From NCBI GenBank assembly GCA_903813345.2, contig CAIIXF020000012.1, positions 28,718,684-28,782,683 of the forward strand: DNA of 64,000 nucleotides, written 5' to 3'. Every line of letters starts with the position of its first letter. Within the stretch, counting starts at the first letter, position 1. Both the position numbers and the translations under genes were made by a program. Under the pieces are notes generated by a model. That model did no database searches. It saw only the letters and a list, made by a program, of their open reading frames with translations, and was not told the origin of the DNA. Positions 1-64,000 of the stretch are shown here, piece after piece. This DNA is from Owenia fusiformis (Eukaryota > Annelida > Polychaeta > Sabellida > Oweniidae).

Positions 1-254
1 TATGCATTCAACAATATAATAATAGGTTGCATTTTTGGTGAAAATTAGGTCAACATTTTTGTAAAAGTATGTTGATTGGTCCATTGCCCCTTCAATATCA
101 CTTAGGTCTGATTAACTAAATTATCATTATATATACTTTTCTTGAAGATAATGAATGGATCTAAAAGATACACCCATATTCATGATCAAAAAATATTCAT
201 AATTCAAGTTAGAATCGTTTGAAATTGTTTGCGATAACCTACGTGCTCCTTTTA
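1..254. repeat. Half copy of a palindromic interspersed repeat in a GCN1 intron
   Basis: Inverted match to 33218-33480 and a weaker direct match to 33712-33933. The shared edge is CGATAACCTACGTGCTCC near 231-248, followed by a T-rich step. It looks like one arm of the ~716-bp foldback element at 33.2-33.9 kb; the other arm, if present, is beyond the window. The following 200 bp up to the GCN1 exon is unremarkable intron. Confidence 0.7.
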
Positions 255-457
255 GTTTTATATTGTTAACAAGTCATTTTGGTTTTGTATTTTCAAAATC
301 ACAGTCCAGAATAGGCCAAGTTTTGCCTATGAAATCTAAAGTAAATGTTTTATTAAAAAAGTTTATCTTTTAAAAATGTCTAACAACTTAACTCTAAAGA
401 TTAATGTTCAAGTTCTCTCAAAAACATATGGCTCAATCTCCATTTTAAAAAACTTAC

Positions 458-686
458 CTGCTTGGATATCAACAGTTGATAGCTTCAGGAGCAGACAGGC
501 GGCACTGAGTGCCTCTGAGACGAGACCATGTTGAGTGGATTGGCTACTGGCTTTGTCTACTGTCTTCAACAAAACAGGGAGAACGTCCATGGCTTGAATG
601 AGGCAGTCACCCTGGAATGCTGCATTCATGCACTGAATGTATGCCATTCTCACACCACTTGTGGATGACTTCAACCCAAGCCCAGT
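458..686 (-). CDS. GCN1: GCN1 exon 8 (last one in window)
   Basis: Acceptor TACTTTTAG, donor GTAAGT, 229 nt. Encodes TGLGLKSSTSGVRMAYIQCM through LKLSTVDIQA. No further exon is seen between 457 and the left edge. Confidence 0.94.
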
Positions 687-3600
687 CTAAAAGTAAATGA
701 AATATGCTGATTTTTGTAGACTGTCAAGGATATAATACATGTATTTTAGCTTCAGTATTTTCTTCATTAAAACAACAATGTTGTACATATAATGAACTTT
801 GAATGGCTTATAGTTCATATGCTTACAAGTTCATGTTGTACATTCACATTCTACATTTTGATTGTACAAATCTCAGAAATCTCTGATTTAACTGTCAACC
901 TACCTTAAACCATTCAATGAGTTTCTTTGGGAGATCAGTAGAGAACCTGCACACCCAGAGTGACAGCATCTGAATAGTGTGAATCAGTGTAGCTTCATGT
1001 ACTGAAACAGAAATGGGCAAACTATAGCATATCTAGAATTCAAACATGATCATATTATATGAGAGATTTTCAACCAATCAGATTGCAGCATAACCATTCT
1101 CCATGCATAGTCTTCATAGTCTTGAATCTAGCCCTTATGACCCCATCTATAGAAGGTACGGTTTTAAGTTGGGGGTGGGGGAGTGTCTCGGAGACTTGAT
1201 GTTACACTTATTTCTAAGCAAGAAATATAAGTCACTTAAAATAAGACTTAAAATGCTCCAAAACAAACATAATCATCGAACCAAAATTTGATTTACAGTA
1301 CTTTGAAGAAACATTTATATCAAAAATTAAATAGCTGCAAAAAAATATACAGCTGGAGGGGTTTCATTTAAATTCTTATTTTAAAGATGCAGATGAAAAT
1401 AACTAATGAAAATTGCTTATGTTTGCTGTTAATAAAATCCCTGTAGATGCATTAAATTTCTTTGTACCTTCTTGTTGGAGTATCGGGATAAAAGACTCGA
1501 CAACTGTTGTTCCAAGACTGCTCACTGATTGGCTACCAGTCACCTGGTTGCTAGACAACCTTCCCAACCCTGACAGGACACTGATTTTCTCCGCAACGAC
1601 AACCAGCTTTCCTTCACTTCCTAGAATCAAAAGAAGAATAAATTTCAGAAAAGCTTTTAACTGCTTAGATTGACGAGATTTCTTGTCACAAAAGAATTGA
1701 CCTTGAGACCTGGAGTGACGAGATAATGTCACAGACTTTTCACAAAAATGTTTCATACTTTGATCATTTTAATAAAATCAAAACATACTATGCTTTAAAA
1801 TGTGTAGAAAGAATCCACGCTAACTACATTGACTAAATTGTAAAATTTAGCATAACATGTTCTTTGTTCTGAGTATCCACCTAAACAAAAATTCTGATTT
1901 TTTACCAGATTTCTCTCACTTTCAAGTACATGTAGATGCAAATGGGTTTTTCAGGTAGGCACAGTGCCCACTTGCTTCAATGCTAAAGAGATCACTGACA
2001 CTTGTTCAAAAGTTATTGCCTTGCCCAAGATAAAATATGAATATCAGAACTTACCATTATAGATGGCGATGATGTGCTTCACGAGCTTAGAAACTGCATC
2101 TGAGTCACTGCATTGTTTTCCTAATTTCTCTATAGCAACCACAGCATCATCACGGATACGTTCCTCCTTGGCATGCAACTGACCTGTAATTAAGTTGTAA
2201 ATCAGTACAATACGGTACATGTGCAGTGCAATACAATAGAATGCAGTACAGTACAATACAGTATACATACAGTACAGTACAATATATAGAGAGTACTGTC
2301 AACACTCAAGTCATAACACTTAACAGTCGATCATGTAGTCAACAGTCTTAACTTACTTAAAACAAACAATACAAAATATACAAACATTTGCAATCAAAAA
2401 TATGAATGTATTTTTCAATATGATATTGCACTGTGGTCCTTTTGACTGTTGTATCAATGTTTTTGAAGGTAGGTCTATCTGAAGTCACCTTATATATTAT
2501 CTCAATACAACCCCCCCCCGTACCATTCATTCCCAATAAATGTTCTTAGAATGCCATATGAGCAAATGTAAATTAATTTCTTGGATCAGCTGTTATTCCA
2601 AATACTATTTATGTATGCTTTCACTAATATTATTTGTACAGTATATATATACTTATGTATGTAAATGTATTTAATTGAAATAAAAAATGTACTTACTAGC
2701 AAGATTCTTTCCGATTTCCATAGCATACTGACTGAGATCAATAGAGACCCCTTCTACAAGGTACCCAGCTGCCTCAACCGTCACTTCAGGACTGCGTAAC
2801 ATCGCCTTTTGCAAAGCAGGCAAAACGGACTCCTTGAACTCAGCATGGTTGATTAACTTTAGAAGGGGTCTGCATGCCTCCATGGCATGCTTTGCTGGGC
2901 GTGATCTACCACTAAGAACAGATTTGGTATATGTCTCAATAAATGAGTCTCTGTATTTGGTGAGAGTGTCCGTAGCTTTAGTTGACACAAGGAATTGGAC
3001 TAAAAGGCCACACAAGGTCAGTTTGTAGATATTGGACTCGCTAGACTTCATCCACTCGCAGTATTTCTCGACAAACTGGGGAGCCTAGAAGTAATCAACA
3101 AAAGATTTTGCATGTAAAGTAGAGGTGTCATGGATAAAAAAATTCCAAAATTGTTCCGTTCCAACCAAAATGTTCCGAACCAAACCGCTCCGATTTTTTT
3201 TTGTTCCGTGACATCTCTAATGTAAGGAAATGTATCAGGATGTTAAAGGTCCCATGTAAAATTTGAAAATATGTTTTCATATGGGGCCTTTAAAGGTGTC
3301 AATTTACAATATGTATCGTTATGATACACTTTACTAACTATGTTGAGATTAGAAACAAAAAATGATTATTCGATAATAAGAATGCAGTCAGGGGATCGAA
3401 AAGCTACCTTTTCTGCAGATTAGCAGTTTACAATCACTCAACCTTCATAAAGTCAGTCGCCCCAGGGTATTTCAACATAAAGGGACTTACTAAGGGGGTA
3501 CAGGGGCCAACCAGGAAGGTTCCTTTCAATTTTAAAACGAGTTGCAAACCATAGATCTAATTTTAAATGTTAAGGTTTTAAATTATATTCTATTCAAATT

Positions 3601-5590
3601 CTATCACTGTTAAATTATATATCTGCTTTATATGGGCTAATTAGCCTTTTGCAGATTATTGACATAGACATAGACAAAGCAATATTTGAGATAGTTCAGA
3701 AAACATTTATGCAGCAATCTCCCATCCTCCGATCACAGGGCTTCAAAAAATTGTATAAAATAATGATATTAGTTGATTGTGATAGATGGTACCTACCTCA
3801 GTCCAAAGTCTACATAGTCGCTTATATACAGCCTGTCTCTGTACAAGGCGTCTAGCGGTTAGTGCACCGTAAACCAGACTGGCTTGTAGGTCCAACATCT
3901 GCTTCAGCACATCACCTTGACAACCATCCTTACCGCATCGTATCAATATACATGTCCAACCAAGAGCCTTGAACGATTCATCAGCGCATGTTGACTTACT
4001 GTAATTAAAAAATAAATCAAAATTTTGAGTGAAAAAACTAGATAAGGGCAACTCCGCGGAGTAGCAAATCCCAACGAACAAAATATCAATTACCGAATTC
4101 CAATCAATTATACTCATTACTTTGGTTAAAATTGAAAAAATTAGATTTTAGAATTGCGAATTCCTGGAAAGCAGCCATTTTGAATTTTCTGAGGTACAAA
4201 TCTGAAAAATAATACCATAATTGTGATCTACTCCAAAATTCCTTCAATTTGAGTATAATATAGCCATACTTTGAAGGGATCGAAAAATTATTGCGAAATC
4301 GTACATTAAACAGCCATTTTGAATTTAATGAGGCTCGAATCAGAAAAAAGATACAATATTTGCAATCTACTCTTAATTGCCTTTCATTTGAGTATAATAA
4401 AGCTATACTGTACTTCAGAAAGATCTAAAAATTAGCGAAAATTTCTGTTTTCCTGTCCCCCCATACACCGCCCCTGGGGGTCAGGATGAAAAACACGGAA
4501 TATATGTGAAATAGATAAATGTTGTGAATATACTACCAAATTTTCAAACAATAATATTAATTACTTTGGTTTAGAATGAAAACTTTATGATTTTTGTGAA
4601 AAAGTCCCGTCATTTTTAAAGCGGCGGCCATTTTGAAATTTTTTTTTTGAGTTATCTTCCGGACAGACAGACGGACGGACTGACAGACTGACGGACAGAC
4701 GGACGGAGGGCTTCACTATATCCCTACCGAACTTCGTTCGTTGGGATAATAATAACAGTATTTGTGATTTGGATAAATTGTGCCCATGCAAAATGTTGAA
4801 GCAAAACTAAAATACCAGATGGAGTATATGAAACTATGAAACTCATTGTTGTTCTAAATATCAGGTTGTTCAATCAATTCTGGCAAGACACTTGAATGAA
4901 AAAAAAGATTTTCCTTACGCTCCATTCCTGATATCCTTAGTAATAGGGGCAAGGGCAGAGACAATGTTTTTACATGCGGCCACATCATGCTCCCCTGCCA
5001 ATATCTCAAATATCTTGTCGACAGCAATCCTCGACTTCGCATTTCTATAGCGACTAAGTGTAAACACACACGTCTTGAGGATGCCCTTTAATGTAGCTTC
5101 AGGAAGATCTGAAAGAACAGAAAAAAGTTAATTATTTATTTGGAGGTATTGAGCTTTGGTAAAACCACTCGGTAAATCCTGGCTACGGGCCTGAAGGCTG
5201 TTCTATCAGATTAGTCCGCCTTTGAAAGAGGTAAATCAGAGGGAATATGGAGTCTCGTATCTGAAACTATTTTATATGAGACTTGATATAGGGACCCGGG
5301 CCTCAAGATAAAATTCTCATATGGAAAAGTAGATGGTGGGGAGAAACTTCATGCAATAAGTAGCAATCAGGGTTTCAATCATCTCTTCAGAACAAGTCAA
5401 ATATATAATGGCAATCAAGTGTAATTAGTAAGCATAGGTCCTAAAAGACGCAATTCAAAATCAAAAATTAAAAAAAAAAAATCTCACCACTTTTTGAAAG
5501 TATGGGTTGTAAATCCTCAAAGATTTCGCATCTTTCCTTCGTTTTGGATGTAGTGATCCGTGCAACAAAACGCTTCAGAGCTTCTGCCAT
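458..5590 (-). CDS. GCN1: GCN1, eIF2-alpha kinase activator (5' part, eight exons)
   Basis: GCN1 is the giant HEAT-repeat protein that binds stalled or collided ribosomes and activates the kinase GCN2 in the amino-acid stress response; it is cytosolic. Eight GT-AG exons (5590-5488, 5108-4919, 3998-3797, 3084-2697, 2183-2055, 1620-1468, 1001-904, 686-458) join in one open frame of 1,492 nt, ~497 residues. The vertebrate protein is ~2,670 residues, so the rest lies left of the window. The product is collinear with the N-terminal HEAT region of vertebrate GCN1 as I recall it; GSEGKLVVVAEKISVLSG, SIDLSQYAMEIGKNLAS and the segment around KASSQSTQ are especially close. The start MAEALKRFVARITTSK aligns with the vertebrate start. 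The RWD-binding region for GCN2 is not in the window. It is divergent from FBXW8, with ~550 bp between start codons. Confidence 0.95.
904..1001 (-). CDS. GCN1: GCN1 exon 7
   Basis: Acceptor CTGTTTCAG, donor GTAGGT, 98 nt. Encodes VHEATLIHTIQMLSLWVCRF and TDLPKKLIEWFK, matching VHEGTLVHAVSVLALWCNRF and VPKKLTEWFK. Confidence 0.93.
1468..1620 (-). CDS. GCN1: GCN1 exon 6
   Basis: Acceptor TTTGATTCTAG, donor GTACAA, 153 nt, phase 1 at both ends. Encodes GSEGKLVVVAEKISVLSG through FIPILQQE, nearly identical to the vertebrate segment. Confidence 0.93.
2055..2183 (-). CDS. GCN1: GCN1 exon 5
   Basis: Acceptor TTAATTACAG, donor GTAAGT, 129 nt, phase 1 at both ends. Encodes a HEAT helix pair: DDAVVAIEKLGKQCSDSDAV then SKLVKHIIAIYN. 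Confidence 0.92.
2697..3084 (-). CDS. GCN1: GCN1 exon 4
   Basis: Acceptor ACTTCTAG, donor GTAAGT, 388 nt. Encodes APQFVEKYCEWMKSS through DLSQYAMEIGKNLAS. The vertebrate counterpart contains SHSEFKDLILPTIQKSLLRS; here NHAEFKESVLPALQKAMLRS. Confidence 0.93.
3120..3219. mobile_element. 100-bp hAT-like MITE with 8-bp target duplication
   Basis: Termini TAGAGGTGTCATGGA and TCCGTGACATCTCTA are inverted repeats with one mismatch. They are flanked by ATGTAAAG (3112-3119) and ATGTAAGG (3220-3227), an 8-bp duplication with one mismatch. The 8-bp duplication and the TAGAG..GT termini fit the hAT superfamily. Lies in GCN1 intron 3. Confidence 0.75.
3243..3293. repeat. Tiny TTAA-flanked inverted repeat
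   Basis: TTAA at 3243-3246 and 3290-3293 bracket a 43-bp imperfect palindrome (AGGTCCCATGT and its near complement). TTAA flanks are typical of piggyBac-type insertion, but at this size chance is possible. Confidence 0.35.
3797..3998 (-). CDS. GCN1: GCN1 exon 3
   Basis: Acceptor TTAATTACAG, donor GTAGGT, 202 nt, ending on a codon boundary. Encodes AKSTCADESFKALGWTCILI through RLCRLWTE, matching the vertebrate ALTWTCLLVRI and KKLTKLWKE blocks. Confidence 0.92.
4051..4747 (-). mobile_element. Hairpin-headed non-autonomous element in GCN1 intron 2
   Basis: Read on the minus strand, the head at 4747-4716 contains the palindrome CGAACGAAGTTCG and then CTATATC-type sequence. An ACRG-type tetranucleotide tract follows (about 4660-4712) and then AT-rich body with several 'GCCATTTTGAA' motifs. 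ATCCCAACGAAC at 4068-4079 pairs with its complement at 4736-4747, giving a 12-bp terminal inverted repeat. The same head occurs at 13660 in FBXW8. No coding capacity. It belongs to the hairpin-headed class seen throughout the window. Confidence 0.65.
4919..5108 (-). CDS. GCN1: GCN1 exon 2
   Basis: Acceptor TTCTTTCAG, donor GTAAGG, 190 nt. Encodes DLPEATLKGILKTCVFTLSR and on to KDIRNGA, matching the vertebrate block KGLCKLFCLTLHRYRDAASR. Confidence 0.9.
5488..5590 (-). CDS. GCN1: GCN1 exon 1 (start codon)
   Basis: ATG at 5590, then MAEALKRFVARITTSK. Donor GTGAGA follows 5488. The exon ends after one base of a codon (phase 1). A 103-nt first coding exon. Confidence 0.9.
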
Positions 5591-6142
5591 TATGATAAAC
5601 ACAAATAAAGTACTGAATGAGTCTAATTACATTGAATTTTGCTAAAATATGGGTTAACTATTGGGCGATAATCTGTTTTCTACATGTGTCCGCCATATTG
5701 TTGTGCAACGAAATATCTGCCGGTTTGGAAATGCACAGATATTTCACTACGTACATCATTTCCTACAAAGAAACAGGCGTCACTTGGAAATGAATATTGT
5801 CTCTAACTATACATGTAATAAATTTAAATACACAATCAATATTATGTTATTTATTTTGTTTTAAAAACTCCGTGTATGGGATCCTGAAACGTAATCCGGC
5901 AGAAAAGCATACATCACAGTTATTATTCTATATCCTATTAGACTAATTAAGTACTATTAGTTGCAAAGATTAATCAAATATATTCTTATCTGCTTCAAAT
6001 AAAGCATATCACTCTTACAAAAACATATCAGGAGAAAACCTATCTATTTATCTTTTTAGGAGCTTAATTCTAACTGTGGTGTGTGATAATGAGACATTTT
6101 GTAAACATTTCAGATTTCAAGTATTTACATATTTTTTTAAAA
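5591..6142. promoter_or_regulatory. GCN1/FBXW8 bidirectional promoter and 5' leaders
   Basis: The two start codons face away from each other with 552 bp between them, so both promoters and 5' UTRs must lie here unless there are upstream non-coding exons. CCGCCATATTG at 5690-5700 resembles a YY1/initiator-type CCGCCAT motif, and an inverted pair AAATATCTG/CAGATATTT lies at about 5710-5745. No TATA box at a convincing position. An in-frame ATG at 6089 would add 18 residues to FBXW8. Confidence 0.5.
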
Positions 6143-6688
6143 ATGGATGTATCCAAGCGATTAGAATCATTCAGAGAAGCTTGGAAGAATGAACTTAATG
6201 CCCCTAAACGAGGTTCATCTAGTGGTTGTCAATCAAATAGTGAATCCCATCCTAGTACAACGCAGAATAATGAAAAAGAAACTCAAAAACAAAATCATTT
6301 TGAAAATGAAAATCCAGAAAAAGCTAAAGAAAAATCAGGTAGTTTTGATCCAGGTAGCTGGTATGAACGCCATGTAAAGGAAGCTGAATTAAAGGAGAAT
6401 ACTATAGAACCTTTCCTTATAGCTGAAAAATTATTAAGTGGCCATTTAGCGGAGCATAGTATATCGAACACTCCTACATCAACGCACTCAGAGATTAAAC
6501 CGCATCGTAAAGTTTCCCATCATAAAGAATTAGATACATTGACTTCTAATTCAGATATTGTGCATCATAACAGACTTGAAAAAAATAAGACAGGGAGATC
6601 AAGCCCACTCGATTTTAAAAGTAAACGAAGAAAATTAGATGGACAGACAGAAGAGGGAAATCTCGTTGATACATTAATTGCTGATTTG
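6143..6688 (+). CDS. FBXW8: FBXW8 exon 1 (N-terminal region)
   Basis: Residues 1-182, ending on a codon boundary at GNLVDTLIADL before donor GTAGGT. Human FBXW8 has EQLVDQLIRDL at the same place. Polar, Ser/Glu/Lys-rich and longer than the human N-terminus. An ATG 54 nt upstream (6089) is in frame and cannot be excluded as the start. Confidence 0.9.
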
Positions 6689-9600
6689 GTAGGTGTGAAT
6701 TACTGGTATAATGATACCGTGAGTTTGCTTGGTGGTATCATAGCTGAGGCAAGGGGCTAAATGTTAAAAATGAACTTATTGGAATGATCAGCTCCTCCGA
6801 TCACAGGGCTTCAAAATCCAGAATATCTTCTTTCTTTTTACTCCCTGCGATAAGCAGTTGGCATTTCCCCAATTAAGAACTTGCAATTTGATTCGCTGTT
6901 GCAACATTGTGAAAGAAATCATGTATACGTCATCGGCGCATAATTACATCATGTGATTCAGTTTTATCATGCGCTTCCAAATTGGTTATAGCAGAGGGAA
7001 AGAACAATGTGGATTCTTAAAAACTCACAGTGTGGTGAGATCTATTTTGTACCGATGTGAATGCTATGCGAGAAATATTTGGTCACTAGAAACTCAATGA
7101 TACAAAACGAGATGACCATGACTGTACAGTATATTAAAATAATGCCATTGTTTGTGATGTTCGTTTTTATTATTTTCTGTTGTAGGATGAAATCAATGAA
7201 ATTCCATTCTTTGACATCCAGATTCCTAGAGAAGTTGCAGTTTCTATGTTTAAATACTTGGAACCCAAAGACCTCTGCAGATGTGCTCAGGTAAGAGTGT
7301 GCAGATTTGCTTGGATAACAATAGAGATATAGATATGCTCAGGTAGAATTGTAGATGTGCTTAGGTAAGGATGTTGATTTGCTCAGTTAAGAATATAGAT
7401 GTGCTTAGGGAAGAGTAAAGATGTGCTCAGGTAAGAATGTAGGTGTGCTCAGGCTAGAATAAAGATGTGCTCAGTTAAGAGTTTGCAGATGTGCTTGGAT
7501 AACAATATAGATATTTATGTGCTTAGGTAATAATGTAGATGTGCTCATGTAAGAATGTAGATGTGCTCAGTTAAGAATGTAGATGTGCTCAGGTAAGAAT
7601 GTAGATGTGCTCAGGTAAGGATGTAGATGTGCTCAGGTAAGAATGTAGATATGCTCAGGTAAGAATGTAGATGTGCTCAGGATAGAATGTTGATGTGCTC
7701 AGGTAAGAATGTAGATGTGCTCAGGTAAGAATGTAGATATGCTCAGGTAAGAATGTAGATGTGCTCAGGATAGAATGTTGATGTGCTCAGGTAAGAATGT
7801 AGATGTGCTCAGGTAAGAATGTTGATGTGCTCAGGTAAGAATGTAGATGTGCTCAGGTAAGAATGTAGATGTGCTCAGGTAAGAATGTAGATATGCTCAG
7901 GTAAGAATGTAGATGTGCTCAGGATAGAATGTTGATGTGCTCAGGTAAGAATGTAGATGTGCTCAGGTAAGAATGTAGATGTGCTCAGGTAAGAATGTAG
8001 ATGTGCTCAGGTAAGAATGTAGATGCACTCAAATGATAATATAGATGTGCTCAGGAAAGAATGTAGATGCACTCAAATGATAATATAGATGTGCTCAGGA
8101 AAGAATGTAGATGCACTCAAATGATAATATAGATGTGCTCAGGAAAGAATGTAGATGCACTCAAATGATAATATAGATGTGCTCAGGAAAGAATGTAGAT
8201 GCACTCAAATGATAATCATAATATAGATGTGCTCAGGAAAGAATGTAAATGCACTCAAATGATAATATAGATGTGCTCAGGAAAGAATGTAGATGCACTC
8301 AAATGATAATATAGATGTGCTCAGGAAAGAATGTAGATGCACTCAAATGATAATATAGATGTGCTCAGGAAAGAATGTAGATGCACTCAAATGATAATAT
8401 AGATGTGCTCAGGTAAGAATGTAGATGCACTCAAATGATAATATAGATATGCTCAGGAAAGAATGTAGATGCACTCAAATGATAATATAGATGTGCTCAG
8501 GTAAGAATGAAGATGTGCTCTGGTAAGAATGTAGATGTGCTCAGGTAAGAATGTAGATGTGCTCAGGTAATAATGTAGATGTGCTCAGGTAAAAATGAAG
8601 ATGTGCTCTGGTAATAATGTAGATGTGCTCAGGTAAGAATGAAGATGTACTCAAGTAAGAGTGCAGATGTGCTTGGGTAAGAATGTAGATGTGCTCAGGT
8701 AATAATGTAGATGTGCTCAGGTAAGAATGAAGATGTACTCAGGTAATAATGTAGATATGCTCAGGTAAGAATGAAGATGTACTCAGGTAAGAATGTAGAT
8801 GTGCTCAGGTAAGAATGTAGATGTGCTCAGGTAAGAATGTAGATGTGCACAGGTTAGAATGTAGATGTACTCAGGTAAGAATGTAGATGTGCTCAGGTAA
8901 GAATGTAGATGTGCTCAGGTAAGAATGTAGATGTGCACAGGTTAGAATGAATATGTACTTATATTTTAGCTTCAGATTTATATTTCAAAGATTGTCAGAG
9001 ATTGGAATTTGATTAATATAAAGATGGCAGGCTTATTAGTCATTATCTTAAAAAAGGATCAAATCATCTTGCCATTGTCAGATCTCAAACTTTATTTATT
9101 TTGAAATGTTTAGATGTTTTAGATAAACCGGTCAACACTGATTAATCATTAGTTAGCCCTAGATATGGTTAAGGTAGCTTCCCACTCAATAGAAGTTTTC
9201 ATCATGCATATCTGTCGAGCTTCTCAATATGTAATATGTGTGAATGTCCTATTGTACTTTCTAGGTGAGTAAAGCATGGCAGAGTTTGGCGGAGGATGAG
9301 CTTTTATGGTGCACACTTAGCCACAGGGCCGGCTACGATTTACACTTAGATACAGTTGCAGAGAATGGCTGGAAACAACGATTCAAGGATAATTTGGCTA
9401 CAGCTAAAAATCTGCAAAATAATTGGAGGGTACGTATGGCATTGGATATTTACATTTTGTGGGATTTTGTGTCTACTTTGACGCGCCATTTCAATTCCAG
9501 TGTTAGAAAAGTCAAAGTCTAGAGCTAATAAACTATAGGATTACTGTTTTTCTGTTTCTAGCAGTCATTTTTTGCTTGTCATCTCAATTCCAGAAAAATC

Positions 9601-12600
9601 ACTCATTAGGTTTACTAATTTTACTCATAAGGTTTACTACCCCCAGAGTGAGGGGATTTCTCATCACCCCAGAAATGACCTTGAAAACTAGAGTGAGGAG
9701 ATAATCTGTTACAAAATTTTTCACTAAAATTGCTCTAATTTGGACAATTTTCATCCAATTTACACAAAAATGTCTTCAAATTATTACTGTAGATTGGGTT
9801 AATTTGGCGCTACTTAATTTGGCGATTTTGCCATATTTGGCATATTGGCGGTAATTTAATTTGGCGGATATGCAATTAGAAAAAAAAATTAAATGCAATT
9901 TAACTTACGCGCTGTTTGTGAATTACCATGCAAATGGTTTGGCTATGTTAATTTTTTCTTTTGAGGACCACTGGCGATATTCACTACGTTTGTACATTTT
10001 TGTGAGATCATCCTTTACATTTTGGTTGGTTGGTTGCACCTTGATTGATGCTGCTACTATATTGCGCTTTTCCCTGAGTATCAATGAGTGACTGACCAAT
10101 TCTTAGCCAATTTATAAGAGACATTTTTTCATATTTTTGGAAAAACTAAACCTAAAGTAACCTAAATACACTGGACGAAATACCCTAGATAATTCCCGGG
10201 GATTCATTCTAAATTTTGGCGAATATTTATATTGGCGAATTTTTCAATATCGCCAAATTCGCCAAATTAAAGCGGGCGCCAAATTAACCCAATCTACAGT
10301 ATGTAGAAATGATCTTACACTAAAAAATGCTCTAAATCAAATTTGAATAATTCTTATCCAATTTACAGAAAATACATTTTAAAATGTTTAGAAATGATCT
10401 CTGCTGACTAATTTCACCAACTTGGTGAAAAATCCTCTGGTTTCAAACCAATTTAAGAGCCTGGGACTCAAGAGGTTAAAATTGACTCATTCTACACGTT
10501 CTAATAATTTCTTCTTTCATGGGGTCCCCCTTCATGTTACGTAAAACAATGTGTGATTTAATCATTTTTATTAGCTAAATTAAATGGATAGCAATTACAG
10601 TTTAAGGTAATAACAAGCACAGTTACAGGACGGTAATTGTTCCACCACTTAAAATGTGACAAATAAACATTTTCTTAATTATTGGTTACAAAATACTAAA
10701 TATGTAACTAATGAAATTAATTCCACCATCCACCTGCATGATCAAGTCAGTATACAGTGAAACCTGTAAAGTGGAACACTTCTGTAAGTGGAACACTTTT
10801 GTAAGTGGAACACTTTTGTAAGTGGAACACTTCTGTAAGTGGAACACTTCTGTAAGTGGAACACTTCTGTAAGTGAAACACTTCTGTAAGTGGAATGCTT
10901 CTGTAAGTGGAACTCCTCTGTAAGTGGAACACTACTGTAAGTGGAACATGTCTGTAAGTGGAACATGTCTGTAAATGGAAACACCTCTTTGAGTGAAACT
11001 TCTGTGTAAGAGGAACACTTTTCAGAGTTGCATTACCAATTGACTTAATGTTCAATAAACCTCTGAAACACCTCCTAATCTTCCAAGTGGAACACCTTTT
11101 AGAGATACCAAAGGTGTGCCACGTACAAAGATTTTGCTGTACTTCACTGGTGATCCACTCGATTACGCTGGTTACCAAAACGAACCGTTTTGGTAACAAA
11201 ATGTCGGAACGTCGAAGGCACGATTTTTCTTTTTTCCTTATTTCACGCGTTGTAGGCAGAATCCCTACGACGTTTTTTCTCACAACGTGCAGCAGTATCA
11301 TATGTTTTAGAAAATGTACATGTTTGCGAAAAATAGCTCAGAGGACAACAGAACCGTCGATTTACTTCCTCACTTAAGTTACATAAACGGTTTTTCGAAA
11401 AACAGTTAAGATCTGCACTTTTAACCGAAACCGTTTATGTAACTTAAGTGAGGAAGTAAATCGACGATTCTGTTGTCTTCTGAACTATTTGTTCGCAAAT
11501 ATGTACAATTTCTTAAACATATGATACTGATACACGTTTGTGTTAGAACATGTCGTGGTAATTCTGCCTACAACGTGTAAAATAAGGAAACGAGAAAATC
11601 GTACCTTCCGGATCTTCCGACATTTTGTTACCAAAACGAACCGTTTTGGTAACCAGCGTAATCGAGTGGATCACCAGTGTACTTGTTGCTGTATTGTGTC
11701 ATAAGTAATTAATTGGAAATAGAATTGACTGTTTTTAATTTTCAGGAAAGAATAGGAGAATATAGCCCATTGCAGTTCATTAAGGGTGGAGTGTTGTGTA
11801 GCGCCCACTCCCATGGGTCCCAAGTTGTAGCTGGGTGAGTTAACTTTGGTACCTGCCATGCTGTTGGTTCAATTATTTTGCTATAGCTTCATGTGTTTTC
11901 AGCATGCTTTACCAGCAGGCTGTATCATTTGGTTCTATCAAAAATTTTGAAACTGCCATTTTTTGTCTGTCGATTTGACCAATCAGGACGACATGTCTTC
12001 TCTTCTTCTTGAAATCCAACTTAGTTTTATATCTCGTTTAAGTATTTGGAGACAAAAATTGCTCATATTCATTAATGAAATCATTAAAACAAAATCTGAT
12101 ATTTTTGCATTTTTGGAAAGGTGTCTGATTAAATTAGTTAAATAAAATATAAAAATGCATTTAGTTTCAATTCAGATTTGATGCCTTATAAGGACTTCAA
12201 TTTTTGCCCCTGACCCCCCCCCCCCCCCCCAACCCTCCTGGTGATGGACTCGTACTCCTGTAGCTTGACATTCTTTCTTTCATTTTTTCAGTTATACAAG
12301 TGGGCATGTAAAATACTGGGACCTGTCTAACAACGATGAGTGTATATTTCAACCGTCAAATACCTCACTTGTCATCGACCCCAATGTAGAGCAAGGAACT
12401 TTGGGTAATATTGTTACAAAGACGCACGTTAATTCACAACTGACGTCAGCTGGTTATTCTCTAGGTAATAATTATATAATTTTTTGACCATTTTAGAATC
12501 AGGTGAGAATTTAACTTCAAATTATTTCAAAATCTTTCGCCTTCGTTGTCATAAACCCCAATGTAGAGCAAGGAACTTTGTGTAATGTCGTCACAAAAAC

Positions 12601-15600
12601 ACACGTTATAGTTAACAATTGACATCAGCTGGTTATTGTTTAGGTAAGTATATAATTTTCAAATTAGTGAGAATATTACTTAAAAATAATATTTGATGTG
12701 ATAATGAATGTGAAATGCACGTCTTCAAAGCAATTATTTCAAAACCCATACCAACGTTTCTCTTAAAATCTTAACTTATGTTGAGATATCTGATGAAATA
12801 TATTCACACCCACAATCTATGACAGTACTGTTTGGTACTATTTTTATGACACTATCTGTTCAAAACTGTAAAATTTGGTACCATATGGAACCGTAGACTC
12901 AAAAGGTACCATATGGTACCATGAACACTTATGACATGGTACTTGAATGGTACGGTACCATACTCTTAATGTACTGTCCAAGTAAGGTCTTATAGGTGTT
13001 CACAGTACCATATGCATTTTTCTCAAAAGACAAACCATAAGGAACTGTCATGTAAAATACATGTAGGATTTTGGATTCATGATTTAGTTAAGGGCATAAT
13101 AGATGACTGTACCTTGGTTTGTATTTTGAGAAAAATGCATTGCGATAGCTACGCCCCCTTTGTCTTTATCCATCCTTTCTCAAATGGCAGATAGATGGAG
13201 CTCTGGCATAGCAGAATGAGAAAAATGCATCTCTTTAAATGTATGACTACTACTTCAGGCCTGATAAGTGATTAATTATATTATTTTTTAATGATATTTT
13301 TGACCAAAATATGGCTTTGAACGTATAACCTAACAATTACCTTGTTGGAATTGTATATTCTTATGCCCCTGGCCCTATATAGTATTTTTAATTGTTGTTT
13401 TTTTCCGTTTATCTTGCATGATTATCACCAGAAACTAATAATCTCTATAATTATTACCTAGTTGGGATTTTATAATTTGATGCCCCGTACATAGCAGTAT
13501 TTATAATCGAGTTGTTTTTAGTTCACCTTGCATAATTATCACCAGACACTATTCATTCCGATCGTGACAATTCTGCAAATATCGTTCATAAGTTTCCTGT
13601 CATCAAGTCTGAGCAATATGGACATCATGATTTGGTGCCTCTATGGCTTATGTTATAATTATCCCATCGAATGAAGTTCGGAGGGATATAGGGAACGCCT
13701 CCGTCCATCCGTCCGTACGTACGTCCGTCCGTCCGTCCGGGCAATAACTCAAATACCGTTGGACCGATTTTGTTCATATTTTGTACACATATACCCTATG
13801 GGGGTAGAAGTTTTGCTCGAAAGCCGATTTTCAAAATGGTCACTCATTTCAAAATGGCGGCCATTTTAGTGACGATTTTACAGTAATTTAGGTGCAATAT
13901 GTAAAACTGTAATAGCAATATGTTTTAAATGTAAAAGATTATAAAGGACATTAATAATGCTACAAATGTAGATATTAAAGAAGCACATGGCAGCCATCTT
14001 GAAAAATGGCGGCCTTTACTCGTCATTTTACAATTTTGGCTGTAACTCAAAAAATAGTGGAGCGATTTTGTTCATATTTGGTATGTGAATACTATAAGCA
14101 TTGCACACTGTCTAAAGACACTTTTGGTAGAAGGCGACCATTTTGAAAAATGGCCGCCATTTAAAAAAATGGCCGCCATTTAAAAAAATGGCCGCCATTT
14201 AAAAAAATGGCCGCCATTTTAACGCATTTTACTATAACTCGAAAAGTAGTGGAGCGATTTTGTTCATATTTGGTATGTGAATACTATAAGCATGGCACAC
14301 TGTCTATTTCTAATGACGCTTTTGGTAGAAGGTGGCCATTTTGAAAAATGGCCGCCATTTTAACGTATTTTACTATAACTCGAAAAGTAGTGTAGCGATT
14401 TTGTTCATATTTGACATGTGAATACTTTAAGCCTGGCACATTGTCTAATAAAACTTTGGGGAGTAGTCGGCCATTTTGAAAAATGGCCACCATTTTTATG
14501 TGTGTTATTTTACAAGTACGTGTGCGATTTTTCAAAAATTTAGAGGTGGCTAATTAAAAGCATATTATTTCTTCTGATGACAACTTGGCTAGTGAGCAAC
14601 CATTTTGAAAAATGGTGGCCTTTCTGGTGTGTTGTTTTATGATATTTGCGCTTCGTTTGTAAAAATGCCAGCCATTTCTGTTCGATAGGATTCGCTACGC
14701 TTTGGCGTTGCCGTTGTTCTGGTTTTAATTGGGCCATTTTTAGTTTTAGTTTATCTTGCGTAATATAAGATTTTGATGATTACGATTTGCAAATTTTCAT
14801 CCATGGAAATTAATAGACTCACCAAAAAAATATTTAATATTGACTATAATCAACCTAATGGATGGTGTTCAGATATAAAATCAGTTTCAATGAGTGATGA
14901 ATGATCATTGTAACCAGAAACAATATGTTAATATCAGCATTGTTAAGAGAAAACTAAAGTTAAAATTACAAGAAAAATTACATATAGACATTGAATCACA
15001 ACCCAAATTGAGGACTTACCTAACTTTTAAACATGACTGTCCAATAGAAAAATACTTACTTATATCATCATTGACAAGGGGTGAACGCTCTTTAATAGCT
15101 CAGTTAAGAACTGGTATACTTCCATTAGCAATAGAAAAGGGGAGATTTACCCAATCAAAAACCCCAGTAAACCAACGACAGTGCCTTTGTAACTCAGATG
15201 ATATTGAAAATGAATCACATTTTCTTATGTCCCCACCACATAGTGTGGGGCCATATTGTCGGCCTAGGCGCGTCCGTCTGTCTGTCCGTCCGTCCCTCCG
15301 TCTGTCCGTACGTCCAAGAGTTTTCTCCAAAACCGCTACAGATGTCACCTTCAAATTTTCAGGGATAACTTATGAGTGCATACAGATGTGGATGAAAAAA
15401 ATTTAACTCGATACCTACTTCCTGTCGGCCATTTTGAAGTCAAATGCTAAAATCCTTGTCTGCAAACTTTAAGAAAAACGGCTTCACATTTGCTTTTAAA
15501 ACTTTAACATCTTGTTCAGCTCACTTCATTCTAGATCTGATTAGGTTTTGGACCTGTTAGCTCAGTCATGTCAGCCATTTTGAATGTCTTAAGAAAAGTT

Positions 15601-18600
15601 AGCGCACGATAATACTTTAACTATTTAGTAGCTTTATAAATAATTTCAGATGTACTTTGTTGTAAAAGCCTATGTTATTGTTAACAGTAGTTATATGTGA
15701 TAATTTTGTAAGAAGAAATCAGCAAAACACATAATCACTTTTTTATTGTCGGCCATTTTGGATTTTTCCATCCTAAAATCTTGTCTGTGAAGTCTTGGGT
15801 ACGTGTTTTCAGGTGAACCGTTTGGTGGATCAATTTCAAATTTTCAGGGATGATTATTAGTATAAAAATCTAGATCTGATTTGTTTTTTGGCATTCTGGA
15901 TAAATGTCAAGGCAGCCATTTTGGATTTTCCGTCCTAAAATCTTGTCTGTAAAGTCTTGTCTACGCGTTTTCAGGTGAACCGTTTGGTAGATCAATTTCA
16001 AATTTTCAGAGATGATTCTTAGTATGAAAATGTAGAACTGATTAGTTTTTTGGCATTCTGGGCAAATGTCAAGGCAGCCATTTTGGATTTTCTGTCCTAA
16101 AATCTTGTCTGTAAAGTCTTGTCTATGCATTTCCAGGTGAACCGTTCTGTAGATCAATTTCAAATTTTTTAGGGATGATTCTTAGTATGAAAATCTAGAT
16201 CTGATTAGTTTTTTGGCATTCTGGATAAATGTCAAGGCAGCCATTTTGGATTTTCCGTCTTAAAATCTTGCCTGTAAAGTCTTGTCTACGCGTTTTTAGG
16301 TGAACCGTTTGGTAGATCAATTTCAAATTTTCAGGGATGATTCTTAGTGTGAAAATCTACATCTGATTAGTTTTTTGGCATTCTGTGTAAATGTCATGGC
16401 AGCCATTTTGGATTTTCTGTCCTAAAATCTTGTCTGTAAAGTCTTGTCTACGCGTTTTCAGGTGAACCATTTGGTAGATCAATGTCATATTTTCAGGGAT
16501 GATTCTTAGTATGAAAATCTAGGAACAGATTAGTTTTTTGACATTCTGGGTAAATGTCAAGGCAGCCATTTTGGATTTTCCATCCTAAAATCTTGTCTGT
16601 AAAGTCTTGTTTACATGTTTTCTAGTTAACTGTGTGACGGATCAATTAAAAATTTTCAGGTATGTATAAAATGTTCAAGGTATTCAGAAGCTAGAAAGTC
16701 TTCTTCAGGAAATCTTCCTTTAAAGATATCTTTGAAAATAAAAAATATATTTAATGTTTTGGAAAGTATTTGCAAAAACTATTTGATATAAGGAAAGCGT
16801 TTTATTTAAAAATCAAAATCAATAATGATGTTGAACTGAACTGCACTAATTTTACATTTGCATTTGTATTAACTATTGATGTAAAATGTGTCTCATAAGC
16901 CCAGGTAGGGCTGGCTATTTTAGATAGGTGACACTTAGATAAATGAATGAATCGATAAATAAATTCATGAGTATCCTGTCATTAAGTCATTAGGCAATAT
17001 GTATGTCATGATTGACGCCCCTACCGCATACATAGTATTTTTAATTGGGTAATTTTTAGTTTATCTTGCATAATTATTATATCACCAGAGACTATTCATC
17101 CCGATCATTACAATTTGGCATACAATTTTGCAATTTATCGTTCATAAGTTTTGGGAATTATAAGCAACATGTACGTCATGATTTGACGCCCCTACCGCAT
17201 ACATAGTATTTTTAATTGGGTAATTTTTAGTGAATCTTGCATAATTATCACCCAAAACCATTCATCCCAATCATTACAATTTGACCGATTATTGTTCATG
17301 AGTTTCCTGTTTTCAAGAATTATAAGCAACATGTACGTCATAATACCAAGGAGGGCCAATAATGTGAATAGCCTTGGCCCTCCACAGTGACACAGGTATT
17401 CCTCCAAATACATGTATCACGCGGTCCTAACTTCGACCGTTAATTTGAATTTTTGACCTACCAGATGTTTGAAAATCAAGGATTGCGAGTCTCATACTGC
17501 ACCGTTTTTCTTCAAACTTATACCATTAAGAGCAAAACAAAATTGCCTTTCTGTCCTTGGATTACTTTATTGCAAAGAGTCCCTCGTTCAAGCAGCGTTT
17601 TGGTCCCCAGCTGTTAGAAGGCCTTCTTACAGCTGGGGACCAAAATGCCACTGGAAGTAGGGACTCTGTTTAAGAGAATAATGTACCATCAGAAAGGGAT
17701 TTTTGTTATGCTTTGAATGGAACAAGTTTGAAGAAAAACGGTGCAGTATGAGACTCGTAATCCTTGATTTTCAAACATCCGGTAGGTCAAAAATTCAAAT
17801 TAACAGTCGAAGTTAGGACGGCGTGTATATTTAGTTTTATTAAAACGTCTTTTAAGGTTGGGTTGAGTTCTTCAGGGGGAAGGTCACAATGTCTTTTAAG
17901 AGTGGTGTCATTCTACAGGGTGGAGGGGGAGAAATGGAGGCCAAAGTGTAGGTAATATTCGCTCATACAGAACGGGGGTCATGTAAATACATTTGAAGGG
18001 GACTCGTAACTTGAAGAGGGAAATTTGGAAATGGAGAATTGGAAAAATTTGTGAATGAAGCACACCAGGCCTGTAGCCAGCTTTTGCCAAGGGCGGTTCA
18101 AAGATATCACAAAGGGTGGTTCACATTTGACAAAGGTGTGGTATCCATATGGAGAACTGAATTCAACAATGTTTTTCTCTAAAAACCAATCATTGAAAAC
18201 ATTCTTTAAAAAAACATGGTATTTTATGTAATGTTGACTGATTGACAACAATTTAATGCGAAAATTATATATTTTATATAACTTTTTGTTAACATTTTTT
18301 TGTTTTTTTAGTGCAATTGTTTTTGCTCCTTTCTACCAATTCTTGAGAATGAAATAAAATGTCTTTCCGAACCTTGTTGGAACAAAATAGCATATACAAC
18401 ATGTTTTTAGACCTCTCAATATTATAGTTATACAAAGGAATTTTTGGTTGATTTTAAAAAAGTATTCAAAATTTAAAACGAAATCCCCCCAAAATAGATA
18501 AAAATCAAGATAAACCTTTTATTTCATTAACAAGATACTTTTTTAAAATCAACCAAAATTTCCTTTGTACAATTACAATATTGAGAGACCTAACATGTTG

Positions 18601-21600
18601 TGTTTATGTCGTTTTGTTCCAATGAGGTTTCGGAAAGATGTTTCATTTCACTCTGGAAACATGATACCAAGAACAAAACAAGTGTTTGATGTGTTTTCTA
18701 AAACAATATAGATGTAAGTATATATATATTCTTCAAATTATATTGTTACCATTCAAACGATGATTATTAAATTGATGATGTTTAAAATTTTCAGAATTTT
18801 TTGATGACTGGTTTAAAAGAAACATGTGTTCAAAAAGTTCTCCATATCGAAACCACTCCTTTGGCCCAAACTTACTTGGAAAGTGCTTAGAATGGTGAAA
18901 AACTGCATGATTTTGACCCTATCCCCCTATTCCTCCTGGCTACAGGCCTGCTTACTCATCTTGTAATGACGATACTAACCATAACAGAGAAATTTCAATG
19001 AATATAATATGTCATGTGATATGTGTTCAACCAATCATAGTTTGAGAAAAACAATTCTATAAAATTACTATTTTCAGGTAATGAATTACTATTTTCAGGT
19101 AATGAATTACTATTTTTAGGTTATGAATTACTATTTTCAGGTAATGAATTACTATTTTCAGGTAATGAATTACTATTTTCAGGTAATGAATTACTATTTT
19201 TAGGTAATGAATTACTATTTTCAGGTAATGAATTACTATTTTCAGGTAATGAATTACTATTTTCAGGTAATGAATTACTATTTTCAGGTAATGAATTACT
19301 ATTTTCAGGTAATGAATTACTATTTTCAGGTAATGAATTACTATTTTTAGGTAACGTTGACATCTGGTACAACAAAGAAGGCTCAGAGACAACTCCTGTT
19401 CACACATTCAACATGAATAAACCTATACGCAATCTCCATGGTAACGATGATGTCATAATAGCCACATCAGAGTCACATCTAAGGGTGGAACACAGGCCAT
19501 TCAATCAAGAGAAATGGACCATGAAAATGGACATGCATTTTCCCGATCAGGTACTTAACAGTTGTCAGAAAATTGTTGAGGAGGATGTAGGAAGAGAAGG
19601 AGGGGGGGTTAGGTCTGCTTCAACCCTATCTCTGCTTCAACTCAGTCTACTTCTGTACTTCAGTCTCATCTCCTAACATGCTTTATTTTTCCATATTAGA
19701 ATTAAAAGTGGTAACATATTGTTAGTCTCAGACTTTTTTGTGGACGATTTTCAGTGTCTGTAACAAATTTTTACAACTTCCAATTAATAACTTATCAAGT
19801 ACTGTTTAGACTTACTTCAAAACACTGTGGTTCCAATACATTTCTGCCAATATCTGTTACCATGGCTACAAATAGGTGAACTACTTGTATCATTTTGTAA
19901 CCATTTGGAATAATTGAAGTATTGTTAACAATTCACATGGATTTGAAATTTTTATAAACATCTGAGGCTTGTTCATTTGTTACGACATTTAACATTTTTT
20001 GGCTGTTTCAGTTACAGTGGCAATGAATGTATGTTACCATGGAAACAGATTATTTTTTATGACTATTTGGGGTGCCAAACATTTGGTTCTGTAACTATTG
20101 CTTTTTAGCCATTTGCAATAACTATCTTGGTGGTGACAATTTTTAATGTTAATGCCTTGTTGAAAATTTGAAGCCCAATTTTTCAATGTACTTTGGTCCA
20201 ATTTTAGGCCCAAGCGTTTTGTGGACCTACTTTAGAGAGCACCTAGGGTCCTTAGTAATGCATGTTTTATGTTTTATTAGATTCAACATATGAACTACAC
20301 TCCAACAGTGCCTCAGCAAGATTTTGTTACCATAGCAACTGGGAACAGAGTCCAATTGGTTCAGCCTTGGTCACATGATAGTCATATGACTACTTTGCAC
20401 AATTTGATTGGCTCTTCCATAACAACCATAGCAACTAGCAAAGATGTCCTAGCTGTTGCTTTAAGATCTTTAGAGTTTGGAGTTTTCCAGGCTGACAACA
20501 AAGTGAGTACACACGAGGAGGAAATGTCCCAGAATTCATAGGAAATATCCCAGAATTCATAGATGCACCTACTTCTCAATGTAAATATACACCTCTAGAG
20601 GTTCATCCTTATTTGGAGATCAATGAATTATGAATTCTGGGATATTCCCTTCTTGGAGTTCAAGGTCATTACCAATCTAGCCAATATTTCATAGCTTTGT
20701 TGATATACCAAAAGGTGATAGGGTTTTTCGGAAAGGTCTATTAAATCAAATTTCTCAGAATATTTGTGATATTACATTTTAAACATTTCAACATGTATTT
20801 TAGCTCTTGATAATTAGCCACTACTAATTCCATATCCTATGTTATGCCTTGATTAAATGTTAAGTAAATATTTTTACATAATTTTGATGAATAAAGAATG
20901 AAATGTATAAATCAAATATTTCAGTGTAGGCTTTACTGCATGAGAAGTGGAAAGGAAACCCAGACGTTGAATGGATCAACAGGAACCATACGTGCCATTA
21001 GTCTCGATTTAGAGGGGCCCATGCTGGTCATGGGATCCGATGATAGGAGGTATAGTAAAACCTGTCTAAGTGGAACACCTTTTGGTACCCCTAAAAGTGT
21101 TCCACTTGGGAGGTGTTCAACTTACAGTGGTCTTGGGACTCTGAAAAGAGTTGCACCAAGAGGTATTCCAAGATTTCTTTGTACAGTAAAACAATAATAA
21201 AAATATTTTGTCATGTTCCATGTAATATGAAATTAAGAGAGTTTTTAAATGGGTGTGGCTTAATAAATGACATCATCGACTCTCTTCATAGATAAGATCT
21301 TATTGGCTGATCAAATGGCTGGTATTAGATAACAAAAATAAATATTCAACAAAAAACACTCAATATACTTACATATACCATAGTCACATATTTTTCTTAA
21401 TTTGGTTTTATTTTTCATTTTCTTGTGAGGTGTCATTTTCACAATATTAGTGCCCATTTAATTGGCAGATTTAAGCTATATTTCTCAAATAATAAAAACA
21501 AATCCAGACAGCTGACAATTAAGAACACACGTGTATGTGTACATGTTTTTAGCATACTGTCTTTTGTCCTCTTTTAACACATGTCCGAGCAAATTACATC

Positions 21601-24600
21601 ATGATATATATAACTTATAACACTCATATACATCATCATGGGCAAGACCTGGTGGACGATTGTCTGTCCGTTGCAATCCTACACACTCCAGTGATTTATT
21701 ATATGTTTTTAACTTTCTAGAGGGGGGCCAATAATGCTATGTAGCCTCGGCCCCTCACAATCTATGTAAATAATTATGTTGAATTATATAGATAGAAATA
21801 ACAATAACCTAAAAAAAAAAACTTATAGGGAATAGAACAAATCTGCTAGTGAGGCCTGTTATACCTCTCTCCCGTCCCTCTCCCGTCCCTCCCTCTCTTC
21901 CCCTTCACTTACCCCTCCCCCTCTGCCTCCCTTTCTCCTTTCCTCTCTTTCTCCCTCCCCGTCCCCCTCTCCCTCCTTCACCTACCCCCTCCCACCCTTT
22001 CTCCATTCCTCGCTTTCCATGGCTTAATATATTAGTAGTGTACTCCTTTTAATGTACGAGTACATATATATTTTTTATCCGATGGATACTAAATATATAT
22101 GGGGATAATGACACAAGACAATTTTAGTATCATATATGATATAGAGGTTATTGTGTGGGAGGTTTTTGATACAGGGTATATCTGAGGGAAATACAAAATA
22201 TCAACACGAGGGACCGTAGGGACCCATATATATATCACCCGCTCACTTCAGGTATCAATTAAATTCCCACATGTTATCTACATATAACACTATTAGTATG
22301 GAATAAATTGTACATATGTATGTTGTATATATTACAGGGTGAGAATTTATGATTTACGCTGTAGCGAAAGTATAGTTTGCTTTACGGGACACCAGGGGTC
22401 TCTGAAAACAGTCGAGATGAGTGGATGGAAGATTATCTCAGGGGATAACAAGGGACAGATATGTCTGTGGGACCAGCGCATGCAAACTAAACTCTGGGAT
22501 CTAACCAACAGGTGAATATACATCATATCCAATGAATATGAAGGATGTTAATATTATTTTTACCTGTACCTAATAGAGGTTTCTCCTTTAGGAGATAATG
22601 GGATGTACTCCATATGACTGCTAGTTGTGGCAACCTAAATCAATCAACAGTAACATTTTAAAACAAATGAATAAACGCAAGGAGCACACGCGTCTCGAAC
22701 TCACAACCTCGTGGTTACGGCGCCCAATCGCCTAGCCTGAACGTGCCGGCGCTCAAGCCCTCTTGGCCAACTCGACAACCCCAAAAAAGATTGTTTTGTT
22801 AGTCGATCTGACTAAGAAATAAATGACATGAAAATATTTCTTTCTATAAATTTTGAATGAAATAGAAGAACAATTTAATCCTTTGAGAGGCATATACAAT
22901 TACTCAGATGCGAGTAGGTAGTTACCAGTTTCGCCACCAGGTGGCTGATTTGGGGGAATTAACATGGCAGGGTATCACAAAATCCCCTTAAACTTGAATA
23001 TGCATCAGTTTTAGTGGTTCACCTTTCATATTACCTTTATGTATCTGATAGTTATACAAATTAAAATATGTCCAGTAAAAGAAAATATTATCTGCCCAAC
23101 ACAAGAAAATATATTTCACTTTTTGTGGTTTTACAAGATGGGGTCTATGGGGAATCTCCCCGACATAGAAGTCACATTTTCAAAGAAAATTAAATTTTCA
23201 AAGTTGATAAACTCTTTTCAAAACCACATTCCTAAATGTAATTTTACATGTAGATTCCAAATATGACATCAGTTTGACTGAATTGTGAATTTTTAATGAC
23301 GTAAATCAAGATTATTTCTACTCGCATCTGGGATATTGCCTAGTTGCAAATACTGTAACTAGTTACCAGTTTCACCACCAGGTGACTAACTTGGGGAAGA
23401 CAGAAAAAATTTCCCTTCAACTTGAATAGTAAATTCTTAAGTTTGATCATAATAGCCTCTTAATAATGTAGATTTATTTTGTTCTGTTCAACAAAAGATA
23501 TTTCTCTTTTTACCTGACTTAGAAGTAACTTTTAAAATTCAAAGTTGAGGAACATCTTTGGATGTAATTTTGTTAGTAGATTTCAAATGTTTCTTTTATG
23601 AAATTATATATTCAGCAATAGATTTCAAATAGGCCTATGTTAAGATTTTGAATTTTAAATGATATGATGAAATGTAAGAATCTACGGATAAAGTGTCCAA
23701 TGTGAGAATAGACTATTTATGGAATATCTGTGGAGAAAACTGCCTATGACAAAAAATATATGTGGGAAATGTCCATGGGTGAAATGCCTATGTCAGAATA
23801 ACCTATGTGGGGAATGTCCATGGGTGAAATGCCTATGTCAGAATAATCTATGTGGGGGATGTCTATGGGGTGAAATGCCTATGTCAGAATAATCTATGTG
23901 AGGAATGTCCATGGGGTGAAATGCCTCTGTCAGAATAATCTATGTGGGGGATGTCTATGGGGTGAAATGCCTATGTCAGAATAATCTATGTGGGAAATGT
24001 CTATGGGGTGAAATGCTTATGTCAGAATAATCTATGTGGGGAATGTCTATGGGGTGAAATGCTTATGTCAGAATAATCTATGTGAGGAATGTCCATGGGG
24101 TGAAATGCCTCTGTCAGAATAATCTATGTGGGAAATGTCCATGGGTGAAATGCCTATGTCAGAATAATCTATGTGGGGGATGTCTATGGGGTGAAATGCC
24201 TATGTCAGAATAATCTATGTGAGGAATGTCCATGGGGTGAAATGCCTCTGTCAGAATAATCTATGTGGGGGATGTCTTTGGGGTGAAATGCCTATGTCAG
24301 AATAATCTATGTGGGGAATGTCTATGGGGTTAAATGTCTTTGCCAGAATAATCTATGTGGGGAATGTCCATGGGGTGAACTGCCTATGTCAGAATAATCT
24401 ATATGGGGAATGTCCATTGGGTGAAATGCCTATGTCAGAATAATCTATATGGGGAATGTCCATTGGGTGAAATGCCTTTGTCAGAATAATCTATATGGGG
24501 AATGTCCATTGGGTGAAATGCCTATGTCAGAATAATCTATGTTGGGAATGTCTATGGGGTGAAATGCCTATGTCAGAATAATCTATGTGGGGAACGTCCA

Positions 24601-27600
24601 TGGGGTGAAATGCCTATGTCAGAATAATCTATGTGAGGAATGTCCATGGGGTGAAATGCCTCTGTCAGAATAATCTATGTGGGGGATGTCTATGGGGTGA
24701 AATGCCTATGTCAGAATAATCTATGTGGGGAACGTCCATGGGGTGAAATGCTTATGTCAGAATAATCTATGTGGGGAACGTCCATGGGGTGAAATGCCTA
24801 TGTCAGAATAATCTATGTGAGGAATGTCCATGGGGTGAAATGCCTCTGTCAGAATAATCTATGTGGGGAATGTCCATGGGGTGAACTGCCTATGTAAGAA
24901 TAATCTATATGGGGAATGTCTATGGGGTGAAGTGCCTATGTCAGAATAATCTATGTGGGGAATGTCCATGGGGTGAAATGCCTATGTCAGAATAATCTAT
25001 GTGGGGAATGTCTATGGGATGAAATGCTTATGTCAGAATAATCTATGTGGGGAATGTCTATGGAATGAAAAGCCATGTTGCTAATTGGCTCAGTGTGAAT
25101 TTTAATAGTAAATTAATTTTACAAATCTTGCATTGACAGGTAAATTATAACAATTATCACCTGGATTCAGACTACATGAACATATAATGTCAGAATTATC
25201 AAGGGAATTGTTGCAATTATCTAAATATTAAATGGCTAATTGCCGTAATTTGCATCCTAAATAACCTTAAAATATGTTTAACTGTTAATAAAACATACAT
25301 ATGTAATATATTTAATATGAAACTTACGCAAACAATAAAATAGGAGACTAACCCTTTAATTGTCCATGTAATGGAGAAAGTAAATTATTTTGCCTTTCGA
25401 AATTGAAAAATTGAAAAAAGAGTTTTCATGTCACCACCAAAAAGTGGTGACATATTGTTATATGGTCTCCGTTTTATTTGACAGCGGTTCATGGTTGGTG
25501 GTTGGTCTTACAACTTCCAATAACTTAACTGTTAGGACTGACTTCAATTTTTTTCAAAATCATCTACAAGTTTTCAGAAGTTCCAATCTGACTTTTTATA
25601 TAAGATTTGACCTTTTCAAAGTCAAAAATAGTTAAAAGGTCAAAAAGGTATATTTTCAACTTGCTTCAAATTGACCAATTTTCTTTTATCTACAAGTTAT
25701 TAGAAGTTCAAATCTGACTTTAGATTTGAGATTTGACCTTCAATGACCTTCTCAAAGTCAAAATCATCTACAAGTTCTCATAAATTCAAATCTGACTTAT
25801 GATGGAACTCACAATTTTTTGAGCAACTAGGTGGTGACATTTAGTCATGTTAATGCCTAATGTTAAGACTTGACTTAATATGACTGCTTACTATATGAGG
25901 ACTTGTTATTCAATTCTCAGAAAAGAGTGTTTGCATTCAAGCATCATGAATTTAAAATATGACCAATTGTTTTTTAGTTTATCCTTTTTTCATCAATTAT
26001 TTCGTCATTTAAATCAATTTACATTATACATGTACAAAATAGCTTGCTCATTGACTTATGGTATAAATATGGTCAACTAAAGCAGTTTTTTTTACAATTA
26101 ACGCTTAAATACAAATGCATATAAAGAGAAAACATATTTACATTAGACATGCAATGAATAAAAAAAGAGTTTGTGTAAAAATAAAGAGAAAATTGGACAG
26201 CTGGTGTTCAGCAGTCAGCATTCGGCAGTTGGCATCTGTAACAAATGGCAGGTGGTAACATTTTGCATGTTAATGCCTTGTTTTTTGTAGATGTAGAGGA
26301 AGGAAGTTAGGGAGAATGACAAATCAACATTTTCATATTTAATTGTGGAGGGGAAGAGCACTGTTCATGCACAACAAAATTAACTACTGTACTTTGGCGG
26401 CCATTTTAATAAATACCATTAAACTGGATACCAATGTCAAAAATCACCTGACTTTTTATCGTACCTAATAAAGGTACGATATTGTCATCAGCTTGACGGG
26501 CGGGCGGCAGGCGGGCGGCGTCTCACTTTTCAGCTTGTCTACAGGTTTCCAGCCAAACCATTTGACAGATTCATCTGAAATTTTCAGGAATGTTTCTACG
26601 TATCAAAGTTAAGAACTGATTATTTTTTGGGCATTCTGGGTAAATTTTAAGGTGGCCATTTTGGATTTTCCGTCCTAAAATCTTCACTTTCAAGACTTGT
26701 CTACAGGTTTCCAGCCAAACCATTTGACGGATTCATCTGAAATTTTCAGGGATGTTTCTACGTATCAAAGTTAAGAACTGATTAGTTTTTTGGCATTCTG
26801 GGTAAAATTTAAGGTGGCCATTTTGCATTTTCCGTCCTAAAATCTTCACTTTCAAGACTTGTGTACAGGTTTCCAGCCAAACCATTTGGCGGATTCATTT
26901 GAAATTTACAGGGATGTTTCTACATATCAAAGTTAACAACTGATTAGTTTTTGGGCATTCTGGGTAAATTTTAAGGTGGCCATTTTGGATTTTCCGTCCT
27001 AAAATCTTCACTTTCAAGACTTGTCTACAGGTTTCCAGCCAAACCATTTGACGGATTCATCTAAAATTTTCAGGAATGTTTCTACGTATCAAAGTTAAGA
27101 ACTGATTATTTTTTGGGCATTCTGGGTAAATTTTAAGGTGGCCATTTTGGATTTTCCGTCCTAAAATCTTCACTTTCAAGACTTGTCTACAGGTTTCCAG
27201 CCAAACCATTTGACGGATTCATCTGAAATTTTCAGGAATGTTTCTTGTATCAAAGTTAAGAACTGAGTAGTTTTTGGGCATTCTGGGTAAATTTTAAGGT
27301 GGCCATTTTGGATTTTCCGTCCTAAAATCGTCACTTTCAAGACTTGTCTACAGGTTTCCAGCCAAACCATTTGACGGATTCATCTGAAATTTTCAGGGAT
27401 GTTTCTACGTATCAAAGTTAAGAACTGATTAGTTATTTGGCATTCTGGGTAAAATTTAAGGTGGCCATTTTGCATTTTCCGTCCTAAAATCTTCACTTTC
27501 AAGACTTGTGTACAGGTTTCCAGCCAAACCATTTGGCGGATTCATTTGAAATTTACAGGGATGTTTCTACATATCAAAGTTAACAACTGATTAGTTTTTG

Positions 27601-30600
27601 GGCATTCTGGGTAAATTTAAAGGTGGCCATTTTGGATTTTCCGTCCTAAAATCTTCACTTTCAAGACTTTTCTACAGGTTTCCAGCCAAACCATTTGACG
27701 GATTCATCTAAAATTTTCAGGAATGTTTCTACGTATCAAAGTTAAGAACTGCTTATTTTTTGGGCATTCTGGGTAAATTTTAAGGTGGCCATTTTGGATT
27801 TTCCGTCCTAAAATCTTCACTTTCAAGACTTGTCTACAGGTTTCCAGCCAAACCATTTGACGGATTCATCTGAAATTTTCAGGAATGTTTCTTGTATCAA
27901 AGTTAAGAACTGATTAGTTTTTGGGCATTCTGGGTAAATTTTAAGGTGGCCATTTTGGATTTTCCGTCCTAAAATCTTCACTTTCAAGACTTGTCTACAG
28001 GTTTCTAGCCAAACCATTTGACGGATTCATCTAAAATTTTCAGGGATGTTTCTACGTATCAAAGTTAAGAACTGATTAGTTTTTTGGCATTCTGGGTAAA
28101 ATTTAAGGTGGCCATTTTGGATTTTCCGTCCTAAAATCTTCACTTTGAAGACTTGTCTACAGGTTTCCAGCCAAACCATGTGACGGATTCATTTGAAATT
28201 TACAGGGATGTTTCTACATATCAAAGTTAACAACTGATTAGTTTTTGGGTATTCTGGGTTAATTTTAAGGTGGCCATTTTGGATTTTCCGTCCTAAAATC
28301 TTCACTTTCAAGACTTGTCTACAGGTTTCCAGCCAAACCATTTGATGGATTCATCTGAAATTTTCAGGGATGTTTCTACGTATTAAAGTGAAGAACTGAT
28401 TAGTTTTTGGGCATTCTGGGTAAATTTTAAGGTGGCCATTTTGGATTTTCCGTCCTAAATTCTTCACTGTCACACTGCTGTGTTTTAGGTACGATATTGT
28501 TCACGTCTGTGCCTTGTTTGTGATTATGAGTCAAAGAAAGCATTTTTGAGTTTCAAATTGACTTCTGTGGTAACTTGAAACCATCTTCTAATTTATTCCA
28601 CTTACCTTTTATTGTTTCTCCAAATATATTCTTTGAAAATCGGATTTTAAGGGTGTTAATCAGGGCAATTCTGTGTCATTTTAATCAAAAATCTTGTTGC
28701 TACCTAGAAACGAGCAATTGTGATCTTGTTGTTACCAAGGAACGAGCAACTGTGATGTCATGTCACACTCATGTGAATTCTAGAATCACATGGCAGCCAT
28801 TTTGGAAATTTCAAAAAAGTTCCCAATTAAAAAGGCAAAATGCTGTTTTCAAGTTGGAAACTATTGCAGAATCAACAAAAGGTTTGTGAAATAATTAGGA
28901 TAAGGTTTCAAAATTATGCACAGGACAATATATGACTACTAAATGCAGGCAGGGACTTTTAATTGCCAAAAAATTGAGTGACAAAAAGCATTGCTATCAA
29001 CCTTAGTACATTGCAATATTACAAGTCCACCAATTTAAGTAGCCCCAAAATGTTCAGAACAGCAAATCCCTCAAAATAAGTAGCGCCAAATTAAGTAGAA
29101 GTATAGTAAGTTTTTCAACAACTGTCACTATTTGGACACCAGCCCTTAACCAACAACAACATATAATCGAACATACGTAATTGCCCAGGAGGTTTAAAAC
29201 GTTCAGGGGAAGGTATTAAGTGTTTATTGCCAAATAATTAGACATTTATATGATCAATGCATAGGCAATTACCAGATGTAAAATGGGATGAGTGGCATGA
29301 CGACACATTTTGGGCCACAAAAACATCAGTTGCATAAACTGACCTGGGGAAACACCGTGGGGGGATTAAACGCACAGGGATGAGTCATCTAGCGGATGTA
29401 ACATTTTAGTGGAGAAATATCTTGTAATTAAGAAATTATTTGAAAATTTGCATCAGTAATGTAAAGTGACCAGGGGAAAGACTGGGGGGTTAAACGCACA
29501 GGGATGAGTCATCTAGCGGATTGAACATTTATGTGGAGAAATATCTTGTAATTTTTAATAAAGAAATTATTTGAAAATTTGCATCAGTAATGTAAAGTGA
29601 CCAGGGGAAAGACTGGGGGGTTAAACGCAAAGGGATGAGTCATCTAGCGGATGTAACATTTAAGTGGAGAAATATCTAGTAGTTTTTAATCAAGAAATTA
29701 TTTTAATAGAATTGGTATCGATATGGCGAACTGAGTTGAACACATGTTTCCATAAACCAGTCATCAAAAAATTCTGTAAATTTTACACATTGTCAAATTG
29801 ATTATCTTTTGAATGGCAACAATTTAATTTGAAAAATGCATGTATATCCTTTTCACTATATTATTTCAGAAAACACATCAGCCACTTCTTTTCTTCTCAG
29901 TATTATATGTTCAGAATGAAATGAAACATACCGGTATATCCAAACCTCATTGAAACAAAATGACATATACACAATGTGTTTAGGGCTCTCAATATTGTAA
30001 TTGTACTAAGGAAAGTTTGGTTCATTTAACAAAAGGTATCTTGTTAATGAAATAAAAGGTTTACTTTAATTTTGATCTATTTAATTTTTTGAATACTTTT
30101 GATTAAATGAACCAAACTTTTCTTTGTATAACTATAATATTGAGAGGTATGAGAAAATGCCGTATATGCTAATTTGTTCCAACAAGGTTCGGAAAGACAT
30201 TTTATTTCATTCTCAAGAATGGGTAGAAAGGAACAAAAAAAAATTGCACCAAAAAACAAAAATTGTTCACAAAAACAATAATACAGGTATAAAATATGTA
30301 TAAGTAATTTTTGCATTAAATTGTTGCAATCAGTGACCGTTACATAAAGGACAGTGTTATTTACATAATGTTTTCTCAACAATTGTTTTGAGAGAAAAAC
30401 AATGTTGATTTCAGTTCACCATATCGATACCAATCCTTTGTAATTGCAATCTTCTAGTATGTATCCACGTGAGTCTACGATTCTTATGCCCTTTTTGCCT
30501 ACTACCCTTTTTCTATCTAAATGGAATAAAATCAGCTGAATAAAATACTACAATTTGACACCATTTTTCAGTTTTATTTGAAAAATGTGTGAAATGGTGT

Positions 30601-31773
30601 CAAATTGTAGTATTTTATTCCATTTGGTTTAGTTTTGACTCACCTATTTCAATCTACTTAAAGAGAGAATCAGATCTATAAAAAAATTGTTTCAATTTTA
30701 GAATATTTTTGACTCATATCATTTCTTGTAATGTCTATCCCAAGTGCATACTTTAGGAAAACTAAAGATTTTTACTATTATAATGTATTATTTTCAGTTT
30801 TATTTGAAAAAAATGTATCAATGAATAGAAGTATATTTCTGTAAAATGGCGAGCCACATTATCTGATGAGGTTTTGTTCATGAATTCTGTGAACTTTCAT
30901 TCCCTTTATAAAAAAATATTTTGTTTGTGTTTTTCAGTCATCCTGTGGAGCATTGCAAATTTGATGAAAATTACCTAATAGCGGCCCATGTGCCTTTAAA
31001 TAAGCAACCTGAAGCTGATGATTTTGATAGCATTGTTCACAGAAGGTAAGCATTTGGACTATTATAATAAGCATTTGGACTATTATAATAAGCATTTGGA
31101 CTATTATAATAAGCATTTGGACTATTTTAATTAGCATTTGGACTATTATGATAAGCATTTGGACTATTATAATAAGCATTTAGACTATTGTAATAAGCAT
31201 TTGGACTATTGTGATAAGCATTTGGACTATTATAATAAGCATTTAGACTATTATAATAAGCATTTGGACTGTTTTAATAAGCATTTGGACTATTATAATA
31301 ACCATTTAGACTATTATAATAAGCATTTGGACTATTATGATAAGCATTTAGACTATTATAATAAGCATTTGGACTTTTATAATAATTATTTGGACTATTA
31401 TAATAAGCATTAACTATTATGAGTGTTTGGACTATTATTAGTATTTGGACTATTATAAGTATTTGGATTATTATAAGTATTTGGACTTGTACTATCATAA
31501 GCATTTGGACTATTATTAAAGCTTATTTGTCCAACTTAACTTCTGTATAGAGGGCACTACCAGTAATCAGCTTTACTGTTAACAAGAAATCACCTGTAAT
31601 TAAAGGTATTCAATATAAATGTTTTTACTTGCAGGGATAGAGGGTTAGTATTTGCCTATAACTTTAACATAGAGCAAGCCAGTGATGTGCCGTCTATTTG
31701 TACAGCAAAATATGACGTACCTGAGAGTTACAATTACAACATCAACCTTGTGACACCTTATGATGCATTATGA
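6143..31773 (+). CDS. FBXW8: FBXW8, F-box/WD40 substrate receptor of the CUL7 ligase (complete)
   Basis: FBXW8 links SKP1 to the CUL7-RBX1 ubiquitin ligase. Eleven GT-AG exons: 6143-6688, 7186-7290, 9265-9429, 11746-11834, 12292-12464, 19351-19550, 20281-20502, 20925-21049, 22338-22511, 30938-31045, 31635-31773. All phases agree, giving 2,046 nt and 681 residues (human ~598). Residues 1-182 are low-complexity and polar with a KSKRRK basic patch (~159-164); the F-box is ~187-235 (IPFFDIQIPREVAVSMFKYL); WD40 blades run from ~285 to the end, with GYTSGHVKYWDL, GNVDIWYNKEG, RRVRIYDLRC, GDNKGQICLWDQRM and the C-terminal INLVTPYDAL (human LALAFPYNHV). The start was chosen because MDVSKRLESFREAWKNEL aligns with human MDDYSLDEFRRRWQEEL. 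Large introns 5 and 9 are filled with repeats; several exon edges are tandemly amplified. Confidence 0.95.
7186..7290 (+). CDS. FBXW8: FBXW8 exon 2 (F-box)
   Basis: Acceptor TTCTGTTGTAG, donor GTAAGA; 35 codons, phase 0. Encodes DEINEIPFFDIQIPREVAVS and MFKYLEPKDLCRCAQ, the first half of the F-box. Its last 12 bases plus donor are the seed of the following minisatellite. Confidence 0.95.
7279..8955 (+). repeat. 22-bp minisatellite grown from the exon 2 donor
   Basis: About 75 copies of a ~22-bp unit whose core is GATGTGCTCAGGTAAGAATG. The unit equals the end of exon 2 (GATGTGCTCAG) plus its donor (GTAAG). In 8020-8500 the array switches to a 44-bp dimer in which one half reads GATGCACTCAAATGATAATA and the donor is changed to GGAAAG. 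On either side roughly 40 units keep CAG|GTAAG. Lies wholly in intron 2 apart from its first unit. Confidence 0.93.
9265..9429 (+). CDS. FBXW8: FBXW8 exon 3 (end of F-box)
   Basis: Acceptor ACTTTCTAG, donor GTACGT; 55 codons, phase 0. Encodes VSKAWQSLAEDELLWCTLSH through QNNWR (human VSKTWKVIAEDEVLWYRL). The exon opens with GTGAGT, itself a strong donor sequence. Confidence 0.95.
9785..10301. mobile_element. ~515-bp MITE with 24-bp perfect TIRs
   Basis: Termini beginning CTGTAGATTGGGTTAATTT at 9787 and its exact complement ending at 10299 are flanked by TA, the Tc1/mariner-type target. The interior is AT-rich with many 'AATTTGGCG' motifs. A short reading frame inside is not a gene. Fragments with the same 'GCGCCAAATTAAGTAG' wording lie at about 29030-29110. 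Confidence 0.8.
10752..11139. mobile_element. Tigger/pogo-like remnant with a 17-bp tandem array
   Basis: Starts TACAGTGAAACCTGTAAAG, a wording common to TIRs of pogo/Tigger-type elements, and then repeats a 17-bp unit (GTAAGTGGAACACTTCT) about 13 times to ~10985. The following stretch again contains AAGTGGAACACCTTTTAG in direct orientation. A second relative is at 21052. The 3' end is interrupted by the foldback element at 11145. Confidence 0.6.
11145..11679. mobile_element. 535-bp foldback element with TACTT target duplication
   Basis: The two halves (11145-11395 and 11432-11679) are near-perfect complements; termini CACTGGTGATCCACTCG and complement. The 5-bp TACTT is duplicated at 11140-11144 and 11680-11684. 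No coding capacity. The right end is 66 bp upstream of FBXW8 exon 4, close to where a branch point would lie. Confidence 0.88.
11746..11834 (+). CDS. FBXW8: FBXW8 exon 4 (first WD40 strand)
   Basis: Acceptor TTAATTTTCAG, donor GTGAGT, 89 nt. Encodes ERIGEYSPLQFIKGGVLCSA and HSHGSQVVAG; human has VLCDVHSHDGVVIAG. Confidence 0.92.
12292..12464 (+). CDS. FBXW8: FBXW8 exon 5 (WD40)
   Basis: Acceptor CATTTTTTCAG, donor GTAATA, 173 nt. Encodes YTSGHVKYWDLSNND through HVNSQLTSAGYSLG. A second donor, also GTAATA and in the same phase, lies 60 nt earlier at 12405; use of it would drop 20 residues in frame. Alignment to human favours the longer form. Confidence 0.88.
12545..12650 (+). pseudogene. Broken partial duplicate of the exon 5 3' end and donor
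   Basis: About 100 bp matching the last ~110 bp of exon 5, including CCCCAATGTAGAGCAAGG and GGTTATTGTTTAGGTAAG. It starts 178 bp downstream of the source and has lost the frame: an in-frame TGA follows the HV codons. No good acceptor precedes it, so it is probably not spliced in. Confidence 0.85.
12826..13230. repeat. GGTACC-rich stretch and a hairpin
   Basis: 12826-12985 repeats GGTACCATATGG-type words in both orientations. 13013-13041 and 13112-13141 are complementary arms (ATGCATTTTTCTCAAAA and complement), the outline of a small foldback element. No gene. Confidence 0.5.
13660..14756 (+). mobile_element. Hairpin-headed element with GTCC tract and 'GGCCGCCATTTT' repeats
   Basis: Head ATCCCATCGAATGAAGTTCG (13660-13679), then GGGATATAG, a CCGT/CCAT tetranucleotide tract (13703-13738), then ~165-bp imperfect repeats each containing 'TAACTCGAAAAGTAGTG', 'GATTTTGTTCATATTTG' and 'GAAAAATGGCCGCCATTTT'. 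Same family as the reversed copy at 4051-4747. Non-coding. Confidence 0.65.
14826..15234 (+). mobile_element. LINE 3' end: C-terminal part of a reverse-transcriptase ORF (left piece)
   Basis: Translates to fragments such as FNIDYNQPNGWCSDIK, then in another frame KLRTYLTFKHDCPIEKYLL, RSLIAQLRTGILPLAIEKGR and a Cys-rich QCLCNSDDIENESHFLM. This wording is typical of the C-terminus of invertebrate non-LTR retrotransposons, with a zinc-knuckle-like C-x-C...H. Frameshifted and 5'-truncated. It stops abruptly where the neighbouring element begins; the continuation is at 16664. Confidence 0.7.
15235..16663 (+). mobile_element. Element with 162-bp core repeats, inserted in the LINE
   Basis: Head palindrome CCCCACCACATAGTGTGGGG, then GCCATATTGTCGG, a (GTCC/GTCT)n tract at 15275-15312 (ACRG on the other strand), a unique stretch, and about 5.5 core repeats of 162-163 bp from ~15740. 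The core carries AGCCATTTTGGATTTTC and AAAATCTTGTCTGTAAAGTC. The layout recalls bivalve 'pearl' elements, regarded as non-autonomous Helentron relatives; this assignment is by resemblance only. Confidence 0.65.
16664..16975 (+). mobile_element. LINE 3' end (right piece with tail)
   Basis: Resumes with a translatable stretch (SSFKDIFENKKYIKCFGKYL, then QKLFDIRKAFYLKIK) typical of the extreme C-terminus. A 3' UTR with AAGCCCAGGTAGGGCTGGC and an (ATGA/ATAA) tail, GAATGAATCGATAAATAAAT, follows. Tail and wording resemble CR1/L2-like LINEs. Confidence 0.6.
17423..17820. mobile_element. 398-bp foldback element
   Basis: A near-complete palindrome: termini CGGTCCTAACTTCGACCG and complement, centred on GGTCCCCAGCTGTTAGAAGG and its complement at about 17606-17645. 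Arms are ~195 bp each with no loop to speak of. Short reading frames within it are fortuitous. Confidence 0.85.
18131..18863. mobile_element. ~730-bp foldback element, copy 1
   Basis: Termini CAAAGGTGTGGTATCCATAT and near complement at 18844-18863. Inner arms meet around 18480, with 'ACCTTTTATTTCATTAACAAG' near the centre. A second, 75-80% similar-looking copy lies at 29705-30440. Both are in FBXW8 introns. No coding capacity. Confidence 0.8.
19067..19350 (+). repeat. 21-bp minisatellite grown from the exon 6 acceptor
   Basis: About 13-14 copies of a 21-bp unit (core TTACTATTTTCAGGTAATGA). The last unit is the functional acceptor, CTATTTTTAG followed by exon bases GTAACG, so each unit carries a pyrimidine tract, CAG and then GTAA. 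Three units read TTTTTAG in place of TTTTCAG. Ends exactly at the exon boundary. Confidence 0.93.
19351..19550 (+). CDS. FBXW8: FBXW8 exon 6 (WD40)
   Basis: Acceptor CTATTTTTAG, donor GTACTT, 200 nt. Encodes NVDIWYNKEGSETTPVHTFN through MDMHFPDQ; human has GFLNIWDLRTGKYPVHRF. Directly abuts the 21-bp array. Confidence 0.93.
20281..20502 (+). CDS. FBXW8: FBXW8 exon 7 (WD40)
   Basis: Acceptor TGTTTTATTAG, donor GTGAGT; 74 codons, phase 0. Encodes IQHMNYTPTVPQQDFVTIAT through GVFQADNK. The weakest-conserved part compared with human, where this blade is also divergent. Confidence 0.9.
20538..20650. repeat. Hairpin in intron 7
   Basis: GGAAATATCCCAGAATTCAT (from ~20541) is complementary to ATGAATTCTGGGATATTCC (~20630-20648), with a partial extra copy of the arm at 20521. 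Probable MITE remnant. Confidence 0.5.
20925..21049 (+). CDS. FBXW8: FBXW8 exon 8 (WD40)
   Basis: Acceptor ATATTTCAG, donor GTATAG, 125 nt. Encodes CRLYCMRSGKETQTLNGSTG through MGSDDR. The donor is unusual: a repeat begins at its third base. Confidence 0.9.
21052..21200 (+). mobile_element. Tigger/pogo-like fragment at the exon 8 donor
   Basis: Begins TATAGTAAAACCTGTCTAAG right after donor bases GT, followed by GTGGAACACC and an internal inverted copy (GTGTTCCACTTGGGAGG). Relative of the remnant at 10752. The far end is uncertain (TTGTACAGTAAAAC at about 21180-21194). Confidence 0.6.
21718..22030. repeat. Hairpin head and a C/T-rich tract
   Basis: 21718-21762 is the hairpin GAGGGGGGCC...CGGCCCCTC seen also at 17350-17383. 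21850-22020 is almost pure pyrimidine (CCCTCTCCCGTCCCTCCC type). No gene. Confidence 0.6.
22338..22511 (+). CDS. FBXW8: FBXW8 exon 9 (WD40)
   Basis: Acceptor TATATTACAG, donor GTGAAT, 174 nt, phase 2 at both ends. Encodes VRIYDLRCSESIVCFTGHQG and ISGDNKGQICLWDQRM; human has RVRIHDLRSG and VSGGEEGLVSVWDYRM. Clear GH and WD signatures. Confidence 0.95.
22675..22795 (-). mobile_element. tRNA-derived SINE
   Basis: On the minus strand, GTTGTCGAGTTGGCCAAGAG (A-box-like) and GTTGTGAGTTCGAGACGC (B-box-like) are spaced as in a class II (Leu/Ser-like) tRNA with a long variable arm. The acceptor stem does not pair properly, so it is a SINE head rather than a tRNA gene. The body is short and AT-rich. 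Confidence 0.6.
22905..23330 (+). mobile_element. 426-bp element with CAGATGCGAGTAG termini, copy 1
   Basis: CAGATGCGAGTAG at 22905-22917 and its perfect complement at 23318-23330. A reverse-oriented copy lies at 56443-56854, sharing AGTTACCAGTTTCGCCACC and GATGGGGTCTATGGGGAATC. A diverged fragment begins again at 23361 (GTTACCAGTTTCACCACC). Non-coding. Confidence 0.8.
23755..25075 (+). repeat. 46-bp minisatellite in intron 9
   Basis: About 28 copies of a 46-bp unit which is itself a dimer of two ~23-bp halves (AATCTATGTGGGGAATGTC and TATGGGGTGAAATGCCTATG). Variant positions (T/C in TCTATGG or TCCATGG, A/T/C in CCTATG) recur in blocks, suggesting segmental duplication of several units at a time. 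Not derived from an FBXW8 exon. Confidence 0.92.
25429..25857 (+). mobile_element. Short hairpin-headed element (GTGGTGACAT class)
   Basis: Head TGTCACCACC-AAAAA-GTGGTGACA, then TATTGTTATATGG. The body has about three 'ATCTACAAGTTNTNAGAAGTTC' repeats with 'TGACCTT' words. The tail is GGTGGTGACATTTAGTCATG then TTAATGCCT. The same tail wording occurs at 26262-26281 and 20150-20160. Confidence 0.6.
26461..28519 (+). mobile_element. Element with twelve 162-bp core repeats
   Basis: Head GTACCTAATAAAGGTAC (hairpin), GATATTGTCATCAGC and a GCGG-rich tract. About twelve 162-bp core repeats follow (period measured at 26691, 26853, 27015, 27177, 27338), carrying GGTGGCCATTTTGGATTTTC. The tail is TTTTAGGTACGATATTGTTC and GTGCCTTG. 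A four-core higher-order unit of ~648 bp is duplicated (27176-27370 against 27823-28017). Its core is a diverged relative of the one at 15740-16663. Confidence 0.75.
29339..29720 (+). repeat. Three ~130-bp tandem repeats
   Basis: Three copies of a unit containing GGGATGAGTCATCTAGCGGA, starting at about 29339, 29468 and 29598. In intron 9 of FBXW8, abutting the next foldback element. Confidence 0.85.
29705..30440. mobile_element. ~730-bp foldback element, copy 2
   Basis: Termini ATTGGTATCGATATGGCGAA and near complement at 30413-30436. Same family as 18131-18863: both contain GAGAATGAAATAAAATGTC-like and ACCTTTTATTTCATTAAC words. A reading frame across the right arm is not a gene. Confidence 0.8.
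30539..30619. repeat. 28-bp perfect hairpin
   Basis: 30539-30566 and 30592-30619 are exact complements (core TACTACAATTTGACACCATT) with a 25-nt loop. Small MITE or snapback remnant in intron 9. Confidence 0.8.
30938..31045 (+). CDS. FBXW8: FBXW8 exon 10 (WD40)
   Basis: Acceptor GTTTTTCAG, donor GTAAGC, 108 nt. Encodes HPVEHCKFDENYLIAAHVPL and DDFDSIVHR; human has HPVQHISFSSHSLITANVPY and DLDSFTTHRR. Confidence 0.94.
31047..31520 (+). repeat. 21-bp minisatellite starting inside the exon 10 donor
   Basis: About 22 copies of TAAGCATTTGGACTATTATAA, beginning at the second base of the donor GTAAGC. Units vary (TAGACTATT, TTTAATAAGC) and decay towards the right end. Unlike the exon 2 and exon 6 arrays, the unit has no AG|GT, so only the first copy is a donor. 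Confidence 0.92.
31635..31773 (+). CDS. FBXW8: FBXW8 exon 11 (C-terminus and stop)
   Basis: Acceptor TTTTACTTGCAG, 139 nt to TGA at 31771-31773. Encodes DRGLVFAYNFNIEQASDVPS and YNYNINLVTPYDAL; human has HRGLIRAYEFAVDQ and YYDLALAFPYNHV. Confidence 0.95.
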
Positions 31774-32440
31774 TTTCATCTAAAATTACAACATTAAACT
31801 TGTGACACCTTGTGATGCATTGTGATTTCATCTACAATTACAACATCAAACTTGTGACACCTTGTGATGCATTGTGATTTCATCTACAATTACAACATCA
31901 AACTTGTGACACCTTGTGATGCATTGTGATTTCATCTACAATTACAACATCAAACTTGTGACACCTTGTGATGCATTGTGATTTCATCTACAATTACAAC
32001 ATCAAACTTGTGACACCTTGTGATGCATTGTGATTTCATCTACAATTACAACATCAAATTTGTGACACCTTGTGATGCATTGTGATTTCATCTATAATTA
32101 CAACATCAAACTTGTGACACCTTGTGATGCATTGTGATTTCATCTACAATTACAACATCGAACTTGTGACACCTTGTGATGCATTGTGATTTCATCTACA
32201 ATTACAACATCAAACTTGTGACACCTACACGATGCATTGTGATTTCATCTACAATTACAACATCAACATTGTGACACCTCACGATACATTATGATTTCAT
32301 CTACAATAACAACATCAACATTGTGATATCTTATGATGCATTGTGATTTCATCTACAATTACAACATCAACCTTGTGACACCTTATGATGAATTGTGATT
32401 TCAACTACAATTACAACATCAACCTTGTGATATAATACAT
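31722..32440 (+). repeat. 52-bp minisatellite copied from the end of the FBXW8 coding region
   Basis: About 14 copies of a 52-bp unit whose first copy is the last 16 codons and stop (ACAATTACAACATCAACC, then TTGTGACACCTTATGATGC). The central copies are almost identical to each other (TTGTGACACCTTGTGATGCA); the last three diverge. 52 is not a multiple of three, but each copy has its own TGA or TAA. Lies in the presumed 3' UTR. Confidence 0.93.
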
Positions 32441-33005
32441 TGTGATGTTGTCATCTACCAGTACTGAACATGAACCTTGTGATACAATAATTTACGATGA
32501 CCTCTACACTTACAACATGAACATTGTTCGCCTCGTGATACAATAATTTGTTACATTTTCATGTACAATATTTACATTAAATCATGCCACTTTTAGTTCT
32601 TAATGATTTCATTTATGATTACAATACCTATATTGTGACAACAATACATTTTCATTTTAGTAAATAATTTCAAATATATATTATAACAAGAAGTTGTCTT
32701 CTAGGATTCCTTGCCGATCCTCTGGCGAACTTCACATAGAGTATTCAATTCTGGCACTCCCCTCAACATGATCAACCAATCAGCAGGGTTAGATGTGTCA
32801 TGTGACGCATGTGATGACAAGCATGTGGTACAATGTTCACATTACTCGTATTGCCATTTTTTCAATCCAGGATTTCTATTGAGTTTTGGTCTTATAACCT
32901 CAAAACATATTTCAAAATAAGAAGTGAAATAATAAGTGATGAAAGCTTTAGTTCAAATATTTTGAATTGCTATAATGACTTTATAGCCATTTACTGTTGT
33001 CAGAC

Positions 33006-33011
33006 AATAAA
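33006..33011 (+). promoter_or_regulatory. Candidate FBXW8 polyadenylation signal
   Basis: AATAAA 1.2 kb past the stop codon, beyond the 52-bp array; another AATAAA lies at about 33213 at the edge of a foldback element. Either would place the whole array in the 3' UTR. Region 32441-33217 shows no coding potential. Confidence 0.3.
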
Positions 33012-33217
33012 ATCAACCATTCTTTGGTTATCCTTTTGAATGTACCGAACAAACTGTCACCCTGTGGTCAGGAAGGAACCTTGGAGCCGATCCTCCTCAT
33101 TGTAAAATAATTTTGAACTGTTTTTTACTATATTTCCTCATCTCTCCGTCCATTAAAGGTATTAAAAGGACTGAGTGTATGTAACATGTTGGGAGCAATC
33201 ATTAAACAGCATAATAA

Positions 33218-33933
33218 AAGGAGCACGTAGGTTATCGCAAACAATTTCAAACGATTCTAACTTGAATTATGAATATTTTCTGATCATGAACATGGGTGTA
33301 TCTTTAAGATCCATTCATTATCTTCAAGAAAGGTATAAAGAATGATAATTTAGTTAATCAGACCTAAGTGATATTTAAGGGGCAGTGGACCAATCAACAT
33401 AATTTTTCAAAAATGTTGACCTATTTTTCACCAAAAATGCAACCTTTAATAATATTGTTAAATGCATACATGTATTTATAATTTGCTTTGAGACACGTTC
33501 TACATCCTAGCGGAATAGTGGATTTCTCCAGGGACTTTAAAGATACTGAATTTGGATGACCAAAATGAGCTGAAACCAATGAATAGCATGGGTTTTTTCA
33601 ATGGAGAAATAACATAGGGAACAGTTATCTTAAAGCAATTACGATTTTCTTTCAAGAAATATTTGATACATTAAAATAAAGAATAGTAATGCATTTAACA
33701 TTGTAAAAAATGATTGTATTTTTTGGTGAAAGTGAGGTCAACATCTTTGAAAAGTGTGTTGATGGGTTGATTGCTAGTTAAATATCTCCGAGTTTGTTGA
33801 CTTTATTATTACTGTATATAATTCTCTTTGAGATAATGAAATGATCCAAAAGATAAACCTGTCTTCATTGTCAGAAAATAGTCATAATCCAAGATATAAC
33901 CGTCTGAAATTGCAATAACATACCTGCTCCTTT
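33218..33933. mobile_element. ~716-bp foldback element
   Basis: Arms 33218-33480 and 33712-33933 are diverged complements; outer ends AGGAGCACGTAGGTTATCGC and GCAATAACATACCTGCTCC. The left arm is closely matched (inverted) by window bases 1-254. The central 230 bp is unique. Non-coding. Confidence 0.7.
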
Positions 33934-36280
33934 ATTTTCTCAAAAAAATAAATCAAGATATCTGATCAAATGTAAAAGGTCGTTGATTATTTAAGATAAA
34001 AATGTCCAGTCCATAAGAATTGAAAAGTTGAATGACGACTTTTTATCACACCGAAAAGTACTATTTTAATTGTGTTAGAAGCAGAACTGGTGGAAGAAAG
34101 GAAGTGACGTAAGCTAAAATGTTTGGACAGCAGTGTGACTCGAGCTGGAGTTATCGAATGAGGAGGTGTGGCAGGGGTTGAACACCGGAAGAGAGGGGGT
34201 GACAGAGTCTGAAGTTGTGGGAGACTGGGGGCACAGAGGTCGCCCTACACACATAATCTTCACACGTATCCGAAAGGGATTTCAACTCTCAATAGAACAT
34301 CATAGGGTGCGTCCTTTAGATGTTTCTGTGATCTTAAAATCAATCTGCATATTAACTATAATTCAATACATAGATTAGTAAGTTATATTTTGTGTAATAA
34401 TGCATCGTTTTACATCAAAGAACATACTATTGCTAGACACATGCAGTAAAAATGTTTCAGTTTGACAATAGAGAGTTCTAAGTTTTCAGTCGAACTTATA
34501 CTGCAACTTTAACTTTTAAATGACATAAACACTACTGGGAGGAACGTTTCTCAAATGAACCAGGGAAAAGTACATTTCATTAGAAAAATTTTCTTCATTT
34601 CCTATGTGAATATCGCAGCAATGGCAGAATTAATTTTTTCTAAGTTGTTATCATATTTTGAAACCGGAATTCACGAAATACATACTTGTTGAATATTTTG
34701 TGGAGTTCCTCCCCAGTGCTATACCTGACTTGTACAAGTACAGGTTTGCATATACATATTCCAAAAAAATATATCGAAATCTCGATCTCTACTTACTAAT
34801 AAAGGCCCCGTATAAAAATCAAATATTTGAAATTTTACACAAACTTTACACAGGGCCTTTAAAGGGTCTACAAAGACTAGAGGGTGAAAAATTGTGGGTG
34901 CAGTCTTTTCAAAAAGCATTCCAATTTTTCAAGTAGAATTCTAGCTTTATTATCTGAGAGAATGCTTGAGGTTTCTGGTGAAATATATCAAATATTGAAG
35001 ATCTTTAAGATTTGGAAATACCCATACCTATTACAATCAAAAAGGGGACGTCCACTTTACAAGTAACAGTTTGAAAAGTACCATCGTCCATCACAGTGAG
35101 TTCGCTGGAACATATTAAAATATATTGGCAAATGTTGTCCATATGCATATAATGGACATAATTATATTACAATGCAATGCGATTTATAATACGTATATTA
35201 TTTCTAATGGCATAGTATATATAATATTTTTTAGACCATATGGCTTGCCTGGACCGCGTCACCTTTTGCCACCGTGCTGTAGGCCTATACTTAATTCCTA
35301 TTCCCAAGTTCCTACTTGATCTAGATTCAATGATTTGAAACACTAGACGATCCTAATCCATTCTCTCTTGCAGATTGGGGATGGTACGAATTGACGTCAT
35401 AGGTTCGCTATTAAAGACTCTTGTATTAGTAAAACAGTTGAAAGTCATAATGATTACACACAAATATCTCCGATATCGTAGGCCCATGCCATTGTGTTGT
35501 ATATCTACCCATAAAGGTTTAAAGCGTTAGTAAAGAATAGATGTGTTTAATGGCTATCGGTATGAGCAATCAAAATTACTTTACTGTCTGAAAAAGAACT
35601 GTTGTATCTGATTAGATAAAGACGTACTTGATGCAGATATTGACTAGAATTAAAAAGGGATTGACTAGAATTGAAAAGGGATGCCCAATTTTCAAAATAA
35701 TTGCCAAATAATCTAAGAATTACATAATAACAATTTGAAAGTCGAACATGTGAAATTAGAGCACTCCAGAAAAATAATGAGAATATTTTTAGAAAGTTAC
35801 TCTCAATTCAAAGTCTCCGGTTTTTGGTGCCCCTTTAACACAATAACGCTGATCGATTTCCACCCACGACTTTTAACTGGATTAACGTCCATTCGAGTGT
35901 GACGCAATGGAGTTCAAGTGAAAGCTTAAAAGGTATGCTATTTAATTAGCTATTACAGAGCATTCAGTGGCGGTGGTATTGTCTATATACATAACTACTT
36001 TATCTATAAAAATAGTCCCTCAGACAAATTTAGTAATCCTATATTTAAAGAGAAATTAATCGAGTTGTTTAAATAGATTAAGATTAACCTGTATATCGTA
36101 CGTCACATTGTGGGATCGACAGTCTTTTCTATCCCATGGAATACAAGCATTTAATTAGATAAAGAGGAGCTCTCACAAGTCAGAATGCGTACGTCAGTAA
36201 TGATCGAAACATTAATAAAGGGGCTTCTACAGAGGCTCATACCGATACCACTTTGATTAATTCTCCATTCTGATTTCACA
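33934..36280. other. Intergenic, no gene seen
   Basis: AT-rich, with only short reading frames lacking recognisable domains or splice context. Minor features: a 20-bp direct repeat (TTGACTAGAATTNAAAAGGG) at 35640-35682 and GGGCCTTTAAAGGGTC at 34854. Confidence 0.5.
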
Positions 36281-36283
36281 AAA

Positions 36284-37140
36284 TAACTTCGGTCACTGCG
36301 TTCCCTCGGGAAATATTGATATCATCCTTGTGATATTCCCCATATCAGATCCCTCCTGGTGAATAACTACTTTTTATACCATGGTTAGAGCGATAAAAGC
36401 AATCGCATATTTCGGAGGGATGATATTTTCAAAAAATTTCATTTTTTCAAAAAATTTCATTTTTTCAAAAAATTTCATTTTTTCAAAAAATTTCATTTTA
36501 CACAACTTTTCATTTTTCCAAACACTTTCATTTTTCTCATTCAATAGAAAGATATTGCTCTTGACCAAGGTATAAAAGCAATCGCATATTTCGGAGAGGA
36601 ATGATATTGGGATTAATAGGATGGTATGGATTTCAACCCGGGATGTTCAAAAATTTTGCATTTTTTAATTTTTCAAAAATTTTCATTTTTTCAAAAATCT
36701 TAATTTTTTCAAAAATCTTCATTTTTTGAAAAATTTTCATTTTTTGAAAAATTTTCATTTTTTGAAAAATTTACATTTTACACAAATTTTCATTATTCTA
36801 AATATTTTCATTTTTCTCATTCAATAGAGGATTTTAAAAAGATATTGCTCTTGACCATGGTATAAGGTCGTTATTCACCTGTCGAGGAATGCCTAGGATC
36901 CCTAGGATGATATTAATATTTCCCTCTGTCAATGCGTTCCTTCGGGAAATATTGATATCATCATTGTGATATTCCCCATATCAAATCCCTCCTGGAGTGG
37001 TGAATAACTTCTTTTTGTACCATGGTCAGAACAATATCAAGCATATAATAGCAAGTCATAAATCATATATTTGGAATAGTGATGATATCGGGGATGATAT
37101 TGGGATTAGAGGGATGATATCAGGGATGATATGGATATCA
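36284..37140. repeat. Two-copy duplicated block with 16-bp tandem repeats
   Basis: GGGAAATATTGATATCATC to CCCTCCTGG at about 36309-36358 recurs at 36940-36993. Between the copies, two arrays of TTTTTCAAAAAATTTCA-type 16-17-bp units (36425-36500 and 36655-36780) are each followed by GATATTGCTCTTGACCA. The repeat words are themselves near-palindromic. Confidence 0.75.
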
Positions 37141-37149
37141 ACCCGGGTA

Positions 37150-37600
37150 TATGTTCACATTATATTTAGGATGTACCGTTGGGTCACGTTATACCTGGAA
37201 TGCACATCTAATGTCATATTGTATCTATAGAATGTATCGCTTGGTCACAATATATTTAGGATGTACCACTGGGTCACATTATATTTAGATTGTACCGCTC
37301 GGTCACATTATATTTAGGATGTACCACTGGGTCACATTATATTTAGGATGTACCACTGGGTCACATTATATTTAGGATGTACCACTGGGTCACATTATAT
37401 TTAGAATGTACCACTGGGTCACATTATATTTAGGATGTACCACTGGGTCACATTATATTTAGGATGTACCACTGGGTCACATTATATTTAGGATGTACCA
37501 CTGGGTCACATTATATTTAGATTGTACCGCTGGGTCAGAATGTACCGCTGGGTCGCCTTGCATCTAGAATGTAGGCTGGGTCGAATTGTATCAACTCATT
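37150..37600 (+). repeat. 29-bp minisatellite
   Basis: About 12 copies of a 29-bp unit with AGGATGTACCACTGGGTCAC; the most uniform part is 37240-37520, with both ends diverged (CCGCTGGGTC). Confidence 0.9.
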
Positions 37601-38184
37601 TGTAGACTAGAAGTGAATGAATCCTAGATCACTTTATGTCCGTCTGCTGGGTCAAAATGTCTTGCCCTAACGATTAAATTTGTCGGAATAATTCATCGAC
37701 GTAAGTAAAATTACCAAGTGTCTTGCAGAAAAAGAAGAAAAAATGCAAATGTAAATGAAGATCATTTTACAGTAAAACACAGTAAAAGATGCAAATGTAT
37801 TTAGACACAAATCTGGTTTCTCACTGCACATGGAAAACATTCCCATGATGCCGTAGCGCCATCTACAATCCCATACTACCCTGCGCGCAGAGTTTAGTCA
37901 TAAACCATGACGAAGCTCTGTTTTAAAAAGTGAATTGGAACGAATGTAAAGGGTAATCCCATGCAGAATTTGAACAAGGAATCTTAATGAACAAATAGCG
38001 TCATGTACGTAAGCCATATGTAAGGTGTAACAATGCAAGGTAAATATCAATTAAACGGAATGTTTCTACAATTTAAACGTGTCAGGACTAGCTTTACTTC
38101 CGTCAAAAATCAATGGACCCGATGGGATTAGTTATCGCTGATAACAGCGATTGAGGAATTAAGAATCTATTTTCTAGACACCCC

Positions 38185-38472
38185 CGCTGACGTATTACTT
38201 AACAAATTACATTTCCGAGTATTTTACTATTGACTCTATCGGGATCGGGCTCGTTGGGTCAACGGGGTCAATATTGATACCGCTGACGTATTACTTAACA
38301 AATTACATTTCCGAGTATTTTACTATTGACTCTATCGGGATCGGGCTCGTTGGGTCAACGGGGTCAATATTGATACCGCTGACGTATTACTTAACAAATT
38401 ACATTCCGAGTATTTTACTATTGACTCTATCGGGATCGGACTCGTTGGGTCAACGGGGTCAATATTGATACC
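38185..38472 (+). repeat. Three 96-bp tandem copies
   Basis: CGCTGACGTATTACTTAAC starts at 38185, 38281 and 38377. The copies are almost identical (one 1-base deletion and one substitution in the third), so the duplication is recent. Confidence 0.93.
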
Positions 38473-41252
38473 TATCAGACCTGCAAATCCTGTTTTTTGT
38501 TACTCAGGGTTTATCGTAGCAGGCAGAATCTTGGTGATTTGACGATCTTTTATCCATTAGATGTGATATAATTCATCGGGATTAAGTATATGTGAGGGTA
38601 GCACGAGTTTTAGCTATCATACAATAAATCGAGCGTATCATTTCACATCCAATGGAAGAAATATTCTTGTGCTTAAGTTACTTAAGTACAGGTGTGCCAA
38701 AAAAAATTGCAATTTGCAAAATTTTAGAGGTAATTCATATTTGAATGGCTCTATTTTGGTCGTGTTGACCATATTGTCTTTTCAAATTGGTATTTAGTTT
38801 TTACCATTTTGCGATCGTCTCATTATTCCCCCTCCAAGGGTGGGCCCAGAAAAAAATTTGGACCCACAAATTTCGTATTGCCTCAATTAGTGGGCCTTGT
38901 TGGATATTATTTGGCTTTTTGGGCATTTTTAGGCCAGATTATCAAAAATGGGCCTTAATTTTTCAATTTCCTTTATTGTTTGGGGGGGTTTAGGGGCCTA
39001 ACAAACGCGGGCTGTTTTCTGATTGAAATGTGCCCCCTCGCCTTGTCAGCTTCTGGATCCGCCAGTGCATGCCAACGAACAAACACACTAGAACCAAAAA
39101 AGGAACGATCGAAAAACCAAACCATAGCTTTGAGATCGTCCACTGTAGAATCGGTGTCCTTGGGGATAGCAAATCACTTTGCGATTGTCTTATATTGCGT
39201 TCTCTTTCACCATTTATCATCAAAATTTAATGACTGAAGCGTGAACACTGTACTACTCATCAATAGTAGATAGGGGATTTCCGGTGCGGTACAGGAAATG
39301 AGCAACACGTTTTTTATACATTTCATAGTATTTGTTATTCGACTGATGACATGATCTTTTCGGCGTTCGATTGGACGGGAGCTGAATCGGATGAGGTTTT
39401 CTGAGAACAAACGTGTAAATATGAGGCGTCGACAGTACGTGAGAAGTACAACAGTAAACAACATCACAATTACGAACGTGAATTGGTTGCTGCAGATACG
39501 AGGGGTGATCAATAAGTTATGGACGCTTCTTTACACAGATGCTTTTTATAGACCAATCCCTTCGATTTTCTTACCAGTGATATATCATTCAATTATCTAT
39601 CAACTCTGAAGATTTGAAGACAAAATATATATTTCCGTGAAGGAGGTACAGGTACAGGTCTTCAGAATTGATAGATACACGCCTTACCATCGCGTAAGCA
39701 GGCGTCACCGTACAGCGTTAAAAATAGCGGAGTACAGTTTTCTGTACGGTAACGCAAATTAACTGCTTTGAAGCAAAAACTATGACAAGGGTTTAAAAAA
39801 ATTAATTTGATGAAAACGAATACGATTTCATGTGAAATAAAAACAGCATTCTCTTAGAAATGGTTTTAACTTCCTGATTATGATAAACGTTTTACGAGCA
39901 CCGTTCGGATTTTTTCTGAGCCCACATAATCGACCCAAGTGAAAAAAGGTTGTTTTTTCACATTTCGTTTGGTTATTATTTTCCCTGCCGTCTGAGAGTA
40001 TGGATTATTTTTATGAGAATATGTATTTGTTGACTACACATTTTAGAACGGGCAAAGATTCAGCAAACAACCATGCATTATGTATATTTAAAAAAGATCA
40101 AATTTGTACGGTGACGCACCAACTGTACGGTGACGCTATGCTTTGATGAACTAAATGAGACTGAGATTGTATGAAATGGAAACTCTGGAGTATAATCATT
40201 TGTTCATATATCAGCGCATGGGCGCTACAGTTCAACGATATCTTCCACCGCTTAATGGAAGGTTACTGGAAATGTACGGTCAAGATCATGAAACCAAAAA
40301 CTGTCTTGTTGCTATGTTATTGATGTTTTAAACTTTTTAGGATGAAAGATGCAATATCTTGCATGGGGTAAAGATGGCTGTGTAGGCTATCTTTGTTAGT
40401 CATATGAGAAAAGTCTGGTTTAGTTCAAATGATACCAAAGCATTACGTCAACTTTCAAATAGTTAATTCCATGAAAACTAAAAATATCGAACTTAATACT
40501 TCCTGTCCGCCATCTTAAATGCGAAGGTGACGGCTGTAACCTTCGCTTGATACTTACCAGTGATAATGTACATGTAGATCTGACGCTTCTTTACCTCTTG
40601 TTCGAACAGTAAGCTTAGAGCACTTCATAAAATCTAAGGAAGCGTCACCGTACAGCTGATGCGTCACCATATAGTTCTGATCTTTTTTGAATAAATAAAC
40701 TGAATGATTTTTTGCCGAATATTCATCTGTCCTAAAATGTGTAGATAACAAATACATATTCTCATAAAAATAATCCATACTCTCAGACGACAGGGAAAAT
40801 AATAACCAGACGAAAGGTGGAAAAAACAACATTTTTCTCTCGAGTCGATTATGTGGGCCGATCCAGTCAGAAAAAATCCGAGCAGTGCTCGAAAAACTTT
40901 TATCATAATTAGAAAGTTAAAACCATTCCTAAGAGAATGCTGTTTTTATTACACCCGAAATCGTATTTATTTTCATCTAATTAATCTTTTTAAAGGGTGA
41001 CGCATATCGTTTAGCAAATCGAACGCTCGTTTCTGGTGTTGCTCACCGTTTAGTATAAAAGGCCCGATCCCGGAATAATACTCAAGGGTTCACAGGTTCG
41101 AGATCGTTGTGTCAACACCTCTAACTGTTATATAGCATAAGTATATTATAGATCGTCACACATTTATAAAAGGGTGATTTTAATTTTGACAAATCAATTC
41201 CACATTTATGGGTGAAGTTTCAGGATCTTCTATTTGTGTATAACTAGAGATC

Positions 41253-43097
41253 TAACGATCTAAGATTGCAAGCAATCTTACGGAGGCCCTATATTCGTTT
41301 CTGAACATTCAAAGGCCAGCCAAAGGTCAAATCTCTAATACAAGGTCATATATGAACTCCAGACAACTTGTAGATGATTTTTAAAAAAGGTTTGGTCGAA
41401 TTAATGCAAGTTGAAATTTGACCTTGAAAAATTCTGAAATTTGACCTTTTTTCAGTTTTTGAGCTATAATATCTCAAAACTGGAGCCAAATTTTAATAGA
41501 TAATCAATTGCTAATATGTGTAGAACCTTTAGTAAAGGAATATATATTCTGACTTTCATTTAAAAATATTGATTTGTAGTCTCCAATTTTGAGAAACTTA
41601 GAAAACACAGTTTGTGATTTCGTTTGATGACCTTGACCTTTGACCTTGCAAATTTTACTTTTTTAGAACTCAGAAGGTCTTTTGTGAATAAATATACCTA
41701 AATTTGAATCCAGAAAATTGATTTGAAAAATCAACTTTTTTGACCTGTCGGAGGTCACTGAAGGTCAACCAAAGGTCAAGGGTCAAAAGTAAGGTTAGAT
41801 TTGGAATCCTGAGAACTTGTAGATGAGTTTTAAAAAAAATTGGTCAATTTGAAGCAAGTTGAAATTTAGTCTTGAAAAGTTTCGAAATTTGACCTTTTTT
41901 CAGTTTTTGAGTTCCAATATCTCAAAACTGGTACACAATTTTAATAAATAGTCAATTGCTAATATGTGTAGAACCTATAGAGGAATATATATCCTGACTT
42001 TCATGAAAAAATATTGATTTGTAGTCTCCAATTTTGAGAAACTTAGAAAACACAGTTTGTGATTTAGTTTGATGACCTTGACCTTTGACCTTGCAAATTT
42101 TACTTTTTTAGACCTCAGTATATCTTTTCTGATTAAATAAACCTAAATTTGAATCCAGAAAATCAATTTGAAAAATCAATTTTTTGACCTTTAGAAGGTC
42201 ACTGAAGGTCAACTAAAGGTCAAAGGTCAAAATTAAGGTCAGATTTGAGTTCCTGAAATCTTGTAGATGCTTTTTAAAAAAAAGTTTGGTCAATTTAAAG
42301 CAAGTTGAAATTTGACCTTGAAAAATTTCGAAATTTGACCTTTTTACTGTTTTTGAGTTCTAATATCTCAAAACTGAAGCAAAATTTTAATAAATAGTCA
42401 ATTGCTAATATGTGTAGAACCTTTAGAGGAATATATATTCTGACTTTCAGTGAAAAAAATTGATTTGTAGTCTCCAATTTTGAGAAACTTAGAAAACATA
42501 GTTTGTGATTTCGTTTGATGACCTTGACCTTTGACCTTGCAAATTTTACTTTTTTAGACCTCAGAAGGTCTTTTGTGAATAAATATACCTAAATTTGAAT
42601 CCAGAAAATCAATTTGAAAAATCAACTTTTTTGACCTTTCGGAGGTCACTGAAGGTCAACCAAAGGTCACAGGTCAAAAGTAAGGTCAGATTTGGAATCC
42701 TGAGAACTTGTAGATGAGTTTTAAAAAAAAATTTGGTCAATTTGAAGCAAGTTGAAAAAAGATCTTTTTTGACCTTTTTTTGACCTTCAATATCTCAAAA
42801 TCTAGGCAAAATTTCTCTAGACGGCAAAAGGCTAAGACTAATAGAATACTAATATCTATCTGTATGCAAAAATTCAGCCAAAAATATTGAAGTGTAGTGT
42901 CAGGATTTGAGAAACTTGAAAAAAACTTAGATTTGACCTAGATTTTGACCTTTGACCTTGACCTAGATAAAAATTCCTTTCCCCCCAAGTTCAGCCAAGG
43001 TCCCTAGTAGGTGCATATAGTAGATAGTTGAAAGGTAGTTGGAAGTAGGAGAAAAAGGTTTAGGAAGAATAAATAAATAAAGAATAATAACTAGATG
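41253..43097 (+). mobile_element. Hairpin-headed unit A1 (TGACCT-rich)
   Basis: Head AGATTGCAAGCAATCT at 41263-41278 then TACGGAGGCCC. Three ~440-bp core repeats follow, each with ATATCTCAAAACTGGAGC-like wording, TGATGACCTTGACCTTTGAC and CTTGCAAATTTTAC, then a terminal segment and an (AATA)n tail ending AATAATAACTAG. Non-coding. Confidence 0.75.
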
Positions 43098-44455
43098 TAT
43101 AAGAAGATTGCAAGCAATCTTACGGAGGCCCCGTAGGCTTTTTTGAACATTTAAAGGTCAGCCAAAGGTCAAATCTTGAATACAAGGACATATATGAACT
43201 CCAGGCATCTTGTAGATGATTTTTAAAAAAGGTTTGGTCAATTTGAAGCAATGTGAAATTTGACCTTGAAAAATTTCAACATTAGACCTTTTTCAGTTTT
43301 TGAGGTCCAATATCTCAAAACTGGTGCAGAATTTTAATAGATAATCAATTGTTATTATGTGTAAAACCTTTAGAGGAATATATATCCTGACTTTAATTCA
43401 AAAATATTGATTTGTAGTCACAAACTTTGAGAAACTTAGAAAACACAGTTTGTGATCTTGTTTGATGACCTTGACCTTTGACCTTGAAAATTTTACTTTT
43501 TTAGACCTCAGTATATCTTTTTTGATTGAATAAACCTAAATTTGAATCCAGAAAATCAATTTGAAAAATCAACTTTTTTGAAGGTCAACTAAAGGTCATA
43601 GGTCAAAACTAAGGTCAGATTTGAGTTCCCTAGATCTTGTAGATGCTTTTTAAAAAAATGTTTGGTCAATTTAGAGCAAGTTGAAATTTGACCTTGAAAA
43701 ATTTTGAAATTTGACCTTTTTTTCAGTTTTTGAGTTCTAATATCTCAAAACTGGAGCAAAATTTTAATAAATAGTCAATTGCTAATATGTGAAGAACCTT
43801 TAGAGGAATATATATTCGGACTTTCAGTTAAAAAAATTGATTTGTAGTCTCAAATTTTGAGAAACTTAGAAAACACAGTTTGTGATTTCGTTTGATGACC
43901 TTGACCTTTGACCTTGCAAATTTTACTTTTTTACACCTCAGAAGGTATTTTGTGAATAAATATACCTAAATTTGAATCCAGAAAATCGATTTGAAAAATC
44001 AACTTTTTTGACCTTTCGGAGGTCACTGAAGGTCAACGAAAGGTCAAAGGTCAAAAGTAAGGTCAGATTTGGAATCCTGAGAACTTGTAGATGAGTTTTA
44101 GAAAAAAAATTTGGTCAATTTGAAGCAAGTTGAAAAAAGACCTTTTTTGACCTTTTTTGACCTTCAATATCTCAAAATCTAGGCAAAATTTCTCTAGACG
44201 GCAAAAGGCTAAGACTAATAGAATACTACTATCTATCTGTATGCAAAAATTCAGCCAAAAATATTGAAGTGTAGTGTCAGGATTTGAGAAACTTGAAAAA
44301 AACTTAGATTTGACCTAGATTTTGATCTTTGACCTTGACCTAGATAAAAATTCCTTTCCCGCCAAGTTCAGCCAAGGTCCCTAGTAGGTGCATATAGTAG
44401 ATAGTTGAAAGGTAGTTGGAAGTAGGAGAAAAAGGTTTAGGAAGAATAAATAACT
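43098..44455 (+). mobile_element. Hairpin-headed unit A2
   Basis: Same head at 43104-43119 and same body as A1 but with two core repeats; tail AAGAATAAATAACTAG. Confidence 0.75.
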
Positions 44456-46145
44456 AGACTTTGGAAATTGAACGAAGTTCAATTTCAGACTCCAGATCTA
44501 GACTTTTTTTTAGCCGAGTTATCCAGAATAAGCCGAGTCATCCAAAATAAGCTGAGTCATCCAGAAAAAGATGGATGGATGGATGAAAAAGGAAGGAAGG
44601 ATAGGCTAGAATAGGAAGGAACAATAGGATAGAATAGGAAAGAATAATAGAATAGAATAGGAAGAAGGAATGGAATAGGAAGGATAGGAAGGATAGGAAG
44701 GAGAGGATACGAAGGAAAGGTAGTCGGATCGAAATTTGGTTTGCAGCCTCGGATTCCTGAGAAAATTCTACCCTTAATTCATAACTCATATGTTAAATTT
44801 GGAGAATTTTTTATTTTGACCTACTTTTCGGACACCATATCTCAAAAGTTGGTCGAAATACTTTCTGACGGCAAAATGCGTACACTATTAGCAAACTCTT
44901 TCCTACCTGTATACAAAATTTTGAAGCAAATCATTTAAATATAGTGTCAGAATCGCAAAAATAAGGGAAATTTGACCTAGATTGTGACCTAGGGATTTTG
45001 GTGTCCACATTTTGAAGTTAGGTAGCCTTTGAGGTCCCCTTCCTTCATAAGCTTTCATTATTTTAAGCTGTACTTAGTCTATATCTCGAATTTTACACTT
45101 CAAAAAAATCGTTTTTTCCCATTGACATAACATGGGTCACCAAATTTAGCGATTTTTGAGCTTTCAAAACGTCATAACTTACGGACCGGGAGTTGGATTG
45201 AAATTTGGTTTGCAGATTCGGATTCCTGAGAAAATTTTAGTCTTAATTCATAACTTATACGTTAAATTTGGAGCAATTTTTATTTTGACCTACTTTTCGG
45301 ACACCATATCTCAAAAGTGGGTCAAAATACTTTCTGACGGCAAAAGGCTAACACTATTAGCACAGTCTTGGCTACATGTATTCAAAATTTCAAAGAATAT
45401 AATTAAAGTGTAGTGTCAAAATCGCAAAAATAAGGAAAAACTTTGAATTTGACCTAGATTTTGACCTAGGCATTTTGGTGTCCAAATTTTTATGAAAAGA
45501 AGGTTATGAGGTCCCTTTCTTTTATGGGCTTCCATTATGTTTAGCTGTGCTTAGTCTATATCTCGTATTTTACACTTCAAAAAAATATTTTTTCCCATTG
45601 AATTAACATGGGGCACCAAATTAAGCGATTTTTGAATTTTCAAAACGCCATAACTTCTGAACCGGAAGTCAGATCGAAATTTGGTTTTCAGATTCGGAAT
45701 CCTGAGAAAATTTCCTATAAGACTGATATCCTGGACATTGGATTCGGAGAACTTTTTTTTGGACCTCGTTTTCGGACACTGATATCTCGAAATCGGTTTG
45801 AGATACCAAAAAACTAAATCGACTCTAGCTTTTCTACTTTTTTATGAGGAACACAATGAAAAAACCCGGATCGAAAATATTGAAGGACGACCGAGAAAAT
45901 CGAAAAAAGTGACAAAGTACTGGATTTGACCTAGTTCTTGACCTTTGACCTAGATAAAAATTTGACCCAATTTCCGAGGAACTAGATACTGGACATAAAT
46001 TGACTGAATAATGATCTTTATTGGAAGCCTTATGGTTATCGAGAAAACTGGGAAAGAATAATAAAGAATAAAGAATAATAAGAAGAATAAGAATACTGAC
46101 GAAAACAATAGACTCCAGATTTACATCTGGAGTCTAATAATAACT
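44456..46145 (+). mobile_element. Hairpin-headed unit B1
   Basis: Head GAAATTGAACGAAGTTCAAT at 44464-44483, then CAGACTCCAGATCTAGAC. A purine-rich GGAAGGATAGG tract (44575-44720) follows, then ~440-480-bp cores with CCATAACTTCCGAACCGG and CACCATATCTCAAAAG, and a tail with the free hairpin AGACTCCAGATTTACATCTG (46108-46133) and TAATAACTAG. Same layout as A, different wording. Confidence 0.72.
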
Positions 46146-47603
46146 AGAAGATTGCAAGCAATCTTACGGAGGCCCTGTAGGCATTGCCAATTAGGTCAAC
46201 TAAAGGTTAAATATCAAATTTAAGATCATATATGAACTCCAGACAACTTGTAGATGATTTTTAAAAAAGATTTGGTTGAATTAATGCAAGTTGAAATTTG
46301 ACCTTGAAAAATTCTGAAATTTGACCTTTTTTCAGTTTTTGAGCTATAATATCTCAAAACTGGAGCCAAATTTTAATAGATAATCAATTGCTAATATGAG
46401 GAATATATATTCTGACTTTCAGTAAAAAAAATTGATTTGTAGTCTCCAATTTTGAGAAACTTAGAAAACACAGTTTGTGATTTAGTTTGATGACCTTGAC
46501 CTTTGACCTTGCAAATTTTACTTTTTTAGACCTCAGAAGGTCTTTTGTGAATAAATATACCTAAATTTGAATCCAGAAAATCGATTTGAAAAATCAATTT
46601 TTTTGACCTTTTGGAGGTCACTGAAGGTCAACCAAAGGTCAAAGGTCAAAAGTAATGTTAGATCTGGAATCCTGAGAACTTGTAGATGAGTTTTAAAAAA
46701 AAAATTGGTCAATTTGAAGCAAGTTGAAATGTAGTCTTAAAAAGTTTCGAAATTTGACCTTTTTTCAGTTTTTGAGTTCCAATATCTCAAAACTGGTACA
46801 CAATTTTAATAAATAGTCAATTGCTAATATGTGCAGAACCTATAGAGGAATATATATCCTGACTTTCATGAAAAAATATTGATTTGTAGTCTCCAATTTT
46901 GAGAAACTTAGAAAACACAGTTTGTGATTTAGTTTGATGACCTTGACCTTTGACCTTGCAAATTTTACTTTTTTAGACCTCAGTGGGTCCTTTGTGATCA
47001 AATATACCTAAATTTGAATCGAGAAAATCAATTTGAAAAAACAACTTTTTTTACCTTTCGAAGGTCAGCGAAGGTCAACGAAAGGTCGGAGGTCAACAGT
47101 AAGGTCATATTTGAGTTCCTGAGATCTTGTAGATGATTTTTAAAAAAAAATCTGGTTCATTTGAAGCAAGTTGAAAAATGACTGATTTTTGCCAATTTTT
47201 GACGTCAAATATCTCAAAAACGGTAAAAAATTAACGCGTACATATAGTGAGCAATTTGTAGAGAATGCTTATATCTAGTTACATTTTAATTCATCGCAAG
47301 AAATAATGAAGTATGAGGACGAAATCTGAGAAACTTGAAAAAAGCTTAGATTTGACCTAGATTTTGACCTTTGACCTTGACCTAGATAAAAATTCCTTTC
47401 CCACCAAGTTCAGCCCAGGTCCCTAGTAGGACTATGTAGTAGCTAGTTGAAAGTTAGTCGGAAGTAGGAGAAAAAGAGGGAGGAAGAATAAATAATAATA
47501 AAGAATAATATCTACAAAATTGATAGGAGGCCCCTGCCGGGGGCCTCCTAATAAGAATATCTATAAAATTAATAGGAGGCCCCCCGTTGGGGCCTCCTAA
47601 TAA
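46146..47603 (+). mobile_element. Hairpin-headed unit A3 with two tail hairpins
   Basis: Head at 46149-46164; two core repeats and the terminal segment. The tail carries two copies of a stand-alone hairpin, TAGGAGGCCCCTGCCGGGGG type, at about 47524-47551 and 47573-47600. Confidence 0.72.
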
Positions 47604-50600
47604 CTAGACTTGGGAAATTGAACGAAGTTCAATTTCAGACTCCAGATCTAGACTTTTTTTTAGCCGAGTCATCCAGAATAAGCCGAGTCATCCAAAATAA
47701 GCTGAGTCATCCAGAAAAAGATGGATGGATGGATGGATGAAAAAGGAAGGAAGGATAGGCTAGAATAGGAAGGGACGATAGGATAGAATAAGAAAGAATG
47801 ATAGAATAGAATAGGAAGAAGGAATAGAATAGGAAGGATAGGAAGGAGAGGATACGAAGGAAAGGTAGATAAGAAGGATACGATAGGATCACAAAGGAAG
47901 GATGGATGCATTTTTCAATATTTTCTTCTCTACTCTTGACTTGCTATCAGGATACCATCAGATCGATTTTTCTCGAAATTTCAAAACGCCATAACTTTCG
48001 AACCGGAAGTCTGATCGAAATTTGGTTTGCAGAGTCGGATTCCTGAGAAAATTCTGCCTTTAATTCATAACTCATATGTTAAATTTTGAGAACTTTTTAT
48101 TTTGACCTACTTTTCGGACACCATATCTCAAAAGTGGGTCGAAATACTTTCTGACGGCAAAAGGCTAACACTATTAGCACACTCTTTCCTACCTGTATAC
48201 AAAATTTTGAAGCAAATCTTATAAATATAGTGTCAGAATCGCAAAAATAAGGAAAAACTATGAATTTGACCTAGATTTTGACCTAGGGATTTTGGTGTCC
48301 AAATTTTGAAGTTAGGTAGCCTTCCACAGGCCTCCTAGACTTCCAACAACGCGAACATCAGTTCTGATAACGCGAACTACGTTCCTTGCACTCGAACCAC
48401 GAATCTTATATCGCGAACGTGAAATCTTATGTCGCGCACCACCATTTCCTTGTTTCCGAACATATTTCTTGTACCTCGCACAGAGATCCGTTACCGCGAA
48501 CAATTTGTACATAATACATCCGGGTGTTTGGGATTCCAAGTTACATGTACCATGCAACGAAGTGAAACAAGGAAACGAAATTCAGTTTCTCCTCCGCTTT
48601 CGCTGGACTTTCGTTCCTATGAAAAGCATGCACTTGCATGTTAGATGACCCATTCGTCACTGTATTTTGAAACGTAATCTTAAGATTAACATCCACGCCC
48701 CGAGTTGGCAGGACTTGAAATGATGTGTCAAAGGAAAGCACTGCGTCCAACAGTCATTTATTTTTTGGGATCAGAGAGTATCTGCGCACGGTGTGGTGTA
48801 ATAGGAGATGTCATTTGTAAAAGCGATATTTTTTTCCTTTTTATGACCGCCATTTTTTAAGACAAGTTTCTAAAATTTTAAAGATTGTATCATTTAGAGC
48901 AATATATTGGGCATATTTTCTGAAAAATTCAAAAGACTCTGTTCATTGACCTTTCCTATGCTCCTACTTAAAGCTATTTACATTTTACAGTGACCTTTTC
49001 AGAGGACTGAAAAGTTATTTCATCATGTCTAGGGTCATTGTGACGATGGTCAGTGTGATCCTGGTCACACTGCATCATGCGACCTTTGGTTTAAAATAGC
49101 CCATGGGTGGGGCAGAACAGCCCACAATGAAAGCTTCGGTTTTAAAACCAAGATTAATTAACTACAGGACTCGTCAACACACATTTATTTCAGACGGTCA
49201 AAGATTAGACAGATAAAGTATTCTTAGCCCTTACCCTAAAACTACGATTTAGTAGTCATTTGATATGTTTTGAAACAAAAACCAAGTGTTAAAATCTTTA
49301 TCAGGATGATAGATTGTTATTTTCCTGTGTGTAAACAGTTAATCCCACAAGCCGTAATGGGGGAGGGGGCAACATTTAAGTTAAGTTTTCATCTAAAACG
49401 TTTTCAGTGGTTTTACAGGCAAAGGGTAGCATCTTCAAATTATCAGTAGCTGGAGTGACAGGTACCGCACATCAAGTATTCTATAAAATCAGGAATATTG
49501 TACATAGGGTAACTCATTTCTTTATTATGATGCAATCATCGGCTCAAATGGACAAATTTGGAAAAAGCTGTCACTAATTTGGCCATACGTGTTGTTACTC
49601 AAAAGTCAGGTTTTTGTAATTACCCAGCCCTTTCACTGAAAATGTCAATGCGCGTGATTGCGAGGTAGTCCCAATATCTTGTGTTTCCTAGAGGTTGAAA
49701 ATACTGTTATCGTCAATGATTGTATATTCATTCACATGCATGAAAAACTGGGAAAATATTTCTTCCGAATTCTGCATTGAAAACATCTCTTTGGAATTAT
49801 ACTTATGCGTAATAATAAGAACAAAATTATGTACTTTTTTCGATCAGATGCGTGGTTCGCGGTAACGGATCTTTGTGCGCGGTACAAGAAATATGTTCGG
49901 AAACAAGGAAATGGTGGTGCGCGACATAAGATTTCACGTTCGCGATATGAGATTCGTGGTTCGAGTGTAAGGAACGCAGTTCGCGGTATCAGAACTGATG
50001 TTCGCGTTGTTGGAAGTCTAGGAGGCCTGTTCCAGGTCCCCTTCTTGCATAGGCTTTCATTATTTTAAGCTGTACTTAGTCTATATCTCGTATTTTACAC
50101 TTCAAAAAAATCCTTTTTCCCATTGACATAACATGGGGCACCAAATTTAGCGATTTTTGAGCTTTCAAAATGTCATAACTTCCGAACCGGAAGTCGGATC
50201 GAAATTTGATTTGCAGATTCGGATTCCTGAGAAAATTCTATACTTAATTCATAACTCAAACGTTAAATTTGGAGAATTTTTTATTTTGACCTACTTTTCG
50301 GACACCATATCTCAAAAGTGGGTCAAAATACTTTCTGACGGCAAAAGGCTAACACTATTAGCACACTCTTGGCTACATGTATACAAAATTTCGAAGAATA
50401 CAATTAATCTGTAGTGTCAGAATCGCAAAAATAAGGGAAAACATTGAATTTGACCTAGATTTTGACCTAGGCATTTTGGTGTCCAAATTTTTATGTAAAG
50501 AGGGTTTTGAGGTCCCTTTCTTTTATGGGCTTCCATTATGTTTAGCTGTGCTTAGTCTATATCTCGTACTTTACACTTCAAAAAAATATTTTTTCCCATT

Positions 50601-51070
50601 GAATTAACATGGGGCACCAAATTTAGCGATTTTTGATTTTTCAAAACGCCATAACTTCTGCACCGGAAGTCAGATCGAAATTTTGTTTTCAGATTCGGAA
50701 TCCTGAGAAAATTACCTATAAAACTGATATCCTGGACATTGGATTCGAAGAACTTTTTTTTGGACCTCATTTTCGGACACTGATATCTCGAAATCGGTTT
50801 GAGATACCAAAAAACTAAATCGACCCTAGATTTTCTACTTTTTTATGAGGAACACAATGAAAAAAACCCGGATCAAAAATATTGAAGGACGACCGAGAAA
50901 ATCGAAAAAAGTGACAAAGTACTGGATTTGACCTAGTTCTTGACCTTTGACCTAGATAAAAATTTGACCCAATTTCCCACCAACTAGATACTGAACCTAA
51001 ATGAACTGTATAATGGTCTTTACTGGATACCTTATAGTTATTGAAAAAACTCTTAAAGAAAAATAATAAT
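47604..51070 (+). mobile_element. Hairpin-headed unit B2, interrupted
   Basis: Head at 47612-47634, purine tract 47715-47905, cores at 47985, 50165 and 50645. Split by the 1.7-kb TIR element at 48327-50029, which accounts for its greater length. Confidence 0.72.
48327..50029. mobile_element. 1.7-kb TIR element with TTCCA duplication
   Basis: 175-bp terminal inverted repeats (48327-48501 and 49855-50029), outer end CAGGCCTCCTAGACTTCC. The 5-bp target TTCCA is duplicated at 48322-48326 and 50030-50034. Within each TIR, GCGAAC or a close variant recurs about every 20-25 bp. The 1.35-kb interior has no recognisable transposase, so it is non-autonomous. It interrupts unit B2 exactly between GTAGCC and AGGTCCCC. 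Confidence 0.88.
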
Positions 51071-52510
51071 AACTAGACTTTGGAAATTGAACGAAGTTCA
51101 ATTTCAGACTCCAGATCTAGACTTTTTTAAGCCCAGTCATCCAGAATAAGCCGAGTCATCCAGAATAAGCTGAGTCATCAAAAATAAGCTGAGTCATCCA
51201 GAAAAAGATTGATGGGCGGATTGAATAGGAAGGAAGAATAGGATAGAATAGGAAGGAACGATAGGATAGAATAGAAAAGAAGGATAGGATAGAATAGGAA
51301 GAAAGGATAGGATATGGAGGATAGGAAGTAAAAAATATGAAAGAAGGATAGATAGGAAGGATAGGATAGGATAGGATAGGATCAGATAGGGTACGAATGA
51401 TGGATGGAAGGATGGATGGATTTTTCAATATTTTCTTTGCTATCCTTGACTTTCTATCAGGATATCATCAGATCGATTTTTCTCGAAATTTCAAAACGCC
51501 ATTATTTCCGAACCGGAAGTCGGATCGAAATTTGGTTTGCAGATTCGGATTCCTGACAAAATTCTACCCCTAATTCATAACTCATACGTTAAATTTGGAA
51601 ACTTTTTATTTTGACCTACTTTTTGAACACGCCATAACTTCCGAACCGGAAATCGGATCGAAATTTGGTTTGCATATTCGGATTCCTGACAAAATTCTAC
51701 TCCTAATTCATAACTCATACATTTAATTTTGAGAATTTTTTATTTTGACCTACTTTTCGGACACCATATCTCAAAAGTGGGTCAAATTACTTTCTGACGG
51801 CAAAAGGCTAACACTATTAGCACACTCTTGGCTACATGTATGCACAATTTCGAAGAATATAATTGAAGTGTAGTGTCAGAATCGCCAAAATAAGGAAAAC
51901 CTTTGAATTTGACCTAGATTTTGACCTAGGCATTTTGGTGTCCAAATTTTGAAGCTAGATGGCTTTTGAGGTCCCCTTCTTTTGAGGGCTTTCATTAAAT
52001 TAAGCTGAACTCAGTCTATATTTCGAATTTTTCACTTCAAAAAAATCTTTTTTCCCATTGACTTAACATGGGCACCAAATTTTGAGCTTTTAAAACGCCA
52101 TAACTTCCGAACCGGAAATCTGATCGAAATTTGGTTTGCAGATTCGGATTCCTGACAAAATTCCACTCCTAATTCATAACTCATACATTGAATTTGGAGC
52201 ACGTTTTGGTGTGACCTACTTTCCGGACGCCATATTTCAAAATCGGTAAGAGTAATCAAAAAACGGATGGCACACTTATGAAAGGGCTGTTTGTAAGCTA
52301 CAGGATGAAAAAAAGAAGAAGACGTTTCGAGAAATAACGACGAAGATAATAGACAGAAGACTGAAAATGTAAGATTTGACCTAGTTCTTGACCTTTGACC
52401 TAGATAAAAATTTGACCCAATTTCCCACCAACTAGATACTGAACCTAAATGAACTGTATAATGGTCTTTACTGGATACCTTATAGTTATTGAAAAAACTC
52501 TTAAAGAAAA
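51071..52510 (+). mobile_element. Hairpin-headed unit B3
   Basis: Head at 51082-51104, purine tract 51220-51400, cores at 51500, 51620 and 52090, terminal segment GACCTAGTTCTTGACC. Confidence 0.72.
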
Positions 52511-53913
52511 ATAACTAGACTTGGGAAATTGAACGAAGTTCAATTTCAGACTCCAGATCCAGACTTTTTTAAGCCCAGTCATCTAAAATAAGCCAAGTCA
52601 TCCAGAATAAGCTGAGTCATCCAGAATAAGATGGATGGATAAAACAGGAAGGTAGGATAGGATAGAATGGGAAGGAACGATAGGATAGAATAAGAAAGAA
52701 GGATAGGATAGAACAGAATAGGAAGAAAGGATATGATAGGAGAGGATAGGAAGGATAGGAAGGAAAGGATACGAAGGAAGGATAGGATAGGATATGATCA
52801 GATAGGAAGGATGGATGAATTTTTCAATATTTTCTTCTCTGCTCTTGACTTTCTATCAGGATACCATCAGATCCATTTTCCGAAATTTCAAAACGCCATA
52901 ACTTCCGAACTGGAAGTCGGATCTAAATTTAATTTAAAGATTCGGATTCCTGACAAAATTCTACCCCTAATTCATAACTCATACGTTAAATTTGGCGAAT
53001 TTTTATTTTGACCTACTTTTTGGACACGCCATAACTTCGGAACCGGAAGTCGGATCGAAATTTGATTTGCAGATTCGGATTTCTGAGAAAATTCTATTCT
53101 TAATTCATAACTCAAACGTTAAATTTGGAGAACTTTTTATTTTGACCTACTTTTCGGACACCATATCTCAAAAGTGGGTCAAAATTCTTTCTGACGGCAA
53201 AAGGCTAACGCTATTAGCACACTCTTGGCTACATGTATATACAATTTCGAAGAATATAATTAAAGTGTAGTGTCAGAATCGCAAAAATAAGAAAAAACTT
53301 TGAATTTGACCTAGATTTTGACTTAGGCATTTTGGTGTCCAAATTTTAAAGCTAGATGGCTTTTGAGGTCCTATTCTTTTAAAAGCTTTCATTATATTTA
53401 GCTGAACTTAGTCAATATTTCGTATTTTTCACTTCAAAAAAATCTTTTTTCCCATTGACTAAACATGGGCTCAAAATTTAGCAATTTTTGAGCTTTCAAA
53501 ACGCCATAACTTCAGAACCGGAAGTCTGATCTAAATTTCGTTTTCAGATTCGGAATCCTGAGAAAATTTCCTATAAGACTAATATCCTGGACATTTGATT
53601 CGGAGAACTTTTTTTTGGACCTCGTTTTCGGACACTGATATCTCGAAATCGGTTTGAGATATCAAAAAACTAAATCGACCCTAGGTTTCCTACTTTTTTA
53701 TAAGGAACACAATGAAAAAAACCCGGATCGAAAATATTGAAGGACAACCGAGAAAATCGAAAAAAGTGACAAAGTACTGGATTTGACCTAGTTCTTGACC
53801 TTTGACCTAGATAAAAATTTGACCCAATTTCCCACCAACTAGATACTGAACCTTAATGAACTGTATTATGGTCCTTACTGGATACCTAATAGTTATTGAA
53901 AAAACTCCCAAAG

Positions 53914-53945
<32 letters not shown>

Positions 53946-54170
53946 GAATACTGGCAAAAACAATAGACTCCAGATTTTCAATCTGGAGTCTAATAAGAAG
54001 AAGAAGAAGAAGAAGAATACTGGCAAAAACAATAGACTCCAGATTGACATCTGGAGTCTAATAAGAAGAAGAATACTGGCAAAAACAATAGACTCCAGAT
54101 TGACATCTGGAGTCTAATAATATCTATAAAATTAATAGGAGGCCCCCTGTCGGGGCCTCCTAATAAGGAA
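52511..54170 (+). mobile_element. Hairpin-headed unit B4 with a run of tail hairpins
   Basis: Head at 52523-52548, purine tract to ~52800, cores at 52895, 53020 and 53510. The tail (53918-54166) contains (AAT)n, (AGA)n, three copies of the AATAGACTCCAGAT hairpin and one GGAGGCCCC hairpin. Confidence 0.72.
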
Positions 54171-54709
54171 AAATTGGCATCTAAATTTCCCCATAACGTA
54201 ATAGCACACAGCTTGGCATATGAAATATCCTACAAATGAAACAAAGCAAGACAAACCGGTTTCTAATACAAGGATTTATATTGGATGTTGTACATGTATT
54301 CTTTGAACGCAATCACTCTTTAGATAACGTTTTCAAAATCATTATAAACGGATTACTTTATCTCAAAGACAATTTCAATAAACTGGATTTTACAGAACTC
54401 CCCTTATTTCTTAAAAATGGACTGATCCAGTTGATTCGCCTGGAGCCGCCATATTGTTTTTATACGGGATGCTAATCGGAACCCTTTAAAACCCTCATTA
54501 TAGTTTTTGCTTCAACTCAGTTAATTTTCGTCACCGTACAGAAAACTGTACTACTGTATTTTTTGACGCTGTACGGTGACGCCTGCTTACGCGATGGTTA
54601 GGCGTGAGATAATTGAATGATGTATCACTGGTAGGAAAATCAAAGGGATTGGTCTATAACAAGTATATGTGTAAAAAATGTCCATTACTTATTGATCACT
54701 CCTCGTATA

Positions 54710-56440
54710 TGTTTTTTCAGTAATTATAAACCCGAGTAACCAATACATGTAGATAGGTTGTTGCGAAACGTGTTGGACTGCAGTCTCAGGTCCGAGTATC
54801 AGGTTCCCCCATGAATTCAATATACCGGTTAACTACAAAAAGCTCTTTTTGGAGATTCGCGAAGTCAAGAAGTTCATGTTATCAATTTCTAATTAAGATT
54901 CCAAAAAGAAAAAATATTTTCGCAAAAGCTTACTCAACTAGGTATTCCTATAATTTGATCTTGATGCCTTTCGATTCCTTCAACTTGACCTTGAACCTTT
55001 CATTTAAAACAAATGAATTCATGAACTTAGCGTATCGTAGTAAGGATGAGGATCAGGAAATTGTACCACAAACCTCAAAATATATTTTTATATATTTTAA
55101 TAAATTATAGGTAAGCGACTTACTAGGCGATATATTTCTTTGGGGGGGGGGGGGTACGAGCTACGGACATAACTGAGTCAATTTAAAACAAAACATCCCA
55201 TCGAAGACTATTTCTCTGAAAACGATCGGTACATACGTGAATCTTTTCAGCTAGACAAAATATTTATTTGTGTAGGATTACCTTAACCTCTTCAGGCTCC
55301 TCTACGATAGCAACTCTCTTCCGGGTTCAGTGTACATTCCCCAACATAAGCTTGAAAAACAAATGCTATGCTATACACCTGGGGCTATACATAACTGTAT
55401 ATAAGGGAAAACGGTCAATTTAACCTCTATTTATTTCATTTTTCAATGGCCCCTCGCTGAGAGCAGAAGTGGCACGGGGATCGATCCCCAGTTTAGGCAA
55501 AGCGAAGGATTTTCTTGTTGCATCAAGTTCAGGATGTTTCATTCAAAATAATCGGTCCCTTTGGTTTTATGCCCACTTGGGCTTATCAACTACTTTGAGT
55601 TCAACAAAATATGCAATGAAAAATCATTCTGCACGGTATACAGTAATTTTATCCATACTTGACCTACTTAAAAACCTTTATATTTACACTAGGAGGAAGT
55701 GTAAGTTGTCACTCGTTATTTTTTTGACTGAAATTTTCTACAGAATTTGCGTGCTCATCACCTTAAATTTCTTTAGAGAGAATGTGTTTTGAGAAACAAT
55801 AAAAGTTCAGCAAGGCAAATTAGTAAGTGGTGTCAAATTAATAGGCTACAGAAGTTGATTTTGATATGACTTCAAAATCACCAAAAGGTACTTAACACTT
55901 CGTCATAAGAAGTATGATTATGAGAATTTTCTGTTTTCAAATTTTCATTTTTAAGACTTCAAGTTGTAAAACGCCCAAACGTAATTGTGCTATGAATATC
56001 TTTCTAGTTTTGATAAAAACGACTTTATTTTATTCACTGTGATTTTACATATGTTTTTAACGTTGGTACTTTTTAAAAAATTTTTCCAGGTTTTATGATA
56101 TTCAAGCAATACTAGTAACTTATTTTTTGGCCTTTTTAATATTACAATATTTTAAGTTCTCAAGACCGTATACAAATGTAATCTACTTATAATTTATATT
56201 ATCTACAATAAAATATTTTTGATCACTTGACTCCATTTACTATTTACAATTTTATCCCAGTTAATACCAGTTAAAATAACTTTTCCCAGGCCATACCATC
56301 CAATCTAACCTTTTGCCCGGTCATTGCAATATTTCCAGTCACCGCGATTCGATTCGATTGTCAGTTATTTCTAAAGGAAAAACTTTGCATTTATGGAGAA
56401 AACAAAACATCACCCTAGAAATTACCGCATTATCAAATAG
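54710..56440. other. Intergenic, no gene seen; possible SINE remnant at 55445-55500
   Basis: Only short reading frames. 55445-55500 (CTCGCTGAGAGCAGAAGTG then GGGGATCGATCCCC) resembles the A- and B-box part of a tRNA-derived SINE, but weakly. A G-run lies at 55142-55153. Confidence 0.35.
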
Positions 56441-56442
56441 TC

Positions 56443-56854
56443 TAGATAGGCGAGTAAAAAATTCGTCATTGAAAATTCAAAATTCAGTCAAACTGATGTC
56501 ATATTTGGAGTCTACATGTAAAATTACATCTAGAAATGTGGTTTTGAAAAGAGTTTTTCCCATTGAAAATTTATTTTCAATGAAAATGTGACTTCTAGGT
56601 CGGGGAGATTCCCCATAGACCCCATGTTGTAAAATCACAAAAAGTGAAATATCCTTTCTTGTGTTAGGCAAATAATATTTCCTTTTACTGGACATATTTT
56701 AATTTGTATAATTATCATATGCATAAGTTTATAAAAAGTGAACCACTAAAACTGATGAATATTCAAGATTAGGGAACTTTGTAATACCCTGCCAGGTTAT
56801 TTCCCCCGAATTAGCCACCTGGTGGCGAAACTGGTAACTACCTACTCACATCTG
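56443..56854 (-). mobile_element. Second copy of the CAGATGCGAGTAG element
   Basis: Reverse-oriented match to 22905-23330, including AGGTCGGGGAGATTCCCC and GGTGGCGAAACTGGTAAC. The left terminus is degraded (TAGATAGGCGAGT), the right is CTACTCACATCTG. Confidence 0.78.
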
Positions 56855-58765
56855 AGTAATTAACTGCTACACTGTTCTTACTAGTTCATCAATAATTCTG
56901 AAAATGAGCCGTGATCTTTATTTCATATTATTTCTCATTATTCATGATTTCCCGGGGAAATCTCCAGGGACGAAAAGGAAATGAACCGTGTCCACTTCTT
57001 GGAATGGTGCTCAAGATGAGCCTACGTTTTTTAAGTTAATGTAGTCATAAAATTTACATGATCAATAGAATGTATTGGCCTTGATGTCTGCAGGGCTAAA
57101 GGGATATAAGACAATTTTGGCGTAAAAACCAATGTGATTTGGGGTAGAGGGGCAAAGTTATGATACCCGGTAGTTGGATCTTGTGGATCTTGATGCCAAT
57201 TAAATAGTTAATCGCAAAGTAATCGCGAATTGCGTTGTCTTCACGAATTTGTGAGAAAAACGTTTTTTACAAAAACTACTTGATAAATACCATTGAAATT
57301 TTTCAATTTCGCGTTCCATTGGTTTCAATGGGATTTCGCGATACCTGCTATCTTTTAAAATGTAAAAGTTCAGTTCTAGAAAAGCTTTTGCCTTTATTTT
57401 AGATTTATTTGAAAGATAACAAATTATTCTTACAGGTAGCGCAGCATTTTTGACACCAAAAAATTATTTTTTGAAAGAAAATTGATAAAATGTCAAATAT
57501 TTACACCCCCGAGGTCACGTTGACCTCGAATTGACCTTTGTTGGCCTATACTTGTTCAAAGAATGCAATACTTTTCTGAAAGGTTAATTGAATAAGGTTT
57601 ACAACAATACCAGCATTATTGAAATCAGACAATAAAATATCGCAGAGGGGGTCCAAATGACCCCCCCCCCCTTGCGACAGCTTGTATTCGCGACTGCAAC
57701 TAACGGCTAGAGGCTACCGGATTAAATTAATATTTAATGACCAACTTTTCTAGATTTAAATGGCAGGTAATATTTAAATGATTTGCCGATAAAATAGTAG
57801 GTTAAATAGTAGGTTAATTCGGTAGCCGACAGTCGAAAGTTGCATTCGCGGAGACAAACTCATAATTATAAAAATATTTCTTATAGACCCCTACTGCCTA
57901 CTGTATGTTTACCTTTATAATTTAAAACCCACAGCGATATTTATTTATCCCACTTCAGGAACAATTCTAAAATTGATTTCTGCATATTTTGCCCAAATTT
58001 TGTTGAAAGCCAAGCATTTCAAAAAAATATATTGCAAGAAAAATTGGACTTTTTTTGGCCCATCCTGTATATTCAACAACGAAGGACCATTTATGAAAAT
58101 GTACCCCTTTCTGACTTTTTTCCACGCTTTCTTTTTGCCGTGGTCACATTTACTACGATCTTCAACACCAGCGCCGGGCCCATGAGTATTTTGAGAGGTG
58201 GTTTAACAGTTTAATGCAATTTAATGAAACTCATCGGCCGGACGCTGGTACTGAAAATCGAACAAATGTGGCCACGGCATAAAATGCGTACGTGTTACTG
58301 TATATCGTTATTTGAATTTATTTATAACCAATGTTAGCCACCTTGTTATTGGTACCTTGATATTATGCTTAATGTCGCATATCTGGGTTGCTTACCCTAG
58401 ATCCAGGGATGATCGTGTGCAATGATCCATGAATTATTGCTATTTTAAATACCGTTCGTTGTTACACTGCATATTTGTATTTGTATTGATAAATTAATGC
58501 CGGCAGAAATCACGTTTGTTGTCGGATGACCTTAAACGTCTACACATGATAATTGCTGTTTTCTTGGAACAGCTAAGTTGAATTATATCTGTAACAATCT
58601 CTTTATAGTCGGGGCCCCGCTCGCTAAATGTGCGCATCGGCATTAATAATTCATGAAACGTTTCAGGAATGACGTCAGCAATGTTTTTCTTAACACTTCT
58701 TGAGATGTTGATGAGGAAACGATATAAGCGAATTGTCAAGTATTCGGCACCTCTTGTGATCAAGG
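56855..58765. other. Intergenic, no gene seen
   Basis: No domain-bearing reading frame. A C-run (57661-57671) and a single GAGGTCACGTTGACCTCG palindrome at about 57511 are the only notable words. A 118-residue minus-strand frame around 58494-58850 is treated as chance. Confidence 0.45.
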
Positions 58766-59360
58766 GGGGCATCACGACAATGCAAAAGTGCATTAACACC
58801 AGAACCCCTAGATAGAGGGGTATCATAACAGTACAGAACTGCATTTGCACTGAAACCCAAAGCCATCAAAGGGGGCACCAGAACGGTGCAAAAAACTACA
58901 TTTACATTGAAACCTAAATGCATCGAAGGGGGCATCACAACAGTGCAGAACTACATTTACGCTGAAGCCAAAATGGATCGCAGGGGGCATCACAACAGTG
59001 CAGAACTGCATTTACTCTGAAACCAAAATGGATCGAAGGGTCATCACAACAGTGCACACAACAGTGCAAAACTGTATTTAAACTGAAACCCAAAGTCATC
59101 GCAGGGGGCATCACAGCAGTGCAGAACTGCTATTACACTGAAACCAAAATCCATCACAGGGGGCATCACAGCAGTACAGAACTGCTATTACACTGAAACC
59201 AAAATCCATCACAAGGGACATCACAACAGTGCAGAAATGCAGTTACCCTGAAACCCAAATGGATTGAAGGGGGCATCACAGCAGTGCAGAACTGCAATTA
59301 CACTGAAACCAGCATCCATCACAGGGGGCATCACAACAGTGCATAATTGCATTTACACTT
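58765..59360. repeat. ~56-bp minisatellite
   Basis: About ten copies of a unit containing GGGGGCATCACAACAGTGCA and TTACACTGAAACC; spacing varies 52-58 bp. Downstream of the P450 gene. Confidence 0.88.
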
Positions 59361-59979
59361 TTTTCTCTATTGCGATCACTACAAGGGAATACGATTCGAA
59401 TTCATCAATAGTTTTGACATTTTTTAATTGTACTAAACATTTAATCCAACTAAACAAGTTAATCCAAAGTATAACACAATGCTAAAACAGCGATTTAGAT
59501 CACAAATATAAGAATATTATTGGAACATACATTTTCGAGGTCAAAAACGATCTAACAGTAAATGCTGATTCCAAGTATTGTGAACATGTTCAGTTCATTA
59601 AAATATAAAAAAAATAATGGCGTCTCAAAAAAGGAACTCAGACATGGCTCAAACCTAGCTACTAGACGTTTCCAGATCCTTATTAATCTACTAAAATGAT
59701 TTTTTCAGGAACTTACGAGGCTGTGTACAGTATTGACGTCATTCGTTTGTTATTGTGTTCTGGATAAAACCTTTTTTTTAATTTTCCCAGTTGATATATA
59801 TTAAATATTCATCCTTGAATTGGTCCATTGACATTTTATTTTTAAGGGGTTTGTACTCCGTATTTAGTACACATAGTGAAACACTTTACGATTATTTAAT
59901 TTCAACTCTTATCCTTAAACCTTAAAGACTTGGAGTCATTTTTTGAAAAATATGACTTGTTATTAACAAACTATTAATG

Positions 59980-60490
59980 ATGAGTAATTCACAAATTTCA
60001 ACGTTGGTAATCCCCAACTGTGAAGTAATTCACAAATGTCAACGTTGGTAATGCCCAACTGTGAAGTAATTCACAAATTTCAACGTTGGTAATCCATAAC
60101 TGTGAAGTAATTCACAAATGTCAACGTTGATAATCCCCAACTGTGAAGTAATTCACAAATTTCAACGTTGATAATCCCCAACTTAGAAGTAATTCACAAA
60201 TGTCAACGTTGGTAATCCCCAAGTATGAAAGTAATTCACAAATGTCAACGTTGGTAATCCCAAACTGTGAAGTAATTCACAAATTTCAACGTTGGTAATC
60301 CCAAACTGTGAAGTAATTCACAAATGTCAACGTTGGTAATCCCAAACTGTGAAGTAATTAATAAATTTCAACGTAGTAATTCACAAATGTCAACGTTGGT
60401 AATCCCAAACTGTGAAGTAATTAATAAATTTCAACGTAGTAATTCACAAATGTCAACGTTGGTAATCCCCAACTGTACTCAGTAATTCAC
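59980..60490. repeat. ~41-bp minisatellite
   Basis: About 12 copies of a unit with AGTAATTCACAAATNTCAAC and GTTGGTAATCCCCAACTGTG; each contains the short palindrome GTTGGTAATCCCCAAC. Two shortened units near 60360-60440. Confidence 0.88.
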
Positions 60491-61029
60491 ACATCATTAT
60501 ACTTCATATTTTTAGGATGAAGGATGGCCGTATTTTTATGGGGTAAAGATGGCTTAATCTGGGTTAGTAATTTGAAAAAAATTCACAAACGTGTAAAATA
60601 TATTTTATTTTAAAATTATTATTATCAATAAATAATTATATATATATTCTGTATTTGTAACATTCCGTACATATATATCATACAATAACAGTCACTAAAT
60701 ATAAACACTCGATTAACACAATCTGGTATTATGTTGAAATATTATGTAGTAACCATAACAACAACGTGCTCGGATTAAATCACTTAGTACAGCGTGAGCC
60801 CAACTGAGATAGTTTACAGATACTTATAATTAATACTGTAGCATATTTGTGCAATTTTATACAGAACGTTTTACTATATTTATAACATGGACAGATCATT
60901 AACATATATAAATATTAAAGAATATATTGTGTAAATAGTTTATTTTGTACATGAAGATAGAGTATTTTATGTATTTCTTTTAACTTAGGCTTCTTGTTGA
61001 AATGTATGTTTGACATATGAATGTGTGTG

Positions 61030-61446
61030 AATGATATCTCATCATTGTCTATGACATCTCATCATTGTCTATGATATCTCATCATTGTCTATGAGATCTC
61101 ATCATTGTCTATGATATCTCATCATTGTCTATGATATCTCATCATTGGCTATGACATCTCTTCATTGTCTATGAGATCTCATCATTGTCTATGATATCTC
61201 ATCATTGTCTATGATATCTCATCATTGTCCATAACATCTCATCATTGTCTATGATATCTCATCATTGTCCATAACATCTCATCATTGTCTATTACATCTC
61301 ATCATTGTCTATAACATCTCATCATTGTCTATGACATCTCATCATTGTCTATGAGATCTCATCATTGTCTATGATATCTCATCATTGTCTATGATATCTC
61401 ATCATTGGCTATGACATCTCTTCATTGTCTATGATATCTCATCATT
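61030..61446. repeat. 20-bp minisatellite
   Basis: About 21 copies of ATGATATCTCATCATTGTCT, with a multi-unit block (61080-61200) repeated at 61330-61440. In the presumed 3' flank of the P450 gene. Confidence 0.92.
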
Positions 61447-61752
61447 TTCTCGTTTCATAAAAATACTGCAAATATTCTACATTATAACATATGTATAAAG
61501 AATATATTTTGTATAAAATTATAGGCACACGGAACATTTTAATGTGCTATAATAGTATATAACATTTGGTATTAATATAATACATTTTGATTTGTGCTTT
61601 TTGCAAAAATATTGTGCGTATTACAGGTATAACAGATTATTTGAGTGTTATTTATAAAATAATACCTAAATATATTTGTGATATTTATAAATACATGCAT
61701 TTTTTCATCGCATATACACAGACGTCGATTCCTGTCAATTATCTATATTTGA

Positions 61753-61758
61753 TTTATT
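61753..61758 (-). promoter_or_regulatory. Candidate polyadenylation signal of the P450 gene
   Basis: AATAAA on the minus strand, about 410 nt past the stop codon. Confidence 0.3.
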
Positions 61759-62168
61759 TCGTGCTTATACCACGGAACATATAATGCATTTTCTAATGTG
61801 GACTGGAGATACATTTGTGTATATTTGAGATTCGTATTGATAATGTAGAGATTCTTTTTATGTGGATTGTTCCTTCGTAGTTTTCATTGCAGCTATTGTC
61901 TGTAGGATGGTCACCATGGTAACCATTACTTCCAGTGTTCACCATAACAACTATGTCTCTAGTGCTTTGTCAAGGTAATTTTTTAATTTAGTCAGTGTAT
62001 TTGTGCAGTGGCGACCATCTTCGGTGTTCACTACTGAAGACGGTGTCTCTCTAGTAACGAATGAATCTGGGGAATTCTCCATGGCAACCAGTCCTCACCA
62101 CGCATCTATAGCATGCAGGAATGTTTTGCTTTTCGTGATTAGAATAAATATAGTTCGTGCACCATACT

Positions 62169-62476
62169 TTAATCGTGTCTTGCTTCGGATTCAATTTTTC
62201 CCACTGGTAAATAACACTCATCATCGGCCAGTGCGTCAAAGTTCGTCATATCTGTATCGAATGGAAGTTTGATATCTGATTGGCTAGCATTTGGAACACG
62301 TCTTGTGGCGCATATATCAAAGTCCTCTGGAGATATTGTAATTCCCATGTGCCCTTTAAGACTGGGGCCATCACCCCCTCTATTGGGACTCGTGAAGACA
62401 AATTGTTGGATCATTGTAGTAAAGAAGAGAAATAGCTGCATTCGGGCCATGGTCTCACCGGGACACACACGTTTTC
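62169..62476 (-). CDS. CYP2-like last exon (haem loop, C-terminus)
   Basis: Acceptor GTTTCCAG; begins KRVCPGETMARMQLFLFFTT and ends at TAA (62169-62171). Contains the haem-ligand Cys and an unusual acidic C-terminal extension (LPFDTDMTNFDALADDECYL). Confidence 0.93.
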
Positions 62477-64000
62477 CTGGAAACACATAAATAGAAAATA
62501 TCAGACATGGTCCAATTTTCTCAGAAACATGATGACGTACATGACATATATAGTAAGAGGATAAGTCCTTGCACAATACACTTTTAATTATCAGACTGCT
62601 ATTTGTTAAAACAAGAGCATGTAAGAACTTAGGCTTATGACACAGTCTTATCTCCTACACGGTCGGAAAATAGAAGATAGTGGGATACAGGTCCTTTGTG
62701 GTAATGTGACGATAAAAGATCAAGATTAAGAAGTTCAATATTATATTGATTGAATATGCATTTAGCAAGTCAATATACTTGGCTTAGTGGAATCACTTTA
62801 GAACTTTTCAGCGCATGACGTAGATGACGTCAGAAAGCAAATTTACTAGGTACGGGCTACCTTAACGTAAATTAACTCACCTATTCCAAAGGGAATATAT
62901 TGCTTTGGCGTATAATATTGGCCATCCCCATCAATGAATCGCATTGGGTTGAACTCCTGGGCGTTCTCCCATACGTCCTCGTCCATATGTTGGTTGTAGA
63001 TGTTCGGGAAAACCATCGTGCCCTTTGGAATAACATAACCTCGAAACTCAACGTCATCTGTAGTTGCGTGGGGCACCGCTAGGGGGAATATATTTGCTAG
63101 TCTTTGTATTTCAGCCAGCACTGCTTCTGTGTAAGGAAGATGACGTCTGTGTTCGAAGGAAGGTTGTTCTGTACCTATATTCATGCTTATTTCTCGGTAT
63201 ACCTTTTCTTGTACGTCCGGATGACGAATCATGTACGCCAGGGCCCATCGCAAAGTGGTTGTTGTCGTTTCGCTACCGCCCAAGAAGAGATCCCAGATGA
63301 GGTCTTGTAATTGAGGCACTGGAATCACAAAATGAATACAATGGCTAAAATAATATTTATTAATTATTTCATGAGAGCTATAACACTGTGTATAACAATC
63401 ATTCAATGTGATGTATCATAGTCCCCATAGGCTCCGGGAACATGTATAAAAAATCGAGTCGACATCTGTAGAAGTAATAAGTAATACAGATGTCGACTCG
63501 ATTTTTTATACATGTTCCTGGGGCCTATGATAGTCCCTCTTAACTTGCTTCAATGGATATAGCATAGGTTGTGGAAACCACAATGATTAACTGCAGATAT
63601 TGAAATAATTATGAGACAATTTTCGGATGTAATTTTAAAAATCCCTTATGAGTGAAATAAGTGGGATAAGAGCCCGGATAAGAGCAATTAGAACCGTTAT
63701 AAGCTAATAAGCAGCAGCGTTGTCATAAACATGAGATAATTTTTGGATATTATTAATTTTCTTACGTGTGAAAGAAGTATCAGAGTTGTTCTTCTGTTCT
63801 TCTTGCCGCATCTGCTTGATGTAGGCGTCGATAAAGTCAGTGATGTTGTTCTCATCATATCGCTCGATGTGTTGCGTAATGATGCGCCCAACGAAGTCTT
63901 TTACCTTCTGGAAGTGGTTAATGGTTTTGGTGTACCAGAACAAATCCCCGGGAAGATGCCTCAAACAGGGGAAAGCATTCACGAACACGGTCCTGGCGTA
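62169..64000 (-). CDS. Cytochrome P450, CYP2 family (3' part, three exons)
   Basis: Haem-thiolate monooxygenase, expected on the ER membrane; the substrate cannot be told. Exons 64000-63766 (open at the window edge), 63318-62881 and 62476-62169 join in frame. Signatures in order: CYP2-type FPCLRHLPGDLFW; I-helix LGGSETTTTTLRWAL; K-helix EIQR (ExxR); FNPMRF (PERF-type); and the haem loop PFGIGKRVCPGE with its Cys ligand, split by an intron after the codon base of FGIG|KR. About 325 residues are present; the membrane anchor and helices A-E lie outside. After ICATRR, where CYP2 proteins usually stop, there are ~40 more residues ending in EARHD. Convergent with FBXW8. Confidence 0.94.
62881..63318 (-). 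CDS. CYP2-like penultimate exon (I-helix to haem loop)
   Basis: Acceptor GTGATTCCAG, donor GTGAGT, 438 nt. Encodes PQLQDLIWDLFLGGSETTTT through QYIPFGIG, with ETT of the I-helix, EIQR and FNPMRF. Confidence 0.94.
63426..63529. repeat. 45-bp hairpin in the P450 intron
   Basis: 63441-63470 and 63485-63514 are exact complements (core AATCGAGTCGACATCTGTA) around a 14-nt loop. The stem extends to 63426-63440 and 63515-63529 with two mismatches. Outer words ATCATAG.CC repeat on both sides. Snapback MITE. Confidence 0.85.
63766..64000 (-). CDS. CYP2-like exon, partial at window edge
   Basis: Open from the edge: YARTVFVNAFPCLRHLPGDL through IKQMRQEEQKNNSDTSFT, donor GTAAGA after 63766. Corresponds to the F-G to H-helix region of CYP2 proteins. 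Confidence 0.9.

Follow-up and report, generated by a model that had tools for sequence, protein, structure and literature searches.

The FBXW8 gene of the annelid Owenia fusiformis carries three tandem arrays whose units contain exon sequence, located at the exon 2 donor, at the exon 6 acceptor and over the last 14 codons with the stop codon. Edge arrays of this kind are a real, recurrent and probably mostly neutral feature of the genome. We consider it likely that they are minisatellites derived from short tandem duplications that by chance spanned a functional boundary of a gene ("mirages"), near-neutral in effect and growing outward.

Arrays at the boundaries of FBXW8

The window, i.e. the whole stretch of 64,000 nucleotides that was analysed, contains FBXW8 in 11 coding exons (Table 1; the exon 11 coordinates used include one base beyond the stop). 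The closest solved structure to the gene product is the F-box/WD repeat-containing protein 8 (PDB 7z8b_F, E-value = 2.4e-86, query residues 170-679). The residues at the exon 2/3 junction (RCAQVSK) are the same in 7z8b_F, and the C-terminus aligns as far as the end of that chain. GCN1 (480-5590; Pfam GNC1_N, E-value = 5.9e-23) lies on the opposite strand, head-to-head with FBXW8, the two genes presumably being close together in human too; a search for GCN1 among solved structures gave no match. A cytochrome P450 exon is found at 62846-63415 on the minus strand (Pfam E-value = 4e-52).

Table 1. FBXW8 and the repeated segments at its exon boundaries; positions are those of the window.
Feature	Position	Strand	Basis or measure
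FBXW8, 11 coding exons	6143..31773	+	uninterrupted 681-aa frame; PDB 7z8b_F match
Source copy: exon 2 end (to 7290) + donor	7279..7299	+	1/21 mismatch against array unit
Donor array, intron 2	7330..8956	+	22-bp unit, 73.3 copies (Tandem Repeats Finder)
Exon 5 end + donor, source of single duplication	12369..12483	+	alignment to its copy
Diverged copy of exon 5 end + donor	12546..12659	+	98/112 identical
Acceptor array before exon 6	19063..19354	+	21-bp unit, 13.9 copies (Tandem Repeats Finder)
Array at exon 10 donor	31047..31516	+	21-bp unit, 22.9 copies (Tandem Repeats Finder)
Stop-codon array, exon 11	31729..32430	+	52-bp unit, 13.5 copies (Tandem Repeats Finder)

Eleven arrays jointly occupy 8,358 of the 26,298 bases of the gene span (about 32%). 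One of them has 2.2 copies and the others at least 2.8, and two share 30 bases; shorter and two-copy rows are left out of this set, and the exon 2 array is counted from its source copy at 7279. Two 162-bp arrays in separate introns (15752-16664 and 26523-28472) have GCCATTTTGGATTTTCCGTCCTAAAATC in common, and so seem to belong to a single dispersed repeat family rather than to derive from exons.

An earlier note on this DNA had described about 75 repeats of the end of exon 2 with its donor. The array is real, and the source of its unit is the last 12 bases of exon 2 plus the donor. A search of the 64 kb on both strands, allowing up to 4 mismatches, found no occurrence of the unit beyond the exon edge and the array. 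The motif CAGGTAAG is kept, however, in only 30 copies. In the middle of the array (8020-8500) the repeat is 44 bp long and made of two units, and most copies of either half have lost the donor GT, so that most of the decoy donors there would be dead. At exon 5, where the same note had seen an extra broken copy of the 3' end and donor, there is indeed one additional, diverged copy and no array. The roughly 13 repeats of the exon 6 acceptor with the first exon bases were likewise found, the final unit being the genuine acceptor with the first bases of the exon, which begins at 19351. The exon 6 unit is in frame, and the array is open along its whole length (open frame 19041-19676).

The remaining two boundaries had been described less accurately. 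An array of about the expected 22 copies does touch the exon 10 donor, but it begins inside the donor, at intron base 2, and its unit has no exon bases. Of the 21 bases just before it (31026-31046), 15 disagree with the unit, so this array adjoins the edge and has nothing copied from the exon. The array at the end of the gene, given as about 14 repeats of the last 16 codons with the stop, has nearly that copy number and comprises 14 codons: its first copy (31729-31780, 3/52 mismatches) carries the last 14 codons and the stop, and the remainder lies 3' of the stop. Of the five boundaries counted as seeding arrays, three thus have an array that contains exon sequence, one has a single duplication and one is only abutted by an array. 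That the exon edge supplies the array unit, as the earlier note proposed, is upheld by the recurrence of the pattern in other genes (below) and by the seeding ends themselves. The copying ran from exon to array, because the residues encoded at the seeding exon ends can be aligned with the solved FBXW8.

Arrays in other genes

We sampled exons of the WD40, kinesin and HECT families, found exon by exon, and fetched loci around part of them. From 150, 144 and 81 matches, respectively, 144, 109 and 47 were kept, and 122 were usable in the fetched loci, L052 among them. Left out were tandem copies (five of the six WD40 rows dropped), a repeated transposon-like HECT match, the hits on contigs C197 and C281, and many hits with internal stops. 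Exon edges were placed with a generic splice-site matrix, i.e. predicted without RNA, and arrays of at least 2.5 copies were identified with a repeat finder; 24 edges scoring below 3 (three of them in arrays) and eight slots without a candidate site were dropped. Locus L052, chosen for its known array, was kept out of the rates and retained in the coverage profile.

Nine of the 205 sampled splice edges (4.4%, CI 2.0-8.2%) lie in arrays, comprising 4/97 acceptors and 5/108 donors. They are distributed over eight of 96 sampled loci, one kinesin locus having two. Exon bases are read in the repeated unit for eight of the nine array edges, the other (L054) being uncertain, with an ambiguous real donor. 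Two kinesin exons (L056 and L120), probably of one gene, have edge arrays with periods of 57 and 154 bp, separated by about 4 kb. At C2:23266359-23269174, partly within L052, a piece of a kinesin motor exon (profile 290-327) occurs in 18 listed copies at a spacing of 159 bp, which is an exon-scale form of the same phenomenon. Five tandem WD40 exon pieces are present at C7:38703569-38704128, with a spacing of 94 bp and one step absent.

The whole genome was also searched for three occurrences of CAGGTAAG within short gaps, yielding 171 matches, whereas its backwards control yielded 63. The permuted controls GGACTAAG and TGGACAAG gave 142 raw matches each (17 and 50 backwards); therefore the raw counts do not set the donor motif apart from its controls, and they speak against a donor excess. 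The control matches come mainly from a single 39-bp satellite family and a single large array. In terms of independent arrays, counted by eye among the matches listed up to contig C6, the controls have one family and four arrays and the donor motif has 12; over the extent of the matches listed for TGGACAAG, the donor motif has 11. With the satellite loci counted singly, the first control equals the donor motif, and neither permuted control enters any of the tests below. Among the matches listed, about a dozen loci, mostly on C2 but also on C6 and C11, have arrays of the 39-bp satellite-like family (GGACTAAGTATTTGTCATCC...). An interspersed element with a block of three CAGGTAAG was seen at 10 loci among the matches listed (e.g. 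C1:38277825).

Nine distinct donor-motif arrays were read, L021 and L035 among them, besides one of the interspersed family. One begins where an exon of XPNPEP3 ends (L014; solved relative, E-value = 2.7e-16) and another at a KIAA0895-like exon (L022; solved relative, E-value = 2.1e-7). A third probably starts at a dynein heavy chain exon (L025), the match being below the curated cut-off. A tRNA-synthetase-like exon of class II (F) ends at most about 55 bases from one further array. The arrays of L017 and L038 come after open frames, for both of which a family search gave no match, and that of L009 comes after a short open frame.

Preference for exon edges and chance within FBXW8

In collapsed coordinates, held to be a fair test of where duplication began, nine edge arrays were observed against 2.26 expected (203 edges, 103 loci). 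The enrichment over uniform seeding is 3.98 (bootstrap 1.8-7.1, P = 0.0006) and is present both in 3-kb loci (5 against 0.91 expected) and in small loci (4 against 1.19). This excess favours the explanation that exon edges are active hotspots, where R-loops, co-transcriptional breakage, or polymerase or fork stalling would seed duplications more often; the two kinesin edge arrays lying close together and the motif ratios given next point the same way. Corrected by single-copy frequency (donor, 13,493 against 11,845 backwards; acceptor-like, 40,358 against 24,214), the donor motif exceeds its backwards control 1.87-fold (17 against 8 arrays among the matches listed, C1-C9) and the acceptor-like motif 1.50-fold (20 against 8 among the matches listed, C1-C5). 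Neither test is significant, however (p = 0.10 and 0.22; Fisher combined 0.106); the donor count of 17 is without the interspersed family, and adding that family once changes p to 0.07.

Array coverage also argues against hotspots. With L052 included, it amounts to 4.2% inside the exon within 30 bases of the edge, 4.8% in the 30 intron bases next to the edge and 5.1-5.8% at 60-400 bases outside exons, a flat profile from 0 to 400 bp with no rise or fall beyond the edge. Within 100 bases of the edge, array ends number 3.43 per 10 kb on the exon side and 2.60 on the intron side, and the exon-side excess is clear only for arrays of at least four copies (6 against 1). Furthermore, longer-lived edge arrays, or generally more duplication in transcribed DNA, would yield an equal excess. 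Given the enrichment, the flat coverage and the non-significant motif tests together, a preference for edges is therefore suggested, not established, and active hotspots seem to us rather unlikely as the cause. The proposal of the earlier note that edges are over-represented relative to random is thus partly supported: the sample exceeds uniform seeding, the coverage shows no excess and both motif tests are non-significant. We offer tentatively, as a possibility we doubt, the broader statement that exon edges are genome-wide hotspots of tandem duplication, with about one in 23 splice sites carrying a boundary-seeded array, some four times the uniform rate, which would contribute to the lengthening of introns, to decoy splice sites and possibly, outside chordates, to new introns. 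If this were true, about 60% of ten-intron genes would bear at least one such array.

Whether five boundaries in one gene exceed chance, as had been claimed, depends on the null model. Our tests count the exon 2, exon 6 and exon 10 arrays (3/20 splice edges) and the stop. Random unconstrained placement of 11 arrays touches 3.2 splice edges on average. Under a seed model, with a unit-sized seed falling anywhere, 0.91 are expected (P = 0.05 for at least three; P = 0.009 for at least four with the stop), and placement with an exon overlap of at most 60 bases gives 0.73 expected (P = 0.024 for at least three). With exon 10 omitted, two splice edges are left and these probabilities become weaker. 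FBXW8 by itself proves little, because the gene was singled out after looking. At the sampled rate of 9/205 per edge, three or more of 20 edges would be in arrays with P = 0.055. The O. fusiformis assembly is described as 505.8 Mb in 12 chromosome-scale scaffolds (PMC9977687). With the 26,966 genes reported for the species and 20 edges each, roughly 1,480 genes would have at least three array edges. A special cause for the several array boundaries of FBXW8 is thus not supported, and the gene looks like an upper-tail yet ordinary example, such arrays being numerous in this genome.

Origin of the arrays and related systems

For the arrays as near-neutral mirages we envisage the following course. 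A duplication across an exon edge would be nearly neutral, because the outermost copy would remain a working splice site or stop, leaving the mRNA unchanged, whereas most other duplications extending into exons would be lost. The array would then expand by slippage or unequal exchange, lengthening the intron or the 3' UTR, and splicing would stay with the outermost site despite many near-identical decoys. The exon-side copies are intact and encode residues conserved in the solved FBXW8, in support of this course; array growth and neutrality are what we infer from a single assembly. Neutrality with uniform seeding nevertheless under-predicts the edge arrays of the sample (nine against 2.26). 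The idea of the earlier note that selection acts against damage everywhere except just outside exons is close to this explanation.

Intron gain, put forward for amphioxus globins from mirages (PMC3087553), would make the arrays intermediates or relics of a process in which tandem duplication of coding sequence bearing AG|GT created introns. The alignment of the exon 5 donor region with the exon 6 array unit was matched in only 0.3% of shuffles (P = 0.003), AG|GTAA occurs at both junctions, and exon 3 opens with GTGAGT directly after CAG. A birth of intron 5 by duplication was considered on the strength of this alignment and rejected as weak; the common splice consensus could alone explain the match, and there is much unrelated sequence in introns 2 and 5. 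We find intron gain improbable here. More improbable yet is selection for redundant splice sites as a means of buffering splicing or tuning isoforms: the exon 6 array is open in frame, and its upstream acceptors would add a repeated 7-aa unit, but AGGT in the exon 2 array is less conserved than the rest of the unit (0.84 against 0.92, in 35 units tiled of about 73), and reading on past an exon 2 array donor meets an in-frame stop. An artefact is barely credible, error-prone as the assembly of tandem arrays is, since the copies bear many different substitutions and like structures are found at separate loci on several contigs.

The mirages of amphioxus are described as tandem duplications, resembling minisatellites, that extend across exon/intron boundaries at the 5' and the 3' ends of exons, in Adh3, the globins BflGb6 and BflGb9 and troponin C, with PGBD5 similar; they are said to vary in copy number and proposed to feed intron gain (PMC3087553, PMC3902484). 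According to the same account, Adh3 data and globin RT-PCR suggest that the arrays leave splicing undisturbed (PMC3087553). The units of the exon 2 donor and exon 6 acceptor arrays of FBXW8 similarly span an exon/intron boundary, which the exon 10 unit does not, and the exon-side copy is the real coding one, in an intact frame with conserved residues. Unlike in amphioxus, the host is an annelid, several arrays occur in one gene, with up to 73 copies and one at a stop codon, and their frequency could be estimated on an exon sample. We found no boundary mirages outside amphioxus in the open-licence literature, which does not prove their absence elsewhere. Human IFI6 (G1P3/6-16) also has a minisatellite at a donor, with many splice-site copies; it differs from the present case in being a single gene, whose multiple donor sites are used in the transcript. 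Internal tandem repeats reportedly occur at exon-intron boundaries of human duplicated genes. Tandem duplication across a boundary, with AG|GT sites duplicated, is described as able to generate intronic sequence (PMC2812944); in contrast to such intron gain, there is no sign here of an intron having been created. Earthworm metallothionein introns, those of another annelid, have minisatellite-sized tandem monomers, a unit crossing an exon edge not being stated in the part of the source available (PMC12783039).

What is new here is a probable non-chordate case, a measured frequency and a version at a stop codon. A curiosity of a few amphioxus genes thereby becomes a measurable feature of an annelid genome. 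Should the sampled rate hold, that genome would offer thousands of natural experiments on the choice of splicing among near-identical sites, and a direct test of the fragility of exon ends and of arrays turning into introns.
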